DNA of 64,000 nt from contig NZ_CP166840.1 in the NCBI RefSeq assembly GCF_041346925.1, positions 1,612,001 to 1,676,000 on the forward strand, in the 5' to 3' direction. This DNA is from Agaribacterium sp. ZY112. GTDB lineage: Bacteria; Pseudomonadota; Gammaproteobacteria; Pseudomonadales; Cellvibrionaceae. The translations under genes and the position numbers were made by a program. Below, piece by piece: positions 1 to 64,000 of this stretch. The notes beneath the pieces are model-generated. The model had not been told where the DNA came from and ran no database searches. It saw only the letters and a list, made by a program, of their open reading frames with translations. The stretch's first letter is position 1; each line of letters starts with the position of its first letter.

Positions 1-44
1 TGAGCCGTGAAGCCAAGCTGGCTTATGCGCGAGAGCACTTTTAA
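1..44 (+). CDS. C-terminal end of an unidentified protein
   Basis: Thirteen in-frame codons reading SREAKLAYAREHF followed by a TAA stop at 42-44. The rest of the gene lies before the window. The fragment is too short to assign a family. Two short GC-rich inverted repeats follow (AGGCCC/GGGCCT around 45-70 and GGGCT/AGCCC at 88-107) and may end this transcript, but neither has a clear T-run. Confidence 0.45.
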   Translation, partial: SREAKLAYAREHF

Positions 45-131
45 AGGCCCGTTTATAGCAGCGTGGGCCTGAATAAGAGCACGCTTTGGGCTTTATCCAT
101 TTAGCCCCTGTGCCGTTCGTCAAGGGCAGGC

Positions 132-137
132 TATAAT
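132..137 (+). promoter_or_regulatory. Candidate -10 box of the proA promoter
   Basis: A perfect TATAAT lies 39 bases before the proA start. The -35 region about 17 bases upstream (around 108-114) is a poor match to TTGACA. It is the only good sigma-70 element seen ahead of the long operon, so the operon may start here; this is inference from sequence only. Confidence 0.4.
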
Positions 138-175
138 GCCGGATTGACCTTAAGTAGCCCCCTAAAAGCATTCTT

Positions 176-1432
176 ATGAACGTTACCGATTACATGATCG
201 ACCTTGGCAAAAAAGCTCGTAAAGCTTCTCGCCAAATGCTAGCTGCAAGCACCGCTGACAAAAACGGTGCTTTACTTGCGATTGCTAGTGAACTTGATGC
301 CCAACGAGCAAGTATTGTTGCTGAAAACCAGCGTGATCTAGAAGCTGGTCGTGCTGCAGGTTTAGATGCTGCGCTGATTGATCGTTTAGAGCTAAACGAT
401 GCGCGTATCGACGGCATGATCGAAGGTCTGAGCCAAGTAGCTGCGTTGCCTGATCCATGTGGTGAAATCACCGATATGAAAAACCGCCCTTCGGGCATTC
501 AGGTTGGTAAGCAGCGTGTGCCACTGGGTGTGATCGGCATCATTTATGAAAGCCGCCCTAATGTCACCGTTGATGCAGCTAGCCTGTGCTTAAAAGCGGG
601 TAACGCAACGATTTTACGTGGCGGTAAAGAAGCCATTCATAGTAATAAAGCGATCGCTAAGTGCATTGAGTTGGGTTTGGAAAAAACCGGCCTACCTAAA
701 GACGCCGTGCAGGTTGTCGAAACAACCGATCGCGCTGCCGTTGGCGCCCTAATTACCATGCCTGAATATGTTGACGTGATTGTGCCTCGTGGTGGTCGCG
801 GCTTGATTGAGCGTATTAGTGCCGATGCGCGAGTCAGCGTCATTAAGCACCTTGATGGTATTTGCCATGTCTTTATTGATAAAGATGCCGACCTGAAAAA
901 AGCCCACGATATTGCGCTTAACAGTAAAACCCATCGTTATGGAGTGTGTAATGCGATGGAAACCTTATTGGTGCACGCCGATGTCGCCAAAGAGGTCTTA
1001 CCTGGTCTGCGTAAAGATTACGATGCTAAAGGTGTTGAGTTGCGTGGTTGTGCCCGCACCTTGGATATTTTGCCTGGCATTGAAACCGCCAGTGAAGAAG
1101 ATTGGGATACAGAATATTTAGCACCTGTATTAGCTATTAAAGTGGTCTCGAGCTTTGAAGAAGCAGTTGATCATATTAATACTCACAGCTCACAGCACAC
1201 CGAAAGCATCGTCACTGAAAATTACACCATGGCGCGTCAGTTTATTGCGCAGGTTGATAGCGCGTCTGTCATGATTAACGCATCAACCCGTTTTGCTGAT
1301 GGTTTTGAATACGGTTTAGGTGCAGAAATCGGTATTAGTACGGATAAAATTCATGCGCGTGGACCAGTTGGTTTAGAGGGGCTGACTTCCCAGAAGTGGG
1401 TTGTTATGGGCGATGGCCATATTCGCGTTTAA
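176..1432 (+). CDS. proA: Gamma-glutamyl phosphate reductase ProA
   Basis: Cytosolic enzyme that reduces gamma-glutamyl phosphate to glutamate semialdehyde with NADPH, the second step of proline synthesis. The 418 residues match the family length. It is an aldehyde-dehydrogenase-fold protein; the catalytic cysteine is in the [12 protein letters not shown] segment (about residue 257), and the conserved [14 protein letters not shown] and LRGGKEA motifs are present. It is the first gene of a dense co-directional block and nadD begins 17 bases after its stop, an order also seen in Pseudomonas. The start at 176 is ATG with only a weak ribosome site. proB is not in the window. Confidence 0.97.
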
Positions 1433-1448
1433 TGCAGCATAGTAAGTA

Positions 1449-2102
1449 GTGGCGGCATCGGTTGCAGTATTAGGTGGTAGTTTTGACCCTTTGCATTTAG
1501 GGCATTTAGCCTTGGTAAAAGCGGCTTTAGAGCAAATAAAGCCGGATTGTTTATTGCTTTTACCCTGTGCGACACCGCCTCATAAAGCGAACTTGGTCAG
1601 CTCTGCAGAAATGCGTTTGGCCATGCTGCAAGCGGCTGTTACGGAGCTTGCCGATTCTCGACTAGAAATAGACGTTCGGGAGTTTGAGCGTGAAGGAGCC
1701 TCTTACAGCTTATTAAGCCTGCAAGAGCTTCGAGCCAAATATGGTAAGGCTTGCAGTTTGAATTTCATCATTGGTTGGGATTCTCTGCAAAGCTTAGATC
1801 GCTGGTTTCAATGGCGAGAGTTATTTGCACTGTGTAACTTTGTGATTGCAAAACGACCGGGTTATACAGAGCTAGAATCAGCAGAAATACGCAAAGAAAA
1901 ACAGCAGCGTGAGGTCGAGGCGGCGCAATTAAATCAACACAGCGCCGGAGCTATGGCTGAATTGCCGATGCCTGCTTGGCCTATATCATCAAGTGAATTG
2001 CGAGCGGCCTTACGCGCTCATTGTGATGACAGTTATTTACGCAAGTTTATAAGCCCTGCGGTATTAGACTTGATTCGCAAACAAGCGCTTTATAGCGCCT
2101 AA
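1449..2102 (+). CDS. nadD: Nicotinate-nucleotide adenylyltransferase NadD
   Basis: Transfers AMP from ATP to nicotinate mononucleotide to give deamido-NAD, in de novo NAD synthesis. The nucleotidyltransferase signature GGSFDPLHLGHL sits at residues 9-20 and the C-terminal ISSSELRA motif at about 179-186. The 217 residues fit the family. The start codon is GTG (1449), which places the GGSFDPxHxGH motif at the normal distance from the N-terminus. Lies in the proA-nadD-rsfS block, 30 bases before rsfS. Confidence 0.96.
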   Translation: MAASVAVLGGSFDPLHLGHLALVKAALEQIKPDCLLLLPCATPPHKANLVSSAEMRLAMLQAAVTELADSRLEIDVREFEREGASYSLLSLQELRAKYGKACSLNFIIGWDSLQSLDRWFQWRELFALCNFVIAKRPGYTELESAEIRKEKQQREVEAAQLNQHSAGAMAELPMPAWPISSSELRAALRAHCDDSYLRKFISPAVLDLIRKQALYSA

Positions 2103-2132
2103 TTGAATTTTATATTACGAGAATAAGAAACT

Positions 2133-2483
2133 ATGTCTAAATCTTTACAAGCCATCGTCGAAGATGCCTTAGATGATTTAAAAGCTCAAGATGTTAGTGT
2201 GTTAGACGTTCGCGAATTAAGCGATGTCATGGATACCTTGGTTATTGCTACCGGTACGTCTAATCGCCATGTTAAATCTTTGGCTGGCAATGTCGTTGAA
2301 GATTGTAAAAAAGGTGGCTTTCAGCCTTTAGGTGTCGAAGGTCTAGATGCTGGTGAATGGGCCTTGGTTGATCTTGGCGATACGGTTGTTCATGTTATGC
2401 AGCAAAGTGCGCGTGACTTATATGAACTTGAAAAGCTATGGTCTATGGAACCCTCTTCTCGATCGAATACTGACGAAGAATGA
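2133..2483 (+). CDS. rsfS: Ribosomal silencing factor RsfS
   Basis: Small RsfS/YbeB/iojap protein that binds ribosomal protein L14 (uL14) and blocks subunit joining when nutrients are short. Family motifs visible are DTLVIATGTSNRHVKSLA, GVEGLDAGEWALVDLGDTVVH and the C-terminal YELEKLW. At 116 residues it is of normal length. A purine-rich ribosome site (ACGAGAATAAG) precedes the ATG. Its end overlaps the start of rlmH by four bases (ATGA), so the two are probably translationally coupled. Confidence 0.96.
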   Translation: MSKSLQAIVEDALDDLKAQDVSVLDVRELSDVMDTLVIATGTSNRHVKSLAGNVVEDCKKGGFQPLGVEGLDAGEWALVDLGDTVVHVMQQSARDLYELEKLWSMEPSSRSNTDEE

Positions 2484-2947
2484 AGCTTACGATTATAGCA
2501 GTCGGCACGAAAATGCCGGCTTGGGTGCAAAGTGGTTTTCAAGAGTATGAAAAGCGCTTGCCCAGGGAATGGAAGCCCAATGTGCGAGAACTTGCGGTTG
2601 CCAAACGCAGCAATAACGCCAATGTCGAGAAATTAAAACAACAAGAAGGCGAGCAAATTCTTGCGGCCTTGCCGCGCAATGCCTATGTGATCGCTTTGGA
2701 TGTATTAGGTAAGAAAGTCGATACCCATTCGTTGTCTACTAATATGAAAAACTGGCAAGAGTTGGGGCAAGATATCGCCATTCTTATTGGTGGCCCCGAT
2801 GGTTTATCTGAGGCCTGTCTTAAGCGAGCCAATCAGCTTATATCTCTGTCGGATTTAACACTTCCCCACCCTTTGGTTCGTATTGTCTTAATCGAACAGT
2901 TGTATCGTGGTTGGACTATTCTCAACAACCATCCCTATCACAAATAA
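2480..2947 (+). CDS. rlmH: 23S rRNA pseudouridine-1915 N3-methyltransferase RlmH
   Basis: SPOUT-family methyltransferase that uses SAM to methylate pseudouridine 1915 in helix 69 of 23S rRNA. The knot-binding motif LIGGPDGL (about residues 101-108) and the diagnostic C-terminus with LPHPLVRIVLIEQLYR and HPYHK are intact; 155 residues is the usual length. It overlaps rsfS by four bases and is followed after three bases by mrdA, the conserved ybeB-ybeA-mrdA order of gammaproteobacteria. Confidence 0.97.
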   Translation: MKLTIIAVGTKMPAWVQSGFQEYEKRLPREWKPNVRELAVAKRSNNANVEKLKQQEGEQILAALPRNAYVIALDVLGKKVDTHSLSTNMKNWQELGQDIAILIGGPDGLSEACLKRANQLISLSDLTLPHPLVRIVLIEQLYRGWTILNNHPYHK

Positions 2948-2950
2948 GCG

Positions 2951-4846
2951 ATGCTCGGTTCTGCTGCTAACAAGTCGTCTTACGATAGTGATCACCATCA
3001 CTTTAAAGACCATGTCAGTGAGCACCGTTTATTTAAGCGGCGCGTTGTTGTGTCGCTGCTGCTATTGCTAGCTGCCTTATTGGTGTTGATTCTTCGGTTT
3101 CATACCTTGCAGATAGAACAATACGAAGATTATGTGACCCAGAGTGATAATAACCGCTTACAGGTTCGGCCTATTCCTCCTAATCGCGGCCTGCTCATAG
3201 ATAATCGCGGCCGTATTATTGCTGAAAATAAAGCCATTCGAACTTTGAGTTTGGTGGTTGAGCGAGTTGATGATCTCGATGCTACGTTAAAAGAGTTATC
3301 CGAGTTGGTCGATATTAGTACCCGCAACACAGAGAATTTTCAAAAAGCGCTTAAATGGCGCCGCCGTCCTTATGAGCCCGTACCGCTTAAATTTAAACTC
3401 AGTGATGATGAAGTGGCTCGTATTGCGGTCAATGAACATCGGCTCGATGGTGTTGAACTCACTGGTCAGTTGGTGCGTTATTATCCTTACCATGATTTAT
3501 TTGCTCATGTGTTGGGTTATGTTGGACGTATTGATGAGCGTGAACAGGGCCGCTTTGATGAAAAACAAAAGCAACTTTATGCCGGCACTCAAAGTATTGG
3601 AAAAATTGGCCTTGAGCGTTTTTACGAAGATGACTTATTAGGCCTTGTTGGCCAAGAGAAAATCGAAACCAATGCGCGTGGGCGCGCTTTAAGAGCTGTC
3701 GATAGCTTGGCTCCACAAGCTGGTAATGATGTCGAACTTTTTTTAGATATCGACGTTCAGAAAAAAGCCGCTGAGCTTATGCAAGGGCGTCGTGGCGCTG
3801 TTGTGGCTATGGAACTTGAAACAGGCGGTGTTATTTCTATGCTAAGTGCGCCAAGTTTTGACCCCAACTTGTTTGTAACAGGCATTAGCAGTAAAGATTA
3901 TCGAGGGCTCAATGAAAACCTAGATTTGCCCATGTTTAATCGCGCTATTCAAGCTCAATACCCTCCGGGCTCTACGTTAAAACCCATGCTCGGTTTGGGC
4001 GGCTTAGAAAATAAAATCATCAGCGAATATAGCCGAGTTCGTGACCCGGGTTGGTATCAGCTAGAAGGCGATGATCGGCTTTATCGAGACTGGAAAAAAG
4101 GTGGCCATGGTCACGAAGTTGATTTATACAAAGCCATTGTACAAAGCTGTGATATTTTCTTTTACGACCTAGGCCATCGCATGGGGGTTGATTTAATGCA
4201 TGCCTTTGGTGAGTACTTTGGTTTGGGTGAGCGTACAAATATTGATATTCCAAATGAGCGGCGTGGATTGTGGCCATCTAAAGAGTGGAAGCGCAATGTG
4301 CGTGGTTTAGCTTGGTATCCTGGTAATAACTTAAATATGAGTATTGGCCAGGGTGATGTATTAGCGACGCCTTTGCAGCTTGCCGCGATGACGGTCGCAA
4401 TGGCTAATCAGGGTAAGTTTATCGAGCCGCGTTTAGCTAAACGTGTAGCGGGTAAAGAAACCACAAAAGTGGTTCGCAGCGTTTATAAGGGCGAGCAAAA
4501 AAACTGGGATTTAGTCTACAAAGCGATGAAGGATGTTGTGCATAGCCCCAGAGGAACTGCACAAGTGCTGAATAAAAAGCTTAAATTTACGATGGCAGGT
4601 AAAACCGGTACTGCGCAAGTCGTGAGTATTGCCCAGGAAGGTGAATACGACAGTGAAGCGCTCAGTGAGCGCAATCGTGACCACGCCTTATTTGTTGGTT
4701 ATGCGCCGGTAGAAAACCCACTGATTGCTGTTGCTGTAGTGATAGAAAATGGTGAGAAATCAAGTAAAGCAGGGGCCGTTGCCAAAGGCGTGATGGCCGC
4801 TTACTTACAAAATATTCACCCCTTGGAGTTTGCCGATGTCGAGTAG
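2951..4846 (+). CDS. mrdA: Penicillin-binding protein 2 (elongasome transpeptidase)
   Basis: Class B PBP that cross-links peptidoglycan during side-wall elongation, working with RodA in the inner membrane. A cytosolic tail of about 30 residues precedes one membrane anchor (about 31-49, VVVSLLLLLAALLVLILRF). The pedestal domain follows, then the transpeptidase domain with the catalytic serine in PPGSTLKPM (about residue 346), the second motif as SCD and KTGTAQV near 556. The 631 residues match the family. The end overlaps the rodA start, as expected for a coupled PBP2/RodA pair. Confidence 0.96.
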   Translation: MLGSAANKSSYDSDHHHFKDHVSEHRLFKRRVVVSLLLLLAALLVLILRFHTLQIEQYEDYVTQSDNNRLQVRPIPPNRGLLIDNRGRIIAENKAIRTLSLVVERVDDLDATLKELSELVDISTRNTENFQKALKWRRRPYEPVPLKFKLSDDEVARIAVNEHRLDGVELTGQLVRYYPYHDLFAHVLGYVGRIDEREQGRFDEKQKQLYAGTQSIGKIGLERFYEDDLLGLVGQEKIETNARGRALRAVDSLAPQAGNDVELFLDIDVQKKAAELMQGRRGAVVAMELETGGVISMLSAPSFDPNLFVTGISSKDYRGLNENLDLPMFNRAIQAQYPPGSTLKPMLGLGGLENKIISEYSRVRDPGWYQLEGDDRLYRDWKKGGHGHEVDLYKAIVQSCDIFFYDLGHRMGVDLMHAFGEYFGLGERTNIDIPNERRGLWPSKEWKRNVRGLAWYPGNNLNMSIGQGDVLATPLQLAAMTVAMANQGKFIEPRLAKRVAGKETTKVVRSVYKGEQKNWDLVYKAMKDVVHSPRGTAQVLNKKLKFTMAGKTGTAQVVSIAQEGEYDSEALSERNRDHALFVGYAPVENPLIAVAVVIENGEKSSKAGAVAKGVMAAYLQNIHPLEFADVE

Positions 4847-5984
4847 TTCGGATTTTTTACGGCAGTTACCCGACTCGGCCGCACACTTTTCCCGCGCTGA
4901 ATCTTTTTGGCGGCGCATTCACATTGACCCTGTTTTATTGTTGTTATTGTTGCTACTGACCGGCTTTGGTTTGTTTGCGCTCTATAGTGGAAGTGGTCAA
5001 AGTTTGGCTGTGGTGAAGCGTCAGCTAGCTTTTTATTTTATTGCTTATTGCGCCATGTTTACTGTTGCCCAGTTAGACATGAAACTGCTTTGTCGTTGGG
5101 CACCTTGGTTTTATGGCATTGGCATTGTTCTGTTGATATTGGTTTATATTGTTGGTGTGCAAGCGAAAGGCGCACAGCGTTGGATCAGTTTGGGCTTTAT
5201 TCGTTTCCAGCCATCGGAAGTGCTGAAAATTGCAGTGCCGGTAGCGATGGCAGCGTATTTTTCTAGCCGTATGTTGCCCCCTAAATTGAAGCATATTATT
5301 GCTGCCTTGATTATTGTTGGGCTGCCGGCGGTGCTTATCTTAAAACAGCCCGATTTGGGTACCTCCATTCTTATTGCCGCTTCTGGCTTATTGGTTCTTT
5401 TTCTTGCTGGGCTGCGCTGGCGTTATATTTTAGGTAGTTTTTGTTTGTTGGGGGCAAGTGCTTGGCCTATTTGGAATTACGTATTACATGGTTATCAAAA
5501 ACAGCGAATTCTAACCTTATTTAACCCTGAGGCTGATCGCTTTGGTGCAGGATGGAATACAATTCAGGCAAAAATTGCCATCGGTTCAGGTGGCTTAAAT
5601 GGTAAAGGCTGGTTAAATGGCAGCCAGAGTCAGCTCGACTTTTTACCAGAAAGTCACACCGATTTTATTATTGCTGTTTTGGCCGAAGAATTTGGTTTTG
5701 TTGGGGTGGTGGCGCTATTGGCTTTGTATTTTGCTATTGTTTCTCGCGGTTTATTTATTGCTTGGACAGCGCAAACCACCTTTAACCGCTTGCTGGCTGG
5801 CAGTTTGATTCTGACCTTTTTTGTTTATATTTTTGTGAATGTTGCAATGGTAGGTGGCTTGTTACCTGTTGTAGGAGTGCCATTGCCATTGGTTAGTCTA
5901 GGAGGCACCTCACTGGTGACGCTTATGCTGGCTTTTGGCATTTTGATGGCCATAGCCACAGACACAAACAAGCCCTCCAATTAG
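4836..5984 (+). CDS. rodA: Rod-shape peptidoglycan glycosyltransferase RodA
   Basis: SEDS-family polytopic membrane protein that polymerises lipid II into glycan strands for cell elongation, with PBP2 (mrdA) as partner. About ten membrane segments are visible. SEDS motifs include WISLGFIRFQPSEVLK, KQPDLGTS, the LNGKGWLNGSQSQLDFLPE loop and the C-terminal GVPLPLVSLGGTSL. I chose ATG at 4836 rather than a TTG at 4830 because GGAG lies nine bases before it; it overlaps mrdA by 11 bases. mltB, found after rodA in Pseudomonas, is not here: rlpA follows directly. Confidence 0.95.
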   Translation: MSSSSDFLRQLPDSAAHFSRAESFWRRIHIDPVLLLLLLLLTGFGLFALYSGSGQSLAVVKRQLAFYFIAYCAMFTVAQLDMKLLCRWAPWFYGIGIVLLILVYIVGVQAKGAQRWISLGFIRFQPSEVLKIAVPVAMAAYFSSRMLPPKLKHIIAALIIVGLPAVLILKQPDLGTSILIAASGLLVLFLAGLRWRYILGSFCLLGASAWPIWNYVLHGYQKQRILTLFNPEADRFGAGWNTIQAKIAIGSGGLNGKGWLNGSQSQLDFLPESHTDFIIAVLAEEFGFVGVVALLALYFAIVSRGLFIAWTAQTTFNRLLAGSLILTFFVYIFVNVAMVGGLLPVVGVPLPLVSLGGTSLVTLMLAFGILMAIATDTNKPSN

Positions 5985-5996
5985 AGCCCTCTAGCT

Positions 5997-7004
5997 ATGT
6001 TAAAGCTCCTGACTCTTGGTCTTTTGGTTGCGCTGTTGAGTGCTTGTGTCGCTCAGCAAACTAAAGATGACCCTTATGCTGATCTTAAAGATATTATCCC
6101 TACTAAAGAAAAAGACAGTGGCCCCAGTAAAGAAATAGATATGAGCCATATCCCAGATGCCGTACCGGTTTATGAGCCTCGGCGTCGGGCGGGTAATATC
6201 AGCCCCTATAAAGTGAAGGGTAAGGTCTACCACGTAATGACTGAGGCTTCAGGCTTTAGTGAAACCGGCATTGCCTCGTGGTATGGCAATAAGTTTCACG
6301 GTAATTTAACCAGTAATGGCGAGCGCTACGATATGTATGGCATGACGGCTGCGCATAAAAGTTTACCGCTGCCGTGTTTTGTTAAAGTGACTAACTTAAC
6401 AAATGGTAAAACCGTGGTTGTGCGGGTTAATGATAGGGGCCCCTTTGCTCATGGGCGTATTATCGACTTGAGTTATGCTGCGGCTCAGCGCTTAGACTAC
6501 GTTCAGCAAGGCACTGCCAAAGTTCGCATAGAGTATATCGAGGTACCTGCTCCTACTGGTGAAGCTGTTAAGGTCGCCGGTTCTTCCCAGAACGCCACGC
6601 CTGTGGCAGCACCTTCTGCTCCAGCTAAAGAAGCCGAGCCAAATAAGCGTGCTCAAGTGATTTCAAACAATAGCGCAGCGCATGTGTCAGAGTCTGTCTC
6701 CGGTGCGGTGGCTCAGCTAAGCGGGCAGGCGTCAGTGAATTCGGCTTCTAATACTGGGCAGCCTCAGCGTTTTTTGCAGGTCGGTGCTTATAGTACGGAG
6801 GCCGCCGCCTTAACCACTCAGTTCCAGTTGGGGGGCTTGCTCTCTTGGCCCGTGGTGGTGGAGGCCTTACAGCAGGCCGGCGACAAACAGATCTATCGAG
6901 TTAGTGTTGGCCCCTTGCCTGATGATAGTACGCTAGAGATTGTACAAAAGGCCTTGTTAGAGCAAGCCCAAATAAAGTCCATCCCAGTGACTCGTAAACC
7001 TTGA
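5997..7004 (+). CDS. rlpA: Septal ring lytic transglycosylase RlpA (lipoprotein)
   Basis: Outer-membrane lipoprotein that, in Pseudomonas, cleaves glycan strands lacking stem peptides at the septum. The lipobox LLSAC puts the lipidated cysteine at residue 17. The double-psi beta-barrel domain spans roughly residues 90-190, with [16 protein letters not shown] and [11 protein letters not shown] containing the expected catalytic His/Asp region. A SPOR domain (about 255-333, [10 protein letters not shown]) binds denuded septal glycan. Between them lies a low-complexity Ala/Pro/Ser linker. It is in line with rodA and dacA. Confidence 0.93.
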
Positions 7005-7019
7005 TACGATCGTGTGCGT

Positions 7020-7042
7020 GGTTCCCTCTGGGAACCTTTGTT
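7020..7042 (+). terminator. Hairpin between rlpA and dacA
   Basis: GGTTCCC-TCT-GGGAACC forms a perfect 7-bp stem at 7020-7036, followed by TTTGTT. It could partly terminate after rlpA or act in the dacA leader. The T-run is short, so attenuation is more likely than full termination. Confidence 0.45.
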
Positions 7043-7088
7043 ACAATTCGCGCGTCCAATAGCTCCCCAAATCAGGAATAGTCAGTTC

Positions 7089-8255
7089 ATGTCTCGACTA
7101 CAGCTCGCTTTTAGTGCTTTATTGTTTTGTTTAACCGCTGCTACACAAGCGGCTCAGGTCATTATACCGGCTCCTCCAGAGTTGGCAGCTAAGGCTTGGG
7201 TTTTGATGGATGCTGACAGTGGCGAGGTCTTAGTTGAATACAATGCCGACCAGCAACTACCTCCTGCAAGCCTCACCAAAATAATGACGACCTTCATCGT
7301 GTCGGAAGAAATTATGGAAGGCCGCCTAAAAGAGCAAGATCTTGTGCGCGTGAGTGATAACGCATGGCGCAAAGGTGGTTCTGCGAGCGGTAGCTCAACC
7401 ATGTTCTTAAAACCTCGCTCGGAAGTGTCCGTTATCGACATGCTGCGTGGCGTGATTATTCAAAGTGGCAATGACGCCTCTATCGCCTTAGCCGAGCATA
7501 TTTCAGGTAGTGAAGAAGCCTTTGCTGACGTTATGAACCAAGTCGCTCAGCTTCTTGGCATGCAAAATACTAATTTTGAAAATGCAACTGGCTGGCCTGC
7601 AGAGGGGCATTTAACAACGGCACGTGATTTAGCGATTTTGGCCCGCGCTACAATTAATGATCACCCTGACCACTATGCTATTTATGCTGAAAAGTACTAC
7701 AAGCACAATGGCATCAATCAGCCTAACCGTAATAAGCTACTGTTTCGTAACAAATTTGTTGATGGTTTAAAAACCGGTCATACCAAGGAGGCGGGTTATT
7801 GTTTGGTTGCTTCGGAAAAGCGTAATGATATGCGCTTAATCTCTGTGGTCTTGGGTACCAAAAGCACCGAAGCTCGCGCCACTGAAAGTCAGAAGCTATT
7901 GGCCTACGGTTTCCGCTATTACGAAACACACAAATTGTATAGCAAGGGGCAACTTGTGCCTGAGCTTCAGCAGCGCGTATGGGGCGGTGAGCAAGAAAGC
8001 CTTGATATGATGATCGCCAGCGATGTTGTCGCAACGATTCCTCGTGGCTCACGTGAGCAGTTGAGTTTAGAAAGTGAAGTCGACAGCGTTTTAAAAGCGC
8101 CTATTAGTAAGGGCCAAGAGTTGGGTGTGCTTTCTCTACAACTCGATGGTAAGACCGTTGTTGAAGCGCCCTTACTGGCTGCAAACGATGTTGCTGAAGC
8201 CGGTTTCTTTGCGCGCATGTGGGATGAACTCATGTTGATGTTTGAAGACGAGTAA
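7089..8255 (+). CDS. dacA: D-alanyl-D-alanine carboxypeptidase (PBP5/6 type)
   Basis: Periplasmic low-molecular-weight PBP that trims the terminal D-Ala from peptidoglycan pentapeptides. From the ATG at 7089 the protein starts with a signal peptide (cleavage near ATQAAQ). A GTG at 7014 would add 25 residues with no exportable N-terminus, so I reject it. Peptidase S11 motifs are SLTK (catalytic Ser), SGN in IQSGNDAS and KTG in GLKTGHTKEAG. A PBP5 C-terminal beta domain and an amphipathic end (FFARMWDELMLMF) for membrane attachment follow. About 388 residues, normal for the family. Confidence 0.95.
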   Translation: MSRLQLAFSALLFCLTAATQAAQVIIPAPPELAAKAWVLMDADSGEVLVEYNADQQLPPASLTKIMTTFIVSEEIMEGRLKEQDLVRVSDNAWRKGGSASGSSTMFLKPRSEVSVIDMLRGVIIQSGNDASIALAEHISGSEEAFADVMNQVAQLLGMQNTNFENATGWPAEGHLTTARDLAILARATINDHPDHYAIYAEKYYKHNGINQPNRNKLLFRNKFVDGLKTGHTKEAGYCLVASEKRNDMRLISVVLGTKSTEARATESQKLLAYGFRYYETHKLYSKGQLVPELQQRVWGGEQESLDMMIASDVVATIPRGSREQLSLESEVDSVLKAPISKGQELGVLSLQLDGKTVVEAPLLAANDVAEAGFFARMWDELMLMFEDE

Positions 8256-8260
8256 AAGCA

Positions 8261-8533
8261 ATGAGTCAGCAAGAACCTCCTAAGATTGAATTCCCTTGTG
8301 CCAACTACCCAGTCAAAATCATGGGTGAGCACAGCGAGGAGTATCACGAAACCGTGCTTGATATTGTTGAAAAGCATGCCCCTGGTTTTGACCGCAAGCG
8401 AGTCAGTATCAAAGTCAGCTCTAAAGGCAGTTTTCGCTCGATTACCGTATTAATTACGGCAACGGGTGAAGAACAGTTGCACGCCTTGCATATGGATTTA
8501 AAAGCCGTAGCTGCGACTAAGATGGTGCTTTAA
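8261..8533 (+). CDS. ybeD: DUF493 family protein YbeD
   Basis: Small ACT-like-fold protein of the YbeD/DUF493 family, 90 residues. The family pattern is visible: FPCxYPVKIMG near the N-terminus, the central HAPGFD segment, and SSKGSFRSITVLITATGEEQ. Its biochemical role is not established, but it sits between dacA and lipB in many gammaproteobacteria, as here, with five bases to dacA and six to lipB. Confidence 0.94.
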   Translation: MSQQEPPKIEFPCANYPVKIMGEHSEEYHETVLDIVEKHAPGFDRKRVSIKVSSKGSFRSITVLITATGEEQLHALHMDLKAVAATKMVL

Positions 8534-8539
8534 AGGCGC

Positions 8540-9265
8540 ATGAGTGAAAGCCGCATCACGCCATCTACTACAGAGGCTTCAATTAAGACCAATAAGCTGC
8601 CTTTAATTGTAAGAGAGCTAGGCCATGTCGATTATCAAGACAGTTGGCAGGCCATGCAGCAATTTACTAATGAGCGCAGCCCCGACAGCATCGACGAGCT
8701 GTGGTTGTTAGAACACAAGCCCGTTTTTACTCAGGGTCAGGCCGGTAAGGCTGAGCACTTGTTGGAGCTTGGTGACGACATCCCTCTAGTGCAAAGTGAT
8801 CGAGGTGGGCAGGTGACCTACCACGGCCCAGGTCAGTTAGTGGCTTATGTGTTGTTGGATCTTAAGCGTCTAAAAATGGGCGTCAGAGAGCTCGTGAGCG
8901 CCATTGAAAGCAGTGTTGTGGCTTTGCTAGCTTCTTATGGCATAGAGGCTGCTGCCAAGCCGGATGCGCCTGGTGTGTATGTTGAAGGCCGGAAATTAGC
9001 CTCGCTTGGCCTTAGAGTTCGCCATGGCCGCAGCTTTCATGGTGTGGCTCTGAATTACAATATGGACCTAAGCCCTTTTTTACGTATCAACCCATGCGGG
9101 TATCCGGGGCTTTCCATGGTTCAGCTTGCGGATCTACTTGCAGGTGAGGATTTGCCCTCACTCAAGCAATTTCAAAGCGATTACGCTACAATGCTTGCCC
9201 AGATTTTGGGCTATGAGTCTCAGGCACTGCGCCACAGCAGCGAAGCCTGGCCTGCCCAAGCCTAA
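8540..9265 (+). CDS. lipB: Octanoyl-ACP:protein octanoyltransferase LipB
   Basis: Moves the octanoyl group from acyl carrier protein to the lipoyl domains of 2-oxoacid dehydrogenases and GcvH. Motifs visible are [14 protein letters not shown], the catalytic lysine in [11 protein letters not shown] and the catalytic cysteine in NPCGYPGL. The 241 residues include an N-terminal extension of about 20 residues of little conservation. LipA, which inserts the sulphur atoms next, is encoded just downstream after 68 bases with no recognised signal. Confidence 0.96.
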
Positions 9266-9333
9266 ACGTTCACAGTCAGTCGCGTGCGCTCAGGTCACAA
9301 GCCAAAAGCGTAGTCGCCCAGCAAAGAAGTACT

Positions 9334-10314
9334 ATGTCTGAAGAAAGTAAAACACCCGTCAAACGCACACGTCGCTTACAGCAAGGTGAAAAACTTCGCG
9401 ATGCCGATAAAGTTGAGCGTATCCCAGTAAAAGTCATCGCCAGCGATGAGGTTTTACGCAAGCCAGATTGGATTCGTATTCGAGTGAGTAATTCACCCGA
9501 AGTCGATCGCATTAAAAAACTGCTGCGTAAAAATAAACTTGCGACAGTCTGTGAAGAAGCCAACTGCCCGAACTTAAGTGAATGTTTTGGTGGTGGTACC
9601 GCGACCTTTATGATCATGGGTGAGATATGCACCCGCCGCTGTCCTTTTTGTGATGTTGGCCACGGTAAGCCAAACCCACTTGATGCGGATGAGCCTAAAA
9701 ACTTGGCTGAAGCGATTGCTGACATGAAGCTTAAGTACGTGGTTATTACCTCTGTTGATAGAGATGATTTGCGTGATGGCGGTGCGGAGCACTTTGCTGA
9801 ATGTATTCGCCATGCCCGAGAGTTGTGCCCAGATTTAGAAATCGAAATATTAACGCCGGATTTCCGTGGCCGCATGGATATTGCTTTGGATATTCTTGAA
9901 AAAGACGCGCCCGATGTCTTTAACCACAACCTGGAAACCGTGCCACGTCTCTATCGACAAAGCCGCCCCGGTGCTAATTACAAATGGTCTCTTGAGCTTC
10001 TACAAAAATACAAGCAGCGCCGCCCTGACGTATTAACAAAAAGTGGCTTGATGGTAGGCCTTGGTGAAACCAAAGAAGAAATTCTTGATGTTATGCGCGA
10101 TATGCGTGAGCACGACATCGACATGCTCACTATTGGTCAATACCTACAACCATCTAAAGACCACTTACCTGTCGAGCGTTACGTTACACCCGAAGAGTTT
10201 GATGAATACACAGCCTTAGCCGAAGAGCTCGGTTTTAAACACGCAGCCTGTGGCCCACTTGTTCGCTCTTCATATCATGCGGATAAACAAGCTCATGGTG
10301 AAGAAGTCAAATAA
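9334..10314 (+). CDS. lipA: Lipoyl synthase LipA
   Basis: Radical-SAM enzyme that inserts two sulphur atoms into protein-bound octanoate. Both iron-sulphur sites are intact: the auxiliary cluster CX4CX5C ([12 protein letters not shown]) and the radical-SAM CX3CX2C (CTRRCPFC). The C-terminal VRSSYHAD serine ligand region is also there. The 326 residues match the family. It is the last gene of the housekeeping block and a strong terminator begins 20 bases after its stop. Confidence 0.97.
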
Positions 10315-10333
10315 GGCTACTTCGTAGTTATTA

Positions 10334-10372
10334 AAAAAAGCCTGAATCAGCGCTGCTGCTTCAGGCTTTTTT
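10334..10372 (+). terminator. Rho-independent terminator after lipA
   Basis: A-rich lead, then AAAGCCTGAA...TTCAGGCTTT as a long stem over a loop of about 13 bases, followed by a T-run. It ends the proA-lipA block and insulates the BlaI-type locus downstream. Confidence 0.9.
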
Positions 10373-10435
10373 GTATGTGGGCTAGTTTATCTTGCGACGA
10401 TTTAAGCTCGGCTGTCTCTGGGCCACTTCTATAGC

Positions 10436-10451
10436 TGCTAAATTTTTAGCA
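10436..10451. promoter_or_regulatory. Operator 1, TGCTA-N6-TAGCA
   Basis: First of three copies of the inverted repeat TGCTA-N6-TAGCA, here with spacer AATTTT. It lies about 30 bases upstream of the second copy, where a promoter would be expected. Spacing and symmetry suit a dimeric BlaI-type repressor; binding is inferred. Confidence 0.6.
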
Positions 10452-10471
10452 TTTATAGCTTGAATATATTA

Positions 10472-10521
10472 ATACGACCTGCTAAATTTCTAGCATGTGC
10501 TACAAATTTAGCAGGTCGTAT
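10472..10521. promoter_or_regulatory. Double operator in a perfect 18-bp inverted repeat
   Basis: The arms ATACGACCTGCTAAATTT (10472-10489) and its exact complement (10504-10521) flank a 14-base centre. Inside are operators 2 (10480-10495) and 3 (10498-10513), each TGCTA-N6-TAGCA. The right arm covers the ribosome site and runs into the ATG (10520) of the blaI-like gene. Repressor binding could therefore block transcription, and the RNA hairpin could also hide the ribosome site. A self-regulated BlaI-type circuit is the simplest reading. Confidence 0.65.
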
Positions 10522-10906
10522 GTCTAATCAACTTCAAAATTTAAGTCGTCGAGAGCGACAAATCATGGATGTTATCTTTGAGCTCGAAGCTTGTTCGGCG
10601 CAAGAGGTGTTAGAGCGCATGCCCGATCCTCCGTCGTATTCATCTGTTAGAGCTTTAATCGCGCGCTTAGTTGAGAAGGGAGTATTGGATAAGCGAAGCG
10701 AAGGGACTCGGCATATCTATTTTGCAAAAATATCTCAAGGGCATGTTCAGGGCTCTGCACTGAAACGATTGGTTAAAACCTTTTTTAAAGGCTCGGCGAT
10801 CAATGCGGTTTCAGCACTGCTGGACTTGAATGATGGAGAACTAAATAAACGGGAGCTAGATGAGTTAGAGCGCAAGATTAAGCGATTAAAATCTCAAAAT
10901 AGGTAA
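10520..10906 (+). CDS. BlaI/MecI-type transcriptional repressor
   Basis: Winged-helix repressor of the BlaI/MecI/CopY family, about 128 residues. It begins MSNQLQNLSRRERQIMDVIFE, the usual start of this family, with SYSSVRALIARLVEKG as recognition region and KRSEGTRHIYFAK as wing. I chose ATG 10520; a frame-open start at 10460 adds 20 unrelated residues and would lie upstream of operators. Family members dimerise on short palindromes and are released when a partner M56 protease is activated. Such a partner is encoded four bases downstream. No beta-lactamase is nearby, so the signal and regulon are unknown. Confidence 0.88.
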   Translation: MSNQLQNLSRRERQIMDVIFELEACSAQEVLERMPDPPSYSSVRALIARLVEKGVLDKRSEGTRHIYFAKISQGHVQGSALKRLVKTFFKGSAINAVSALLDLNDGELNKRELDELERKIKRLKSQNR

Positions 10907-10910
10907 GCCT

Positions 10911-12374
10911 GTGTTTGAAAATATTGAGCTAATTAACTTCTTATGTGCTGTGATTATTAAGCCTTTAGTCGTTTTCATATTTTTGCTATTGATAAAAGCA
11001 GGGCCTGCCAAATCGCCAGCGCGCTGTTCGTGGTTGTTGACGTCGAGTTTATTGCTTTTTATCGTTTTATTTGTTTTACAGGCTCATCTTCCAAAGGTTG
11101 TTTTACCGTTTATGCCGGCAGCCAAGGTAAGTATCGTTATGTTATGGCATCAACCTTGGCCAATCTATTTTTCACTATATTTTATTCCTATGTTTACTTT
11201 AGTATTTTTGTGGCTGGGAGATCTTTATCAGGCAAGACGGGTCGTTAAAAAAGCAAGTTTAATCAATAAGAGTGAGGCTGAAAAATTACTGCCTGTAAAG
11301 TTTGGATTTATTAGCTTTATAGAAACTAAAGAGATTAATACCCCTGCTGTTTGGGGGGCGATGAAACCACTTATATTATTACCCCGTACTTGGCGCACTT
11401 GGGATAAGGATAGGTTGGAGCGTATTTTGTTGCACGAGTTGGCTCATGTGCATCGCAGGGATTGGTTGTGGCGTCAGCTAACGTATTTTATACGTGCAGT
11501 GTTTTGGTTTTTACCACCAGCTTGGATTTTATTAGATCGTATTAAAAAGAATGCAGAGCTCAGTGCAGATGATCAAGTAATAGAGCAGCTATCATGTCGA
11601 AGCGCTTATGCCGAAGACATCTTGTTTATGGTCGTAGAGCAGAAAACACCACAGCAGTTAGTTGCATTAGACCAGAGCTTTTTACACCAGAGGTTGTCAA
11701 ATGTACTCGATGGAGGAAGGGACAGAAGCGGATTTAGTTTTAGGGGTAAGGTGGTCTCTATTATTGGTCTTTTTTTATTGTTGTCCCTGTTATTTAGTTT
11801 GCACATTACTGAGTATCAGAGGCCGGTATTAGTTTATAAAGCGCCAGATTTAACCTTGACTTCCTTCAGATCTGTAGAGAATAAAAACGAAAAAAAGGAA
11901 GGTGAGCTTCATAGTCTAGACGTGATAAAGCGATCGGTTTATGAACAATTAACAGTCATGCCTCAATCATGGAGCGCAGTATCAAGTGTTGACTCTGACG
12001 TTGTTGAGGCTGTGTTACCTAAGGTTGGTTTTGTTAATCAAGACCGATCTTTAGACTACGACTTATCTGAGAGTATTGAAGCCGATAATATTTCAATAGA
12101 ACTTAGTGGTTTTTTGGCTGATGACATGTTGGTGCCTCGATATCCGTTAAAAGCTTTACGTCGCTCACAGGAAGCCGAGATCAAAGTTATATTTGATATC
12201 GATGTTGACGGATTGGCAAAGAATATTAGATTTGAAGAGGAAAATAAAAATCATGTATTTAATAAGGAGGTTAAAAAAGCTTTAGAAAATAGCCGGTTTT
12301 CAGTTCGTTATTTGAATGGGGAGCCGGTGAGAATATCCCGAGCTAGGGAAGTTTATAAGTTTAAAATAAATTAA
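10911..12374 (+). CDS. M56 (BlaR1-like) membrane metalloprotease with TonB C-terminal domain
   Basis: Polytopic inner-membrane zinc protease of the BlaR1/MecR1 peptidase family M56, 487 residues from a GTG start. Membrane segments lie near residues 8-28, 41-58, 84-102 and 283-299. The zinc motif HELAH is at 175-179. Unlike BlaR1 it has no penicillin-binding sensor. After the last membrane segment comes a region of about 100 unassigned residues, then a TonB_C-like domain (about 400-487: PRYPLKALRRSQEAEIKVIF). The gene pairs with the BlaI-type repressor upstream. A role sensing an envelope signal and cutting the repressor is inferred from the family. Confidence 0.85.
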   Translation: MFENIELINFLCAVIIKPLVVFIFLLLIKAGPAKSPARCSWLLTSSLLLFIVLFVLQAHLPKVVLPFMPAAKVSIVMLWHQPWPIYFSLYFIPMFTLVFLWLGDLYQARRVVKKASLINKSEAEKLLPVKFGFISFIETKEINTPAVWGAMKPLILLPRTWRTWDKDRLERILLHELAHVHRRDWLWRQLTYFIRAVFWFLPPAWILLDRIKKNAELSADDQVIEQLSCRSAYAEDILFMVVEQKTPQQLVALDQSFLHQRLSNVLDGGRDRSGFSFRGKVVSIIGLFLLLSLLFSLHITEYQRPVLVYKAPDLTLTSFRSVENKNEKKEGELHSLDVIKRSVYEQLTVMPQSWSAVSSVDSDVVEAVLPKVGFVNQDRSLDYDLSESIEADNISIELSGFLADDMLVPRYPLKALRRSQEAEIKVIFDIDVDGLAKNIRFEEENKNHVFNKEVKKALENSRFSVRYLNGEPVRISRAREVYKFKIN

Positions 12375-12431
12375 TAAAACGTAGCGCTTTTACCCATATA
12401 TAAAAATGATCAATCGCAATGCGAGGTGGAT

Positions 12432-13061
12432 ATGAGCCAGGCAATAAGAAATAACAATGTATTAACGCACATGTCATCGGTGCTAGTTCCTTTAGTCGCT
12501 GCAGCCGTTATGACACTGCTTCTATTTTATATTATGTATATATTGGTTCGTACAGAACCTGTCGATATTGTTGATGTGGTAGCACCGATACTACCGGCGG
12601 TTGTGCTTGATGAGCGAGATAGTGTAGACCCTAAATACGATTCGATTGTACGCCCAGAGCCAATCGAAGAGCCCCCTGAGATGCTTGATCCTCCTCAGGA
12701 GAATATGGTAGGGGAAGGGGTAGAGATTCCTACCTTGAATTTGCCTAAAGAAACGTTTGAAACCACATTAAGAATCGGTGTGGCTCAACATCCAGTACCT
12801 CGAGCGATGGTTCAGCCTAGGTATCCACAAAAAGCCATTAGACGTAATTTAGAAGGTTGGGTTTTGCTGCAATTTGATGTTAATAAGCGCGGAGAGCCTG
12901 AAAATATTCAAGTTGTGAGCTCACAGCCTGAGGGTATCTTTGATAGTGCTGCCAAAAACGCTGTATCGCGCTGGCGCTATCAGCCTTTGGTTGATGATGA
13001 GGGACAACCAGCCACATTTAGAGCCATGAGAAAGCGTATAACTTTCAAGCTTGATAAATAG
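12432..13061 (+). CDS. TonB family energy transducer
   Basis: About 209 residues: one N-terminal membrane anchor (about 17-40), a proline/glutamate-rich periplasmic spacer (PEPIEEPPEMLDPPQE), and a TonB C-terminal domain (about 125-209, with PRYPQKAIRRNLEGWVLLQF and WRYQPL). TonB proteins couple the proton gradient, through ExbB/ExbD, to outer-membrane receptors; no exbBD is here. I chose ATG 12432 because GAGGTGG precedes it; a GTG at 12426 is possible. The gene is probably in an operon with the M56-TonB gene, whose C-terminal domain resembles its own. Confidence 0.87.
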   Translation: MSQAIRNNNVLTHMSSVLVPLVAAAVMTLLLFYIMYILVRTEPVDIVDVVAPILPAVVLDERDSVDPKYDSIVRPEPIEEPPEMLDPPQENMVGEGVEIPTLNLPKETFETTLRIGVAQHPVPRAMVQPRYPQKAIRRNLEGWVLLQFDVNKRGEPENIQVVSSQPEGIFDSAAKNAVSRWRYQPLVDDEGQPATFRAMRKRITFKLDK

Positions 13062-13076
13062 AATGCTACGTTACTT

Positions 13077-13099
13077 AGCGCCTTCGGGCGCTTTTTTTA
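13077..13099 (+). terminator. Terminator after the TonB gene
   Basis: AGCGCC-TTC-GGGCGCT stem followed by TTTTTTT. It ends the blaI-like/M56/tonB unit ahead of the convergent LysR gene. Confidence 0.88.
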
Positions 13100-13142
13100 T
13101 AAAACTATGCGTCTATTTATTAAACGGTATATACAAGCATTG

Positions 13143-14039
13143 CTAAAGTATCGGCTGGCAACTTCTATAGCGCTCTTTCAAATAATCAATCAACAAACGC
13201 GTGCTTAAAGACTGCTGCTTTCTACTAGGGTAAACAGCGTATATGTCACGTATGGGTTCGATAGAGTATTCGCTAAGTAAACGCACTAGCTCACCTTTGG
13301 CCACGTATTTATTAACAGCAAAGTCGGGAAGACAGCATAAACCAAGGCCTTTAATTGCCGCTTGCCTTAGCACGGTTATATCGTTGCTGCTATAAAGGGT
13401 ATGGGTGCCCAGCCTTTCTGAAAAGCCAGTGTTGTTTTTAATGTGTAGCTCGTGCTTGCGCTTAAAATTAACAAAAGGCAGCGCCAGTAATTGTTCGGTT
13501 GTTGTTTGTTCTTGTTTCGCTAAGAACTTGGGGCTAGCGCAGAGCCAATAAGAGCTACTACCCAGAAACTGCGCTATGTAATTGCTATCACGTAAAGGGC
13601 CAATACGCACTGCTAAATCGATACCTTCTTCGATTAAATCCTGAAGCTCGTTATCTAAACTGAACTGGATTCTTATGCTTGGGTGCTTTAAGGCAAAATC
13701 ACTTAACCACTCACTTAATACTTCTTGAGCCATAAATACCGGTGCGCTGAGGTGAATATGGCCTTCAATATTTTGTTGGCTACGTACTAAGGCTTCAGTT
13801 TGCTCGCGAATAGTTAGAACAGATTGCTCGGCGCCATCGAGCAGTTGTTGCCCCGCTGAGGTTAATTTCATTTTGCGAGAGCTGCGCTCTAATAAGCGAA
13901 CGTTTAGGGCTTCTTCTAGTTGGGCTAAGCGGCGGCTGACGGTACTACTGGGGATGTTTAGCTGGCGTGCAGCAGCGCTAAAACTGCCATTGTTGGCAAT
14001 GCTGATAAAAAGGGCAATGTCGTCATAGTTCCATTTCAT
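13143..14039 (-). CDS. LysR-type transcriptional regulator
   Basis: LTTR of about 298 residues: N-terminal winged helix (MKWNYDDIALFISIANNGSF, then SAAARQLNIPSSTVSRRLAQLE) and a periplasmic-binding-like effector domain. I start it at ATG 14039 because the family begins there; the open frame extends to 14093 without conserved residues. It is divergent from the flavodoxin-like gene at 14159 and probably controls it from the shared 120-base interval. The closest groups by eye are CrgA/DmlR-like LTTRs. The effector is unknown. Confidence 0.88.
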   Translation of the reverse strand: MKWNYDDIALFISIANNGSFSAAARQLNIPSSTVSRRLAQLEEALNVRLLERSSRKMKLTSAGQQLLDGAEQSVLTIREQTEALVRSQQNIEGHIHLSAPVFMAQEVLSEWLSDFALKHPSIRIQFSLDNELQDLIEEGIDLAVRIGPLRDSNYIAQFLGSSSYWLCASPKFLAKQEQTTTEQLLALPFVNFKRKHELHIKNNTGFSERLGTHTLYSSNDITVLRQAAIKGLGLCCLPDFAVNKYVAKGELVRLLSEYSIEPIRDIYAVYPSRKQQSLSTRLLIDYLKERYRSCQPIL

Positions 14040-14158
14040 ATAATTAGCGCCTAGATTATCCCGTTTATGGGATGCTTCCTCTTGTTTTTCCATGTTTTTT
14101 GTTTAAAAACGGGATAGTAGCATGAGCTCTTTAAAAACTAGAGGAGGGAGTAGCAGCA

Positions 14159-14734
14159 ATGAAGTCTATCGCAGTGGTCTATTTTAGTGGTTATGGTCAT
14201 ACCGTTCGTCAAGCGCAGGCCGTCGTTAAGGGGTTGGAGCAGCAAGTTAATACACGGGTTCAGCTTTTGGCGATTTCTGAAGGCGGGGCCTTAACTGAGT
14301 CGGAATGGGAATGTTTGGATGTGGCAGATGCCATTGTTTTTGGTGCGCCGACTTATATGGGAACCGTGCCTTGGCAGTTTAAAAAATTTGCTGATGACAG
14401 CAGTAAGCGTTGGTTTGCATCTGCATGGAAAAATAAATTAGGTGCGGGCTTTACTAACTCCGCTTCTATGAATGGTGATAAGGCAACAACAATTAGCTGG
14501 CTAATGACCTTTGCCATGCAGCATCGCATGTTGTGGGCCGGAGCGGCATCAGCACCGTCTAATAGTAAGAGTGCAGATAGAAACGATTTAAACTATCTGG
14601 GTTCTTATAGTGGGCTGATGGCGCAATCTCCCTCTGATGCCAACCCTGATGAGGGGCCCTTGCCTGGTGATTTAGAAACAGCAAAGGCTTTTGGGTTGCG
14701 TATTGCGCAGCTTACTCAGGGCTTATCTATCTAG
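14159..14734 (+). CDS. Flavodoxin/NADPH-dependent FMN reductase family protein
   Basis: About 191 residues with a flavodoxin fold: the phosphate-binding loop YFSGYGHTVRQA near the N-terminus and the FMN-contacting GAPTYMGTVPWQFKKF at about 61-76. This resembles WrbA-type NAD(P)H:quinone oxidoreductases. The likely role is two-electron quinone reduction. Divergent from the LysR gene. A GGAGGGAG ribosome site precedes the ATG. Confidence 0.82.
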   Translation: MKSIAVVYFSGYGHTVRQAQAVVKGLEQQVNTRVQLLAISEGGALTESEWECLDVADAIVFGAPTYMGTVPWQFKKFADDSSKRWFASAWKNKLGAGFTNSASMNGDKATTISWLMTFAMQHRMLWAGAASAPSNSKSADRNDLNYLGSYSGLMAQSPSDANPDEGPLPGDLETAKAFGLRIAQLTQGLSI

Positions 14735-14738
14735 GCAT

Positions 14739-14758
14739 GATATGACATTTGTCATATC
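14739..14758. promoter_or_regulatory. Perfect 20-bp palindrome upstream of the ABC exporter
   Basis: GATATGACATTTGTCATATC is a perfect inverted repeat just after the flavodoxin stop and about 84 bases before the ABC operon. Its core TGACA-N2-TGTCA recurs at 26657-26668. It has the form of a dimeric regulator site. No regulator gene is adjacent to the exporter on the same side, so the binding protein is unknown. Confidence 0.55.
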
Positions 14759-14841
14759 TAATTGATGATACTTGTCCATGCTTTATTGTTATTACCGAGT
14801 TCATAATCCATAACACTTAAGGAAATGACAGAGGGTGGATT

Positions 14842-15864
14842 ATGAACTCAACGAACAATGTGACAGGGTGTGCAACTGGGCATGCAATTGAAACTGGAGC
14901 TAGTGAGCCTGTTGCTGTTATCAAGGGCTTAAATAAAACCTTTGCTGGAAAAGTTGCTCTTAACGATATTAATTTTACTATTCGTCCAGGCCAAGTGCTT
15001 GCAATTTTAGGGGCAAATGGCGCCGGCAAAACAACGTTAATAAATGGTTTGCTAGGTCGTTTAAGTTTGGATTCAGGTCGAATTCGTATTTTTGGTGAAA
15101 AACCTGGGTCGCTTGTTGTTAAAAGGCAAACAGGGGCCTTATTGCAAGTTGCCTCACTGCCTGACACGCTCAAAGTAAAAGAACATATTCAGCTATTCCA
15201 AAGTTATTACCCCAAGCCTATGCCTTACGACGAGGTGATCGCTTATGCAGGGTTAGAGGGTTTACAAGAACGTTATTCAAAAAAACTGTCTGGTGGAGAA
15301 AAGCAACGCCTGTTGTTTGCTTTAAGTATTTGTGGAAACCCTAAGCTCTTATTTTTAGATGAACCGAGTGTGGCTATGGATGTTAGTGCTAGGCAGAGTT
15401 TATGGTCGGCTATCCGTAAGCTTAAGCAACAGGGAGCCGCAATCGTGCTAACAAGCCACTACTTAGAGGAAGCAGATAGCCTAGCAGATGAGGTTCTTTT
15501 ACTTAAAGAAGGGAAGATAATTCAGCACGGCACTGCGGAAGAGATTAAAGCAAGTGTGAGCTCAAGTTTAATTCGTTTTTTGAATCCGGATGAAGACATC
15601 GATTTTTATGGTTTTGTTGATGTCGTATCCGTAGCTCAGAGAGGTAAATATATTAGCTTGCAAAGCAGAAACACTAATAAAACCCTGCTGTCTTTATTGG
15701 CAGCTCAGCCTGAATTAAAAGAGCTCACAGTGTCTCAAGCGGGCTTAGAGCAAGCTGTTTTACGCATGGAAAATACTGCCTGTCAAAGTAATGGCATAAA
15801 TGGGCAAGCTTTGAACGAGCAAAGACCGGCAAAACAAGAGCTAAGTAAGAGGAGCGCAGCATGA
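14842..15864 (+). CDS. ABC exporter ATP-binding protein
   Basis: ATPase of an ABC-2 type exporter, 340 residues. Walker A is GANGAGKTT, the signature LSGGEKQR, Walker B LLFLDEPS and the H-loop SHYLEEAD. The C-terminal 80 residues are a DrrA-like accessory part. It overlaps the permease gene by four bases (ATGA). The substrate cannot be told; relatives export drugs, antibiotics or lipids. Expression may depend on the palindrome at 14739-14758. Confidence 0.9.
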   Translation: MNSTNNVTGCATGHAIETGASEPVAVIKGLNKTFAGKVALNDINFTIRPGQVLAILGANGAGKTTLINGLLGRLSLDSGRIRIFGEKPGSLVVKRQTGALLQVASLPDTLKVKEHIQLFQSYYPKPMPYDEVIAYAGLEGLQERYSKKLSGGEKQRLLFALSICGNPKLLFLDEPSVAMDVSARQSLWSAIRKLKQQGAAIVLTSHYLEEADSLADEVLLLKEGKIIQHGTAEEIKASVSSSLIRFLNPDEDIDFYGFVDVVSVAQRGKYISLQSRNTNKTLLSLLAAQPELKELTVSQAGLEQAVLRMENTACQSNGINGQALNEQRPAKQELSKRSAA

Positions 15865-16628
15865 GCACATCGCTATTGATACCTAAGGTAAATACTTTAA
15901 ATGTTTATTGGTTAGAGACAAAATTTGAATGGCTTAAAACAGTCAGAAACCCTGCATTTGCACTGCCAACGCTTTTGTTTCCAACCATGTTCTATTTGTT
16001 TTTTGGTGTGCTTCTTAATCAAGGTAATGTGCCGGCCTCTACTTATTTGTTATGTACCTACGCGACCTTTGGTGTAATGGGGCCTGCTTTGTTTTCTTTT
16101 GGTGCTGGTCTGGCAGTGGAAAGAAGTAGGGGCTGGCTTGATGTAAAAGAAGCATCACCTATGCCTGCCTTCGCTCAAGTTGTGAGCCGGATACTGGTAT
16201 CTATGCTATTTTCTTTGATTATTGTTTCTGTGATGATGTTGATAGCGGTATTTGTGGCGGGTGTGAATTTGTCCCTGGATCAAGGTTTATTACTTCTTTT
16301 TGTATTGATACTAGGAAGCTTGCCCTTTTGTTTATTGGGCCTAGTATTGGGGCTCAGTCTTAAGGCAGAAAGTGCTGCTGCAGTAGTCAATGCTATTTAT
16401 TTGCCTATGTCTTTTCTTTCTGGCTTATGGCTACCGATTAGCATGTTGCCTGGCTTTTTGCAGAGCTTTGCACAGTTTCTACCTTCGTATCACCTTGCGC
16501 AGCTTACTTTAAAAGTGATCGGCCAGGATCTAGGGGGGGCTATTGTTGTGCATATAACGGCTCTGCTCATTTTCTCTGTTGCTTTTTTATTACTGGCTTT
16601 AAAACTGTATGCAAAGGCTCGGTCTTAG
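15861..16628 (+). CDS. ABC-2 type exporter permease
   Basis: Integral membrane protein of 255 residues with six predicted membrane segments and the ABC-2 pattern, including the YLPMSFLSGLWLPISMLP segment before the fifth helix. It pairs with the ATPase gene that overlaps it by four bases. The transporter would work as a dimer of each subunit in the inner membrane. Confidence 0.88.
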   Translation: MSTSLLIPKVNTLNVYWLETKFEWLKTVRNPAFALPTLLFPTMFYLFFGVLLNQGNVPASTYLLCTYATFGVMGPALFSFGAGLAVERSRGWLDVKEASPMPAFAQVVSRILVSMLFSLIIVSVMMLIAVFVAGVNLSLDQGLLLLFVLILGSLPFCLLGLVLGLSLKAESAAAVVNAIYLPMSFLSGLWLPISMLPGFLQSFAQFLPSYHLAQLTLKVIGQDLGGAIVVHITALLIFSVAFLLLALKLYAKARS

Positions 16629-16666
16629 GCTGAGCTTATATGCAAAGTAGCTAAATTGAGATTACT

Positions 16667-17569
16667 TTATGGATTAATAATTTTGTTTTCCTGCAAGCGG
16701 CTGATGGCTAAATCTAAGAAACTACGAATCTTTGCGTTGCTTCTTTTGCCTTCTATACGAACTACGTTGACAGGCAGAGGCGCTTCTTGAAACTCATCTA
16801 ACACAGTTTTTAAATCGCCTTGCTGTAGGTGCTCACTCACTTGGTACGATAGGGCGCGTACAATGCCATGACCTTGTAATGCTGCGCTGATGCTAGCGCC
16901 AATTTGGTTGCAATAAAGGCGAGGGCTGAGCTTAATATGCTCAGTTTTGCCCTTGTTATTAAAGCGCCAAATCGGCGTGGAGTCGGGGCTCGTGCTAAAG
17001 ATAATCTGGTGCTGCTGTAAATCTGATGGTTGCTTTGGTGGTGTATGCTTTTTTAAGTAGGTCGGTGATGCGCAATGTAAACGCAGTATCTGCCCAACCT
17101 GTGTGGCATATAGGTTTGAATCTTTAAGATGGCCTATACGTATAGCAATATGCATCTCTTCTTCAAGTAAGTGTGTGATACGGTCGTAGTTCATCGCACG
17201 TACACTCATTTCGGGGTAAAGCGTTAAATATTCCGTAATAATCGGCATCACATGCTTTTCACCAAAAAGAACCGGAGAGGTGACGGTAAGCATGCCTTTA
17301 GGCTCGGCGTAAACACCTGCCGCTGCGGCTTCAGCTTCTTCTAAGTCTTCGACTATACGCTTGGCGTCTGTCAAAAAACGTAAGCCTGCATCACTTAAGC
17401 GTACATTGCGAGTTGTTCGGTTTAGGAGACTAACACCCAAACCTTGCTCTAGTTGCGCAATAGCACGAGTGACAGCGGGGGCAGACATCGCTAAATGCTG
17501 GCTGGCGGCCACAAAACTCTTTTGTTTGGCGACCTCAATAAATACGCGAATCGCCTCTAGTTTATCCAT
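16667..17569 (-). CDS. LysR-type transcriptional regulator
   Basis: LTTR of 300 residues beginning MDKLEAIRVFIEVAKQKSFV, with helix-turn-helix SAPAVTRAIAQLEQGLG and an effector domain. It is divergent from the GST-like gene at 17740 across 170 bases, so it is the likely regulator of the GST/PNPOx-like pair. It converges with the ABC permease gene. Confidence 0.88.
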   Translation of the reverse strand: MDKLEAIRVFIEVAKQKSFVAASQHLAMSAPAVTRAIAQLEQGLGVSLLNRTTRNVRLSDAGLRFLTDAKRIVEDLEEAEAAAAGVYAEPKGMLTVTSPVLFGEKHVMPIITEYLTLYPEMSVRAMNYDRITHLLEEEMHIAIRIGHLKDSNLYATQVGQILRLHCASPTYLKKHTPPKQPSDLQQHQIIFSTSPDSTPIWRFNNKGKTEHIKLSPRLYCNQIGASISAALQGHGIVRALSYQVSEHLQQGDLKTVLDEFQEAPLPVNVVRIEGKRSNAKIRSFLDLAISRLQENKIINP

Positions 17570-17739
17570 AGCACTTACTTAGTCTCAATTGTTTCTATTA
17601 TCGTAATAATAAATTTCAATTTAGGCTAATTATTTTTAATAGGGGAATAGATAAAGTACAACCATCGCTTGCAGCTAAGCCTCTATTACTGGCCGCTCAG
17701 GCCTAATGATGAACATAAACAAGGAAACGGCTAACAATC

Positions 17740-18381
17740 ATGAACGCACACTTTCCCACAAATAACACCGCTATCAAGCTCTATCGTTTTGCCTTATCTG
17801 GCCACTGCCACCGTGTTGAGTTATTTTTATCCTTACTCGATCTACCTTATGAATTGGTTGACCTAGATCTACCTAATGGTGAGCACAAGCAAGCAAGCTT
17901 TCTACAGATAAACCCTTTTGCTCAGGTCCCAGCCATTGATGATAATGGCACGCTATTGACCGATTCGAATGCCATTTTAGTGTACTTGGCTAAGCGCTAC
18001 GGGGGGGATCAGAGTTGGTTGCCTGAAGGCCCCGTTGCCGCCGCTAATGTGCAGCGTTGGTTGAGTGTGGCTGCGGGTGAATTGGCAGCAGGCCCTGCTG
18101 CTGCACGTTTGGTGACGGTTTTTGGCGCTGCTCTAGATCATGAGCTTGTTAAGAAAAAAGCGCATAGCGTATTGCGCTTAATTGATGAGGTTTTAAGTGA
18201 TCGGGGCTTTTTAGCCAGCGAAGAAATAAGTCTTGCAGACATGGCCTGTTATACCTATATCAAGCATGCACCCGAAGGTGGAGTATTGCTAGATACTTAT
18301 CCGCATATCCTCGCTTGGTTGCAAAGTATTGAAGCCTTGCCTGGATATATTGCTATGCTTGCCACTGATACGCCGGCTTAA
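17740..18381 (+). CDS. Glutathione S-transferase family protein
   Basis: Cytosolic GST-fold protein of 213 residues. An N-terminal thioredoxin-like domain (about 10-88) has the cis-proline VPAIDD and the DSNAILVYLAKRYG glutathione-site motif; an all-alpha domain follows. SGHCH near residue 20 is in the active-site position. AAGGAA precedes the ATG. The next gene is a PNPOx-like flavoprotein 32 bases on, suggesting a joint detoxification role (inference). Confidence 0.88.
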   Translation: MNAHFPTNNTAIKLYRFALSGHCHRVELFLSLLDLPYELVDLDLPNGEHKQASFLQINPFAQVPAIDDNGTLLTDSNAILVYLAKRYGGDQSWLPEGPVAAANVQRWLSVAAGELAAGPAAARLVTVFGAALDHELVKKKAHSVLRLIDEVLSDRGFLASEEISLADMACYTYIKHAPEGGVLLDTYPHILAWLQSIEALPGYIAMLATDTPA

Positions 18382-18413
18382 TTTATTAACTGTGTTGAGT
18401 ATAGGTTTGTATC

Positions 18414-19367
18414 TTGAAGCAAGTTCATAGAGCATTTCATAAAGCAGAAGTCGCAGTGCAAGAGCGTTTGGGGTTTGCTGAGCGTATGAGTAACGTTGGA
18501 GCCAGCTTTATTCGCCCTTATATGCCCGAACAGCATAGAGCGTTTTTTCAAAGCCTATCTATGTTGATGTTGGGGCTGAGCGATAAACATGGTTGGCCCT
18601 GTGCATTACCTGTTTTTTCTGATCCCGGTTTTATCTCTTCACCGACGAATCAAGAGCTGAAAGTGAGTGCGCTACCTAGCGCACTTGAGGCTTTAGACTG
18701 TGTTTTAGCGCAAGGAGAAAAAGTGGCAACGTTGGGTATAGACCTAAGCAGCCGCAGACGTAACCGTATGAATGGTCTGGTCTCAAATCGAGATACCGAA
18801 GGGTTTAGCATTGCTGTGGAGCAGAGTTTTGGGAATTGCCCCAAGTATATTCAAACACAAGCTTTAACCGTTAAAGCTATGCATAGTAAGTTGAAGCAAG
18901 AAATCAGTTCTTCACTTTCCGGTTTAGACGAACAAGCCCGTTGGTTTATTTCTCAGGCATTTAGCTTTTATATAGCCTCTCGTACGGATGAATTTAACGA
19001 TCAGGAAAATACAGGTTTAGATATTTCACATCGTGGAGGCAAGCTAGGTTTTGTTAAAGCACAAGCCAATACCTTGTTATTTCCAGATTTTAGCGGTAAC
19101 CGCTTTTATAATACTTTGGGTAATATTGAATCTGATTCGCGTGTGGCCTTATTGTTCCCAGATTTTCAAAAATCTAGAGCTTTGCATGTGCAAGGGCGAG
19201 CCAAAATACATTGGCAACATACAGCGTTAGAATCGTTTGTGGGGGCTGAGCGTATTATTGAAGTTCATGTACAAAAAAGCACCTATCTTGATTTAGCGGC
19301 CACAGGTGAATTGATGGAATATTCTCCTGCTCTTGATAAAACAGGGCACTGGCCTGATGGTAACTAG
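18414..19367 (+). CDS. Pyridoxamine 5'-phosphate oxidase-like FMN protein
   Basis: 317 residues from a TTG start. The C-terminal half has the split-barrel pattern of PNPOx-like proteins: SHRGGKLGFVKA, TLLFPDFSGNRFYNTLGNI and ALLFPDF. The N-terminal half resembles the variant found in long PNPOx-like proteins linked to GST genes. It probably binds FMN or F420-like flavin; the substrate is unknown. It follows the GST gene in the same direction and converges with alkB with three bases between. Confidence 0.78.
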   Translation: MKQVHRAFHKAEVAVQERLGFAERMSNVGASFIRPYMPEQHRAFFQSLSMLMLGLSDKHGWPCALPVFSDPGFISSPTNQELKVSALPSALEALDCVLAQGEKVATLGIDLSSRRRNRMNGLVSNRDTEGFSIAVEQSFGNCPKYIQTQALTVKAMHSKLKQEISSSLSGLDEQARWFISQAFSFYIASRTDEFNDQENTGLDISHRGGKLGFVKAQANTLLFPDFSGNRFYNTLGNIESDSRVALLFPDFQKSRALHVQGRAKIHWQHTALESFVGAERIIEVHVQKSTYLDLAATGELMEYSPALDKTGHWPDGN

Positions 19368-19370
19368 TAA

Positions 19371-19982
19371 TTAAGGGCTTAGCATTGATCGAAAGGTTAA
19401 GCTGATACGAGGCTGATCGACTTTTTTAGTGGCAGGTAAGCAGTGTTGCCAAAAAGTTTGAGTGGCACCTTTCATCACTAACAAACTGCCATGCTCTAAT
19501 TTCACTTCAACTTTTTCTTTATCGCCTTTGTGTCGGAAACAAAATTTTCTCTCAGCGCCAAGGCTTAAGGACGCAATCGCACCATGACGCTTGAGTTCTT
19601 TTTCGGCATCACTGTGCCAAGCCATAGATTCAGAGCCAGTGTGATAGAGATTAAGCAAGCACGCATTAAAGCACTCACCTGTTTTTTCTTCTGCTAACAT
19701 TCTGAGTTCTGCAATAGGCTCTATCCAAGCGAGTGCTCGTTTTTTAGTGCCTGAATAGTGGTAGTCGAAAGCTTGGTCTGCATACCAAGCTACTTTTCGT
19801 TTGGTAATGATATGTTTGCCATACAGTTTCGCTTCATCGTACTGCCAATTTACTTCGTTTAACAAACGTTCAAAATAGTATTCAGCTACGTCATGTTCAA
19901 GTACCGGCCCGTAATAATTTACAACGCCTCCACGAGGTAATAAATTTTCTTGAGGATTGGCTAAGTGGCTAAATAAATCCAT
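19371..19982 (-). CDS. alkB: AlkB-type alpha-ketoglutarate-dependent dioxygenase
   Basis: Fe(II)/2-oxoglutarate dioxygenase of 203 residues that would reverse methyl damage on nucleic acids. The iron ligands are visible as HSD (WHSDAEKEL), with a distal histidine in FWQHCLP, and the 2-oxoglutarate arginine in RISLTFR. The substrate-lid motif NYYGPVLEH and the ACLLNLYHTGSESMAWH stretch match AlkB homologues (ALKBH2/3-like). No ada gene is nearby. Confidence 0.9.
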   Translation of the reverse strand: MDLFSHLANPQENLLPRGGVVNYYGPVLEHDVAEYYFERLLNEVNWQYDEAKLYGKHIITKRKVAWYADQAFDYHYSGTKKRALAWIEPIAELRMLAEEKTGECFNACLLNLYHTGSESMAWHSDAEKELKRHGAIASLSLGAERKFCFRHKGDKEKVEVKLEHGSLLVMKGATQTFWQHCLPATKKVDQPRISLTFRSMLSP

Positions 19983-20092
19983 AAGGCAATAATAGATACA
20001 GTAATAATGCTTTGGTTTTTACCTTTATAGGCTTTATGGTAGCCCACAAGCTATGCGATGTTGATTCCAGCTTGCCCGATAGGGGCCATAGT

Positions 20093-20374
20093 CTATTTGT
20101 TTTTAAAAGAGTGTAGCGCTTTATTAAGCATGCTGGATATTTGTACTAAAGCGCTGCTCATACCCAGTAAAATTCCCAGGGCGATTGCAATAGAGAGTGG
20201 TGTAAGTAGCTTGGCCATAGAAAACTCATTGCCACCTATGCAACCTTCAATCATTCCAAGCCATTGGCCGCCTAAATCTAAGCAGCTATCTTGAGCAATG
20301 AATTCAATAAAGTAGCAAAGACTCATAATACAAGACAGGGCACTTAAAATAATGCAGATAATCCACTGTTTCAT
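20093..20374 (-). CDS. Small inner-membrane protein, unknown function
   Basis: 93 residues with two hydrophobic segments (about 4-26 and 54-78) and four cysteines in the first half, two near DSCLDLGG and EGCIGG. I do not recognise the family. The start lies three bases after the GNAT gene stop in the same direction, so the two are probably co-transcribed. Confidence 0.55.
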   Translation of the reverse strand: MKQWIICIILSALSCIMSLCYFIEFIAQDSCLDLGGQWLGMIEGCIGGNEFSMAKLLTPLSIAIALGILLGMSSALVQISSMLNKALHSFKNK

Positions 20375-20377
20375 TAG

Positions 20378-20842
20378 CTAAGTCATCTCTCGTACAAATG
20401 TCATGCACTGGTAGGCAATACCGCTTTTATTAGCTTGGGCTGCGCTTTCTTTAAAGCCTAGGTGTTTATAGAAAGGTATCGCATTGATGGATGAGCGGAC
20501 AGTGTAGGTGTCTGAAGTCGTACTTGCGTGTTTCCACAGCTGCTTGGCTATGCCTTTTCTTTGCTGGTGCTCGGCTACAAATAAGTGGTATAGGTGATGA
20601 CCATCTTTAATGGCGATATAGCCTGTTATTTCTGAGCCTGTTAAAAACACATAATGCTCAAAGTGACTATCTTTTAGTCGCCTCTCAAGCTCTGCTATGC
20701 ATAGAGTCTTTGCAAACCACTCAGGTAGTTGAGCGCTGCTATCTTGTAAATATAAATGAGAAAGGGAAGAAATAAGCCGGCTAATCACTGCGGCATCTTC
20801 TAGTTCTGCTTTACGAATAATGGTGTTATGGCTGCCTGACAA
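20378..20842 (-). CDS. GNAT family N-acetyltransferase
   Basis: 154 residues. The acetyl-CoA loop is HQQRKGIAKQLWKHA in motif A, with the DGHHLYHLFVAEH strand before it and NAIPFYKHLGFKE in motif B. The start appears to be TTG. The substrate is unknown. Followed by the small membrane protein gene. Confidence 0.84.
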   Translation of the reverse strand: MSGSHNTIIRKAELEDAAVISRLISSLSHLYLQDSSAQLPEWFAKTLCIAELERRLKDSHFEHYVFLTGSEITGYIAIKDGHHLYHLFVAEHQQRKGIAKQLWKHASTTSDTYTVRSSINAIPFYKHLGFKESAAQANKSGIAYQCMTFVREMT

Positions 20843-20913
20843 AACAATATACCTATGTTAAGAGGTGTTATATGTGAGCGCTTCTATTTTATGCTGTTAA
20901 TTGGCTTCGAAGT

Positions 20914-21591
20914 TTAAGCTCGTTTTATCACTAGCATCTGTGTTGCACCTTTTTGAAACTGGTAGTAGACCTTTACTAGTGAGCAGCTCAATGCCTTTTT
21001 ATCTAGTTCGGTTATAATATCGCTTAGATAGGGGGAGGTCTTGTTTGCAAGTGTTAATAAGGGGTAAATGCGTACTTCACTCGCTACTCGGCACAGTTCT
21101 AAAATTGAAAGTAGGTGTTGCTTATAGCTCACATGTTCACTGTATAAAAACAAATAATGCGAGCAAAGAGCAAGATCAAACTCATTATCTTTAAAGTTCA
21201 GAGAGGGAAGGGCTTGATATTGGTAGCGGCCCGCTTGTTTTCCTTGTTCATAGTCATCAATAAAAGCCTTCATGGACGACATTCTTGTTTTACCTAATGC
21301 ATCTACGGACTCAATGTCTTTCCAAATATAGTGTTCTTGGTTGGCTCGCATTTGAGCCATCACTTGATCATAAACCTCTGTAATACGAGCTTCTAGCTCG
21401 TGTTTTTCAAACTGGTAGGTCGGATCTATAGATACAGCCTTGCCTCCTTTTTTTGTAAGTTCAGCATTAAAAGAAGCAGGGCCATCACTGCAGCCTAGGA
21501 TTCTCTTATCTAAATCACTTTGATTAAGCGAAAACATCTGCTGGTACTCTCTTAAAGAGCGCCCCCAGGGTACAACATCGTTTAAATTCAT
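20914..21591 (-). CDS. SAM-dependent methyltransferase-like protein
   Basis: 225 residues with a degenerate class I methyltransferase pattern: RILGCSDGPASFNAEL as motif I, KAVSIDPTY as the acidic strand 2, and DLALCSHYLFLYS as motif IV. Homologues are usually annotated as hypothetical or SAM-dependent methyltransferases. Motif I is poor in glycine, so activity is uncertain. Confidence 0.6.
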   Translation of the reverse strand: MNLNDVVPWGRSLREYQQMFSLNQSDLDKRILGCSDGPASFNAELTKKGGKAVSIDPTYQFEKHELEARITEVYDQVMAQMRANQEHYIWKDIESVDALGKTRMSSMKAFIDDYEQGKQAGRYQYQALPSLNFKDNEFDLALCSHYLFLYSEHVSYKQHLLSILELCRVASEVRIYPLLTLANKTSPYLSDIITELDKKALSCSLVKVYYQFQKGATQMLVIKRA

Positions 21592-21675
21592 GGTGGCATC
21601 CTTAGTGGCTACTTACCTAGCAAGCTGGTTGCGCTCTATTTTAAAGTGATGGTTTATAGGTGAAATGGCGAGCTA

Positions 21676-21894
21676 TTATAAGCCCGATTTAACCATCGAC
21701 TTGATCTTATGGGCTTTTTCAAAGTGATTTAACTGATGTTTTTGTATCCACCACTGTGCCGCTTCCATCAGTATCTCGGGTTGATCATTCTTATTCTTAA
21801 AGAAGGCGTAGAACGATAGGCCGACATCCTCCCCTTTCTTTTCCATCTTTTGATCGCAGATTTCAACGATTTTATTTCGAAGTTCAGTGCGCAT
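21676..21894 (-). CDS. Small conserved protein (DUF6500-like)
   Basis: 72 residues, charged, no membrane segment, with SFYAFFKNKNDQPEILMEAAQWWI. This fits the short DUF6500 family as I remember it. Function unknown. Stands alone between the methyltransferase-like gene and the lipoprotein gene. Confidence 0.6.
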   Translation of the reverse strand: MRTELRNKIVEICDQKMEKKGEDVGLSFYAFFKNKNDQPEILMEAAQWWIQKHQLNHFEKAHKIKSMVKSGL

Positions 21895-22010
21895 AGCTTA
21901 TTGTGTACATTGTTATTACTAATTTAAAAATCATGCAATGTTACATGTTTTTTATTAAGTATATTTAAACGCTCTATTAATGAGCTGGGCTTCAAGTGCA
22001 AATAAGTTGC

Positions 22011-22334
22011 TTAGTTAACCTCTACATTACCATCGTTTATTTGCCTATAGGCACTGTAAGGAATAACTACGGTATCGCTTACAGCAGAAAAAGCGGTGTC
22101 GACTAAGTAAAAACCAGAAGCCCATACGTTGATGTAATAACTCTTATTAGGAGAAGAGTGTAAAGAGCAAAGATTGTACGAAACGCCTCCATATAAACGG
22201 CTCACTGAATCACAATGAGTGTTTTTCTTATCGAGCTTTCGCGCAATTTGCCTATCCGTAGAGCTTAGGCTGGTATAGGTGCCGCATGCGCATAGGCTGC
22301 TTAGTGCCAAGATAATGAATAGTCCTTTTTTCAT
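22011..22334 (-). CDS. YceK/YidQ-like lipoprotein
   Basis: About 107 residues. A lipoprotein signal ends at LCAC (Cys near residue 16). The body has SRLYGGVSYNLCSL and the end VSDTVVIPYSAYRQIN, the pattern of the YceK/YidQ (DUF1375) lipoproteins whose role is unknown. I chose the ATG at 22334 because GGAGC lies just before it; an upstream ATG at 22346 is itself inside that region. Confidence 0.75.
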   Translation of the reverse strand: MKKGLFIILALSSLCACGTYTSLSSTDRQIARKLDKKNTHCDSVSRLYGGVSYNLCSLHSSPNKSYYINVWASGFYLVDTAFSAVSDTVVIPYSAYRQINDGNVEVN

Positions 22335-22387
22335 ATATAGCTCCATAGTGGCTTATGCTAGGGTCTTGCTACTGTTAATGGGCGAGC

Positions 22388-22615
22388 TTAGGCACTGTAT
22401 TTTTTAAATACTTCCTGTTCGGTCAGCGCTTCGATTTCTTCCGTAAATAAACATAAATCTGCTTTATGAGCAATAAAGATCTGCTCTTTGACGTTAAGTC
22501 CGGTGTCTAAACCAAAGAGTCCCTGTGACAGGCTTCAAACTCTTGTGAGTCTTCTATTTCAACGGTAACGGATTGACAAAGACAGCTTCTTTTATACGTT
22601 ATTACCCTTCTGCTA
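22388..22615 (-). pseudogene. Frameshifted remnant of a small gene
   Basis: Two overlapping minus frames give protein-like sequence: CQSVTVEIEDSQEFEACHRD, then after a +/-1 shift near 22516 GLDTGLNVKEQIFIAHKADL and on to a TAA at 22388. There is no usable start and the frame breaks, so the gene is probably dead. The family was not recognised. Confidence 0.4.
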
Positions 22616-23119
22616 ATGAGCGTAATCTATGAGTCATAGTCGTAGTTATGACAATAATAACACCCTACGTATGCATTAAAAGCGTGTGCTTAACTTTTGT
22701 TGTCAATCGGATTCATTCGTTCTTTTGAGAGGTCTGGGGTATAGCCCTTTAAATCAGTCACTTTACTTATTGTTTGGGCTTTGCCTTGCGTTGGTGATAA
22801 GGGCATAAAGCAGCGCTGGGCTCGGCTCTTAACACCTAGGTTTGGGCATGGCTAAAGGCCACGCTTAAAAATAGTGATTTAGGGTGAGGAATACGGGTTC
22901 ATTATTTTCAAGATTACTTCGAAAAATAATGAACTTAGGGTTTAAGTAGTTGATTTTTATCGTTTTATCTGACTAATGAAAAAAGCTTAGATTGTTCAGA
23001 ATCGTCAAGGAAGAGCATAAGCTAGAGTGTTAATTTAGGGGCATGATAAGAATAATAAGTAAGCTAAAAACTCTTATCGCCAGAACCTAAAATAACTTCC
23101 AAATATTGGATGAATAATA
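22616..23119. other. Non-coding interval with an AT-rich inverted repeat
   Basis: About 500 bases with no supported gene. The only structure seen is an inverted repeat GTTCATTATTTT (22897-22908) / AAAATAATGAAC (22923-22934), 12-bp perfect arms with a 14-base loop. It could be a weak terminator or regulator site. The leader of the large lipoprotein gene lies at its right end. Confidence 0.45.
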
Positions 23120-26100
23120 ATGATAAAAACGATACCCAAGGCTTTAGCCTTATGTTTTCCGTTGGCGCTTTTAAGCGCTTGTGGTGGTAAATCAGACAAG
23201 CCGGAGGGTGAGGCAAGCCCTTCACCAACAGTTGCTGCAACAGTCACCCCTGAAGCGAGCCCAGCTGCTACACCAACAACCAGTCCCGAGCCAAGCTCAG
23301 AACCTAGCACCATACCTAGTTCAGAGCCTTCACCGGCAGTGCCTAATTTGATGGCTAGTATCAGTGTGGACGTGACAGGCTCGGCACTTAAGCGTGTGAG
23401 TTTTGATATTACAACCGAGGCCCCTTATGCCAATGTCAATATTCAATCTGACGGCATTGTATTACTCGATAATTTAGATGTTGTAGCTTCAGGTACGCAT
23501 GCTCTTAATGCTGCCGTGAACTTTGGTTCAACAGGTAACAAGACGCTCGAATTTTATGTGCGTGGCGGTGAAGCTGTTATTGAAAACGTTGAGCTTAGCG
23601 ATATCAATGCCACTGAGTTTCCATCATTTACCGATATTGCAGCAGATATTGGTTTAATTGATGACAATAGCCTTAAGTACAGTGGACCAACGGTTGCTGA
23701 CATGAATAACGATGGCTATTACGACTTGGTGCTTAACAACCATAACGATTCGCCAAGTAAGCTGTACTGGAATAATGCTGGTACATCGGTTACTAAAAAT
23801 GAAGGCGATCTTGCCTTGTGGAATCTGATGGATCTACACGGCACAGCCGCAGGTGATTATGACAACGATGGTGACTTAGACCTCTTAGTCACTTTAGGTG
23901 GTGGTAACGGCACTAGTCCTCAACCTCCGGTGTTTTATGTTAATGATGGTGATCGTGTACTTAATACCAGCACCGCAACCCAAGGCGCCCCTATTGGTCT
24001 AACGTCCGGTGCGCGTGGTCGCTCCGCTCGTTGGGGGGATTTTGATCTCGACGGCGACTTAGACCTGGCCTTATTTAACGCTGCTGGTATTAACGGTGAG
24101 ACAGGCGCTCAGCATATTTTCTATCGCAATGATGGTGAAGGCGCTTTTGAATTAGTTGATGTGCTAGGGCTTGGTTATACCGCTGGCGACCGTTTATTGA
24201 TGCTCGACTTTAACAAAGATGGCATTGATGATTTCTTAATTACTTCGCCTCTTTCTTTGTGGCAGGGTAATGGCGACTACACCTTCACCAACGTGACTAC
24301 GCAGTGGATTCCTGAAGAACATCGTGGTGTATACGGTGGTTATGCCGCTGCAGATATGGATTTAGATAATGACGGTGATAACGAAGTTTATATCACTCGA
24401 GGTTACGCCTATTACAGTGTGAGTAATGCCGCCACACCATCTATGGATTTTAATGCTGCCACCGGCATTATGGATATTTATGATTCGGGTGAGCGCACTG
24501 AAAGCACGGAGATAAGCTTTAGTGCTGATGGCGATATTAGCATGTCACACTACGATCATACGATTGTGCGTTCGCGTTATGACGGCGAGTTCAATGTCTA
24601 CTTGGGTGCTAATAAAGCGGAGCAAACCCCAGAAAGTAATGATGAAACGAATGTCATTACTCAGGCTGCTGCAGAAGGTTGGCCAGAAGACCGCAGTGAA
24701 AACGGTGTATATATTGGTTATATCGGCGACGGTCAGTGGCGTTTAGAAGTTGTGCGTAGCCAGTTTATTTCGTGGGGTATTGGTTATAGGTTAGAAGGCT
24801 TAAGCAGTGTCGAAACTGAATGGGATGCTAACAATCGCAACCTGCAAGACATTCTACTGATTAACGAAGGCGATCACTTCAGCACCGCTGATGCGAGCTG
24901 GAATATCCCTCAAGGTGGTAACCACTGGGGTGTGACCTACGGTGACTTTAATAACGATTCTTTCAACGATATCTTTGTTTATCGTTACGGTTATATCCGT
25001 GATCGCATTGCGGATTACACCTTATTAAATACCGGTAACAACAGCTTTGAAATCGTAACTTCTCAAGAGTCGACCCACACTGCTGGTGTAAGCCATGCGG
25101 ATTCTGGTCAGGCCTTTGACTTCGATCTTGATGGTGATGTTGATATTTTAAGTGGCGACGACCAATACGGTAATTGGCATTTATTCCGTAACGATGCCGA
25201 TGCAAGCGCTAACTACAGCCTTGTTCGTGTAGGGTATAGCCCAATCGAAAACATCGATCCTATTTCTGCACAAGTCGTCGTGCAAACAACAAACAATACC
25301 TATTACAAGCGTGTTGGTTCAGCGGGTGAGTCCCACTCTCAGAGTTTATTAAATACGGTTCACTTTGGTTTAGGTGATGAATCTAGTATTGAATCAGTAT
25401 CCATTCGCTGGAGAAATGGTGAGACTGTTTACCTAACCGGACCTGATGCCAATACAGTATTGCAAAGCGATGATGGCGAATTCCCAGAGCCAACCAGCTT
25501 AACGGTTACCCCGGCAAGTGAAAGTGTTCGAGTGGGTGTTGCCGATCTTGACCTTGATATCATTCTTGACCCGGTTAATGCCAATCCAGCTGTAAACTGG
25601 AGTTCAAGTAACGACGCTATTGCAACGGTTGATACTGAAGGTGTTGTAACCGGTGTGAGCGTGGGTACGGCAAATATTACAGCAAGCTCTGTTACAAATG
25701 GAGAAAGTGATTTTGCTGAAATTGAAGTTATTCCATACGTACCTTATTCAGTCGAAAGTGTTTCAGTCACGCCTGAAACAGCCTTTGTATTGGTTGATCA
25801 AGAACTGAATCTAAGTGCAACCGTAATGCCTGAGCGTGTTGATGATGCTTCCGTTACATGGGGTTCAAGTGATGATGGCGTTGCCACAGTTAGCGACAGT
25901 GGTGTTGTACGAGGTATAGCTGATGGTGATGCAACGATTACGGCTACTACTGCAGACGGAGGATACGAAGACAAAAGTGAGATCACGGTTGAGACATATA
26001 GACCAACCTCGATGACTTACGTAAATAGAGAGAGCTTTTTGAGCGAAGAGTTTTCTACTTCTGAGCCTCTAGAAATATCACTTCAGTTTGAAGCGGGCAA

Positions 26101-26392
26101 CGGAGAGACCGTTCTAGATGGTGGAGACGGTGGCATCATTGTTTGGTTTAGAGAGCTAAATTCTGGTTGGACGCCCGTTGAAGATGCAACTCAAGTAGAC
26201 GCAACAGTCATTGGTACCACTAACGGGGTTGCAACGGTGAGCTTTGATATTAGTGATCGGACACCAACTGCGGAACTGCCAGATGGTAACTTCTACTTTA
26301 TTTGGGCTCGTATGACCTCAAGTAGCGGTGATGTAGTCGGTGCAGGTGTCGGAAGTCCAACGGATATTATTACTCTTGTCGATGACGAGTAA
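23120..26392 (+). CDS. Large FG-GAP/ASPIC/BIG2 surface lipoprotein
   Basis: 1090 residues. A lipoprotein signal ends at LLSAC (Cys about residue 21), then a Ser/Pro/Thr/Glu-rich linker to about 75. The core carries seven FG-GAP/VCBS-type calcium loops such as DMNNDGYYD, DYDNDGDLD, DFDLDGDLD, DFNNDSFND and DFDLDGDVD, forming a probable beta-propeller. Next comes an ASPIC/UnbV-like segment (about 727-785, KRVGSAGESHSQ and HFGLGDE), then two BIG2 immunoglobulin-like domains (about 793-870 and 877-958; WSSSNDAIATVD, WGSSDDGVATV). The last 130 residues are unassigned. Likely exported and surface-held, binding calcium; adhesion or matrix binding is inferred. Confidence 0.85.
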   Translation: MIKTIPKALALCFPLALLSACGGKSDKPEGEASPSPTVAATVTPEASPAATPTTSPEPSSEPSTIPSSEPSPAVPNLMASISVDVTGSALKRVSFDITTEAPYANVNIQSDGIVLLDNLDVVASGTHALNAAVNFGSTGNKTLEFYVRGGEAVIENVELSDINATEFPSFTDIAADIGLIDDNSLKYSGPTVADMNNDGYYDLVLNNHNDSPSKLYWNNAGTSVTKNEGDLALWNLMDLHGTAAGDYDNDGDLDLLVTLGGGNGTSPQPPVFYVNDGDRVLNTSTATQGAPIGLTSGARGRSARWGDFDLDGDLDLALFNAAGINGETGAQHIFYRNDGEGAFELVDVLGLGYTAGDRLLMLDFNKDGIDDFLITSPLSLWQGNGDYTFTNVTTQWIPEEHRGVYGGYAAADMDLDNDGDNEVYITRGYAYYSVSNAATPSMDFNAATGIMDIYDSGERTESTEISFSADGDISMSHYDHTIVRSRYDGEFNVYLGANKAEQTPESNDETNVITQAAAEGWPEDRSENGVYIGYIGDGQWRLEVVRSQFISWGIGYRLEGLSSVETEWDANNRNLQDILLINEGDHFSTADASWNIPQGGNHWGVTYGDFNNDSFNDIFVYRYGYIRDRIADYTLLNTGNNSFEIVTSQESTHTAGVSHADSGQAFDFDLDGDVDILSGDDQYGNWHLFRNDADASANYSLVRVGYSPIENIDPISAQVVVQTTNNTYYKRVGSAGESHSQSLLNTVHFGLGDESSIESVSIRWRNGETVYLTGPDANTVLQSDDGEFPEPTSLTVTPASESVRVGVADLDLDIILDPVNANPAVNWSSSNDAIATVDTEGVVTGVSVGTANITASSVTNGESDFAEIEVIPYVPYSVESVSVTPETAFVLVDQELNLSATVMPERVDDASVTWGSSDDGVATVSDSGVVRGIADGDATITATTADGGYEDKSEITVETYRPTSMTYVNRESFLSEEFSTSEPLEISLQFEAGNGETVLDGGDGGIIVWFRELNSGWTPVEDATQVDATVIGTTNGVATVSFDISDRTPTAELPDGNFYFIWARMTSSSGDVVGAGVGSPTDIITLVDDE

Positions 26393-26500
26393 AATAGAGA
26401 CGACACTGCCTCGCAGTATTACAGGCCTTTGTATTTTACTTTAGTAATAAAAGCCGGATTTTAAATTGGCCGGCCAACGAATAAGTTAGCTCACGCGTTT

Positions 26501-26530
26501 AGGGCAGGGAACTATCTCTGCCCTTTTTTT
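26501..26530 (+). terminator. Terminator after the FG-GAP lipoprotein gene
   Basis: AGGGCAGGGA and TCTGCCCT form a stem over a short loop, followed by TTTTTTATTTT. It lies about 110 bases after the stop. Confidence 0.8.
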
Positions 26531-26656
26531 ATTTTATTTGTTATAAAAACAAGACAGATGGATGTCTGAATTCTTTCTTTTTAAACGAGTAGATTAGGCC
26601 TGAATAGCAAGGAAATTACTTCTCTTTTAGGGGGCTAAAATACCGATATTTGAAGG

Positions 26657-26668
26657 TGACAACTGTCA
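26657..26668. promoter_or_regulatory. TGACA-N2-TGTCA palindrome
   Basis: TGACAACTGTCA lies 121 bases before the exported-protein gene at 26789, just upstream of a possible -10 box TATGAT (26692-26697). Its half sites are the same as those of the longer palindrome at 14739-14758. Apart from this and the terminator, the interval 26393-26788 shows nothing else. Confidence 0.35.
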
Positions 26669-26788
26669 TCAAAATCAATAAATAATAATGCTATGATATA
26701 GGCTCACTTGTTTGTAACTGAAAGCTTGTTCTTACTTGTTTCTAATTGTGGCGCTGTTTTCCACATCTAATATTACATGGAGTAATAA

Positions 26789-27616
26789 ATGCGATTTCTT
26801 ATCAAAGCTTTTTCTGTTCTAGCGTTTTTTATGTCTACATCATCTTTTTCGGATGTTTTTTCTATTGAAGGTAATACCCAGCAAGGTGTTGTGATTCCAG
26901 GTCTTGATTTTAACGGCATTGCTACAGGAAGCATCAAGGCTAGTTTGGATGAACGCACAGGTTTAACAAAAGTTGATCAATTAACCTTGGCTTTTTCTGA
27001 AGGCTCCCCTTTTCCTGCCAAGACACTAAGCATTAAAAGTGGTTTTGTCTCTAACTCTAACGAGCCCGATACGATAACGGTTGTTAAAAAAGATCAGTGG
27101 TTGTTTCGTGCTGTTCGTGTGTCGATAGAGAATTTTGATGCTTTAAGCCTGGCTGATAGCGTGCGAATTCGTGTTTCAGTTGAAAGTTCTGACTCATATG
27201 TTTCTGACGATGAGCCAAGTCAGTTTGATTTCGATTTGTTTACTTTAGATGCTCAAGTTGAAAAAGTTATTCCTTTTACCTTGGCAGATGTACATAGCCA
27301 GCAACACCAAGGTAAGCGACTAACCCTTAAGCTAAATGAAAATTATAGCCATAATCTAGACCCTATTAATGGGCCCGTTGGTGAAGGTGCAGAGCTTAAG
27401 GTTAGTTGGTTAGGGCATGGCACAGGTACGGCATTTATTCCTGTTGGACAATGGCAGCCGGGCATGAAAATGATTGGTGTTGATGTATCGAACCCTACTG
27501 GCCTATTTGGTATGGATGAAGTAGTTATTCGTTATCAAAGAACGGTGGGTGGCCCTGTCGAATTTAGTCCTTCTTTACCTTTAGAAATGCTTGTTAACGA
27601 CGCCTTAGCTGATTAG
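26789..27616 (+). CDS. Exported protein of unknown function
   Basis: 275 residues with a clear signal peptide (MRFLIKAFSVLAFFMSTSSF, cleavage near SFS). The rest is beta-rich and soluble, including DEPSQFDFDLFTLDAQVEKV and VSWLGHGTGTAFIPV. No cysteine pair, anchor or catalytic motif is evident and I do not recognise the family. It follows the large lipoprotein gene in the same direction but has its own upstream region. Confidence 0.7.
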   Translation: MRFLIKAFSVLAFFMSTSSFSDVFSIEGNTQQGVVIPGLDFNGIATGSIKASLDERTGLTKVDQLTLAFSEGSPFPAKTLSIKSGFVSNSNEPDTITVVKKDQWLFRAVRVSIENFDALSLADSVRIRVSVESSDSYVSDDEPSQFDFDLFTLDAQVEKVIPFTLADVHSQQHQGKRLTLKLNENYSHNLDPINGPVGEGAELKVSWLGHGTGTAFIPVGQWQPGMKMIGVDVSNPTGLFGMDEVVIRYQRTVGGPVEFSPSLPLEMLVNDALAD

Positions 27617-27716
27617 TTAGCCTATTTTAACTAGCGGTAACGTTATTGCAGCGGTGGCCACCCTATGTTCGGTTATCGCTGCTCAAAGGGAAGTATCGCT
27701 AACAGCGAATATTTTT

Positions 27717-28121
27717 TTACTCCCCAAGTAAAGGCAAGTGTTTGATCTTGTGGTATCTCAAGCACAAAGATATGCAAACCTTAAGCTCTCTCAATGGTAG
27801 TGGACCTGATATTGGTAGTGCTATTTCTCGTTGGCCGATATAGTGAAAAGTATCTGGATATAGCTCTTTATAGGTTTCTATTAATTTTGTTTTACAGTTA
27901 ACATAGATAGAAATGGAATTGGGTGATTTCTCTTTCCAGTCTATTCTGAGTGTGCTGCCATGCTTGGTTTGGTAGCTAGGCTCACCCCACTTTAAGCTTT
28001 CAACGACCTCACCTAGCTTTTCTTTTTTTGCTAGCTCAAGAGTGGTCGATCGTATCTTAAGTAGTTGTGTTTTGGCTTTAGTTGGATACGTTTCAAACTT
28101 GGCTTGAACCTTGTCATCCAT
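27717..28121 (-). CDS. DUF1801 domain protein
   Basis: About 134 residues from the ATG at 28121 (MDDKVQAKFETYPTKAKTQL), which is where the DUF1801/YdhG family normally starts. The family features KWGEPSYQTKHGSTLRIDWK and IYVNCKTKL are visible. Function unknown. The open frame to 28178 adds no conserved residues. It is the leftmost gene of the cassette-like region, with an attC-like site upstream at 28188-28305; I found no clear site after its stop. Confidence 0.75.
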   Translation of the reverse strand: MDDKVQAKFETYPTKAKTQLLKIRSTTLELAKKEKLGEVVESLKWGEPSYQTKHGSTLRIDWKEKSPNSISIYVNCKTKLIETYKELYPDTFHYIGQREIALPISGPLPLRELKVCISLCLRYHKIKHLPLLGE

Positions 28122-28187
28122 AGATAGAACCTGATTTGTGCATGTTAGCGTCTGATAAAGGAAGTTTGTTATTGCCATCGACGCTCA

Positions 28188-28305
28188 GTGTAACGCCATT
28201 TGTGTAACTTCATTCCACAGGCTGTTGTTTTCTTTTGCTGGCTCATAGGAAATGAAGCGCGGGATGGCATCAAACTACTCCATGGGGGCAGCCACCTTGT
28301 TATAC
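28188..28305 (-). other. Putative attC-like recombination site
   Basis: Read on the minus strand: GTATAAC (28299-28305, one mismatch to RYYYAAC) to GTTACAC (28188-28194, one mismatch to GTTRRRY), 118 bases apart. The two ends are complementary at six of seven positions. Inside is an imperfect hairpin with CTTCATTTCC and GGAATGAAG arms. It lies just upstream of the DUF1801 gene, as an integron attC would. Confidence 0.5.
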
Positions 28306-28517
28306 CTGTGTTCTATGTGGATTACTTTAATGATTTATCCACAGGTATTAGGCTTAGAAAAAACTAATAATTAGTAACGAGCCATCACTACACCACCAAT
28401 GAAGCTTATATTAAATTGGTATTCTCTTTTAATACTATCGGTTCAAGCATAAGCTTTTCTCCCACATATGTATAACAGCATCGGAAATCATACAAACAAC
28501 TCCTAGTACTAACATGG
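28306..28517. other. Interval without a gene, cassette-like region
   Basis: About 210 bases between the attC-like site and the methyltransferase stop. No open frame of note, no promoter and no hairpin could be supported. A cassette gene may have been lost here. Confidence 0.4.
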
Positions 28518-29165
28518 TTATGTTTTTTGTGACTTCTTAGCTACGACAAAATAGCTTGATGCGTTTTTATATATCTCTTCGGACTCAACTGACTGAAATC
28601 CACCAGCTTTTAATAAATCTTCTATGTCGGAGCTTGTGATTCTTCTTATTGGTATGGGGATTAACCCAAGTTTACATAAGACTCGTACCAGTTGAATTTG
28701 AATGTTAACTAAAAATGACATCCTTTGACGCAAGCATGGTGTAACGGAAATGAATAAACCTTCTGGCTTTAGCAATTCATTTATTCGTAGCATTGCATCT
28801 TGTGGGTTAGGAACTGTGTGTAACATATTAAAGGCTAGGATGACATCATAGGAATCATTAGAAAGATTTCTGTCAAAAATATCTGATTGCTCAAACCTTA
28901 TATTTTCAACTTTCGAGGCCTTTGCTTTCCCCCTCGCAATTTCAATCATCTTCGATGATATATCAATAGCGTGAAGCTCTTTAACTTGGTTAGAAAACTG
29001 ACATGCTGCGGTTCCTGTTCCACATCCATAATCGAGAACGGTGTCGCTATCCTTTAGGAATTTTTTGGTGTTTTCCCTAGATCTACTATGAATGTATTCA
29101 AATCGCTCTTCGGTCTTGTCGTAATTTTTGGACGCGCCATCCCAAAATTCTTCCGATTTATTCAT
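28518..29165 (-). CDS. Class I SAM-dependent methyltransferase
   Basis: 215 residues. Motif I is VLDYGCGTGTAACQF, the acidic residue after strand 2 is in LHAIDISSKMIEIAR, and motif IV is DVILAFNMLHTVPNP. Methyltransf_11/25 type; substrate unknown. Its C-terminal half (LCKLGLIPIPIRRITSSDIE) matches in layout the plus-strand methyltransferase at 30913, so the two are related copies. GGAG precedes the ATG. The stop lies in ACATAACC, similar to the core sites of neighbouring genes. Confidence 0.88.
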   Translation of the reverse strand: MNKSEEFWDGASKNYDKTEERFEYIHSRSRENTKKFLKDSDTVLDYGCGTGTAACQFSNQVKELHAIDISSKMIEIARGKAKASKVENIRFEQSDIFDRNLSNDSYDVILAFNMLHTVPNPQDAMLRINELLKPEGLFISVTPCLRQRMSFLVNIQIQLVRVLCKLGLIPIPIRRITSSDIEDLLKAGGFQSVESEEIYKNASSYFVVAKKSQKT

Positions 29166-29187
29166 CTTCTACTCCTTAGTAGGGGAA

Positions 29188-29277
29188 GCGTAGCGCCCCG
29201 TTAATGGCTAAATTATTGGCTAAATAAGTGGCAAAGGAGTAATAGCCAATTTTTCTCTGTTTAATGACTTGTTATGT
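29188..29277 (-). other. Putative attC-like recombination site
   Basis: Minus strand: ACATAACAAGTCATTAA begins at 29277, its TAA being the stop of the GNAT gene; the far end is TTAACGGGGCGCTACGC, ending at 29188. The ends pair with mostly T/C changes, that is G-T wobbles in the folded strand. The middle has ATTGGCTA and TAGCCAAT arms. Length 90 bases is typical of attC sites. The right core is GCTACGC, two changes from GTTRRRY. Confidence 0.5.
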
Positions 29278-29757
29278 GTCTAACTCTAACACCATTAATT
29301 GCGAGTTTTCACCATAACCTGAAAAAATTTCATCACTAGGCATATTTAAAAATCCAAACTTACCCCAAAAACCAGTTGAGTTTTGAACAGCTACTAATGA
29401 TATTCTTACATAGTTTTGTGTTTTGGTGTTATCAATTAGATTTTTCACTAATGCTTTAGCTATGCCTTTTCCTCTTGCTTCAGTAGCTAATGCTAGGTCA
29501 TGAATAAACAGATTCGAGCTGTAATTTATAGGGGGTTTTTCATTTAGCTTTGGTGGGTGTTTGCTCGCCCATGGGTGAGCTAATAAGTAAGCTAATATTT
29601 TACCTTTATGGTCTGTAAATACTGAGCAGGTTTGTGGCGATGAATACCATTTGCTTTTTAGAACGTTTACATCTTCAGGAGCTATATCGGTATAGACTTC
29701 TTCCTGGATCTTTACAATCTCATCCCAAGATTTTTCATTTATTTGACTAATTGACAT
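29272..29757 (-). CDS. GNAT family N-acetyltransferase
   Basis: About 161 residues from ATG 29757 (MSISQINEKSWDEIVKIQEE). The acetyl-CoA loop is LATEARGKGIAKALVKNL and the C-terminal motif GFWGKFGFLNMP. The substrate is unknown. GGAAATGGAG lies ahead of this ATG; an earlier ATG at 29778 lies in the core-like GTTATGC and is less likely. The stop overlaps the attC-like site at 29277, the usual arrangement of an integron cassette gene. Confidence 0.8.
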   Translation of the reverse strand: MSISQINEKSWDEIVKIQEEVYTDIAPEDVNVLKSKWYSSPQTCSVFTDHKGKILAYLLAHPWASKHPPKLNEKPPINYSSNLFIHDLALATEARGKGIAKALVKNLIDNTKTQNYVRISLVAVQNSTGFWGKFGFLNMPSDEIFSGYGENSQLMVLELDT

Positions 29758-29774
29758 AGCTCCATTTCCGAGAG

Positions 29775-29816
29775 GCATAACGTTGTTTTCAGTTTCGGCT
29801 AAGTCTATTGTTAGAT
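29775..29816 (-). other. Short core-site pair, possible truncated attC
   Basis: Minus strand: ATCTAAC (29810-29816, exact RYYYAAC) contains the stop of the LysR gene, and GTTATGC (29775-29781, one mismatch to GTTRRRY) precedes the GNAT gene. Only 42 bases separate the outer ends, shorter than known attC sites, so it would be truncated if real. Confidence 0.3.
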
Positions 29817-30722
29817 TTCAGGCTGATCTAACGAAAGCGAAGCAAGTTCTTGAGCTAACAGATCAAACACGACCCTGATACGACGGCTATTACGCAGCTC
29901 TCGATGAGAGACAAGCCAAATCGGTATTTGCGGGTTGAACAAATCGGGTAAAACACACTGAAGATCATCAAAAACACCGTCAGTATCCATAGGTAGAATC
30001 CCAAAACCTAGACCCTCTCGGACATACTGGAGCATGCAGTTTCCACTGGAGGTGAGTATCCTAAATTGCTCCAAGCGTAGCTCCAAGCCCCGCTCTGCAA
30101 GTCCAGTTATCATCGTCTCAGTATCTTCTAGTCCCACGAAATCCTGTGTAGATAGATCCTCAATGGTCTTAGGCATCCCAACTTCACTCAACAACTTTTT
30201 GGAGGCGTAAACCTGCCCCTTGAGATACCCGATACAACGAGCAATAAGATCAGCTTGTGTCGGTTGCGCATGTCGTATCGCAATATCGGCCTCTCGCTTT
30301 ACAAGGTCGCGAACTTCGTCGGAGGCGACAACCTCAATCACAATACCTGGGGCAATGTCGCGGAGCTTTCTCAGCATCGACGGCAAGTAATAAGCAGCCA
30401 TCATCTCCGTCGCGGTTATACACACTCGGCCCTCAATCCCTACCGATTGACCAGAGGCGGCAAGTGATATCCGATTGGCGGACTCAGCCATAGCTCGGGC
30501 GTGCTCTAGAAGCTCTAATCCCGCGGCCGTTAACTGAACCTGCCGATGCCCACGCTCAAAGAGCGTCACGCCGAGGGCTTGTTCCAAGCTCGTCACTTGC
30601 CTGCTCAATGTTGGTTGAGTCTGATTAAGGGCGCGAGCCGCTGCGGATAATGACCCCTCTGCCGAGGTCGCTAGAAAGGCTCTTATCTGGTTCCAGTCAA
30701 AGGCGATGTCATTCCAGTTCAT
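29811..30722 (-). CDS. LysR-type transcriptional regulator
   Basis: 303 residues: helix-turn-helix SAAARALNQTQPTLSRQVTSLE and an effector domain. By eye it is richer in GC (CGCGG, GCGAGC runs) than the genes around it, which suggests separate acquisition; composition was not computed. It is divergent from the methyltransferase gene at 30913 across 190 bases. A regulator in a cassette-like setting is unusual. Target unknown. Confidence 0.85.
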   Translation of the reverse strand: MNWNDIAFDWNQIRAFLATSAEGSLSAAARALNQTQPTLSRQVTSLEQALGVTLFERGHRQVQLTAAGLELLEHARAMAESANRISLAASGQSVGIEGRVCITATEMMAAYYLPSMLRKLRDIAPGIVIEVVASDEVRDLVKREADIAIRHAQPTQADLIARCIGYLKGQVYASKKLLSEVGMPKTIEDLSTQDFVGLEDTETMITGLAERGLELRLEQFRILTSSGNCMLQYVREGLGFGILPMDTDGVFDDLQCVLPDLFNPQIPIWLVSHRELRNSRRIRVVFDLLAQELASLSLDQPEI

Positions 30723-30912
30723 TGGTTTTTGTATGCCCAGTATAGAAATTTCTTTATTTACTACGCTATCAGCGTATGGCCAAATAGTACAGTCAATTAG
30801 CTATCGTCTTTTAAGGAGTCGCCATCGAATAAGGGGCGGCGTAAAAAGAGCGGGGTCGAGTCCGACTTTCCCATATAGCTAATTATTAACTTGGTATTGG
30901 CAGAGGATTGAT

Positions 30913-31545
30913 ATGAGCGTTTCTCAAGAGTTTTGGGACAAGAAAGCCGGGGCGTATGCCGAAAGCCCTATCGCTGATGAAGAAAGCTATCAAAGGAAGC
31001 TCTCTGAAACACAGGCCTTGCTTACACCTGAGATGAGTATCTTAGAGTTTGGATGTGGTACAGGGACCACAGCTATTAAACATGCCCCCAATGTAAAAGA
31101 TATTCTAGCGATCGATATTGCTCAAAATATGCTTGAGATTGGTCGGGAGCGAGCCAAGAAAGCTGGTGTAGACAATGTTGTTTTTAAACGAAGTACGTTA
31201 ACCGGCTTGTGCGCCAAATCAGAAAGCTTAGATGCTGTACTTGGTTTAAACGTTATGCACCTTGTACCAAATCGAAAAGAAACGCTGGCGGATGTAGCCA
31301 GAATTCTAAAGCCCGGCGGTATTTTTGTGAGTAGCACTGTTTGCCTTGGCGGCTCTTACCTTCGGTTTGTTAAACTTTTCGAACCTATTGGTAAGTTTTT
31401 GGGGTTGATGCCAGATCTTTTTATTCTAAAAGAATCAGAGTGGGAAAAAGAAATTATTGACGCCGGCTTTACCATTGAAACTCAGTGGCACCACGGGAAT
31501 AATGGTATAGCTGTTTTTATCATTGCGCGTAAAGTGACGACATAA
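30913..31545 (+). CDS. Class I SAM-dependent methyltransferase
   Basis: 210 residues. Motif I ILEFGCGTGTTAIKHA, strand-2 acid in ILAIDIAQNMLEIGRERA, and LGLNVMHLVPNRKE as motif IV. N-terminal FWDKKAGAYAE matches the FWDGASKNYDK of the methyltransferase at 28518; the two look paralogous. One of the few plus-strand genes in this region. It shares an upstream interval with the LysR gene, which may regulate it. Confidence 0.88.
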   Translation: MSVSQEFWDKKAGAYAESPIADEESYQRKLSETQALLTPEMSILEFGCGTGTTAIKHAPNVKDILAIDIAQNMLEIGRERAKKAGVDNVVFKRSTLTGLCAKSESLDAVLGLNVMHLVPNRKETLADVARILKPGGIFVSSTVCLGGSYLRFVKLFEPIGKFLGLMPDLFILKESEWEKEIIDAGFTIETQWHHGNNGIAVFIIARKVTT

Positions 31546-31547
31546 AT

Positions 31548-31571
31548 AGAAGCTTTGATTGTAGCTTCTTT
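31548..31571 (+). terminator. Terminator after the plus-strand methyltransferase
   Basis: AGAAGCT-TTGATTGT-AGCTTCT followed by TT. The stem is seven perfect pairs directly after the stop, but the T-run is short. Confidence 0.55.
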
Positions 31572-31857
31572 AGAATACTCTTGATGCCAAAAACATGGCA
31601 GGCTGAAAGGTGTTTCGGCCACTTTATGGCCATTCTTTCTTGCTTTGTTATTGGTTTTCAATATGCGGAAGTTCCTTTTTATCAATGAGTTTAAATGAGC
31701 CCGTCTCAATTAATAGCGACTTTCCAGATCCGTTAACTAGATAGATAATTAAAATAGCGCTATTTCAAGTAAAAAATGATATATGTCTGTCTTTGAAGGT
31801 TTTCTATACTCACAGAGCCAAGAGTGGTATTCAAACTTTAAATCAAGGTGGATTAAA

Positions 31858-32202
31858 ATGAACAAGATTGTAGTGTCATTGGTTTTGTTGTTATCGTCAT
31901 CATTTTCTTTTTCGGGAGATTGGGTTGTAACTGGAGCGAGTGTTGATCTTATTCAATCAACAACTTCTACTAGAAATGCCTATTGGATTTGGTACTCCAA
32001 TACTTCAGGGGCGGATGCCTGTGATGGCAAGATAAAATTTGTTCCAGATAACGGTAGTGAACATGTTGATGCAGTTACTTTCCAACGGGGATTTGATTTG
32101 ACCACTGCAGCGATGGTGCACGATCTTAAAATCAATATATGGCAATATGGTGATGTATTAGATTGCAGCAATGCCGTAGCAAATGTCGAATTACGAAGGT
32201 GA
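31858..32202 (+). CDS. Small exported protein of unknown function
   Basis: 114 residues from ATG 31858 with AAGGTGG as ribosome site. The N-terminus is a signal peptide (MNKIVVSLVLLLSSSFSFSG). The mature part is short and beta-rich with two cysteines (DACDGK and LDCSNA) that may form a disulphide. Not recognised. The frame opens earlier, at 31783, but without a signal-compatible start. A strong hairpin follows. Confidence 0.7.
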   Translation: MNKIVVSLVLLLSSSFSFSGDWVVTGASVDLIQSTTSTRNAYWIWYSNTSGADACDGKIKFVPDNGSEHVDAVTFQRGFDLTTAAMVHDLKINIWQYGDVLDCSNAVANVELRR

Positions 32203-32210
32203 TTATTTAT

Positions 32211-32238
32211 AAATGGGCTGCAATGTTGCAGCCCATTT
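32211..32238 (+). terminator. Strong hairpin after the small exported protein
   Basis: AAATGGGCTGCAA-TG-TTGCAGCCCATTT is a perfect 13-bp stem starting eight bases after the stop. There is no long T-run on the plus side but A-rich sequence precedes it, so it may act in both directions. Confidence 0.7.
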
Positions 32239-32310
32239 AAGCTGTATGCATAGTTCGCTTGCTGGGAATAGGCATGCTGTGTATGCCATTAACTGGGTCT
32301 AAAACCTATG

Positions 32311-32658
32311 CTACATTTTAGGCAGCCACATGCCCATAGTTGCGGTGATTATGCCAACGATAAGAAACAAGCTGAGTATGCTTAGGCTAAAACAAAAAGC
32401 AATTTTTGTTGTTTGGTTTTCTGTTTGTTTGCAGTAGAAATACCATTCCAGCATAGCCAGGGGGAGAAAGTATTGGGCAAAAGCGATAAAATCTAAAAAT
32501 GGCCCTCTAAAGCTATTCCAGTCAATGCCTATTCCTCCCGTGAGTGCGGCCCATCCCATTAAACCAACACGAAAAAACCAAACGGAACTCGCGGCAAAAA
32601 ATAAACGCAGAGCCCAGCGTCTATCGTATCTTGAGAAGCAATTTCGTAAAATATTACT
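32311..32658 (-). pseudogene. C-terminal fragment of a DUF2306-like membrane protein
   Basis: The frame is open from an upstream TAG (32659-32661) to the stop at 32311 but has no ATG before MGWAAL at 32559. The residues before that ATG continue the homology: RRWALRLFFAASSVWFFRVG, then LTGGIGIDW, GPFLDF and PLAMLEWYF, with several membrane segments. This is the C-terminal half of DUF2306-type proteins as I remember them; the N-terminal half is missing. Probably a truncated relic. Confidence 0.5.
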
Positions 32659-32750
32659 CTAGTTTCTTTTCCTTTTTGGCCACAGCCATAAGAGCATGGA
32701 AATTTTTCTGTAGAGAGAATCAGCCTATTCGTATCATTAAATAGCCAATT

Positions 32751-33095
32751 TTACGTATTAGAAGTCGACTCAATAAAGAGGGTGTTTTTTGCAGGATCTC
32801 TTCCAAATTCCATATAGTTAGATTTGGCGAGTACTAGCCCCCGGCTTTCTTGAATCTCACGGCTTTCAGAGATCAATGGAAGCATCAGGTAATTGCTGCC
32901 TGAGATTCGTATAGCCGCCCAAGCTCCCACTTCTCCTTACCTTTGGGGTCTCTTGCAGCATTAGTGGTTATTTCTTCCTTGGGTTTTTCACGTAATACTT
33001 CTTTAAGTATCGGATAGATTGAAAAACCCAAGGATTAGGGCGGAGCCTGCAAATAGCATCAATCCGTTTAAAGAACCTATTTTCTTCCACGACAT
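32751..33095 (-). pseudogene. Cassette gene broken by two frameshifts
   Basis: Starts ATG at 33095 right after the attC-like GTTATAA core and an AAGG ribosome site (MSWKKIGSLNGLMLFAGSA, one membrane segment). The frame breaks at a run of five T near 33029: with four T it would go on as FSIYPILKEVLREKPKEE. A second shift near 32924 is needed to reach SGSNYLMLPLISESREI and the stop at 32751. Restored length is about 115 residues. Family unknown. Confidence 0.5.
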
Positions 33096-33102
33096 CCTTT
33101 AT

Positions 33103-33184
33103 TTATAACGCCCCCATGGTTAGTTCTGAGCGTAGGGAGGAGGCAAAAAGCGACTTTTTACCTCTGGTTTATGGCTTGTTACGA
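33103..33184 (-). other. Putative attC-like recombination site
   Basis: Minus strand: TCGTAACAAGCCATAAACC starts at 33184, its TAA being the stop of the DJ-1/PfpI gene. It ends ATGGGGGCGTTATAA at 33103. GTTA and CCAT/ATGG parts of the two ends are complementary. The 82-base length, the stop codon inside the left core and the start of the next gene eight bases on fit an integron attC well. The right core GTTATAA deviates at two positions. Confidence 0.6.
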
Positions 33185-33763
33185 GTTTTTACTCCACTCA
33201 AACTCCATTTGTCTCGCAGTCTTTTCAGCCAGTTCTAAATCGACAACCCTTGAAACTAAGTGAAGACTCATATCGATTCCAGCCGAAATACCACCGGACG
33301 TTACAAACTTACCTTGATCTACCCACCGCTGGTTTTCAATAACCGTAAGATCCGGATAAGCGTTTCGAAGGTCTTCAATATCTTCCCAGTGGGTAGTTAC
33401 CTTTAAATTTGACAGTAAGCCCGCCTTTGCAAGTAAAAATGCTCCTGTACAAACAGAGGCTACAATAGTTGCGCTCTTAGACGTGGTAGATACCCAATCT
33501 ATAACCTTGGTTTTTTTCATCTCTTCGGTGTGAATGCCGCCGACAACAATCAACAGATCAATTTTAGGGTGATTATTAAAATCATAATGGGGGTTAATGT
33601 TATAGCCGCCTCTCGCACAAACAGAAGCGTTTTCCTCAGCTACTAGAAAAACGTGAAAAAGCCCTTCTGGATTAGATAGCCTGCTAGCGGTTGAAAAGAC
33701 TTCAAAAGGACCAGAAAAATCTAGTACTTCGGCGTTTTCGTAAATAAATATTCCTATGTTCAA
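33179..33763 (-). CDS. DJ-1/PfpI family (GATase1-like) protein
   Basis: 194 residues. The nucleophile elbow is ASVCTGAFLLAKAGLL (Cys about residue 99), with the N-terminal MNIGIFIYENAEVLDFSGPFE typical of the group of DJ-1/PfpI proteins related to isonitrile hydratase InhA and the GlxA regulators, but with no AraC domain. The acidic residue expected near the elbow and THWEDIEDL are present. Its stop lies in an attC-like core. Substrate unknown. Confidence 0.87.
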   Translation of the reverse strand: MNIGIFIYENAEVLDFSGPFEVFSTASRLSNPEGLFHVFLVAEENASVCARGGYNINPHYDFNNHPKIDLLIVVGGIHTEEMKKTKVIDWVSTTSKSATIVASVCTGAFLLAKAGLLSNLKVTTHWEDIEDLRNAYPDLTVIENQRWVDQGKFVTSGGISAGIDMSLHLVSRVVDLELAEKTARQMEFEWSKNS

Positions 33764-33860
33764 AGGACAGTACTCCGATTATTCATAGCTTGTTATATAG
33801 CCGAATTCATAGGCTAAGTGAAAAGTTGACTCACTTTACTTTTGATCAGTAATTAGAGGC

Positions 33861-33867
33861 GCCTAAC
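33861..33867 (-). other. Isolated GTTAGGC core site
   Basis: On the minus strand GTTAGGC, an exact GTTRRRY match, lies about 100 bases before the DJ-1/PfpI start. The other half of an attC site would lie at higher coordinates, where the IS30 remnant now begins. It could be the surviving half of a site broken by the insertion. Confidence 0.35.
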
Positions 33868-33879
33868 ACTCACTTGCCC

Positions 33880-34735
33880 CCAAGAAGGCCATGTTGATGA
33901 AATGCCACTAGATCACCGCAGGTGAAAGATATACGATTTCCTCTCTTAGAAAGCAAGGATTTTCTCAAGCTGAAATTGCTAGATATCTTAATTGAGTGCC
34001 CAGCACCATATCTAGGGAAGTTAAGCGGGACTTAACGGAAGGTACTTGCCACCTAAATATGCGATGAGCATGCTAGAGCCCGTAGAGTCAGGTCTAGGCG
34101 AAGTGATATTTCAGTGAGCTTGACTGGTTAAATGATTACTGAATTGATTCGGCTGGATTGGAGTCCAGGGCAAGTGCCTGCGTGGTTGAAAATGAATAAA
34201 AATATGTCCATCATCCATGAAGTAACTCATCGTTACATATTGTGCAACAAGTTCAACTGCGGAGTTTATATATTCATTTAAGACAGCCGGAAAGATTCGT
34301 AAAAAGTGATCTCGAGCTTATGATTCAAGCATAAACACCATATCTACGAGTGCCCAAATTGAGCGGAAAACAAGAGCCGAGCGGACCATTGCTAATAGAT
34401 ATTGTCATGAGGTATGGGCAGGGTACAAACTGTATTGTGGCTCTAGTCGATAGGAAAACGAAACTCACCTTATCGGAAAGCTACTCGACAAATCAGTAGG
34501 CTCTTTAAGCAAGAAAGCTGAGTAAATGACTGTCTAAAGCCCTTACCCGTTTAAAACGGTCACATCAGATAACGATACTGAATTTTATGGTTTTAAAGTG
34601 ATTGAAGAAGTGACTGGTGTGAGTTTTTACTTTGCCACACCTCTCCACTATTTAGGGAAAAGGTTGAGGGAAAACACCAGTGCCTGATAAGGCAATACTT
34701 GCCAAAGAGAAAATCCATGAGCCACATTGCTAAAA
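33880..34735 (+). mobile_element. Decayed IS30-family transposase
   Basis: Plus-strand translation gives IS30-type blocks split by stops and shifts. They are the helix-turn-helix (ITAGERYTISSLRKQGFSQA, then EIARYLN, stop, PSTISREVKRD), LDWSPGQVPAWLK (near 34155), HEVTHRYI, part of the DDE domain (LLIDIVMRYGQGTNCIVALV), TSDNDTEFYGF (near 34570) and LIRQYLPK near the end. The terminal inverted repeats were not found. The element is inactive and lies inside the cassette-like region. Confidence 0.72.
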
Positions 34736-34771
34736 AATATATTTAATGATTACTTCAGTATTGACTCTGAG

Positions 34772-34809
34772 TGGTTTAAATCTATTCTGGTTTAAATCTA
34801 TTCTGGTTT
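34772..34809. repeat. 16-bp tandem duplication at the end of the SDR gene
   Basis: TGGTTTAAATCTATTC occurs twice in tandem (34772-34787 and 34788-34803), with the first six bases of a third copy. It spans the stop codon of the SDR gene and abuts the IS30 remnant. A local duplication or a trace of insertion. Confidence 0.7.
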
Positions 34810-35604
34810 GGATGAAATACTCTCTTTAAACATGTTGGAAACTATTTTAACAACAGTCTTACGCGAGACCATACGAGGTATTAAAGAAGTTAAGTAATTT
34901 GCTGTTCCAGATATTTTTAACATCCGACCCTGTGAAAAAGCTTTTAATTCAGAGCTAACCACCTCACTTGGCCGTGCTAGTTTCATGTTTGATGTATCAG
35001 CATTGGCAGTATCCATAAAACGAGATTCTGTTGCTCCAGGGCACAGAGCCATAACACGAAGATCTGTATCTAATAATTCCCCTGTTAGTGCTTCCGAAAA
35101 ACTTAAAACAAAAGCTTTAGAGGCGCCATAAACAGCTTGATATGGCAAAGGTTGGAAAGATGCAGTGGAAGCTACGTTTATAATGCCCCCGATATTATTC
35201 TTTCTCATGAACGGCAAATATAGATGAGTCAACTCCACCAGAGAATTTATATTTAACATTATCATTCTATGATACGTTTCAAAATCCTTCTCAGGAAATT
35301 GGCAAAATCTCCCAAAACCAGCATTGTTGATTAAATAATCAACTGAAAAACCTAAATCGCTTGTCTTTTCAAATAATGTTCTTGCACCGTTGGACTCACT
35401 TAGGTCAGCAGGAATAGCTATAACCCAAATATTGGTGTGTCTAGACTCTAGTTCGTCCGCTAGTTTTTTTAGATCGGAATGTGTTCTGGCTGTTAGAATT
35501 AAGTTGGCGCCCTCTCTTGCAAGTTGTATCGCAAATTCTTTTCCAATACCTGAAGAGGCACCAGTTATTAATATGGTGGTATTTTCAAAATTTAGTGTTC
35601 TCAC
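34798..35604 (-). CDS. Short-chain dehydrogenase/reductase
   Basis: Classical SDR, 268 residues. The cofactor motif is TGASSGIG (about 13-20), NNAG near 92, catalytic Ser in NVASTASF and YGASK at about 156. The extended C-terminus (SLIPRMVSRKTVVKIVSNMF) resembles DltE/YqjQ-type SDRs. A MerR gene lies 60 bases upstream in the same direction and probably regulates it. Substrate unknown. Confidence 0.87.
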   Translation of the reverse strand: MRTLNFENTTILITGASSGIGKEFAIQLAREGANLILTARTHSDLKKLADELESRHTNIWVIAIPADLSESNGARTLFEKTSDLGFSVDYLINNAGFGRFCQFPEKDFETYHRMIMLNINSLVELTHLYLPFMRKNNIGGIINVASTASFQPLPYQAVYGASKAFVLSFSEALTGELLDTDLRVMALCPGATESRFMDTANADTSNMKLARPSEVVSSELKAFSQGRMLKISGTANYLTSLIPRMVSRKTVVKIVSNMFKESISSKPE

Positions 35605-35664
35605 TATTGATTCCCGGTCGGCTTATTAGAGAGCTAACCGTACACCTTGCCCTTAGGGGGAAGG

Positions 35665-36018
35665 TCAAGTGAATTTTTCACCTAAATCCATTTTAAACTC
35701 CTGTAAGCTCCCAATTATATGTTGAATTCTTTCTGTTTCCTGTTTTAGATTCGATATTTTTTGATCGATTAGTTGATATGCCAAATCAATAGGGAGCTTT
35801 TTATCTTTAGTTTTCTTTGATACTAATTCTTTGATTTCAGAGAGACTAAAGCCAAGATTTTTTGCACGACAAATCATATGAATAACGATTACATCATGAT
35901 CGCTATACACGCGGTAGTTGCCTTTTCTCGCGGGAGGATCTATCAAGCCAATAGACTCGTAGTGCCGAATCGCTTTTCGAGATGCTCCCGTCAATTTAGA
36001 AACACGACCTATTAACAT
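35665..36018 (-). CDS. MerR family transcriptional regulator
   Basis: 117 residues with the MerR DNA-binding domain MLIGRVSKLTGASRKAIRHY, then ESIGLIDPPARKGNYRVY, and a coiled-coil dimer helix (about 80-110). There is no cysteine set for metal binding, so it is not a classic metal sensor. Co-directional with the SDR. It starts 32 bases after an attC-like core (36050-36056). Confidence 0.86.
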   Translation of the reverse strand: MLIGRVSKLTGASRKAIRHYESIGLIDPPARKGNYRVYSDHDVIVIHMICRAKNLGFSLSEIKELVSKKTKDKKLPIDLAYQLIDQKISNLKQETERIQHIIGSLQEFKMDLGEKFT

Positions 36019-36049
36019 AGTAGCTTTCTGTAATGATGAGTTGATGATC

Positions 36050-36168
36050 GCCTAAGGCTCAAATTAGCAGATGGGCTGTAGGCGAAGTTCGGTGCAATTT
36101 CCTGCGCACACAGGATTGACTTACTATTTTTTTATATCATAGCTTACTATGGTCCGTTTTTGTTAGGC
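36050..36168 (-). other. Putative attC-like recombination site
   Basis: Minus strand: GCCTAAC (36162-36168) is an exact RYYYAAC. The far core is CTTAGGC (36050-36056), one mismatch to GTTRRRY; TTAGGC of the right core is the exact complement of GCCTAA in the left one. Length 119 bases. The GFA gene reads through the left core and stops 15 bases inside the site, a common feature of integron cassettes. MerR begins 32 bases after the right core. Confidence 0.6.
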
Positions 36169-36587
36169 GTTTGTCTTCCCATTTCTGGCGGCAGAATATC
36201 AAATGTTGGCACATCACTAGGGAAGATTGCCCATGATGGTGCTGAAGCGGCGTAGATCGCCATTTTAGGAGTAAATATATTATTATTTAATGAAGTAGCT
36301 GATACAGAGTAAAAATTTCCCGCTGTTACCTCAGCGCACAAAACAGAGCTACAAGTGTTACAGAAATGGTAAGCAACCTCTTTTCCTGAGCCTCCAGTAC
36401 GCGCATATGATGAAGCTTTTCCTTTTGTGAATTTAAAATTATCTTTTGGCACCCATAGACCAAACCATTTATCTGAACCGGTGAGCGTTTGGCACTCACT
36501 GCAATAGCAAAAAACTGAGTTTATAGGGCCGTCATCAAAGCTAAATTCAATGCCGCCGCATGTGCAGCTTCCAATATGTTTTCTCAT
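36147..36587 (-). CDS. GFA-domain (CENP-V/glutathione-dependent formaldehyde-activating) protein
   Basis: 146 residues with the zinc-binding cysteines of the GFA fold: CTCGG near the N-terminus, CYCSECQ (about 32-38) and CNTCSSVLC (about 76-84). Gfa relatives catalyse addition of glutathione to formaldehyde, but most family members have no proven activity. Divergent from the TetR gene, 144 bases between the starts. Confidence 0.85.
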   Translation of the reverse strand: MRKHIGSCTCGGIEFSFDDGPINSVFCYCSECQTLTGSDKWFGLWVPKDNFKFTKGKASSYARTGGSGKEVAYHFCNTCSSVLCAEVTAGNFYSVSATSLNNNIFTPKMAIYAASAPSWAIFPSDVPTFDILPPEMGRQTPNKNGP

Positions 36588-36731
36588 GTTATCTCCGTTC
36601 TGGTTAGTCCCCAGCGTAGTATGTAAAACAAAATATTCGGGTTTGGTTTTCCTGTCAAAGATGACACTTCATCCTAGGGGAGATTTTATATATGATAAAG
36701 AACATATATAAATACAAGGGAATTCATACCA

Positions 36732-37313
36732 ATGCCCTATACAAAGGCTCACAAAAATAACACCCGAGAAAGAATCCTTGAAAGCTCTTTCAGGTTATTT
36801 GCAATGAAAGGTTTTGAAGGTGTTACTATTGATGTTCTGATGAATGACTGCGGGCTTACCCGAGGCGCTTTTTATGCACATTTTAAAAGTAAAACAGAGC
36901 TTTACAGTGAGGCATTAAAATTCAGAGCCAACAGCACTAAGCTTGCCAACCTTAAACCAGAGGGGGTATCAAACAAACAGTGGTTGTGTTTGCTGCTAAA
37001 TACATACCTAAGCTTGGAACATGTGAGCGGAGAGCGCTCTTTGTCTTGTCCGTTAGCATTCTTAGCCACAGACATCAATATGCAGGATAAAACAATAAAA
37101 ACAGCTTATTCCGATGTTTACTATGGGATGAATACAGCAATTATGAAGTACGCGAGTAGCTATTGCGACTGTGACGAGCAGGATGTTTTTTCGGTAACCG
37201 CAATGATGATCGGTGCCGTAGCTATCGCTAGAACACTTCAGAGCAAAGAATCGATTGAGCATTTATTAGCGGCGTGCCGACGAGAAGCGGGTATAAAGTT
37301 GGGTGGAATATAA
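36732..37313 (+). CDS. TetR/AcrR family transcriptional regulator
   Basis: 193 residues with N-terminal helix-turn-helix (RERILESSFRLFAMKGFEGV, then RGAFYAHFKSKTELY) and a helical ligand domain. Divergent from the GFA gene and so its likely regulator. One of few plus-strand genes in this region. Ligand unknown. Confidence 0.87.
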   Translation: MPYTKAHKNNTRERILESSFRLFAMKGFEGVTIDVLMNDCGLTRGAFYAHFKSKTELYSEALKFRANSTKLANLKPEGVSNKQWLCLLLNTYLSLEHVSGERSLSCPLAFLATDINMQDKTIKTAYSDVYYGMNTAIMKYASSYCDCDEQDVFSVTAMMIGAVAIARTLQSKESIEHLLAACRREAGIKLGGI

Positions 37314-37503
37314 CACCTCGAAAAACGAGCAATACGGCAGGGATGCAAGTCGAGAAAGCTGATGATGGTTGATCGGTTTGTTATGAAGTGTCCCTGAATT
37401 TGACTATTTACTATTTAGAGTTTTGACGCTAGGCTTTTGTCTTCGCTAATTCATAGCGTTCTTCATTATTCATAGCTCTCGTACCAAGTATTGCAGGTTG
37501 TCT

Positions 37504-38055
37504 TCATGGCCTTGTTCTTTTTTGCCATTTAGATCTACGGCCAAAACCTGCTTCAAATTCTCGTACAGAATATGGCTGTCCACAAGCAGTACATTTACAC
37601 GTTATTTTTGATTCCCTTGTCTTGGGATCAGAATCATTCGTTAGTATTTCTATTAAACCATGCTTTGTCTCGCTATGTGCAAAGTACGAAGCCTGGGCAT
37701 ATTTCTCACATCTACAACCAGTTATGCTCACAGCATCTAGAAACTTAACTATTCTGTTGATTGATTTAAGTATTGCGTCTTTATTTTCATTCGAAGACCA
37801 ATAGCTTGGTTCTGAAAAAGACCTAATTTGATAGCGATTTTCTGCCAGCTCCTTTAGCATATCCACATCAGATAGATTCAATAAAGCATATGATATCTCA
37901 GATATCTCAGATATCTCAGATATCTCAGATATCTCAGATATGTCACGCTTATTACCAGTTGTCAGAGTGGATAATAATTCTTCGATGTTCAAGGTAAGCT
38001 CATGAAAATTAACGCTTGCATCAATGGGGGCGGAGTGAAAAAGAAAAGTCGGCAC
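37504..38055 (-). CDS. Unrecognised protein with Ile-Ser-Glu repeats and a cysteine cluster
   Basis: 183 residues from a GTG start. Residues about 38-54 are a run of ISE triplets coded by a 9-bp tandem repeat. The C-terminal half has CRCEKYAQASYF and CKCTACGQPYSVREF, two cysteine pairs that look like a zinc ribbon. It ends in a basic stretch. I do not recognise the family. Confidence 0.6.
   Translation of the reverse strand: MPTFLFHSAPIDASVNFHELTLNIEELLSTLTTGNKRDISEISEISEISEISEISYALLNLSDVDMLKELAENRYQIRSFSEPSYWSSNENKDAILKSINRIVKFLDAVSITGCRCEKYAQASYFAHSETKHGLIEILTNDSDPKTRESKITCKCTACGQPYSVREFEAGFGRRSKWQKRTRP
37892..37945. repeat. 9-bp tandem repeat inside a gene
   Basis: GATATCTCA occurs five times exactly in tandem (37892-37936) and a sixth time with one change (GATATGTCA, 37937-37945). 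Because the unit is nine bases, gain or loss of copies keeps the frame and changes the number of Ile-Ser-Glu units in the protein. Confidence 0.9.
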
Positions 38056-38257
38056 AGTAATATTTTACCGAAGAATACACTTGTTGGTATATTTTGATTT
38101 AATCAGCTTTTTAACTGATATTAAAGTACTTTTCTTTTACTGAAAATAGGTGCGTGCACCTAACTTTCCAAGGCAATACCTTCTTTTAGTTTAGGGCAAG
38201 TGTAATATATGAATGCCTAGAAAGGATGTTGCAAGGTCATTATGTCTAGGGTTGTTT

Positions 38258-38902
38258 CTAAACTTTACGTTTACGTATTATATACCAGGCTGTCCAAAAG
38301 AAAACGGATAGTCCAGCAGCCGTCAATAACGCGGGCTTAGGGTCGTCAAGTGTACTGATAGAGCCTGCGTAAGCCGCGATGATACAGTAAGGGATAGTGC
38401 AGACACTCCAAGCCAGTAAGAATTTACCAAACGACATACGTGTGATTCCTGCTAGACAAGCGCTTACTTCAGGTAAAATAGGCATGGCACGTGAGAATAA
38501 AATCATAAAGATACCGTATTTATGAAATTGTTTTCGCATTTCTTTACGTTGTTTGGGGTCACGAATAACCAGTTTTTCCAAATGTTCACCAAAATGGTAG
38601 CTGATCATATACCCGGCGGAACCTGCTGCCATAAGCCCTACTATTGAGGCTAACGCACCGAGTAAATGACCGATAAAAAAACCACCTAACATAATGACCG
38701 TTAGCGTTGGTATGGCTACAAATAGATCAGCAAACAATAAAAACGAAATCATACCTGCCAGGTACCAGGAGTTAACCGATTGCGCATCTTCTAACCAGTG
38801 TTTTATGGTCTCTACACTCAATGTGCCAGACAACTTTAAAGCGAGAAAAGTAAAAGCAAACCCCAATGCTAACACCAAGATTAGTTTGATAAGTGCCTTC
38901 AT
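38258..38902 (-). CDS. VTT-domain (TVP38/TMEM64, DedA-like) membrane protein
   Basis: 214 residues with about five membrane segments. The VTT core is visible: LLGALASIVGLMAAGSAGYM, the FSRAMPILPEVSACLAGIT motif and FLLAWSVCTIPYCIIAAYAG. Such proteins are proposed lipid scramblases or transporters. Last gene of a probable SDR-DUF2141-VTT operon; 11 bases separate it from DUF2141. Confidence 0.84.
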   Translation of the reverse strand: MKALIKLILVLALGFAFTFLALKLSGTLSVETIKHWLEDAQSVNSWYLAGMISFLLFADLFVAIPTLTVIMLGGFFIGHLLGALASIVGLMAAGSAGYMISYHFGEHLEKLVIRDPKQRKEMRKQFHKYGIFMILFSRAMPILPEVSACLAGITRMSFGKFLLAWSVCTIPYCIIAAYAGSISTLDDPKPALLTAAGLSVFFWTAWYIIRKRKV

Positions 38903-38912
38903 TATTGCTTCC

Positions 38913-39341
38913 TTATGGATAAATCATATTTATAGATACAGGCACCGTCATGTTTTTACGTTCAATTCGGGCACTTTTGAAGCTAGGCGGGCCAAAACGA
39001 ATTCTGGCGCCATTGGAAAATGCTAATCCTTCCTTAGGTAATATTCCGGTCCAGTTTTTGGATACTTTGCCATCTTCATTTTCATCATGCAGTACCTTGA
39101 TGGCAAAACTATCCGGAATGTCAAAAAATAAGACGCTGACTGTGGATTTGTCAGACCCAATAGATTGGGTGAATATCGCTTTTTGGTGATTTTTTGGGAA
39201 TCCGTCTTCTGCAAACAGCATAACCCTTAGTAATCCTGATCGACCTGTATCAATGTTGTTAATTTCAATCTGCACTTTATCGGCCTTAACTGGTTGGCTC
39301 ATCAGTGTCACTCCCATTGTCAGATAAAATAAATGCTTCAT
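38913..39341 (-). CDS. DUF2141 exported protein
   Basis: About 142 residues from ATG 39341 with a signal peptide (MKHLFYLTMGVTLMSQPVKA). The DUF2141 pattern is visible: GLLRVMLFAEDGFP, AIKVLHDENEDGKVSKNW and a C-terminal beta strand. Function unknown. An ATG at 39344 gives one extra Met. The start shares bases with the stop of the SDR gene (TAATG), so translation is coupled. In the longer frame to 39398 the signal would be internal. Confidence 0.84.
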   Translation of the reverse strand: MKHLFYLTMGVTLMSQPVKADKVQIEINNIDTGRSGLLRVMLFAEDGFPKNHQKAIFTQSIGSDKSTVSVLFFDIPDSFAIKVLHDENEDGKVSKNWTGILPKEGLAFSNGARIRFGPPSFKSARIERKNMTVPVSINMIYP

Positions 39342-39343
39342 CA

Positions 39344-40075
39344 TTAACTTCCCTTTAAGATGTTTCTTGCTAGGGATGGCATCAATCTGATCAACCAACG
39401 CAATAGCTTTACTTTCCCAATATCGTTAATTTCTCTCTCAGAGACCAAACCATCAATGATTTTTTTAGCTGCAAATTCAGGGGGAATCTTTCCCTGGCCC
39501 CTTCCTGTCGTCATTCCAGTCTCGACTAAAGGTAAAAATGCTTGTTGAACCTGTATCTGGGTTTTTTCAAGTTGATAAGCGAGGCTTTGCGAGAATATAT
39601 TCAGAGCACCTTTGCACCCACAATAAACAGCAGAGTCGGTTTTTGGCACTAAACCAAGCCCGGAGTTAATGTTAAGAATGACACTTTTTGAATCTTGGTT
39701 AAGCTGTGGTAATAAACCTGCAATCAAATAACATATTGAGGTATAGTTGATGTTGATTTCTTCAGTTATCGTAGTCGGATTAAACTCATTGCTGATAAAC
39801 GTAGGGGTATATTGCACAGCCGCGTTATTGATAAGAACATCAATGGGGTGGGCTTGATCTGCAAGTACATCAGTTACCGTCTCTACTTGTGAAATGTCTG
39901 CCAAATCTGCCTGATAGCTTTCTATGTTTGGAAACTCTTTGCTTAACTTAGCAAGCTTTACAGGGTTTCTTCCAATTATGGCCACGCGATTGGAATTCTG
40001 AAGCATTTTGACCAGCTGATACCCTATTCCAGAAGTACCTCCGGTAATAACAATATATTTACCTTCTAAAATCAT
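39344..40075 (-). CDS. Short-chain dehydrogenase/reductase
   Basis: 243 residues. Cofactor motif TGGTSGIG (about 11-18), NNAA near 88, INSGLGL with the catalytic serine and YCGCK at about 153. DltE-like C-terminus. First gene of the operon with DUF2141 and VTT genes. A Crp/Fnr-type regulator gene lies 97 bases upstream in the same direction. Confidence 0.87.
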   Translation of the reverse strand: MILEGKYIVITGGTSGIGYQLVKMLQNSNRVAIIGRNPVKLAKLSKEFPNIESYQADLADISQVETVTDVLADQAHPIDVLINNAAVQYTPTFISNEFNPTTITEEININYTSICYLIAGLLPQLNQDSKSVILNINSGLGLVPKTDSAVYCGCKGALNIFSQSLAYQLEKTQIQVQQAFLPLVETGMTTGRGQGKIPPEFAAKKIIDGLVSEREINDIGKVKLLRWLIRLMPSLARNILKGS

Positions 40076-40172
40076 AGCCCAAGCTAACTTAGTTATTTAT
40101 TCGTTAGCTAGACTACCTGTTTAAGTTAGTTCACTCTTTAACATAAGTTAAATTGACAAAAATAAGTAAAGA

Positions 40173-40799
40173 TCACACAGTTTTGTTATAGGGGTTTTGT
40201 ACGCCGAGTTTTGCCCGAATACGCGAAAGCGAAACTTCAGTAATGCCGAGATAAGAGGCAATATGATAATTCGGTAATTGACTGGCCAGTTCAGGGAATT
40301 GCTCGATAAACTGGACATAAAACTGTTGAGGTGAAAGCAAAAGCAAGTCCGCTTCTCGCGCTTCTTTTTTTAAGGCCAACATGGTCACAAAACCATTGAG
40401 TGCTTTTTGCCACCCTGTATGTTGCGCCATTAACACCGATAACTGAGAAAAAGGAACTTCAAAACAAACAATATCTGTCAGGGCTTCACAACTAAATCGC
40501 GTTGGTTTACTTAGATGAAGCGAAGACAAGCATGCCGCCACATCTCCAACCTGAAGAAAAGACTTATTTCGTCGCGTACCATCTGCTTTAGTGTAATAGT
40601 TGCAGGCAACCCCAGAGCAAATGAATGATAAGGTGTTAGGGGTTTCACCACTTCTAAACAGGTGATTTCCGCTAGCAAAATGTTTGATTTTCCCCTTTTG
40701 TCTGAAAACCTGTTTCTCTTCTTCGGAAAATGAAAATACCGACTCAATTTTAGCAAATAACTGGTTTAGCTCTTTCATTGCTTCTATACCATCTTGCAT
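40173..40799 (-). CDS. Crp/Fnr family transcriptional regulator
   Basis: 208 residues: an N-terminal cyclic-nucleotide-binding-like beta barrel (about 25-130, GNHLFRSGETPNTLSFICSG) and a C-terminal helix-turn-helix (IASYLGITEVSLSRIRAKLG). The ligand-binding arginine-serine pair of CRP is not obvious. This is the group of stand-alone Crp/Fnr proteins near stress or redox genes. It probably controls the SDR-DUF2141-VTT genes downstream. Confidence 0.82.
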   Translation of the reverse strand: MQDGIEAMKELNQLFAKIESVFSFSEEEKQVFRQKGKIKHFASGNHLFRSGETPNTLSFICSGVACNYYTKADGTRRNKSFLQVGDVAACLSSLHLSKPTRFSCEALTDIVCFEVPFSQLSVLMAQHTGWQKALNGFVTMLALKKEAREADLLLLSPQQFYVQFIEQFPELASQLPNYHIASYLGITEVSLSRIRAKLGVQNPYNKTV

Positions 40800-40909
40800 T
40801 TGTGATAAGCATTAAATTTGACCATTATTCAACCATAGACACTACTGAAAACTAGTAATATGATCAAACATTTGCTTCACTCGATTGAGGTTTTATACCG
40901 CGTGCCTAC

Positions 40910-41212
40910 TTAGTTCGCCTGCCTGCGTTTGTTAGCTCTTTCTATATATATGACGGATTGCTTTAGATACGAAACCTTAAGTGCTTTCTCGATATGAAAT
41001 TCCGCCCCCATGCCGGAGCCTCCCATGGACTTTCTAGCTTTTAGCTCAGCGTCTCGATACGGCTCTTTAAGCCCATTCATTGAGGCAAGTATCTCGGCTG
41101 GATGATATTTGATTAGAAGGTCATCAAGAGATGAAATCAGCTTGTCCGGTAGGCCAGATGTACTTGCCAGCTGAATCGACAAGATTTTATCGATATCCTC
41201 AGAAATACTCAT
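40910..41212 (-). CDS. Hypothetical protein
   Basis: 100 residues, soluble and charged, with a glycine-rich turn (KARKSMGGSGMGAEFHIEKA) and a basic C-terminus (ERANKRRQAN). No family recognised. It starts about 25 bases after a degenerate core-like region downstream of the NYN gene. Confidence 0.6.
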   Translation of the reverse strand: MSISEDIDKILSIQLASTSGLPDKLISSLDDLLIKYHPAEILASMNGLKEPYRDAELKARKSMGGSGMGAEFHIEKALKVSYLKQSVIYIERANKRRQAN

Positions 41213-41246
41213 ATTCTAAAACTCCGTGAATGAGTGTTAATACCGT

Positions 41247-41272
41247 GCTAACGGGGTGGTGCTGCGTTAAGT
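41247..41272 (-). other. Degenerate core-site pair after the NYN gene
   Basis: Minus strand: ACTTAAC (41266-41272) is an exact RYYYAAC and contains the stop of the NYN gene. A nearby GTTAGCA (41247-41253) is an inverted, imperfect GTTRRRY. The span is only 26 bases, so this is at most a remnant of an attC site. Confidence 0.3.
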
Positions 41273-41983
41273 CTTTTTGCTCTTTCTAATATCTCGAACT
41301 AAGAAAGACTTTCCTTGCCCACCTTTAAGCTCAAATAGATCAATTGCTTTAAACAAGCTACTAAGATTTTTGAACCCGTAGTTTCTACAATCGAATGATG
41401 TCCTATTGGATATGTTTGCACCAACAGGGCCAAGAGGAGCCCAACCATCGTCATCTTCAGTGGCTTCAATTGCCTGCCGTAACAGGCTAATTAGCTTTGT
41501 GTCCGACTTGATGTTTTTGGGTTTAGAGTTCTTTTCAGCTTCTATAGCTTCTGGTTGATCTAGAAAGAGGAATTTTGAGCACGCATTTACAAAAGGTGAG
41601 GGTGTTTTTCGTTCACCGAATCCCAATACAACCTTTCCCTCTGCTAACGCTCTCGTAACCATTGGGGTGAAATCACTATCTGATGAAATAAAGCACATTA
41701 CATCGATTTCTTTGGTGTACATGACGTCCATCGCATCAATGACTAAGGCTATATCAGAAGCATTTTTACCTTTGGTTAGATCGTACTGCTGTACTGGCTG
41801 GATCGCATACTCATGGAGAAGCTCTTCCCATGGCTTTAGAGTTGGTGATTTCCAGTTTCCATAAGCCTTGCGGATTGTAACCACTCCATACTTTGCTACC
41901 TCACTAAGAACATCTTCGAACCTGCTGGCTGGAGCATTATCAGCATCAATAAACAAGGCTATCTTTTGTTTTATTTCGTTCAT
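41267..41983 (-). CDS. NYN-domain (PIN-like) protein with C-terminal OST-HTH-like domain
   Basis: 238 residues. The NYN nuclease fold shows its acidic residues in FIDADNAP, ASDIALVIDAMDVMY and SSDSDFTPMVTRALAEGK. The C-terminal 70 residues (RQAIEATEDDDGWAPLGPVG, then YGFKNLSSLFKAIDLFEL) fit an OST-HTH/LOTUS domain that binds RNA. Probable RNase or RNA-binding protein. It starts 26 bases after an exact GTTAAGT core site and its stop lies in an exact RYYYAAC, a cassette arrangement. Confidence 0.87.
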   Translation of the reverse strand: MNEIKQKIALFIDADNAPASRFEDVLSEVAKYGVVTIRKAYGNWKSPTLKPWEELLHEYAIQPVQQYDLTKGKNASDIALVIDAMDVMYTKEIDVMCFISSDSDFTPMVTRALAEGKVVLGFGERKTPSPFVNACSKFLFLDQPEAIEAEKNSKPKNIKSDTKLISLLRQAIEATEDDDGWAPLGPVGANISNRTSFDCRNYGFKNLSSLFKAIDLFELKGGQGKSFLVRDIRKSKKT

Positions 41984-42008
41984 CCTAGGCTCGTATATTC
42001 CTTAATAG

Positions 42009-42152
42009 ACTTAACGTTGTATTACTGAGTGGAACTTAGTTTGTGATTTGCTACCACTTTGACGGACATTAAACATTTAAACTTTGATATGTATTTGGTG
42101 ATGCGTAATTGAGGCTAGAGTATAGGGCGTCAAATGCAGCAGTTTGTTAGGC
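42009..42152 (-). other. Putative attC-like recombination site with both cores matching
   Basis: Minus strand: GCCTAAC (42146-42152) is an exact RYYYAAC and holds the stop of the gene at 42147. GTTAAGT (42009-42015) is an exact GTTRRRY just ahead of the NYN gene. The 144-base length is at the upper end of known attC sites. Internal pairing is weak by eye. This is the best pair of core sites in the region. Confidence 0.6.
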
Positions 42153-42452
42153 ATTATCTGAAACTTCGTTCCATTCTTTCTCATAGCCGCTACTTCTAAG
42201 GTATGCCCTAAATGAAGCCATAATTAGTTCACTCCATTCTTCTAAATAGGCCTCCCCACATACTTCATTTCCCTTCTCAGAGTCAGATACTAGCTCATCT
42301 ACCACACGCCAAAAAAATGTAGATAGGTGTACTGCTTCTTCTGAATTTGATACAAAACCATTGTCTAGAATACTCAGCGATCTTTCATCTGAGAGCTTAA
42401 CGGCATAATACTTAGCAATTTCTTTCTCTTTTTCATATCGGTATGTAATCAT
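42147..42452 (-). CDS. Hypothetical acidic protein
   Basis: 101 residues, acidic, helical by eye (VHLSTFFWRVVDELVSDSEK, then EEWSELIMASFRAYL). Not recognised. Its ATG overlaps the stop of the upstream broken gene (ATGA), so the two were a coupled pair. Its stop lies in the core GCCTAAC. A partner or immunity-type role to the upstream gene is possible but unproven. Confidence 0.62.
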   Translation of the reverse strand: MITYRYEKEKEIAKYYAVKLSDERSLSILDNGFVSNSEEAVHLSTFFWRVVDELVSDSEKGNEVCGEAYLEEWSELIMASFRAYLRSSGYEKEWNEVSDNA

Positions 42453-42913
42453 AGCGCGCCTTGAGCCTCTCTAATCACAGACATTCTATCAGCTACAGCT
42501 TGTAGTTTCTTTCGAAGTTGAGTGGTTGTCATACGCTCTGTCACCGTCAGAAAGGAATGTTCTTTATCTTTTTTATCAGCGACAAACATTAGGCCTGTAG
42601 GCAAATCACATTTCTCAATTACCCAAAATACGTCTACGGGGTTGCCTTTTGACCATTTTTTCTTAAGCTTGTACTTGTCTTTTAGGTGCTACCAATGAGC
42701 AGAAAAAGAGAGGCCCATCTGTGGATGGGGCAGAACCCACTGTTTGCAATGGGAGAAAAGATAGTCTTTTTCACGAATATTGTTGTAAGTTTTACCTTGT
42801 TCATCATTCATATAGAGCGTTGCATGCTCTCCACGCTGTACTGATCGAGCGCAAAATGCATCAAAGCTTTTTATGTATTCTCTAATATCACCGATAATTC
42901 TAAATTGTTCCAT
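42449..42913 (-). pseudogene. Gene interrupted by one in-frame amber codon
   Basis: A continuous frame of 155 codons from ATG 42913 (AAGGA seven bases before) to TGA at 42449, broken only by TAG at 42689-42691 (codon 75). Before it the protein reads MEQFRIIGDIREYIKSFDAF and ends SFSAHW; after it HLKDKYKLKKKW, VFWVIEKCDLPTGLMFVADK and on. The simplest explanation is one CAG to TAG change. The family is not recognised. Read-through or sequencing error are alternatives. Confidence 0.7.
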
Positions 42914-42947
42914 ACACGTATCCTTGATACTTGAAATAAATTTTTTT

Positions 42948-43047
42948 CGGTAACACCTTGTTATGGGGCGATAGTTTTTGGCTAAAATGTGTAGCGAAGC
43001 GGAACCGAGTCAAACTTTATCTGGCCCGCCTTGAGCAACTGTTATAT
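42948..43047 (-). other. Putative attC-like recombination site
   Basis: Minus strand: ATATAAC (43041-43047, one mismatch) holds the stop of the DUF2971 gene. The far end is AACAAGGTGTTACCG (to 42948). The end segments CGCCTTGAGCAACTGTTA and CGCCCCATAACAAGGTGTTA align. The centre has GGTTCCGCTTCGCTAC and TTTTAGCCAAAA, wording typical of marine gammaproteobacterial attC sites. Length 100 bases. The right core is poor. Confidence 0.5.
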
Positions 43048-43764
43048 TTTGACAAACTCCAATCCGAACTTATCTTTGGCTTTCTCAGCTTGAAACCAAT
43101 TTATATGGCTCCACTCAGGCGAGTTAAGCAGCTTTTTTAAAGTAACTTTATCTCTTTTAGCCATTCTTAACCCAAATGCAATAGAAACTACTGATTTAGG
43201 CTCAAACGCTAAAGAACCAAATTCATGAGTTACTAACCGAGTTTCTTTTTCATATTTCCAGTTTGTATACTTTGTGCCTATTACTGAAGCAAGAATATCA
43301 CCATAAATATCATTAATTGAATTATCTAGTGGTTCATTACTTTCAAAGTATTCAAAGCGTTTAATTATTTTTTGGTATGGTAAGTCCGCTTGGTAATCAA
43401 CAGGGATGGAAGAAAACGGCCCACTTGTTTTTTTCAAGGTGTTCTCGTTAAAGCCGACACAGAAACCACGATGTTCATCAGAGTAATGTGACCACATCAA
43501 TTGATTTTTACGAGTGCGACTAAATGAACATATACCCAACTCAGAAAGTCTTTTGTCCAGTTCATTTTTAAGTATTTTTTGTTGGTTTTTGGCAATTTCT
43601 TTTTTATTCCATACCGCTTCTAAAACACGCTCGTAGGAAAGCTGGCATTCAAATGGATCGTTAAGAGTTTCTGGCTTAGCAAACCACAATTCCCTATTAA
43701 CCAATAACTCGATTGAAGATTTATTGAATGCTCTGTATTTGAAAAGTGATGTTGATGTACGCAT
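43042..43764 (-). CDS. DUF2971 family protein
   Basis: 240 residues. The DUF2971 pattern is clear: LFKYRAFNKSSIELLVNREL, WFAKPETLNDPFECQ, and CSFSRTRKNQLMWSHYSDEH with RGFCVGF. Function unknown. I recall family members among mobile cassettes and possible defence genes. Its stop lies in a core-like ATATAAC and its start follows an exact GTTAGAT core (43779-43785), so it has the form of a complete cassette, the rightmost in the array. Confidence 0.88.
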   Translation of the reverse strand: MRTSTSLFKYRAFNKSSIELLVNRELWFAKPETLNDPFECQLSYERVLEAVWNKKEIAKNQQKILKNELDKRLSELGICSFSRTRKNQLMWSHYSDEHRGFCVGFNENTLKKTSGPFSSIPVDYQADLPYQKIIKRFEYFESNEPLDNSINDIYGDILASVIGTKYTNWKYEKETRLVTHEFGSLAFEPKSVVSIAFGLRMAKRDKVTLKKLLNSPEWSHINWFQAEKAKDKFGLEFVKI

Positions 43765-43778
43765 GAGTTCCTTTCAAA

Positions 43779-43785
43779 ATCTAAC
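43779..43785 (-). other. GTTAGAT core site ahead of the rightmost cassette gene
   Basis: On the minus strand GTTAGAT exactly matches GTTRRRY and lies 15 bases before the DUF2971 start. If the array is an integron, this is where the attI site or a further attC would join. The sequence beyond it (GGGACGCCGTTCTATTAA on the minus strand) shows no clear second core. Confidence 0.4.
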
Positions 43786-44043
43786 AGTTTTAATTAATAG
43801 AACGGCGTCCCTATAATCCTTCTTCTAATCTACCTCTATGCTTACAAAACTTCCATTACAATCAAAGGTTTAGCTACCCCTTATTTGATCTGGTGTACTA
43901 CTTATCGTTGACACTTTTCTAGTGTTTCAGTGAGGCTTAAATAAAATTCAATTAAATCAAAGGATTATGGCATTACCTTTAAATGGCTAAGAACGCTTTC
44001 TAGTCATTACTTTGTTGTTAAAGTCCTTTTTATTGTGCCTATA
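43786..44043. other. Interval between cassette-like region and LysR gene
   Basis: About 260 AT-rich bases. No gene, integrase fragment or hairpin was seen. The right boundary of the mosaic region probably lies here. Confidence 0.45.
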
Positions 44044-44928
44044 TTAAAACGCTTGCTTGCTATATACCGCTGCAAAGTAGTCTATAAAGGCTCTGACTTT
44101 GGGGGCGAGCTGGCGTGAGCTTGGGTATACAGCCCAAATAGCTGTGTTGCTAACCAGCGGGTAGTTTTTTAATACTTCTACTAAGGCGCCGCTTTTTAAG
44201 TATTCGTTGGCGCTCCAGCGTGAATTAATAGTGATACCTAAGCCTTGTACGCAGGCTTCTCTTAACGCTTCACCGTTGTCGGTTCGGAATTTCCCTTTAG
44301 CTTTTACATTTATATGGCCTTGTTCACTTTCAAATTGCCAAGTATCTAGGCCGCTTAATAATAAACATTGGTGTTTTTGTAATTCTTGCGGGCTTTGGGG
44401 TTCGCCCCATTGTTTTATATAACTTGGGCTCGCACAGAGTAGGCGTTGGTCGCTTGAGAGTTTTCTGGCGATTAAATTAGAGCTGTGTAGGGCGGCGTTG
44501 CGTATAGCAATATCAAAACCGCCTTCCACCATGTCGACAATAGAGTCAGATAAGCGGCAATCCACATTCAGTTGCGGATGGGCCCGCATAAAGTCGCCCA
44601 TATGGGGCATTAGGTGCATACGCCCGAACGAGGCGGGTGCGGTAATGCGTAAGGTACCTGAAGGTGAATTATTACCTAAACCTATGGCTGCTTGTGCCGC
44701 TTCTACGCTGGCGAGCACGTCTTCTGCATGGGGTAAGAAGGCCTGCCCATCTTCGGTTAAGGATACTTTGCGGGTCGTGCGATGAATAAGGCGGGTGCCA
44801 AGTTCGCTTTCCAACTTATTGATGTGAGCGCTGGCCACCGCCGGACTTAAGCCGAGTTCTTGCCCTGCTTGGCTTATGTTGTGGGTGTTGGCTATGCGCA
44901 TAAATAGGCGTAAGTGCTCAATGTTCAT
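44044..44928 (-). CDS. LysR-type transcriptional regulator
   Basis: About 294 residues from ATG 44928 (MNIEHLRLFMRIANTHNISQ), with helix-turn-helix ELGLSPAVASAHINKLESEL and an effector domain. The frame extends to a TTG at 44964 without conserved residues. Divergent from the MDR/SDR genes and probably their regulator; the 255 bases to ATG 45184 would hold both promoters. Confidence 0.88.
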   Translation of the reverse strand: MNIEHLRLFMRIANTHNISQAGQELGLSPAVASAHINKLESELGTRLIHRTTRKVSLTEDGQAFLPHAEDVLASVEAAQAAIGLGNNSPSGTLRITAPASFGRMHLMPHMGDFMRAHPQLNVDCRLSDSIVDMVEGGFDIAIRNAALHSSNLIARKLSSDQRLLCASPSYIKQWGEPQSPQELQKHQCLLLSGLDTWQFESEQGHINVKAKGKFRTDNGEALREACVQGLGITINSRWSANEYLKSGALVEVLKNYPLVSNTAIWAVYPSSRQLAPKVRAFIDYFAAVYSKQAF

Positions 44929-45183
44929 CTTATTTTCAATGAAATCTAAAAAGTGATTGTGCAAACAACTTTATTATCAATATTACTTATTGTAAATATA
45001 CTGCTTAACAAGCATTGGGCGAACCGAGTAATCGCTTCTTTCGGTACTCGTTTTATTGTTTATTGCTTGGGCGGCGTCGTTAGTGTTCTACCCACTACGT
45101 TGGCTCAGAGCAGCAAGGACAAAGCAATGACAGCAAATACAACAGCTACGGCTGCATCTTCCATTTCTGAGCAAGGAGACTCT

Positions 45184-46218
45184 ATGTCTATCCCTAATAG
45201 TATGAAAGCCATGACCTTACGCGCCTTTGGTGGTACCGAAGGTTTTGAGTTGGCCGAGTTAAGTGTGCCTAAACCTAAGGCGGGCCAAGTGCTTGTGAAG
45301 GTAGCAGCGACCAGTGTTAACCCCGTTGATTTTAAAATTCGCGCCTTGGGTGAAGCTCTGCCTTTTTCGCCAGAGTTACCGAGTGTATTGGGCATGGATT
45401 TCGCGGGCACGGTTCAGGCTTTGGGTGAGGGGGTTGATGGTTTTGAAGTGGGGGATGAGGTCTATGGTTGTGCCGGTGGTTTGGCCTCAGTAGAAGGAGT
45501 ATTACAGGGCGCTTTGGCTGAATTTATTCCGGCCGATGCCAAACTGATTGCGCTAAAACCTAAAAACCTCAGCATGGCTGAAGCGGCAGCGCTGCCTTTG
45601 GTTGGTATTACCGCTTATGAAGGCCTTAGCCGTGCGGGTATTAATGCTGATTCTGCCGCAGGTAAAAAAGTATTGGTACACGGTGGTTCTGGTGGGGTAG
45701 GCCATGTGGCTTTACAGCTAGCTAAACACATGGGCGCGCAAGTGAGTTCAACAGGCGGTGGTGATAAACAACTGGCGTTAATCAAGCAATTAGGCGCTAA
45801 GCCAATTAATTATAAAACCGAAACAGTCGATGACTACGTACAAAGCCATACCAATGGCGCCGGTTTTGATGCCATTTATGACAGTGTCGGTGGGGCGCAC
45901 CTTGCCAATTCAATTCAAGCGGCGGGTCTAAATGCACATATATCAACAACGGATAGTTTTGCTGAGGTTGATCTTTCCCTCGCTCATCTTAAAGGGCTGT
46001 CTTTGAATGTGGTGTTTATGCTTATTCCTATGATCCACAACGTAGGGCGAGAGCAACACGGAAAAATATTAGCGGAGTTGGCAAGCATCGTTGACGCCGG
46101 TGCGCTTAAACCGGTACTAACCGAACAGCAATTTAGCTTAGAGCAAACAGCCGCTGCCCACGACTATGCCGAGGCCGGTACAGGTATGGGTAAAGTGGTT
46201 ATTAGTGTGGCTGGATAA
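45184..46218 (+). CDS. Zinc-independent MDR (quinone oxidoreductase-like)
   Basis: About 344 residues from ATG 45184, which has AAGGAG seven bases before it and starts MSIPNSMKAMTLRAFGG. The frame is open from 44953 and would add 77 residues with a hydrophobic N-terminus; this looks accidental. MDR features: NPVDFKIR, LGMDFAGTV, the cofactor loop VHGGSGGVGHVALQLAK, and DAIYDSVGG. It probably reduces quinones or enones with NADPH. Followed by an SDR gene. Confidence 0.87.
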   Translation: MSIPNSMKAMTLRAFGGTEGFELAELSVPKPKAGQVLVKVAATSVNPVDFKIRALGEALPFSPELPSVLGMDFAGTVQALGEGVDGFEVGDEVYGCAGGLASVEGVLQGALAEFIPADAKLIALKPKNLSMAEAAALPLVGITAYEGLSRAGINADSAAGKKVLVHGGSGGVGHVALQLAKHMGAQVSSTGGGDKQLALIKQLGAKPINYKTETVDDYVQSHTNGAGFDAIYDSVGGAHLANSIQAAGLNAHISTTDSFAEVDLSLAHLKGLSLNVVFMLIPMIHNVGREQHGKILAELASIVDAGALKPVLTEQQFSLEQTAAAHDYAEAGTGMGKVVISVAG

Positions 46219-46290
46219 GCTTCGGTGTTTATAAGGGGGCAGTGTTGGTGCTCCTTTAATAACTTTGTTATTCAATTAAGGCTGTAAAAA

Positions 46291-47115
46291 ATGAATACAC
46301 ATAAAATCATCGCTATTACCGGTGCAACGGATGGTATTGGTTTATTAACGGCAGAAAAGTTTGTGTTACTTGGGCACCAGGTGTTTATTCACGGTCGCAG
46401 TGAGGCCAAGCTCAAAGCCGCAGAAACTAAATTAAATGCCTTAGGCCGCTTGCCTGTTATAAGCCTTCAGGCTGATTTATCTGATTTAAAACAGGTTAAA
46501 CACTTGGCTAAAGAGCTTATTGATCTATTAAACAAGCAGGGGTGTACTTTAGATGTGCTTATCAATAATGCAGGTGTGTTTAAGTTGGCATCACCGCATT
46601 TACCCAACGGCCAAGACCAGCGCTTTGTGGTGAATACTATTGCTCCCTATTTATTAACTAAGTCTTTGAAGCCTGTTTTAAATGAGCATTCACGAGTCGT
46701 TAATTTAAGTTCTGCAGCGCAAGCGAGTGTCGATATAGCTGCTCTCATTGGTGAAAAAACCATCGCTGATGATTTTAATGCCTATGCCCAGAGTAAGTTG
46801 GCTTTAACACAGTGGACACGCCAGTTAGCCAATAAGTTAGGTAATAGCACTCCGGTGCTGATTGCGGTTAACCCTGGTTCTTTGCTGGCAAGTAAAATGG
46901 TAAAGCAGGGGTTTGGCGTGGCTGGAAAAGACATCAATATAGGAGCTGATATTCTTGTTCGGGCCTCACTGGCTGATGAATTTGCTAACGCCTCGGGACT
47001 GTATTTCGATAACGATAGTGGTGATTTTTCAGACCCGCATAATGATGCTCTAAGTCCGCAGAAAAATGCCAGTGTGGTATTGGCCATTGAAGAGTGTTTA
47101 GCTGATTTTACTTAG
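46291..47115 (+). CDS. Short-chain dehydrogenase/reductase
   Basis: 274 residues. TGATDGIG at about 10-17, NNAG near 94, the catalytic serine in VVNLSSAAQ and YAQSK at about 167. Resembles retinol-dehydrogenase/WWOX-like SDRs in layout. It follows the MDR gene by 72 bases in the same direction and is likely under the same LysR. Its end overlaps the convergent LysE gene by four bases. Confidence 0.87.
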   Translation: MNTHKIIAITGATDGIGLLTAEKFVLLGHQVFIHGRSEAKLKAAETKLNALGRLPVISLQADLSDLKQVKHLAKELIDLLNKQGCTLDVLINNAGVFKLASPHLPNGQDQRFVVNTIAPYLLTKSLKPVLNEHSRVVNLSSAAQASVDIAALIGEKTIADDFNAYAQSKLALTQWTRQLANKLGNSTPVLIAVNPGSLLASKMVKQGFGVAGKDINIGADILVRASLADEFANASGLYFDNDSGDFSDPHNDALSPQKNASVVLAIEECLADFT

Positions 47116-47735
47116 TTTAAGCTGCTCAAACTCAGTGCTATCGCTGCGGCAATAAGTGCGCTTCCACAGGCACTGTTAAACACCTGGCGGGCCTTTCGAG
47201 ATTTAAGTATTCTAAGTAAAGCCTTTCCTCCTAGGGCGTAGCTACTCATCCACATAAAATCGATGATTAAAAAGACAAACGCAAGTACAAAGAACTGAAT
47301 AGCAGCAGGCTCATTTGCGCGAATAAATTGTGGGAATAGGGCGCCAAAATAGATCAGGCCTTTGGGGTTGCTAAGAGCAATAAAAAACCATTTGCTGAAT
47401 AGTTTGTTTTTATTTACTTCGCTTTGTTCAAGTTGCAGCTCATCTTCGCCAGTTTTAAGTCCGTGGCGAATCATGGAAATACCTAAATAACACAAATAAG
47501 CAGCCCCTAGATATTTAAGGCCAGTAAAAGCAAGAGGCGATTGTTTAAGCAGTAAGCTCAAGCCTAAAGCGCTTGCGATGATTAAGCAGATATTACCTAG
47601 GCTGACACCCAGCATGCCGATCGTACAGTGCCGATAGCCATAACGTGCACCATCGGCTAGGCAGTTCAGCATTACCGGCCCTGGGCTTGCTGAAAGAAAC
47701 AGTGTGAGGCTAATAAAGAGCCACAAGTCAGGCAT
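47112..47735 (-). CDS. LysE family amino-acid exporter
   Basis: Inner-membrane protein of 207 residues with six membrane segments and the RhtB/LysE pattern: SASPGPVMLNCLADGARYGY near the N-terminus, GVSLGNICLI, and FFIALSNPKGLIYFGALFPQF. Exports amino acids or homoserine-lactone-like compounds; the substrate cannot be told. Confidence 0.92.
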   Translation of the reverse strand: MPDLWLFISLTLFLSASPGPVMLNCLADGARYGYRHCTIGMLGVSLGNICLIIASALGLSLLLKQSPLAFTGLKYLGAAYLCYLGISMIRHGLKTGEDELQLEQSEVNKNKLFSKWFFIALSNPKGLIYFGALFPQFIRANEPAAIQFFVLAFVFLIIDFMWMSSYALGGKALLRILKSRKARQVFNSACGSALIAAAIALSLSSLN

Positions 47736-47965
47736 AAGTCAGTTAGGTGTCGTTTAGATGATGTTGTTAGGCTTTGGCTGGTATTACTTGCTTGTAACAG
47801 GGGGCGTGCTTGGCTGTTTGATCTGTTTATTCAAAAGTAGAGTATATATAGCTTTAAGACTTTTGTAATAGTGAGTTGGGCCCTATTTTTTTCACTGAAT
47901 CTTGCTTAAACTTGCTGTCATTATTTATGTAGCAATTTGCTCTTACTTTCACGGAAGGATGCCCC

Positions 47966-49873
47966 ATGTTTAAGCTCAAGCCTTTGGCTTTGTGTATCGC
48001 TGCTTCTTTTGCTTCAAACTTGGCTTTAGCTGGCGCGGCCGAACTCACTGAAGCTCAGAAAAATTACTCCCCTTACGCCAATACAACTCAGGCTAGCAAT
48101 GTCTACTGGGGGGATTCCCACCTACATACAGGCTTGTCTTTGGATGCGGGTTTATTTGGTAATACGATTGGGCTTGATGATGCGTATCGCTTTGCTCGCG
48201 GTGATGAAATTAAGTCATCCACCGGTATTCCTGTAAAACTGTCTCGTCCTTTAGATTGGCTTATTGTTACTGATCACACTGATTTAATGGGTATCGCTGC
48301 AGATATTAAAAGCGGTACACCAAATATATTGGCCGATAAAAAAGGTAAAGAGTGGCACGAAGCCTTTGTTAAAGGTGGTAAAGCTGCTGGTGCTGCGGCG
48401 TTTGATTTGATCACTAATTTCTCGCAAATGACCCTGCCAGAGCAGTTACTTGAAGATTACAGCCCGGGTTCTGATGTTTTTAATGGGGTGTGGAATGACA
48501 TCGTCGAGGCTGCAGACCGTCATAACGAGCCGGGAGCCTTTACGGCCTTTATTGGTTATGAGTGGACATCTGTGCCTAAGGGCTTCAACTTACATCGCAA
48601 CGTGATTTACCGCGACGGTGCTGATAAAGCACTAAAGTCTCAGCCTTTAACTACTCAGGCTCCTCTGGGTAGCACCGATCCCTTGGCTCTATATCAGTGG
48701 CTAGAAGACTACGAAAAAGACACAGGTGGTCGTGCTTTTGCTTTTGCCCATAACGGCAATATGTCTAACGGGTGGATGTTTCCTACGGAAGCTACTTATG
48801 CTGGTGGTGTTGTAGATAAAAATTACGTTGAGTTGCGTGCTAAGTGGGAGCCTCACTATGAAATCACCCAGATGAAAGGTGATGGTGAAGCCCACCCTTA
48901 TCTTTCCCCAGACGATCAGTTTGCCGATTACGAAACTTGGGCCATAGGTAACTTAGATATTACCGAGCTTAAAAAGCCTGAAATGCTAAAAGGTGAATAT
49001 GCTCGTGAAGCACTCAAGCAAGGTTTAAAACTTGAGAGGAAGTTTGGTACTAACCCCTATAAATTTGGTGTGGGTGGTGCAACCGATAGTCATACTTCTT
49101 TAGCCACTGGAGAGGAGAACAACTTCTTTGGTAAGTCGGCTTCTGTAGAGCCAAGTGCTGATCGCATTAGTCATCCTTTTGTTGCTGCTGAGCTGGGGAC
49201 TTACCCTGGCTACATATTAGTGGCTTCGGGTTATACCGGTATTTGGGCTCATGAGAATACGCGTGAAGCCCTGTTTGATGCGATGGAAAGAAAAGAAACC
49301 TACGCTACTACTGGCCCACGTATGACCGTGCGCTTCTTTGGTGGTTGGGGTTTTGACAAAAAAGACATGCTAGCGAGCGACTCCATCTCTATTGGTTACG
49401 ATAAAGGCGTGCCAATGGGCGGTGAGTTAGTGGGTGCTAAAGCTAAAGCGCCAAGCTTTATGTTGTCAGCATTAAAAGATCCTATGAGTGCTAACTTGGA
49501 TCGTATGCAGGTTGTAAAAGGGTGGTTAGATGCTGAAGGTCAGTTACACGAGCGTGTTTATGATGTGGCTTGTTCAGACGGTCGTCGTATTAATCGTAAA
49601 GGTTTGTGTAAAAAGGCGGTTGGTAATACTGTCGATTTAGAAACGGCGACTTGGAGCAACAGCATTGGTGAGGCAGAGTTGGCACAGGTTTGGACCGACC
49701 CCGATTTTGATGCCAGTGAGCCTGCTTTTTATTATGTACGAGTACTTGAGATTCCAACACCTCGCTGGGTTTTGTATGACAAGGTACGCTTAGGCGCGGA
49801 AGTTCCTGAGGAGGCTCAACTGGTTGGCCAAGAGCGAGCTTATACATCCCCTATTTGGTATTCACCCAAATAA
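47966..49873 (+). CDS. Exported DUF3604 (PHP-superfamily-like) protein
   Basis: 635 residues with a signal peptide ([22 protein letters not shown]). The DUF3604 family is shown by [49 protein letters not shown] and [20 protein letters not shown], whose histidines and aspartates resemble metal ligands of PHP phosphoesterases. Periplasmic; substrate unknown. GGAAGG precedes the ATG. First gene of a probable group with the foldase and HupE-like genes. Confidence 0.87.
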
Positions 49874-49887
49874 TAGGCTTTTAACAA

Positions 49888-49912
49888 GGGCGGCTCTGTA
49901 GTCGCCTTTTTT
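49888..49912 (+). terminator. Terminator after the DUF3604 gene
   Basis: GGGCGGC...GTCGCC stem (GGCG/CGCC) followed by TTTTTT. The stem is short, so read-through into the foldase gene is possible. Confidence 0.55.
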
Positions 49913-49954
49913 ATTTCTTCTTTTTTATCCTCCTTTTTTGATTAAGGTTATCTC

Positions 49955-50770
49955 GTGTTTAGGTCCGTGCTTAAAGAGCCTCTTGTTCATTTCTTGTTAC
50001 TGTCGTTTGTCCTTTTTGTCTTGTATGCCTTGCTTAACCCTGGGTCTGAAGATGATAGGGTTATTGTTATCACTGACGGGCGTGTTGATCAGCTAGAAGC
50101 CAGTTTTACTAAAGCGTGGTCGCGTAAGCCTTTGGATAAAGAGCTTAAAAATGCGATAGACAGCTATGCAATCAATGAGATGTATTTGCGTGAAGCGCAC
50201 GCACTCGGTTTGGATCAAAATGATTCAGTGATTGATAGGCGCTTACGCCAAAAAATGGATTATCTGCTTGATGATAGAGTTGCTGCAGAGGCGCCAAGCG
50301 AAGAGCAGTTAAATGATTATTATCAGCTGTATAAAGAGCGTTATCAGGGGCCGGCATTTTATAGTTTTGAGCAGGTGTTTTTTTCAGATGCAACTAAGGG
50401 GGCTGAATTAGAAAGCTACCTACAAGCGCAGCAGATACGAGTGCAGAAAGGTTTATTGCCCTTGGGGCAGAGTTCTTTATTACCGCCTAGTTATGAGGAT
50501 ATAAGTGATAAAGAGTTGGTCTCGCGTTTTGGTAAGGGCTTTGTCGAAGAGCTTAGTCTTCTCGAATTAAACCAGTGGTCAAAGCCTGTGAAGTCGGCTT
50601 TTGGTTGGCATTGGTTGCGTGTAAATAAGCGGCAGGATAGTGAACAACTATCTTATGACAAAGTTAATAAGAAGGTGCTCAATGATTGGCTTTACGATGC
50701 TAAACGAAAACAGCGTGAGCAATATGAGCAGCAGTTAAAAGCTTTGTATACGGTAGTGCGTGAGTCTTAA
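49955..50770 (+). CDS. Membrane-anchored parvulin-type peptidyl-prolyl isomerase
   Basis: 271 residues from a GTG start (AAGG ten bases before). One N-terminal membrane segment (about 11-27) then a SurA/PpiC-like periplasmic part: the helical AINEMYLREAHALGLDQNDS and RLRQKMDYLLDD region, and a degenerate parvulin core ending GFVEELSLLELNQWSKPVKS and FGWHWLRV. Probable foldase for an exported partner, plausibly the DUF3604 protein. It is followed by a HupE-like gene after one base. Confidence 0.82.
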   Translation: MFRSVLKEPLVHFLLLSFVLFVLYALLNPGSEDDRVIVITDGRVDQLEASFTKAWSRKPLDKELKNAIDSYAINEMYLREAHALGLDQNDSVIDRRLRQKMDYLLDDRVAAEAPSEEQLNDYYQLYKERYQGPAFYSFEQVFFSDATKGAELESYLQAQQIRVQKGLLPLGQSSLLPPSYEDISDKELVSRFGKGFVEELSLLELNQWSKPVKSAFGWHWLRVNKRQDSEQLSYDKVNKKVLNDWLYDAKRKQREQYEQQLKALYTVVRES

Positions 50771-50771
50771 T

Positions 50772-51818
50772 ATGCGCTTGTTTAATTATCGTACCTTGTA
50801 CTCGTGCTGTTTATTGGCTAAAGGTTTCTTAGCTATTAGTTTGTTTGTTATTAATTTTTTACTAAGTGCAGCGGTGGCAGCCGATGATTTGCGCCCTGCC
50901 TCTTTAAGTTTTAAACAGCTTGATGATAGGCAAACCGAAGTTTCGTGGCGGCTGCCGATTAAAAATAATCAGCGCGCCCCTATGTCACCCACTCTGGATC
51001 AAAGTGCCACTTATGTCGGTACGCCGCAGTCACGTTTACTGGATAACGTTTATAGTCAGCGTTGGGTGATTGAGCGGGAAGAGGGGTTGCAGGGCTTACA
51101 TCTTTATATCGAGGGATTAAAAGGTGATTCGCGTGATGTCATTGTGCGGGTTTTAAATTCTCAAGGCCAAGTACAATTTACCCAGATATTAAATACTGAG
51201 ACACCAGCTTTAACTCTGAATTTACCAGAGACGCCTAAATTAGAACATGTAGGTTGGAGTTATCTCTATTTTGGTCTGGAGCATATATTAGAGGGTTTTG
51301 ACCACCTTTTATTTGTTTTTGCACTTTTGCTGATCGTTGGTGATTGGCGTCGTTTGGTGATTACGATTACCTGTTTTACCTTAGCGCATAGCATGACTTT
51401 AATTCCAGGTGCTCTCGGTTGGGTGCAGTTACCTGGGCCACCTGTTGAATCGGTGATTGCGCTTTCTATTATGTTTCTAGCCCGAGAACTTATTTGTATT
51501 CAGCGTGGCCATACTAGCTTTACCGCACGCCAGCCTTGGCTGGTGGCTTTTGCTTTTGGTTTGTTGCATGGCTTGGGCTTTGCTGGCGCACTGAGAGATA
51601 TTGGTTTGCCGGAAGGCGAGCTCTTATTAGCGCTATTAAGTTTTAATGTGGGTGTGGAGCTCGGCCAGCTTGTGTTTGTTGCAGCCGTTATGCTGTGTTT
51701 ACGAGCATTAAAACTGTTAACTGTCACTTGGCCTCGTTGGGTTTATTTAATGCCGGCCTATTGTATTGGTACTATTTCTTGTTATTGGTTTGTTGAGCGC
51801 CTAGCTCAGTTTTATTAA
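50772..51818 (+). CDS. HupE/UreJ-like membrane protein
   Basis: About 348 residues: a signal/anchor, a periplasmic domain of about 120 residues, then about six membrane segments. The HupE/UreJ_2 pattern is HILEGFDHLLFVFALLLIVG, TLAHSMTLIPG, then FGLLHGLGFAGALRDIGLP and FNVGVELGQL. The histidine-rich membrane motifs suggest nickel, cobalt or other metal movement; in this subgroup the substrate is unproven. ATG 50772 chosen; a GTG at 50760 overlapping the foldase gene is possible. Confidence 0.82.
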   Translation: MRLFNYRTLYSCCLLAKGFLAISLFVINFLLSAAVAADDLRPASLSFKQLDDRQTEVSWRLPIKNNQRAPMSPTLDQSATYVGTPQSRLLDNVYSQRWVIEREEGLQGLHLYIEGLKGDSRDVIVRVLNSQGQVQFTQILNTETPALTLNLPETPKLEHVGWSYLYFGLEHILEGFDHLLFVFALLLIVGDWRRLVITITCFTLAHSMTLIPGALGWVQLPGPPVESVIALSIMFLARELICIQRGHTSFTARQPWLVAFAFGLLHGLGFAGALRDIGLPEGELLLALLSFNVGVELGQLVFVAAVMLCLRALKLLTVTWPRWVYLMPAYCIGTISCYWFVERLAQFY

Positions 51819-51848
51819 TGGTCTTTGGGGTTAATTAAAGAGATTTAT

Positions 51849-52286
51849 ATGGGCGTTAAAGAACGTATCTTGCATATGCTTTTGTTTGAGGCTATTGCTT
51901 TAGTTTTGTTGACGGCCTTAGCCATGCTTATAGCTAAAGGCAGTGTGCTTAGCATGTCGGCATTGGCTATTTGCCTGTCCCTTATTGCCATGACGTGGAA
52001 CTACGCCTTTAATTTAGGTTTTGATCGGGTCTATGGTCACGATCGTTATCAGCGTGGTTTAAAAATTCGAGTGTGGCACGGCGTGTTGTTTGAATTGGGT
52101 ATGGTAGTGCTTTCGTTCCCAGTGATTATGTGGTGGCTAAAACTGGGTTTTTGGGCTGTGCTGCTTTTGGATATTGGAGCAGTGGCTTTTTTTCTGGTGT
52201 ATTCTGTTGTTTATAACTGGCTCTACGATGTTATTAAGCATCACTGTTTTAATAAGCGCGCTGTACAGTCCGCACAGAAAAAATAG
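51849..52286 (+). CDS. PACE family efflux protein
   Basis: 145 residues with four membrane segments in two paired repeats. The PACE/BTP pattern is MGVKERILHMLLFEAIAL, TWNYAFNLGFDRVYG, HGVLFELGMVVLSFPVIMWW and YNWLYDVIKHH. Family members such as AceI export chlorhexidine and polyamine-like compounds by proton exchange. I chose ATG 51849 over the upstream frame start at 51825. Confidence 0.88.
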   Translation: MGVKERILHMLLFEAIALVLLTALAMLIAKGSVLSMSALAICLSLIAMTWNYAFNLGFDRVYGHDRYQRGLKIRVWHGVLFELGMVVLSFPVIMWWLKLGFWAVLLLDIGAVAFFLVYSVVYNWLYDVIKHHCFNKRAVQSAQKK

Positions 52287-52320
52287 CCTTACTTTTAGCT
52301 TGTTTTATTCGCGGCCAATA

Positions 52321-52355
52321 AAAAAGGCTTAACCTTTTGGTTAAGCCTTTTTTTT
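52321..52355. terminator. Bidirectional terminator between PACE gene and pyk
   Basis: AAAAAGGCTTAACC-TTTT-GGTTAAGCCTTTTTTTT: a 12-bp stem with A and T runs on both sides, serving the convergent genes on either strand. Confidence 0.92.
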
Positions 52356-52376
52356 GTGCTTTGTTAACGTCTAACT

Positions 52377-53798
52377 TTAGCGGTTAACAATAACGCCTGC
52401 AGGGTTGATTTCCATTAGGTTGCTCACGCGTTGGGTCGAGCCCGGAGCTGAGATAATAGAAACAAGTAGGCTGTCTTCGCTAAGACCTTTTGACTCAATC
52501 AGAGGTGTGACCGCGTTTTTCAAGATTTCTGCACGGCTTTCATATTCGTCAATGCTATAAGCTTCAACGCCATAGCTCAGCGACAACCAGCGCATGGTTT
52601 GCTCTTCGAAACAGGCCGCGTAAATAGGCGCGTTAGGGCGGTGGGAAGCAACAGAGCGAGCGGTAACACCTTTACGGGTAGGTACAACAATCGCATCTAC
52701 GTGTAGGTCGCGAGAAGCTTTAGCGGCTGATTTAGCAACATAAGCTTGTAGGTTGTGTCTGTCGTTGGGGAGCTCAAAGTTAATGTCGTGAGCGGTTTTT
52801 TCTTCAAGGTGAGAAGCAATGCGAGCCATAGTCTCAACCGCTTCAAATGGGTAGTCACCGTAAGCAGACTCACCACTTAGCATCAATGCGTCAGTGCCAT
52901 CAAGAACGGCGTTGGCAACATCAGATACTTCAGCGCGGGTAGCGCGTGGGTTATTAATCATGCTCTCAAGCATTTGCGTTGCGGTAATAACCGGTACGTG
53001 GGCGGCAACACACTTTTGAATCATGTCTTTCTGAACTAAAGGTACTTCTTCAGCTGGGATCTCGATACCTAGGTCACCACGTGCAACCATCACACCGTAG
53101 GTAACTTCCAAAATTTCATCTAAGTTCTCAACACCTTCACGGTTTTCGATTTTAGAGATGATTTTGATAGGAGAGTTTTTAGCATCCAAGATGTTTTGTA
53201 CATCTAGAACGTCTTGTTTGTTGCGAACAAAAGAGTGAGCAATAAAGTCGACACCGGCATCAATAGCCATTTCGATAAATGACTTATCACGCTCAGTAAC
53301 AGAAGGAAGCTGGATTTCAACGCCAGGAACGTTAACGCTTTTCTTCTTTTTGATTTTGCCGTTGTTCATGGCAGTGGTGTAAAGCGCTTCGTCGTCTTTA
53401 CTATCTACAACTAGCTCAAGCAAGCCGTCATCGATAAGAATGTTAGCGCCAACAGGAACGTCTTTAACAAAACCTAGGTAGTTAACTTGAACGGCATCAC
53501 GTGTTGTTGCTACGTCTAGGCCATCAGCACGGAATGTTACTTTGTCACCAGTTTTGATATCGAGGTCTTCTTCGATTTTTAAGTTGGTGCGCATCTCAGG
53601 GCCTTTGGTGTCTACCAAGACCGCAAGCTGAGGGCTTGCCTTACGAACATTTTCGATAACTTTGCGAGTGTCTTCAGGCGTTTGGTGGGCCGTATTCAAG
53701 CGAATGACGTTAACGCCACGCTTGTGAAGGTCAGAAATGAATTCTACGCTGCCTTTAAGGTCCGAAACAGTTGCTACTATCTTTGTCTTCTTGCTCAT
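52377..53798 (-). CDS. pyk: Pyruvate kinase, NTAHQ subtype
   Basis: Makes pyruvate and ATP from phosphoenolpyruvate and ADP, the last step of glycolysis. About 473 residues from ATG 53798. The catalytic barrel shows VDTKGPEMR, IISKIENREGVENLDEIL, MVARGDLGIEI and ITATQMLESM. The N-terminal motif is VIRLNTAHQTPEDT instead of the usual RxNFSHG; I recall this form mainly from Bacteroidetes-type enzymes, so the gene may come from transfer or be a less common proteobacterial clade. It is monocistronic. Confidence 0.93.
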   Translation of the reverse strand: MSKKTKIVATVSDLKGSVEFISDLHKRGVNVIRLNTAHQTPEDTRKVIENVRKASPQLAVLVDTKGPEMRTNLKIEEDLDIKTGDKVTFRADGLDVATTRDAVQVNYLGFVKDVPVGANILIDDGLLELVVDSKDDEALYTTAMNNGKIKKKKSVNVPGVEIQLPSVTERDKSFIEMAIDAGVDFIAHSFVRNKQDVLDVQNILDAKNSPIKIISKIENREGVENLDEILEVTYGVMVARGDLGIEIPAEEVPLVQKDMIQKCVAAHVPVITATQMLESMINNPRATRAEVSDVANAVLDGTDALMLSGESAYGDYPFEAVETMARIASHLEEKTAHDINFELPNDRHNLQAYVAKSAAKASRDLHVDAIVVPTRKGVTARSVASHRPNAPIYAACFEEQTMRWLSLSYGVEAYSIDEYESRAEILKNAVTPLIESKGLSEDSLLVSIISAPGSTQRVSNLMEINPAGVIVNR

Positions 53799-54405
53799 AT
53801 TTACCAATCAGTATCGTGAGGTTAATTCCGTGGCCGGATTCTACTTAATTTGGGAAGAATATTCACCTTAAAGGGGCGCTGTTACTTGATGCACGGCAAT
53901 GTCAAGCGCAAAAATCGCTTTGAGGCGGTTTAACTTTAGCCTGCAAAAGTAAGTTGTGCGTGAATGTGGTGCGATTTTTCTGCTTTGCACCACTGTGTGG
54001 CCTCGCTTGTTGTTGGGCTTATTGCTCCTTTCTTCCCTCATTTATATAACGCGTTTATATCGTGCTTTTCTTGAACAGTACGTGTTGGGTTTGTTTATGT
54101 GAATGTCGTTAAGGCTTGTGGTTTAGCTTGGCTTGTTCGTGAGAGGGCCTAGTAGCGTTGCTTTGGGGGTTGACGCTGGTGCTATCACCTACCTGATTGC
54201 TTCCACCTTTTTTACCGTGGACTTGGTTTGAGATGTTTTCCGTGCCAGTTGTTAATTAATAAATTTGAAAAAAATATGAATAATTACTTTGAGGCACAAT
54301 AAGTGGCTTTTCAGTCTGCCGACTCGCGTGTAAGCTTGCTTGCTCGAGATCAACTAGCCGCTATTATGTATGACTCGATAAGAATAACTTAGGGATTAAG
54401 TATAG
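53799..54405. other. Interval between pyk and the T6SS operon
   Basis: About 600 bases with no supported gene. The AT-rich stretch near 54255-54290 and TATTATGTAT near 54361-54370 may belong to the T6SS promoter. No clear -24/-12 sigma-54 site was found. Confidence 0.4.
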
Positions 54406-55692
54406 ATGTCACTCAGTCACGTTATTGATTTGGATGCTTTGGCCGCCCCGATATCGGATGAAGCGCCGCAAGGTACTGATATCCGTGCCGATCGATCGCC
54501 AACATCCGACTACTACACGATAAAAGATGCTCGTAACAGTGCTCGTGCTGCTGAACGAGCGGCCATGTTTGATGACGATGAAGCCGACCTACTCACCCCT
54601 TGGGGTATCGTTCTTGAGGTCGCACCTAAAATACTTAAAGGAACGTCCAAAGACTTAGAGGTTGCCTGTTGGTATCTTGAGGGCTTGATTCGTTATGAAG
54701 GTATTGCGGGCCTGCGTGATGGTTTGGTATTAATCAAGCGTTTAGTCGAAGAGCATTGGGAGGGCTTATATCCTGAGCCCGATGAAGATGGTATAGAAAC
54801 CAAGGTTGCGCCACTTACCGGTTTGAACGGTGATGGTGGTGATGGCACGTTGATGACTCCTGTACGCAATGTTGCGATCACTAATGAAGGTGATTATGGT
54901 GAATTCAGCTTCTGGCAGTTCCAGCAGGCTCGAGATGCCGATCGTATTGAAGATGAAGACGAAAAAGCTGCCCGTAATGATGTTTTGGGTTATAGCCTAA
55001 AAATTATTAATGACACCGTCGCTGAAACTGACTTACAAACCTGTAAAGATATTATCGCTACGCTCGAAGAGAGCCTTGAGGCGTATAAAGATACTAACAA
55101 CATGCTTCGTGAGCACTGCAAACACGAAGCACCTCCGAGTACTAATATCGCCAATCTTTTAGATGAAGTGCAGCGTACCGCGCGCTTTTTGTACAAGGAC
55201 AAGTTAGAGGCTGCTGAAGCTGCGGAGCAAGCGGCCGAACAAGCTGCTGAAGCAGAGCAGCAAGCTACAGACGAAGCCGTACAGGCTACAGAGGGAGCAG
55301 CAACGGTGACAACACAAGTTATCCAGCAAGTTGCGGCAGGTACCGTAGGTCCTATTACCAATCGTGAAGATGCCTTAAAACGCCTTGAAGACGTAGCCAA
55401 ATATTTCCGCCAGTACGAACCTCATACCCCGATTTCACCGGGTCTGGAGCGTATCATTGGTTGGGGCCGTATGACGGTCTCTGAATTGATGATGGAGCTA
55501 CTACCTGATGATCAAGCACGTGGCCTTTATTCGCAACTAACAGGCGTAATGCTTGATGGAAGCGATACGAAAAGCTATGTTGCCCCACCTGTGACTGCGG
55601 TAGCGCCTGCACCAGCACCAGCTGCAAGTGCGGATGCTGCTCCTGCGGCAGAACCTGAACAACCTGAACAACCTGCAAATATGGGTTGGTAA
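54406..55692 (+). CDS. tssA: Type VI secretion protein TssA
   Basis: 428 residues. The N-terminal ImpA_N domain (LDALAAPISDEAPQGTDIRA, then ARNSARAAERAAMFDDDE and EVACWYLEGLIRYEGIAGLRDGL) identifies TssA, which caps the growing tail sheath or links it to the baseplate. A coiled, alanine/glutamate-rich middle (about 265-305) precedes a C-terminal part with YFRQYEPHTPISPGLERIIGW, of the short TssA type, and an Ala/Pro/Glu tail. First gene of the T6SS operon; tssB follows after 38 bases. Confidence 0.92.
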   Translation: MSLSHVIDLDALAAPISDEAPQGTDIRADRSPTSDYYTIKDARNSARAAERAAMFDDDEADLLTPWGIVLEVAPKILKGTSKDLEVACWYLEGLIRYEGIAGLRDGLVLIKRLVEEHWEGLYPEPDEDGIETKVAPLTGLNGDGGDGTLMTPVRNVAITNEGDYGEFSFWQFQQARDADRIEDEDEKAARNDVLGYSLKIINDTVAETDLQTCKDIIATLEESLEAYKDTNNMLREHCKHEAPPSTNIANLLDEVQRTARFLYKDKLEAAEAAEQAAEQAAEAEQQATDEAVQATEGAATVTTQVIQQVAAGTVGPITNREDALKRLEDVAKYFRQYEPHTPISPGLERIIGWGRMTVSELMMELLPDDQARGLYSQLTGVMLDGSDTKSYVAPPVTAVAPAPAPAASADAAPAAEPEQPEQPANMGW

Positions 55693-55730
55693 CTTTTTAA
55701 TGCCGTTGATGACACGGAAAGGAGACACAG

Positions 55731-56252
55731 ATGTCTGAAAGTATTCATAACAAACTGAAACGTGTGCGTAAGCCGCGTGTACATATCACTTACGATGTTG
55801 AGACTAACGGCGCTGAAGTTAAAAAAGAACTTCCGTTTGTTGCTGGTGTCATGGGTGATTATTCTGGTGACAACACTGATAACAAAAAGAATTTGAAAGA
55901 GCGTAAGTTCGTTCAGATCGACCGTGATAACTTCAACGAAGCTATGGCCAAGGTAAATCCTAAGTTAGGTTTGCAAGTTGAAAACACCTTAGCTGGCGAC
56001 GGCAGCAAAATGGCTGTTGATCTAGATTTCAATAAGATGGATGATTTTTCTCCAGAAGCGATTGTTGATCAAGTAGAGCCTTTGAAGCAGTTGTTAGAAG
56101 CACGTAACAAACTACGCGATCTATTGAGCAAGGCAGATCGCTCAGAAGATCTTGAGAATGTACTGGAAGATATTCTGAAAAACACCGACAACATCACCGA
56201 GATCTCTAAAGAGTTGGGTGTTGGTGAAGCAAAACCTGAGGGAGAAGAGTAA
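55731..56252 (+). CDS. tssB: Type VI sheath small subunit TssB
   Basis: 173 residues, VipA family. [20 protein letters not shown] near the N-terminus, [14 protein letters not shown] and [15 protein letters not shown] are diagnostic. TssB and TssC form the contractile sheath around the Hcp tube. GAAAGGAGA precedes the ATG and the stop touches the tssC start codon. Confidence 0.97.
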
Positions 56253-57740
56253 ATGAGTACAGAAGTAGAAGCAGCAGGCGGAGCAGAAGCGGAAGAGCAA
56301 TCGGTAAGTTTGCTAGAGCAAGCGATTAGCTCAACCAAGCAGACCGAGCGCGCAGAAGCGGAAGACTTGTTAAGCAACTTAACTGAGCAAGTTCTTAAAG
56401 GTACCGTAACTTGGGACCGCAACTTGACTCAAACCATCAATGCCGCTGTCAATGCGATTGATGTGGCTATGTCAAAGCAGTTGTCAGCTATTCTTCACGA
56501 AGAAAAGTTCCAAAAGCTTGAGGGCTCTTGGCGTGGTCTTAACCACATGGTGATGAATTCTGAGACCGGTGCGACCATGAAAGTTCGCATGCTTAACATC
56601 TCTAAGCGCGAATTGTTCCGTGACCTAGATAAAGCCGTTGAGTTCGATCAGAGCCAGACCTTTAAGAAAATCTACGAAGAAGAGTTCGGTACCGCTGGTG
56701 GTGAACCTTATGGTTGCATGATTGGTGATTTCGAATTCACCAATCACCCTGAAGATATCGACCTATTGAGCAAAATGTCTAACGTGGCTGCAGCAGGTTT
56801 CTGTCCGTTTATCTCGGCTGCTGGTTCAGAGATGTTTGGCTTTGACGATTTCACTGAGCTATCTAAGCCTCGTGACTTGGGTGGTATTTTTGAATCTCAA
56901 GAATACATCAAGTGGCGCAGCTTCCGTGACAGCGAAGATTCACGCTTTGTCACCTTGGTAATGCCTCGTGTACTTTCTCGTATGCCTTATGGTGCTAACT
57001 CTAAGCCAGTTGAAAGCTTCAACTTTGAAGAGTTCGAGCTAGACGAATCAGGTATGTCAACAGTAACCGATCACCACGATTACTGTTGGATGAATGCTTC
57101 TTACGTTATGGCAACAACGTTAACTAAGGCGTTCTCTGAGAACTCATGGTGTACCGCTATTCGTGGTGCTGAAGGTGGCGGTAAAGTTGAAGGCCTGCCT
57201 ACTCACTTATTTAAGTCTGATGACGGTGATACGGATCAGAAGTGTCCTACTGAAATCGGTATTACTGACCGTCGTGAAGCTGAGCTTTCAGGTCAGGGTT
57301 TCTTGCCCTTGTGTCACTATAAGAATACCGACTACTCGGTATTCTTTGGTGCTCAAAGTACTCAGAAGCCTAAAATGTATGATGATCCAGATGCAACGGC
57401 GAACGCTTCTATCTCGGCTCGTCTACCCTATTTGATGGCTACTTCTCGTATCGCTCATTACTTAAAAGTAATGGCGCGCGATAAAGTGGGCTCATTTATG
57501 GAATCACAAGACTGTGAGCGCTGGTTGAACAAGTGGATTCAGCAGTACACCAACTCGAATCCAGAAGCTTCTGCAGAAATGAAAGCGAAATACCCACTGG
57601 CGGAAGCCCGTGTTGAAGTTAAGGAAATCCCAGGTCAGCCAGGCGCATATAGCGCTGTTGCTTACTTGAAGCCTTGGCTACAAATGGAAGAATTGACAAC
57701 CTCTATGCGTATGGTTGCCAATATTCCAAGTGCTGGTTAA
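56253..57740 (+). CDS. tssC: Type VI sheath large subunit TssC
   Basis: 495 residues, VipB/EvpB family. Hallmarks are [32 protein letters not shown], the CPFISAAG loop, [19 protein letters not shown] and the C-terminal [17 protein letters not shown]. The gene follows tssB with no gap. It is the more typical of the two TssC genes here. Confidence 0.97.
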
Positions 57741-57824
57741 TAACCTTAGCTAGTAGAGGCGAGCCTGAGTTAAGGCTCGTCTCAATCCCCCAGACTCGAA
57801 ATTCTCAACACGAAAGGACGTCGC

Positions 57825-59348
57825 GTGTCGCAAGAGCCTTCTCACTTGAGTCGCGTGATAGCCAATACATCGAACGCCTCAACCAGAACTCAGAATCACT
57901 ATCACTCCTCGGTGATCAATGACTTTTTGCGTGAGCAAGATGATATTGCTGCGTTTGAATTTTGGCTTAATGAGCTGGCTGTTCTGCCTATTAATAAAAA
58001 CTACAGCAGTCGTCGTTGGCTCAACCAGCAAATAGCTCATATAGACGAGCTTATTTGTGAGCAAATTAATGCCATTCTTCATCATGAACGCTTTCAGCGT
58101 ATTGAGAGTGCTTGGCGTGGCTTGTGGTATTTAGTGGATGCAGCAAGCAGTTCCGATAGTGTTAAAATTCGTGTGCTCGATATCAGTTGGAAAGAGCTGT
58201 CTCGGGATATGGAGCGTGCTCCAGATTTTGATCAAAGTGGACTCTTTCATTTAATTTATAACGAAGAGTTTGGTACCCCAGGCGGGGAACCTTTTAGTGT
58301 ATTGTTGGGCGACTACTTTGTAGCGCACAGGCCTTATGACGGCCACAAATACGATGATATCTTTACCTTGCAGGGCATCGCTCGTACTGCCGCTGCGTCT
58401 TTTTGCCCCTTTGTATGCAGTGCAGCACCCCAGCTCTTTGGTTTAGATAGTTACGATACTTTGGGTTTACCCATTGATCTTGATAATGTCTTTCGGCAAA
58501 AAGAATATATGCGTTGGCGCTCAATGCGCGAACAAGAAGATAGCCGATTTTTAGCACTGACGCTGCCAAATATCTTGATGCGTGAGCCTTATAACGTGAA
58601 GTTTTCTGCTTATCAGGGTTTACGCTTTAAAGAACAAGTAGAAGCTAAACACAGCCGTAATTATTTATGGGGCAACGCCTGCTTTGCTTTGGGGGCAGTA
58701 TTAATTCGCGAATTTTCAGAGGTAGGCTGGTTTAGCCATATTCGTGGCGTGCCTCGCGATTATCTCGGTGGCGGCTTAGTGACTCAGTTTCCATCGATTA
58801 AATACAACCCGGACTCGACCCTAGCATCTGAGAAAATCATAACACCGGTATTAATCAGTGATTCCCTTGAGCGCGAATTGAGCGACTTAGGTTTGATTTC
58901 TCTGTGCCACTGTTTTCAAACCCCGTTTGCGGCGTTTAATAATTGCCCTTCATTGCAGTCACCCAAAGACTATGGCAGCAAAGCGGCCAATGCCAATGCA
59001 CGTATCTCGGCCATGTTGCAGCAGATCTTGTGTGGCTCACGCTTTGCTCAGTATGTAAAAGTGATGGTGCGCGATAAAATCGGTTCTTATATCGATGCCG
59101 ATACTTGCGAACGTTATCTGCAAAATTGGTTAGACCAATATGCCACAGGTCGTGATGATTTATCCTGGGAAATGATGGCACGTTATCCGCTGCGTGAAGC
59201 TCGAGTGCGTGTTATTGAGGAGCCTGGCAAGCCTGGCCACTATCAAAGTGTGATTCATTTAAAGAGCCACTACACCGTGGATCATTTGGTGTCTGAATTA
59301 AAATTAACAACCGCCTTGTCTCAAGCCGGTTTGGGAACGGTGGCGTAA
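57825..59348 (+). CDS. Second TssC-like sheath subunit (TssC2)
   Basis: 507 residues from a GTG start with AAAGGACG before it. The whole protein aligns with TssC: IESAWRGLWYLVDAASSSDS, EEFGTPGGEPFSVLLGDYFV, RFAQYVKVMVRDKIGSYIDA, CERYLQNWL and YPLREARVRVIEEPGKPGHY. It begins with an extra stretch of about 50 residues. Agrobacterium also has two TssC proteins (TssC40, TssC41). It may make a mixed sheath or a distinct end section; the difference in role is unknown. Lies 84 bases after tssC and touches tssE. Confidence 0.92.
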   Translation: MSQEPSHLSRVIANTSNASTRTQNHYHSSVINDFLREQDDIAAFEFWLNELAVLPINKNYSSRRWLNQQIAHIDELICEQINAILHHERFQRIESAWRGLWYLVDAASSSDSVKIRVLDISWKELSRDMERAPDFDQSGLFHLIYNEEFGTPGGEPFSVLLGDYFVAHRPYDGHKYDDIFTLQGIARTAAASFCPFVCSAAPQLFGLDSYDTLGLPIDLDNVFRQKEYMRWRSMREQEDSRFLALTLPNILMREPYNVKFSAYQGLRFKEQVEAKHSRNYLWGNACFALGAVLIREFSEVGWFSHIRGVPRDYLGGGLVTQFPSIKYNPDSTLASEKIITPVLISDSLERELSDLGLISLCHCFQTPFAAFNNCPSLQSPKDYGSKAANANARISAMLQQILCGSRFAQYVKVMVRDKIGSYIDADTCERYLQNWLDQYATGRDDLSWEMMARYPLREARVRVIEEPGKPGHYQSVIHLKSHYTVDHLVSELKLTTALSQAGLGTVA

Positions 59349-59828
59349 ATGGCCGGTAGTGGAGATAAGCGCCTATTGGCTCCTGTGCTCGATCGCCTTT
59401 TGGAGCAAAATCGAAATAGCGATTTCAGGCAGCCCCATCAAGTGCTAAGGCACTTGCGAGAAAGTGTAAGGCGAGATTTAGAAAATCTGTTTAATACACG
59501 CTATTGCTGTGTATCGCCTCCTGAGGATTACGAGCATCTAGATGCTTCAGTTCTGAATTTTGGTCTGCCTGACTTGTCGACGATTAATATGACTTCTATC
59601 GACAGTCGTAAAGAGTTTTGCCGAGATATAGAGCGGTCAATTTTAAAGTTTGAACCTCGTATTAAGACCGTTAAAGTAAAAAGCGATGAAGCGGTGGATA
59701 ACGAAGACCCCAGTATTCGCTTTCGAGTAGAGGCGGTTTTGCATACCAATGCGGCACCTGAATTAATTATTTTTGACTCGGCCTTAAACCCGATTACCCA
59801 GACAGTTGATGTCTCGGAGATATTATAA
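59349..59828 (+). CDS. tssE: Type VI baseplate protein TssE
   Basis: 159 residues with the gp25-like domain: LLAPVLDRLL near the start, the signature LRESVRRDLENLFNTR at about 37-52, YGLP-like FGLPDLSTINM and IEAVL-type strand RVEAVLHTNA. TssE is the baseplate wedge protein that starts sheath assembly. It directly follows tssC2 and is directly followed by tssF, each with TAAATG junctions. Confidence 0.94.
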   Translation: MAGSGDKRLLAPVLDRLLEQNRNSDFRQPHQVLRHLRESVRRDLENLFNTRYCCVSPPEDYEHLDASVLNFGLPDLSTINMTSIDSRKEFCRDIERSILKFEPRIKTVKVKSDEAVDNEDPSIRFRVEAVLHTNAAPELIIFDSALNPITQTVDVSEIL

Positions 59829-61661
59829 ATGAGTGACAAGCTCCTCTATCACTATGAAAAAGAGCTGGCCTTTATTCAAAAGTCAGCCGGTGAGTTTGCA
59901 AAACAGCATCCATCAGCCGCTGCCCGTTTGCAGTTAAGTGGTGATACGGTTGATGACCCATTGGTTGCGCGCCTGCTTTCGGGCTTTGCGTTTCAAAATG
60001 CTCGTATACAGCAAAAGCTAGCGGACGATTTCCCTGAATTAACAGATGCACTGTTAGAGACGCTTTATCCTCATTATTTACGACCTCTGCCATCTATGGC
60101 TGTGGTGCAGTTTAATCCAGAGCTTGATTTAGACGCTCCAGCTCGTGTCGATAAAAACACCCTATTAGAAACAGACAGCTTCCAAGGGCAGACCTGTCGT
60201 TTTAAAAGCAGTTACCCTGTCGATATTGTGCCGATTAAAGTCGATTCAGCTCAGCTTATGCCACGGCCGTTTATTGCTCCGGGTTCAAATGATATTGCCG
60301 GTGCAAGTGCGGTATTAAAGTTGTCCTTAAAGTCCTTAAGCCCAGATTTATCTATTGGTGAAATGGGCTTAAACGCCCTGCGTTTTTTCCTGCGTGGTCA
60401 GCCTCAGCACGTTTATCCACTTTATGAACTGTTATTAACAAAGTGTTTAAGGGTTGTGGTTGCTAAAGGTGAGACAGATAATAAGCCGGTCTTTTTAGAT
60501 CCTGGTATGGTGCAACAGGTAGGCTTTAATCAAGATGAGGGTTTGTTGCCTTATCCTGATTCCTCGTTTAGTGGTTACCGTTTACTAACTGAATATTTTG
60601 CTTTCCCTGAAAAATTTCAGTTTTTAGACTTTACTCAGCTCGACGAAGCAATTAATGAACACTATGGTGATTCACTCAATCTGTACTTTTATTTAACGGA
60701 AAGTGACACCGAATTAGAGCATCAAATCGACGCCAGCATTTTTGCCTTGGGTTGCACGCCGGTGGTGAACTTATTTGATCACACCGCTGATCCTATTCCG
60801 CTGACGCATACCGAGTCTAATTATCATATTGTGCCTGATGCTAGGCGTTGTGATGGGTTAGAGGTATATAGCGTAGAGTCGGCTGGTGCAACCGATACCG
60901 ATGGCAATTACACTCCGTATCGGCCTTTTTATGGTATCCAGCACAGTCGTAATAGTGAGCAACAAGCCGCTTTTTGGTTAACTCGACGCCGCGAAGTGAT
61001 TGAGGGTGAGCATCGCAATGAACCAGCTTCAGAGATGGATATCTCGCTGGTAGATTTAAACTTTAACCCCCATGAAATTAGTGATCAAACTCTAGATTTA
61101 AAGCTCGTTTGCAGTAATCGAAATTTACCGCGCAAGTTACAAACCGGTCAGGGCCAGCCTTATATGCAAGTGGTGGATGGTGAGGCGCCGGCTGAGCGAA
61201 TTAGTTGTGTTGTTAATCCAACCCCAACTATTCGTCCGCCCATGCGTGAGCGCGGTTATTGGCGTTTAATATCACACTTAAATTTAAACCATTTATCTTT
61301 GAGTAATGGTGGGGGCTCAACGGATGCAATTAAAGAGATCTTGCGTCTTTATGATTTTAGAGACTCTGCCAGCACGCGCAATATGATCGAGTCGGTATTA
61401 AAAATGCAGACCAAATCCATTACGGCTCCGATTCAAATTGAAGGTTTGGTGTCGTTGTGTCGCGGCACGCAAATAGATCTAGATCTAGACCCAATTATGT
61501 TATCGGGCACTAGCCCCCTTATTTTTGCGAGTGTGTTGGAGCGCTTTTTTGGCCTTTACTGCTCGATTAATTCATTCACTCGGCTGATTGTTAGACTCAG
61601 TGGCAAAGATGGAGAGCTTAAGCGATGGCCACCACGCGCTGGCGAAAAAGCCTTAATCTAG
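59829..61661 (+). CDS. tssF: Type VI baseplate protein TssF
   Basis: 610 residues, VasA/ImpG family. The N-terminus is typical: YHYEKELAFIQKSAGEFAKQ, RLQLSGDTVDDPLVARLLSG and LETLYPHYLRPLPSM. TssF forms wedge complexes with TssG, TssE and TssK. Ends with the conserved GTQIDLDLDP and FASVLERFFGLYCSINSFTR segments. Its end overlaps tssG by 37 bases. Confidence 0.95.
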   Translation: MSDKLLYHYEKELAFIQKSAGEFAKQHPSAAARLQLSGDTVDDPLVARLLSGFAFQNARIQQKLADDFPELTDALLETLYPHYLRPLPSMAVVQFNPELDLDAPARVDKNTLLETDSFQGQTCRFKSSYPVDIVPIKVDSAQLMPRPFIAPGSNDIAGASAVLKLSLKSLSPDLSIGEMGLNALRFFLRGQPQHVYPLYELLLTKCLRVVVAKGETDNKPVFLDPGMVQQVGFNQDEGLLPYPDSSFSGYRLLTEYFAFPEKFQFLDFTQLDEAINEHYGDSLNLYFYLTESDTELEHQIDASIFALGCTPVVNLFDHTADPIPLTHTESNYHIVPDARRCDGLEVYSVESAGATDTDGNYTPYRPFYGIQHSRNSEQQAAFWLTRRREVIEGEHRNEPASEMDISLVDLNFNPHEISDQTLDLKLVCSNRNLPRKLQTGQGQPYMQVVDGEAPAERISCVVNPTPTIRPPMRERGYWRLISHLNLNHLSLSNGGGSTDAIKEILRLYDFRDSASTRNMIESVLKMQTKSITAPIQIEGLVSLCRGTQIDLDLDPIMLSGTSPLIFASVLERFFGLYCSINSFTRLIVRLSGKDGELKRWPPRAGEKALI

Positions 61662-62767
61662 TCGAACAGCTTCAGAGCGAGCCTTGGCGTTTTGATTTTT
61701 TTCAGGCTACGCGCTTGCTTGAGCGTGCGGCTGTGTTATATCCAGAAAAAGATCAAATCGCGACTGAACCCGTTGCTTTAAAAGCGCCTCCGCATCAAGA
61801 GGCGGTGCACTTTCGCGCGCGGCAAAGTCTGGCTTTTAGCCCTGCCGATGTTACCGACGTTGGTCAAAAGCGCATCGAAAACCACGACGACAGTAAAAAC
61901 GCCAATTTACAGTGGCAGATGGAAGTCGCCTTTATGGGCCTGACGGGCTCGCAAGGAGTGTTGCCTCATCATTTGAGTGAAATGGTGATCTCAGAGCAGC
62001 GTAAAAAGAACGATGCTCTGCGAGATTATTTCGATTTATTTAATCATCGAACAATCTCCATGTTTTATCAGGCGTGGCATAAATATCAATTACCAGCGAG
62101 CTACGAGCGCAGTAAACAAAGGCAAGATCGCAAGCCCGATCTCTTTACTGAAGCGTTAATGTCCATTGCCGGTATTGGCACCTCGGAGCTGCAATATCGT
62201 TTGCCGGTTCCCGATGAGAGTATTGCCGGTTTTGCAGGGCTGCTCGGCCGTAACATTTGTTCTGCTGATAGCCAAGGGCGCATGATCAGACAGTTCTTTA
62301 ATCTCGACGTAGAAATAGAGCAGTTTAAAGGCCAGTGGCACGATCTGCCTGAAGATGTGCGCTGTCAGTTGCCTGGCCCAGAAAATATGAATCGCGGCAT
62401 TAATAACCAACTTGGTGTGAGTACAGTACTTGGCGCTAAGTGTTATCAGGCTCAAAGTAAATTTACGGTGGTGGTGGCGCCATTAAATGCTGATGATTTT
62501 ATGGATCTAGCACCAGGCTCTAAAAAACTTGAAGGGCTTAAGAGCTTTATTAAAATGGGAGCCGGTGTTGATATGGATTTCGACATTGAAGTGAATTTAA
62601 CCGATGATCATATTCCTATGGCCCACTTGGTAGATACCGAAGAGTATCGCCCGTTACTAGGTTGGAATACTCATATGTGTGAAGATCGTGAACAAGCGCC
62701 ACCTGTGTCAATTTTATTGTCGCAGGACATGTCATCGCCGGATGATGGTTTACCGCTGGCGTTGTAA
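61625..62767 (+). CDS. tssG: Type VI baseplate protein TssG
   Basis: 380 residues, VasB/ImpH family. N-terminal EPWRFDFFQATRLLERA, the GLTGSQGVLPHHLSEMVI segment, LFNHRTISMFYQAWHKYQ and the C-terminal LGWNTHM are diagnostic. The ATG lies inside tssF, 37 bases before its end, so translation is coupled. Confidence 0.95.
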   Translation: MATTRWRKSLNLVEQLQSEPWRFDFFQATRLLERAAVLYPEKDQIATEPVALKAPPHQEAVHFRARQSLAFSPADVTDVGQKRIENHDDSKNANLQWQMEVAFMGLTGSQGVLPHHLSEMVISEQRKKNDALRDYFDLFNHRTISMFYQAWHKYQLPASYERSKQRQDRKPDLFTEALMSIAGIGTSELQYRLPVPDESIAGFAGLLGRNICSADSQGRMIRQFFNLDVEIEQFKGQWHDLPEDVRCQLPGPENMNRGINNQLGVSTVLGAKCYQAQSKFTVVVAPLNADDFMDLAPGSKKLEGLKSFIKMGAGVDMDFDIEVNLTDDHIPMAHLVDTEEYRPLLGWNTHMCEDREQAPPVSILLSQDMSSPDDGLPLAL

Positions 62768-62799
62768 TGCAATGGCCTTGGCAGACTGAAGAGGATTTA

Positions 62800-62831
62800 A
62801 CTAAGGCGCAGTATCATTGTTTTGCCTTAGT
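62800..62831 (+). promoter_or_regulatory. Inverted repeat between tssG and clpV
   Basis: ACTAAGGC (62800-62807) and GCCTTAGT (62824-62831) form a perfect 8-bp stem with a 16-base loop. It could lower or separate clpV expression from tssG. No T-run follows. Confidence 0.4.
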
Positions 62832-62933
62832 CATGCATTAAAAACTAAGATAGCTAACAGCTAGACAGTAAATAGTTAAATAACCATTAAATAAACAAGG
62901 GATATTCACCCTCACAATAAGGAAAACGCTCGG

Positions 62934-64000
62934 ATGATTAATATCAACCTGAAGTCCTTAGTAGATAAAATGTCGCCTTATATGCGCGACTCTCTCGAAG
63001 GCGCCGCCGGACTTTGCTTGGCACACACTCAATATAATGTTGAGCTAGAACACTGGCTGTTGAAATTATTGGATCAGAGCGATACTGATTTTTATCATCT
63101 GCTCGAAAAGCATGGTGTTAACCCATCAAACTTAGCCAAGCAACTTGCCAATACCATTGCTAAGTTTAAGTCTGGCAGTAGTCGCCCTGCAGCGTTAGCG
63201 CCCACTATTGTCGAGGCGGCTAAAAATGCGTGGATGCTGGCATCGGTTGACTACGGACAGCAAGCCATTAGTTCAGGCCACTTACTGGCAGCACTATTAT
63301 TGGATGAGCCATCGCGCCGTCAGCTTTATGAAAGCTGCCCAGAGCTAAAAGAAATTGCACCTGAGTCTATTCGTGAAACCGCCAAAGCTATTTTTGGTAC
63401 GACCTCAGAAACCAGTAGCTTGCCAACGGCTTCTGGTGCTGTAGCGCCAACATCCGCTGATGGTCAGCCTGTTACGGCTAGTAAAACCCCATCGCTTGAT
63501 AAATTCACCATCAACTTAACCGAGCGTGCTAAAAACGGTGAGATCGATCCGGTGCTCGGGCGTGATGATGAAATTCGTCAGTGTATAGATATTCTTACTC
63601 GTCGCCGTCAAAACAACCCCATTATGACGGGTGAAGCGGGTGTGGGTAAAACCGCTGTAGTCGAGGGTTTTGCTTTGCGTATTGCCGAAGGTGATGTGCC
63701 AGAGCCTTTACGAGGTGTTGCCGTTCGCACTCTAGACTTAGGTTTATTACAAGCCGGCGCCAGCGTTAAAGGTGAATTTGAAAACCGCCTTAAATCTGTT
63801 ATTGAAGAGGTTCGTGCCTCAGCTACACCAATTATCTTATTTATTGATGAAGCCCACACCATGATCGGTGCCGGTGGTAAAGAAGGTCAGGGCGATGCTG
63901 CCAACCTTCTTAAGCCTGCTTTAGCGCGTGGTGAATTGCGTACTATCGCTGCAACAACCTGGGCCGAATACAAAAAGTATTTTGAGCGTGACCCAGCACT
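62934..64000 (+). CDS. clpV: Type VI secretion ATPase ClpV (TssH), 5' part
   Basis: About 355 residues are in the window; the gene continues past the end. It starts [20 protein letters not shown] after AAGGAAA. The N-terminal domain (about 1-150) binds the contracted sheath; a linker of about 30 residues rich in Ala/Thr/Ser follows. The first AAA+ domain has GRDDEIRQ, Walker A GEAGVGKT and Walker [10 protein letters not shown]. ClpV unfolds contracted TssC to recycle the sheath; it must handle both TssC proteins here. Confidence 0.95.

Follow-up and report, generated by a model that had tools for sequence, protein, structure and literature searches.

Clusters of attC sites lacking an integron integrase (CALINs) have been proposed to represent degraded integrons (excerpt of PMC9024848). 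Candidate origins are broken integrons, scattered insertions and rearrangements. In Xanthomonas, the integrase occupies one locus and CALINs lie at others, and mobilization in trans has been considered (excerpt of PMC12444791). In Treponema, attC sites and cassettes became static after loss of intI, and degenerate attC sites were considered (excerpt of PMC3607928). The locus described here lies in a stretch of 64,000 nucleotides from Agaribacterium sp. ZY112 (the window), in which the run from 27.7 to 43.8 kb quite probably preserves decayed integron cassettes, delivered by an integrase that acted from elsewhere or has since been lost, with an orphan attI-type leader at its head (Table 1). As in CALINs, the cassettes are bounded by attC and an integrase is absent nearby; unlike CALINs, as defined in the excerpt of PMC9024848, the sites do not fold and the relic has an attI-like head, which that definition lacks. 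The genome also contains a sedentary chromosomal integron, whereas the window is without intI and lies ~1.6 Mb away from it.

Five gene units in the run have relatives next to attC sites at other loci, and between the units are relic attC sites. Read from its head at 43.78 kb, the proposed order would be the leader, the DUF2971 cassette, the two-gene cassette and a set of non-cassette genes, followed by the DJ-1, GNAT, methyltransferase and DUF1801 cassettes. Pairing arms, and some of the cores, appear to have been lost from the attC sites, and because the sites lack these elements, the cassettes would be frozen in place while several of their genes are still intact. Among the attC relics, 29188-29277, 42948-43047 and the 5' half spanning 42119-42150 stand out most clearly, while 33103-33184 and 28188-28305 are weaker ones. 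Scanning the window for Rfam families and tRNAs gave no match.

Table 1. Features of the cassette relic, from head to tail, in window coordinates. R1 and R2 are attC covariance models.
Feature	Positions	Strand	Remarks
attI-like leader (class B), ~200 bp	43782..43975	-	heads relic
DUF2971 gene, first cassette	43042..43764	-	PF11185, E 9.6e-13 (Pfam)
Relic attC, full length	42948..43047	-	R2 14.8 bits, R1 9.1 bits; no fold
Two-gene cassette, gene 1, pseudogene truncated by in-frame stop	42689..42913	-	linked-pair relatives
Two-gene cassette, gene 2	42147..42452	-	relatives in L013, L055, L053, L050
5' half of the two-gene cassette's attC	42119..42150	-	matches attC of paralogous cassette
NYN/OST-HTH gene between relic sites	41267..41983	-	80-93% relatives in the order
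attC-like site, gene unassigned	38007..38089	-	R1 18.4, R2 18.1 bits
attC-like site, gene unassigned	37308..37386	-	R1 18.3, R2 20.6 bits
DJ-1/PfpI gene, probable cassette	33179..33763	-	closest relative 76%, G172
Relic attC after DJ-1	33103..33184	-	R1 16.7, R2 15.9 bits
GTTATGC core at GNAT cassette start	29775..29781	-	position compared with G162 relative
GNAT acetyltransferase cassette gene	29272..29778	-	attC-adjoining relatives
Relic attC between GNAT and methyltransferase cassettes, core GCTACGC	29188..29277	-	R1 15.8, R2 23.8 bits; best window match
Methyltransferase cassette gene	28518..29165	-	67-86% identical relatives, many phyla
ACATAAC, sole remnant of methyltransferase attC	28517..28523	-	relatives' stop regions aligned
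Weak attC-like stretch before DUF1801	28188..28305	-	R1 11.1, R2 11.2 bits; no fold
DUF1801-like gene, probable cassette	27717..28178	-	weak Pfam match, E 0.0011, below cut-off

The leader at the head of the run belongs to a family, class B, whose copies cease to be homologous to it at a GTTA core (bases 43785-43782). A sequence-only reading of the window had listed a lone attC-like core at 43779; the core is real, but its role is to end the attI-like leader. The leader is 77.9% identical over 95 bp to the head of an array at 4.037 Mb, and both end at the GTTA core. Its local alignments with three copies in its own genome score 145, 104 and 96, and that with an attI of a sister species scores 62. 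No shuffle out of 500 did as well in any of these cases, except that a second run for the sister attI gave one in 500. No intI gene lies next to the leader, and the window has no match to PF00589 or TIGR02249, in agreement with the claim that it holds no integron integrase. From these likenesses, the leader appears to be the former landing site of the window cassettes.

A search of the whole genome for intI returned a single integron integrase above the cut-off, at 24404-25345 of the contig and ~1.6 Mb from the window. This integrase (at 24.4 kb), an attI and 53 attC sites over 27 kb make up the resident integron, and at least 83 further attC sites lie at ten other loci. The suggestion that the window run is the far end of a chromosomal integron is thus unsupported, since the intact integron is so distant and the window cassettes have an attI-like head of their own. 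It is also very improbable that the run is an end of the resident integron displaced by chromosomal rearrangement. The window does hold a diverged paralogue of a resident-array cassette, but its identity to that paralogue is just 55% for the first gene and 39.6% for the second, no DNA match of at least 200 bp connects the window with any other array, and the window leader is of class B while the resident one is of class A.

The leader families extend across the genome. Class B leaders also precede cassettes at three other integrase-less loci, and in the sister species G003 this leader stands as the attI next to a second integrase gene, which seems to be interrupted there: contig C19 carries an integrase half-gene, the leader and then five attC sites. 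Two further arrays begin with copies of the resident attI (class A). At one locus (C3561) the leader matches the sister attI more weakly (12 of 500 shuffles as good), which counts against the main reading, and at another (C2755) no leader class is convincing (best score 52; 3 of 200 shuffles as good). Distant arrays have near-identical cassettes in common; in the best example, both cassette edges coincide precisely with GTTA cores. One cassette, present both in the resident array and in first place behind a distant head, shows no differences over 446 bp between these two copies.

These observations suggest a distributed integron, a reading that we hold to be evenly balanced between right and wrong: one integrase would feed many attI-type landing sites, so that about ten arrays would have their own heads in three families, two of them corresponding to the attI of different integrase types. 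The window would then hold an old, inactive landing site of this system, a fossil platform on which cassettes turned into ordinary genes as their sites eroded. A competing and rather unlikely explanation is that the resident IntI put cassettes into secondary chromosomal sites (attG), the leaders being repeats that made good targets rather than attI. attG sites outside integrons are known insertion targets (Loot et al., 2024, as cited in the excerpt of PMC12444791), and two class C leaders, at 4.007 Mb and at 4.027 Mb, have 503-545 bp in common that extend into a neighbouring gene, as expected of gene duplication. However, class A leaders show homology with the attI of the resident integron and of two sister species, and class B leaders with that of the second G003 integron; the leader homology, at 95-194 bp, is far longer than a short target and stops at the core.

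The proposed distributed integron resembles the Xanthomonas arrangement in having one integrase locus and attC clusters at other chromosomal loci, but the excerpt of PMC12444791 makes no mention of attI copies heading distant clusters. Static attC sites and cassettes without intI also recall the Treponema remnants; there a single integron lost its intI (excerpt of PMC3607928), whereas here several heads with different attI types occur in one genome. Among the titles and abstracts searched, none describing attI copies at the head of integrase-less arrays was found, a weak absence. If the reading is correct, the attI-headed arrays and the identical 446-bp cassette would imply that arrays without an integrase can be live platforms served in trans, and the window would show the place where cassettes are retired, with genes intact while attC sites erode. 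The leader sequences offer a simple test for other genomes.

Near the head of the run, the DUF2971 gene matches the PADLOC candidate defence family PDC-S31 (E 3.7e-54) and has a weak relative (26.5%) within another attC cluster (L048). The site that follows it can be aligned along its entire length with an attC from genome G162, a match equalled by none of 300 shuffles. Relatives of the two-gene cassette occur as a linked pair in four other attC loci of the genome; all four copies adjoin at least one attC and two have attC on both sides. The second gene is 39.6-42.4% identical in amino acid sequence to the L013, L055 and L053 copies and 30% to that of L050, and intact two-gene cassette proteins have no match in Pfam or PADLOC. 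The sequence-only reading had placed an attC at 42009-42152. Over its first ~32 bases this site matches the attC of the paralogue in L013, the intact integron (a score reached by 1 of 300 shuffles), though not that of the L055 copy, while 42009 was misassigned and dropped, having no support as the partner of the 42152 end. The 3' half and 3' core of this attC are not recognisable.

Toward the other end, relatives of the methyltransferase have an attC beginning at their stop codon in 12 of 21 loci, representing 9 of 18 genomes, and dN/dS against nine relatives is 0.06-0.13. The site upstream of it, 29188-29277, aligns end to end with an attC of SAR324, and its downstream edge with the start of the methyltransferase cassette, neither match being equalled in 300 shuffles; the boundary at 29188-29200 agrees with that start as seen in many genomes. 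Of 16 loci scanned with GNAT relatives, two have an attC beside the gene (L062, 63%, and L065, the latter with weak scores), and the core at the start of the cassette lies where, relative to the gene, the attC preceding the G162 relative has its own. For DJ-1/PfpI, the G172 relative has a 27.1-bit attC at its stop, the one case among 15 relatives scanned. The 5' half of the site after this gene matches a SAR324 attC better than any of 300 shuffles, and its match to the G172 attC is unclear (12 of 300 as good). An attC adjoins the DUF1801 gene in 3 of 14 relatives scanned. The low rates of cassette context for DJ-1, GNAT and DUF1801 are a point against the best explanation.

Statistical signals across the run are mixed. 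Among non-overlapping ORFs of at least 80 amino acids, the proportion ending in a TAAC stop is 8 of 21 in the region (seven minus, one plus) and 1 of 45 elsewhere in the window (Fisher p = 2.6e-4), which bears out the description of stops in an RYYYAAC-type context; in two other stretches of the genome it is 5 of 36, and in the array of the true integron 14 of 31. The TetR (plus strand), LysR and NYN genes have TAAC stops too, and these were counted against the cassette reading. R1, built without any window sequence and searched with filters off, gave four matches of at least 15 bits across the 16.3-kb region, every one on the minus strand, and one in 87.7 kb of control DNA. The broader model R2 gave five of at least 14 bits in the region, all minus, and one elsewhere in the window, at 23533-23606 within a large ORF. 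For three of the five best sites proposed earlier, matches fell at exactly the stated coordinates: 29188-29277, 33103-33184 and, at low scores, 28188-28305. A GTT core with a pairing AAC (R' and R'') is present at 42948-43047 and 33103-33184, and 29188-29277 has GCT. Window sites score 9-24 bits, below most real attC (~19 bits upward, in a set that includes training sites), and a standard attC model would probably overlook most of them, the scores here coming from our own covariance models. Against the CALIN minimum of two model-found attC, these models give 23.8 bits at 29188-29277, 20.6 at 37308-37386 and less at the others.

The imperfect hairpins that had been described did not withstand comparison with dinucleotide shuffles: none of eight window sites folds better (z -1.40 to +0.64), whereas four of four intact attC do (z -3.28 to -5.72). 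The eight sites therefore look dead, and we infer that the window attC sites are inactive. GTTRRRY cores are not enriched either, numbering 154 in the window against a mean of 137 expected, a count reached by 7 of 100 shuffles, and a simple arm-pairing scan of the window found one site of at least 11 where shuffling predicts 1.3. A strict core scan was abandoned: real attC in this genome carry GTTATGC-like cores, so it recovered almost no sites, the true array included; an alignment (A2) that misaligned short attC was left unused. Such unenriched cores and non-folding sites are what would be expected if there were no cassette array, only gene remnants and chance motifs, yet this is most improbable given two full-length alignments with real attC, a conserved cassette boundary, the cassette relatives, strand-consistent model matches and TAAC stops. 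The attC alignments rule it out for at least 28.5-29.8 and 42.1-43.8 kb. Chance may account for 36050-36168 and the lone core at 33861, both proposed earlier as sites and neither matched by R1 or R2.

The earlier description of an attC cluster lacking an integrase thus holds insofar as cassettes with attC remnants are present, but these are non-folding relics mixed with non-cassette genes. Many genes within the run (LysR, MerR-SDR, TetR-GFA and the SDR-DUF2141-VTT group) are of doubtful cassette origin, some giving no sign of it, which weakens the inference that all window cassettes once formed one array. The NYN/OST-HTH gene was dropped as a cassette, an attC adjoining it in none of 14 loci scanned, and is probably not one. 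In G003, the locus with matching flanks spans 4.3 kb against 28.3 kb in Agaribacterium sp. ZY112, and the leader is absent from it. Gene order is not conserved between the two. The earlier note had named conserved order across related species, together with a lack of model hits above threshold, as what would refute its reading; the gene order thus speaks for that reading, and the low site scores against it. Two sites with higher scores, 37308-37386 and 38007-38089, were missing from the earlier list.

The single contig of the Agaribacterium sp. ZY112 genome (4,280,525 bp), in which the window spans 1612001-1676000, was searched for intI, which the sequence-only reading had not seen in the window. 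A whole-genome profile search with TIGR02249 found one match above the cut-off (454 bits, 24404-25345), a gene that is open on translation, contains no stops and is oriented divergently from a series of attC sites; the remaining matches were weak and partial, and no second integrase was seen. A covariance model, R1, was built from 33 aligned attC (alignment A1) of the resident array beside this integrase and of arrays in other genomes, with the structure assigned by hand; 83.9% of cells pair, and double changes number 138, where shuffling gives a mean of 50.9. Because 150 of 1178 candidates were scored, all counts from its genome scan are lower bounds. At least 138 matches, including two that are antisense to other matches, define at least 136 places, and later scans revealed further attC outside this list (e.g., L055 6478-6550). 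After grouping within 10 kb, at least 53 of the 136 places belong to the resident array (27 kb, spanning the contig end), and at least 83 attC, mostly well formed, are spread over ten loci remote from the integrase (31, 24, 11, 7, 3, 2, 2, 1, 1, and 1 sites). The window is absent from the attC loci among the genome-scan matches listed.

R1 was also run with filters off on 27600-43900 of the window, and a second model, R2, was built from 150 R1-matched attC in 30 loci. Real attC of the R1-matched set score between about 19 and 87 bits, and 87.7 kb of control DNA gave one R1 match above 15 bits (15.6) and two others of 13.8 and 13.9. Among the sites claimed from the sequence alone, 33103-33184 and 29188-29277 were matched by the models and 28188-28305 more weakly, and the hairpins ascribed to them did not hold up, as none of eight window sites folded better than shuffles while all four intact attC did. 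The site at 42948-43047 scored 14.8 bits with R2, whose one match outside the region (23533-23606) scored 17.6 bits; Rfam and tRNA scans found no Rfam family and no tRNA in the window. In alignments, 42948-43047 matches a real attC of another genome, G162, and 29188-29277 an attC of a SAR324 contig, both end to end and with none of 300 shuffles scoring as well. For the site after the two-gene cassette, the 5' half aligns with the attC of its resident-array paralogue (1 of 300 shuffles as good) and does not match the attC of another copy (272 of 300). Similarly, the 5' half of 33103-33184 aligns with a SAR324 attC (0 of 300), and this site aligns poorly with the attC behind the closest DJ-1 relative (12 of 300). 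The window sites are best read as attC relics. A short tandem repeat of TGAGATATC, read by eye, lies at 37890-37945 within ORF 37504-38055.

Relatives of the methyltransferase (28518-29165) share 67-86% with it and occur in Gammaproteobacteria, SAR324, Desulfobacterota, a cyanobacterium, and others, with taxa named for 20 of 31 relative loci, several of which are MAGs. The loci scanned were L124-L144 (n = 21), L145 and L154, with L146-L153 left out. An attC begins at the methyltransferase stop codon in 12 of the 21 and, since four of these 12 are contigs of one genome, in 9 of 18 genomes. The cassettes of these relatives share GTTATGTTT at their start, continuing into a common leader; in the window, GCTACGCTT leads into that leader as well, and GCTATG is also found at the cassette start of one relative. 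ACATAAC is kept at the window stop, and nothing attC-like is recognizable beyond it in the alignment with relatives. The dN/dS ratio is 0.058-0.130 in comparisons with nine relatives, in part of which dS is close to saturation.

Other genes of the region vary in their association with attC. GNAT (29272-29778) is present in 44 of 371 order genomes, and among 16 relatives scanned one (L062, 63%) starts directly after a 52.5-bit attC and another (L065) lies between two weak attC (21.0 and 17.3 bits). Relatives of DJ-1 are common (319/371 order genomes), with an attC at the stop in 1 of 15 scanned, the closest (76%). An attC adjoins DUF1801 in three of 14 relatives (14.7, 53.1, and 45.4 bits) and NYN/OST-HTH in none of 14. 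DUF2971 (43042-43764), which matches the PADLOC candidate defence family PDC-S31, has no relative at 1e-20 other than the window's own among 293 order genomes. Linked relatives of the two-gene pair (42147-42913) occur at four further attC loci of its own genome, with attC on both sides in the resident array and L055, and upstream, with none found directly downstream, in L053 and L050; the first gene of the window pair carries an in-frame stop.

Comparison of array heads, the sequences preceding first cassettes, distinguished three leader classes, A, B, and C. The 95 bp preceding the DUF2971 cassette match the 92 bp preceding the first cassette at 4.037 Mb at 77.9%, both ending at CTGTTA. Class A is conserved beside intI in the sister-species genomes G003 and G002, and no leader was recognized at the 2.755 Mb array in this comparison. 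Within 329 kb of the own genome (7.7%) plus relatives, leaders match only heads and attI. The genes just upstream of the 549-kb and 3187-kb heads are related (L046 11169-12016 and L050 9518-10359, 70% over 865 bp).

Coordinates of attC loci, attC-like sites, leaders, and related features (L-numbers, extracted loci)
Feature	Position	Strand	Details
Distant attC loci, own contig	549-569, 2237-2243, 2755-2771, 3187-3192, 4006-4040, 1217, 2626-2629, 3562 kb		R1 scan
attC-like site	38007-38089	minus	R1 18.4 bits
attC-like site	37308-37386	minus	R1 18.3 bits
attC-like site	33103-33184	minus	R1 16.7 bits
attC-like site	29188-29277	minus	R1 15.8 bits, R2 23.8 bits
attC-like site	36727-36803	minus	R1 13.9 bits
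attC-like site	28188-28305	minus	R1 11.1 bits
Class A	resident attI; copies heading 549-569 kb and 2237 kb arrays		83.6% over 177 bp; 78.9% over 194 bp
Class A copies	L046 10872-11048; L047 3486-3677		head two integrase-less arrays; homology ends at GTTA
Class B	window, 4.037 Mb, 3.562 Mb, 1.217 Mb		
Class C	4.007 and 4.027 Mb		72-74% over 503-545 bp, extending into neighbouring gene
Class C	2.629 Mb		0/200 shuffles as good against both 4.007 and 4.027 Mb
Class C, less sure	3.187 Mb		0 and 12 of 200 shuffles as good
Class C copies	L051 802-1280; L052 3366-3853; L054 8787-8923; L050 9299-9414		
G003 integrase halves	L189 33-695; L188 154-567		at contig ends, IS3-like edges
Shared 446-bp cassette	L050 8872-9317 and L015 19371-19816		

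The class B leader can be assigned as an attI from its setting in G003 contig C19, where it is flanked on one side by the N-terminal half of an integrase gene (36% to the resident integrase over 173 aa) and on the other by a run of five attC. The C-terminal half of an integrase heads G003 contig C30 (49.6% over 139 aa), and the two halves probably represent one gene. The reading changes at both broken edges into what we take to be the ends of an IS3-type element, so this class B integrase seems to be interrupted.

Megablast between arrays yielded 66 matches of at least 200 bp, none of which involves the window, and edges were inspected for five. One resident-array cassette is identical to the cassette in first position behind the 3.187 Mb leader (100% over 446 bp, both edges at GTTA), and two matches between the resident and 549-kb arrays (99.9% over 978 bp and 99.3% over 421 bp) begin and end at cores or within a few bases of them; site-specific exchange is thus well supported by the edges of these three. 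The match between 2237 kb and 4.037 Mb (98.4% over 496 bp) coincides with a core at the 5' edge only, that between 2.755 and 3.187 Mb (99.85% over 1306 bp) at neither edge, and homologous exchange is possible for both.

We propose that the resident integrase may insert folded attC cassettes at attI-type heads distant from its own gene, so that arrays would grow at several loci. In the window, the platform would be a class B attI, with the integrase of that class missing from this genome. Its attC arms may have mutated, and the cassettes would then have become fixed in place, with some genes broken (the two-gene pair) and others under purifying selection (the methyltransferase). The scattered cassettes at 27.7-33.8 kb may once have been in the same array as the head. 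CALINs, their occurrence at several loci with the integrase distant, and integron remnants are known already from the sections consulted of three articles (PMC9024848, PMC12444791, PMC3607928). Attention to titles and abstracts found no attI-headed integrase-less arrays, which is a weak absence.

In G003, the counterparts of the window's 14.8-16.6 kb and 45.0-47.1 kb genes are 4.3 kb apart, compared with 28.3 kb here; homology ends at 44074, inside a LysR gene, with no leader beyond that point. A genus-wide DNA search gave long matches for only the TetR-GFA pair (G001, 71%), TetR (G003, 72%), and DJ-1 (G003, 66%), all at other loci, which argues that the window cassettes are not a conserved block. 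Gene order conserved among relatives, which would have spoken against the sequence-only reading, was thus seen neither in this search nor at the matching G003 locus. The divergent TetR-GFA pair (36147-37313) is also present in G001 (68 and 76% aa), where two attC lie ~5 kb away on its contig.
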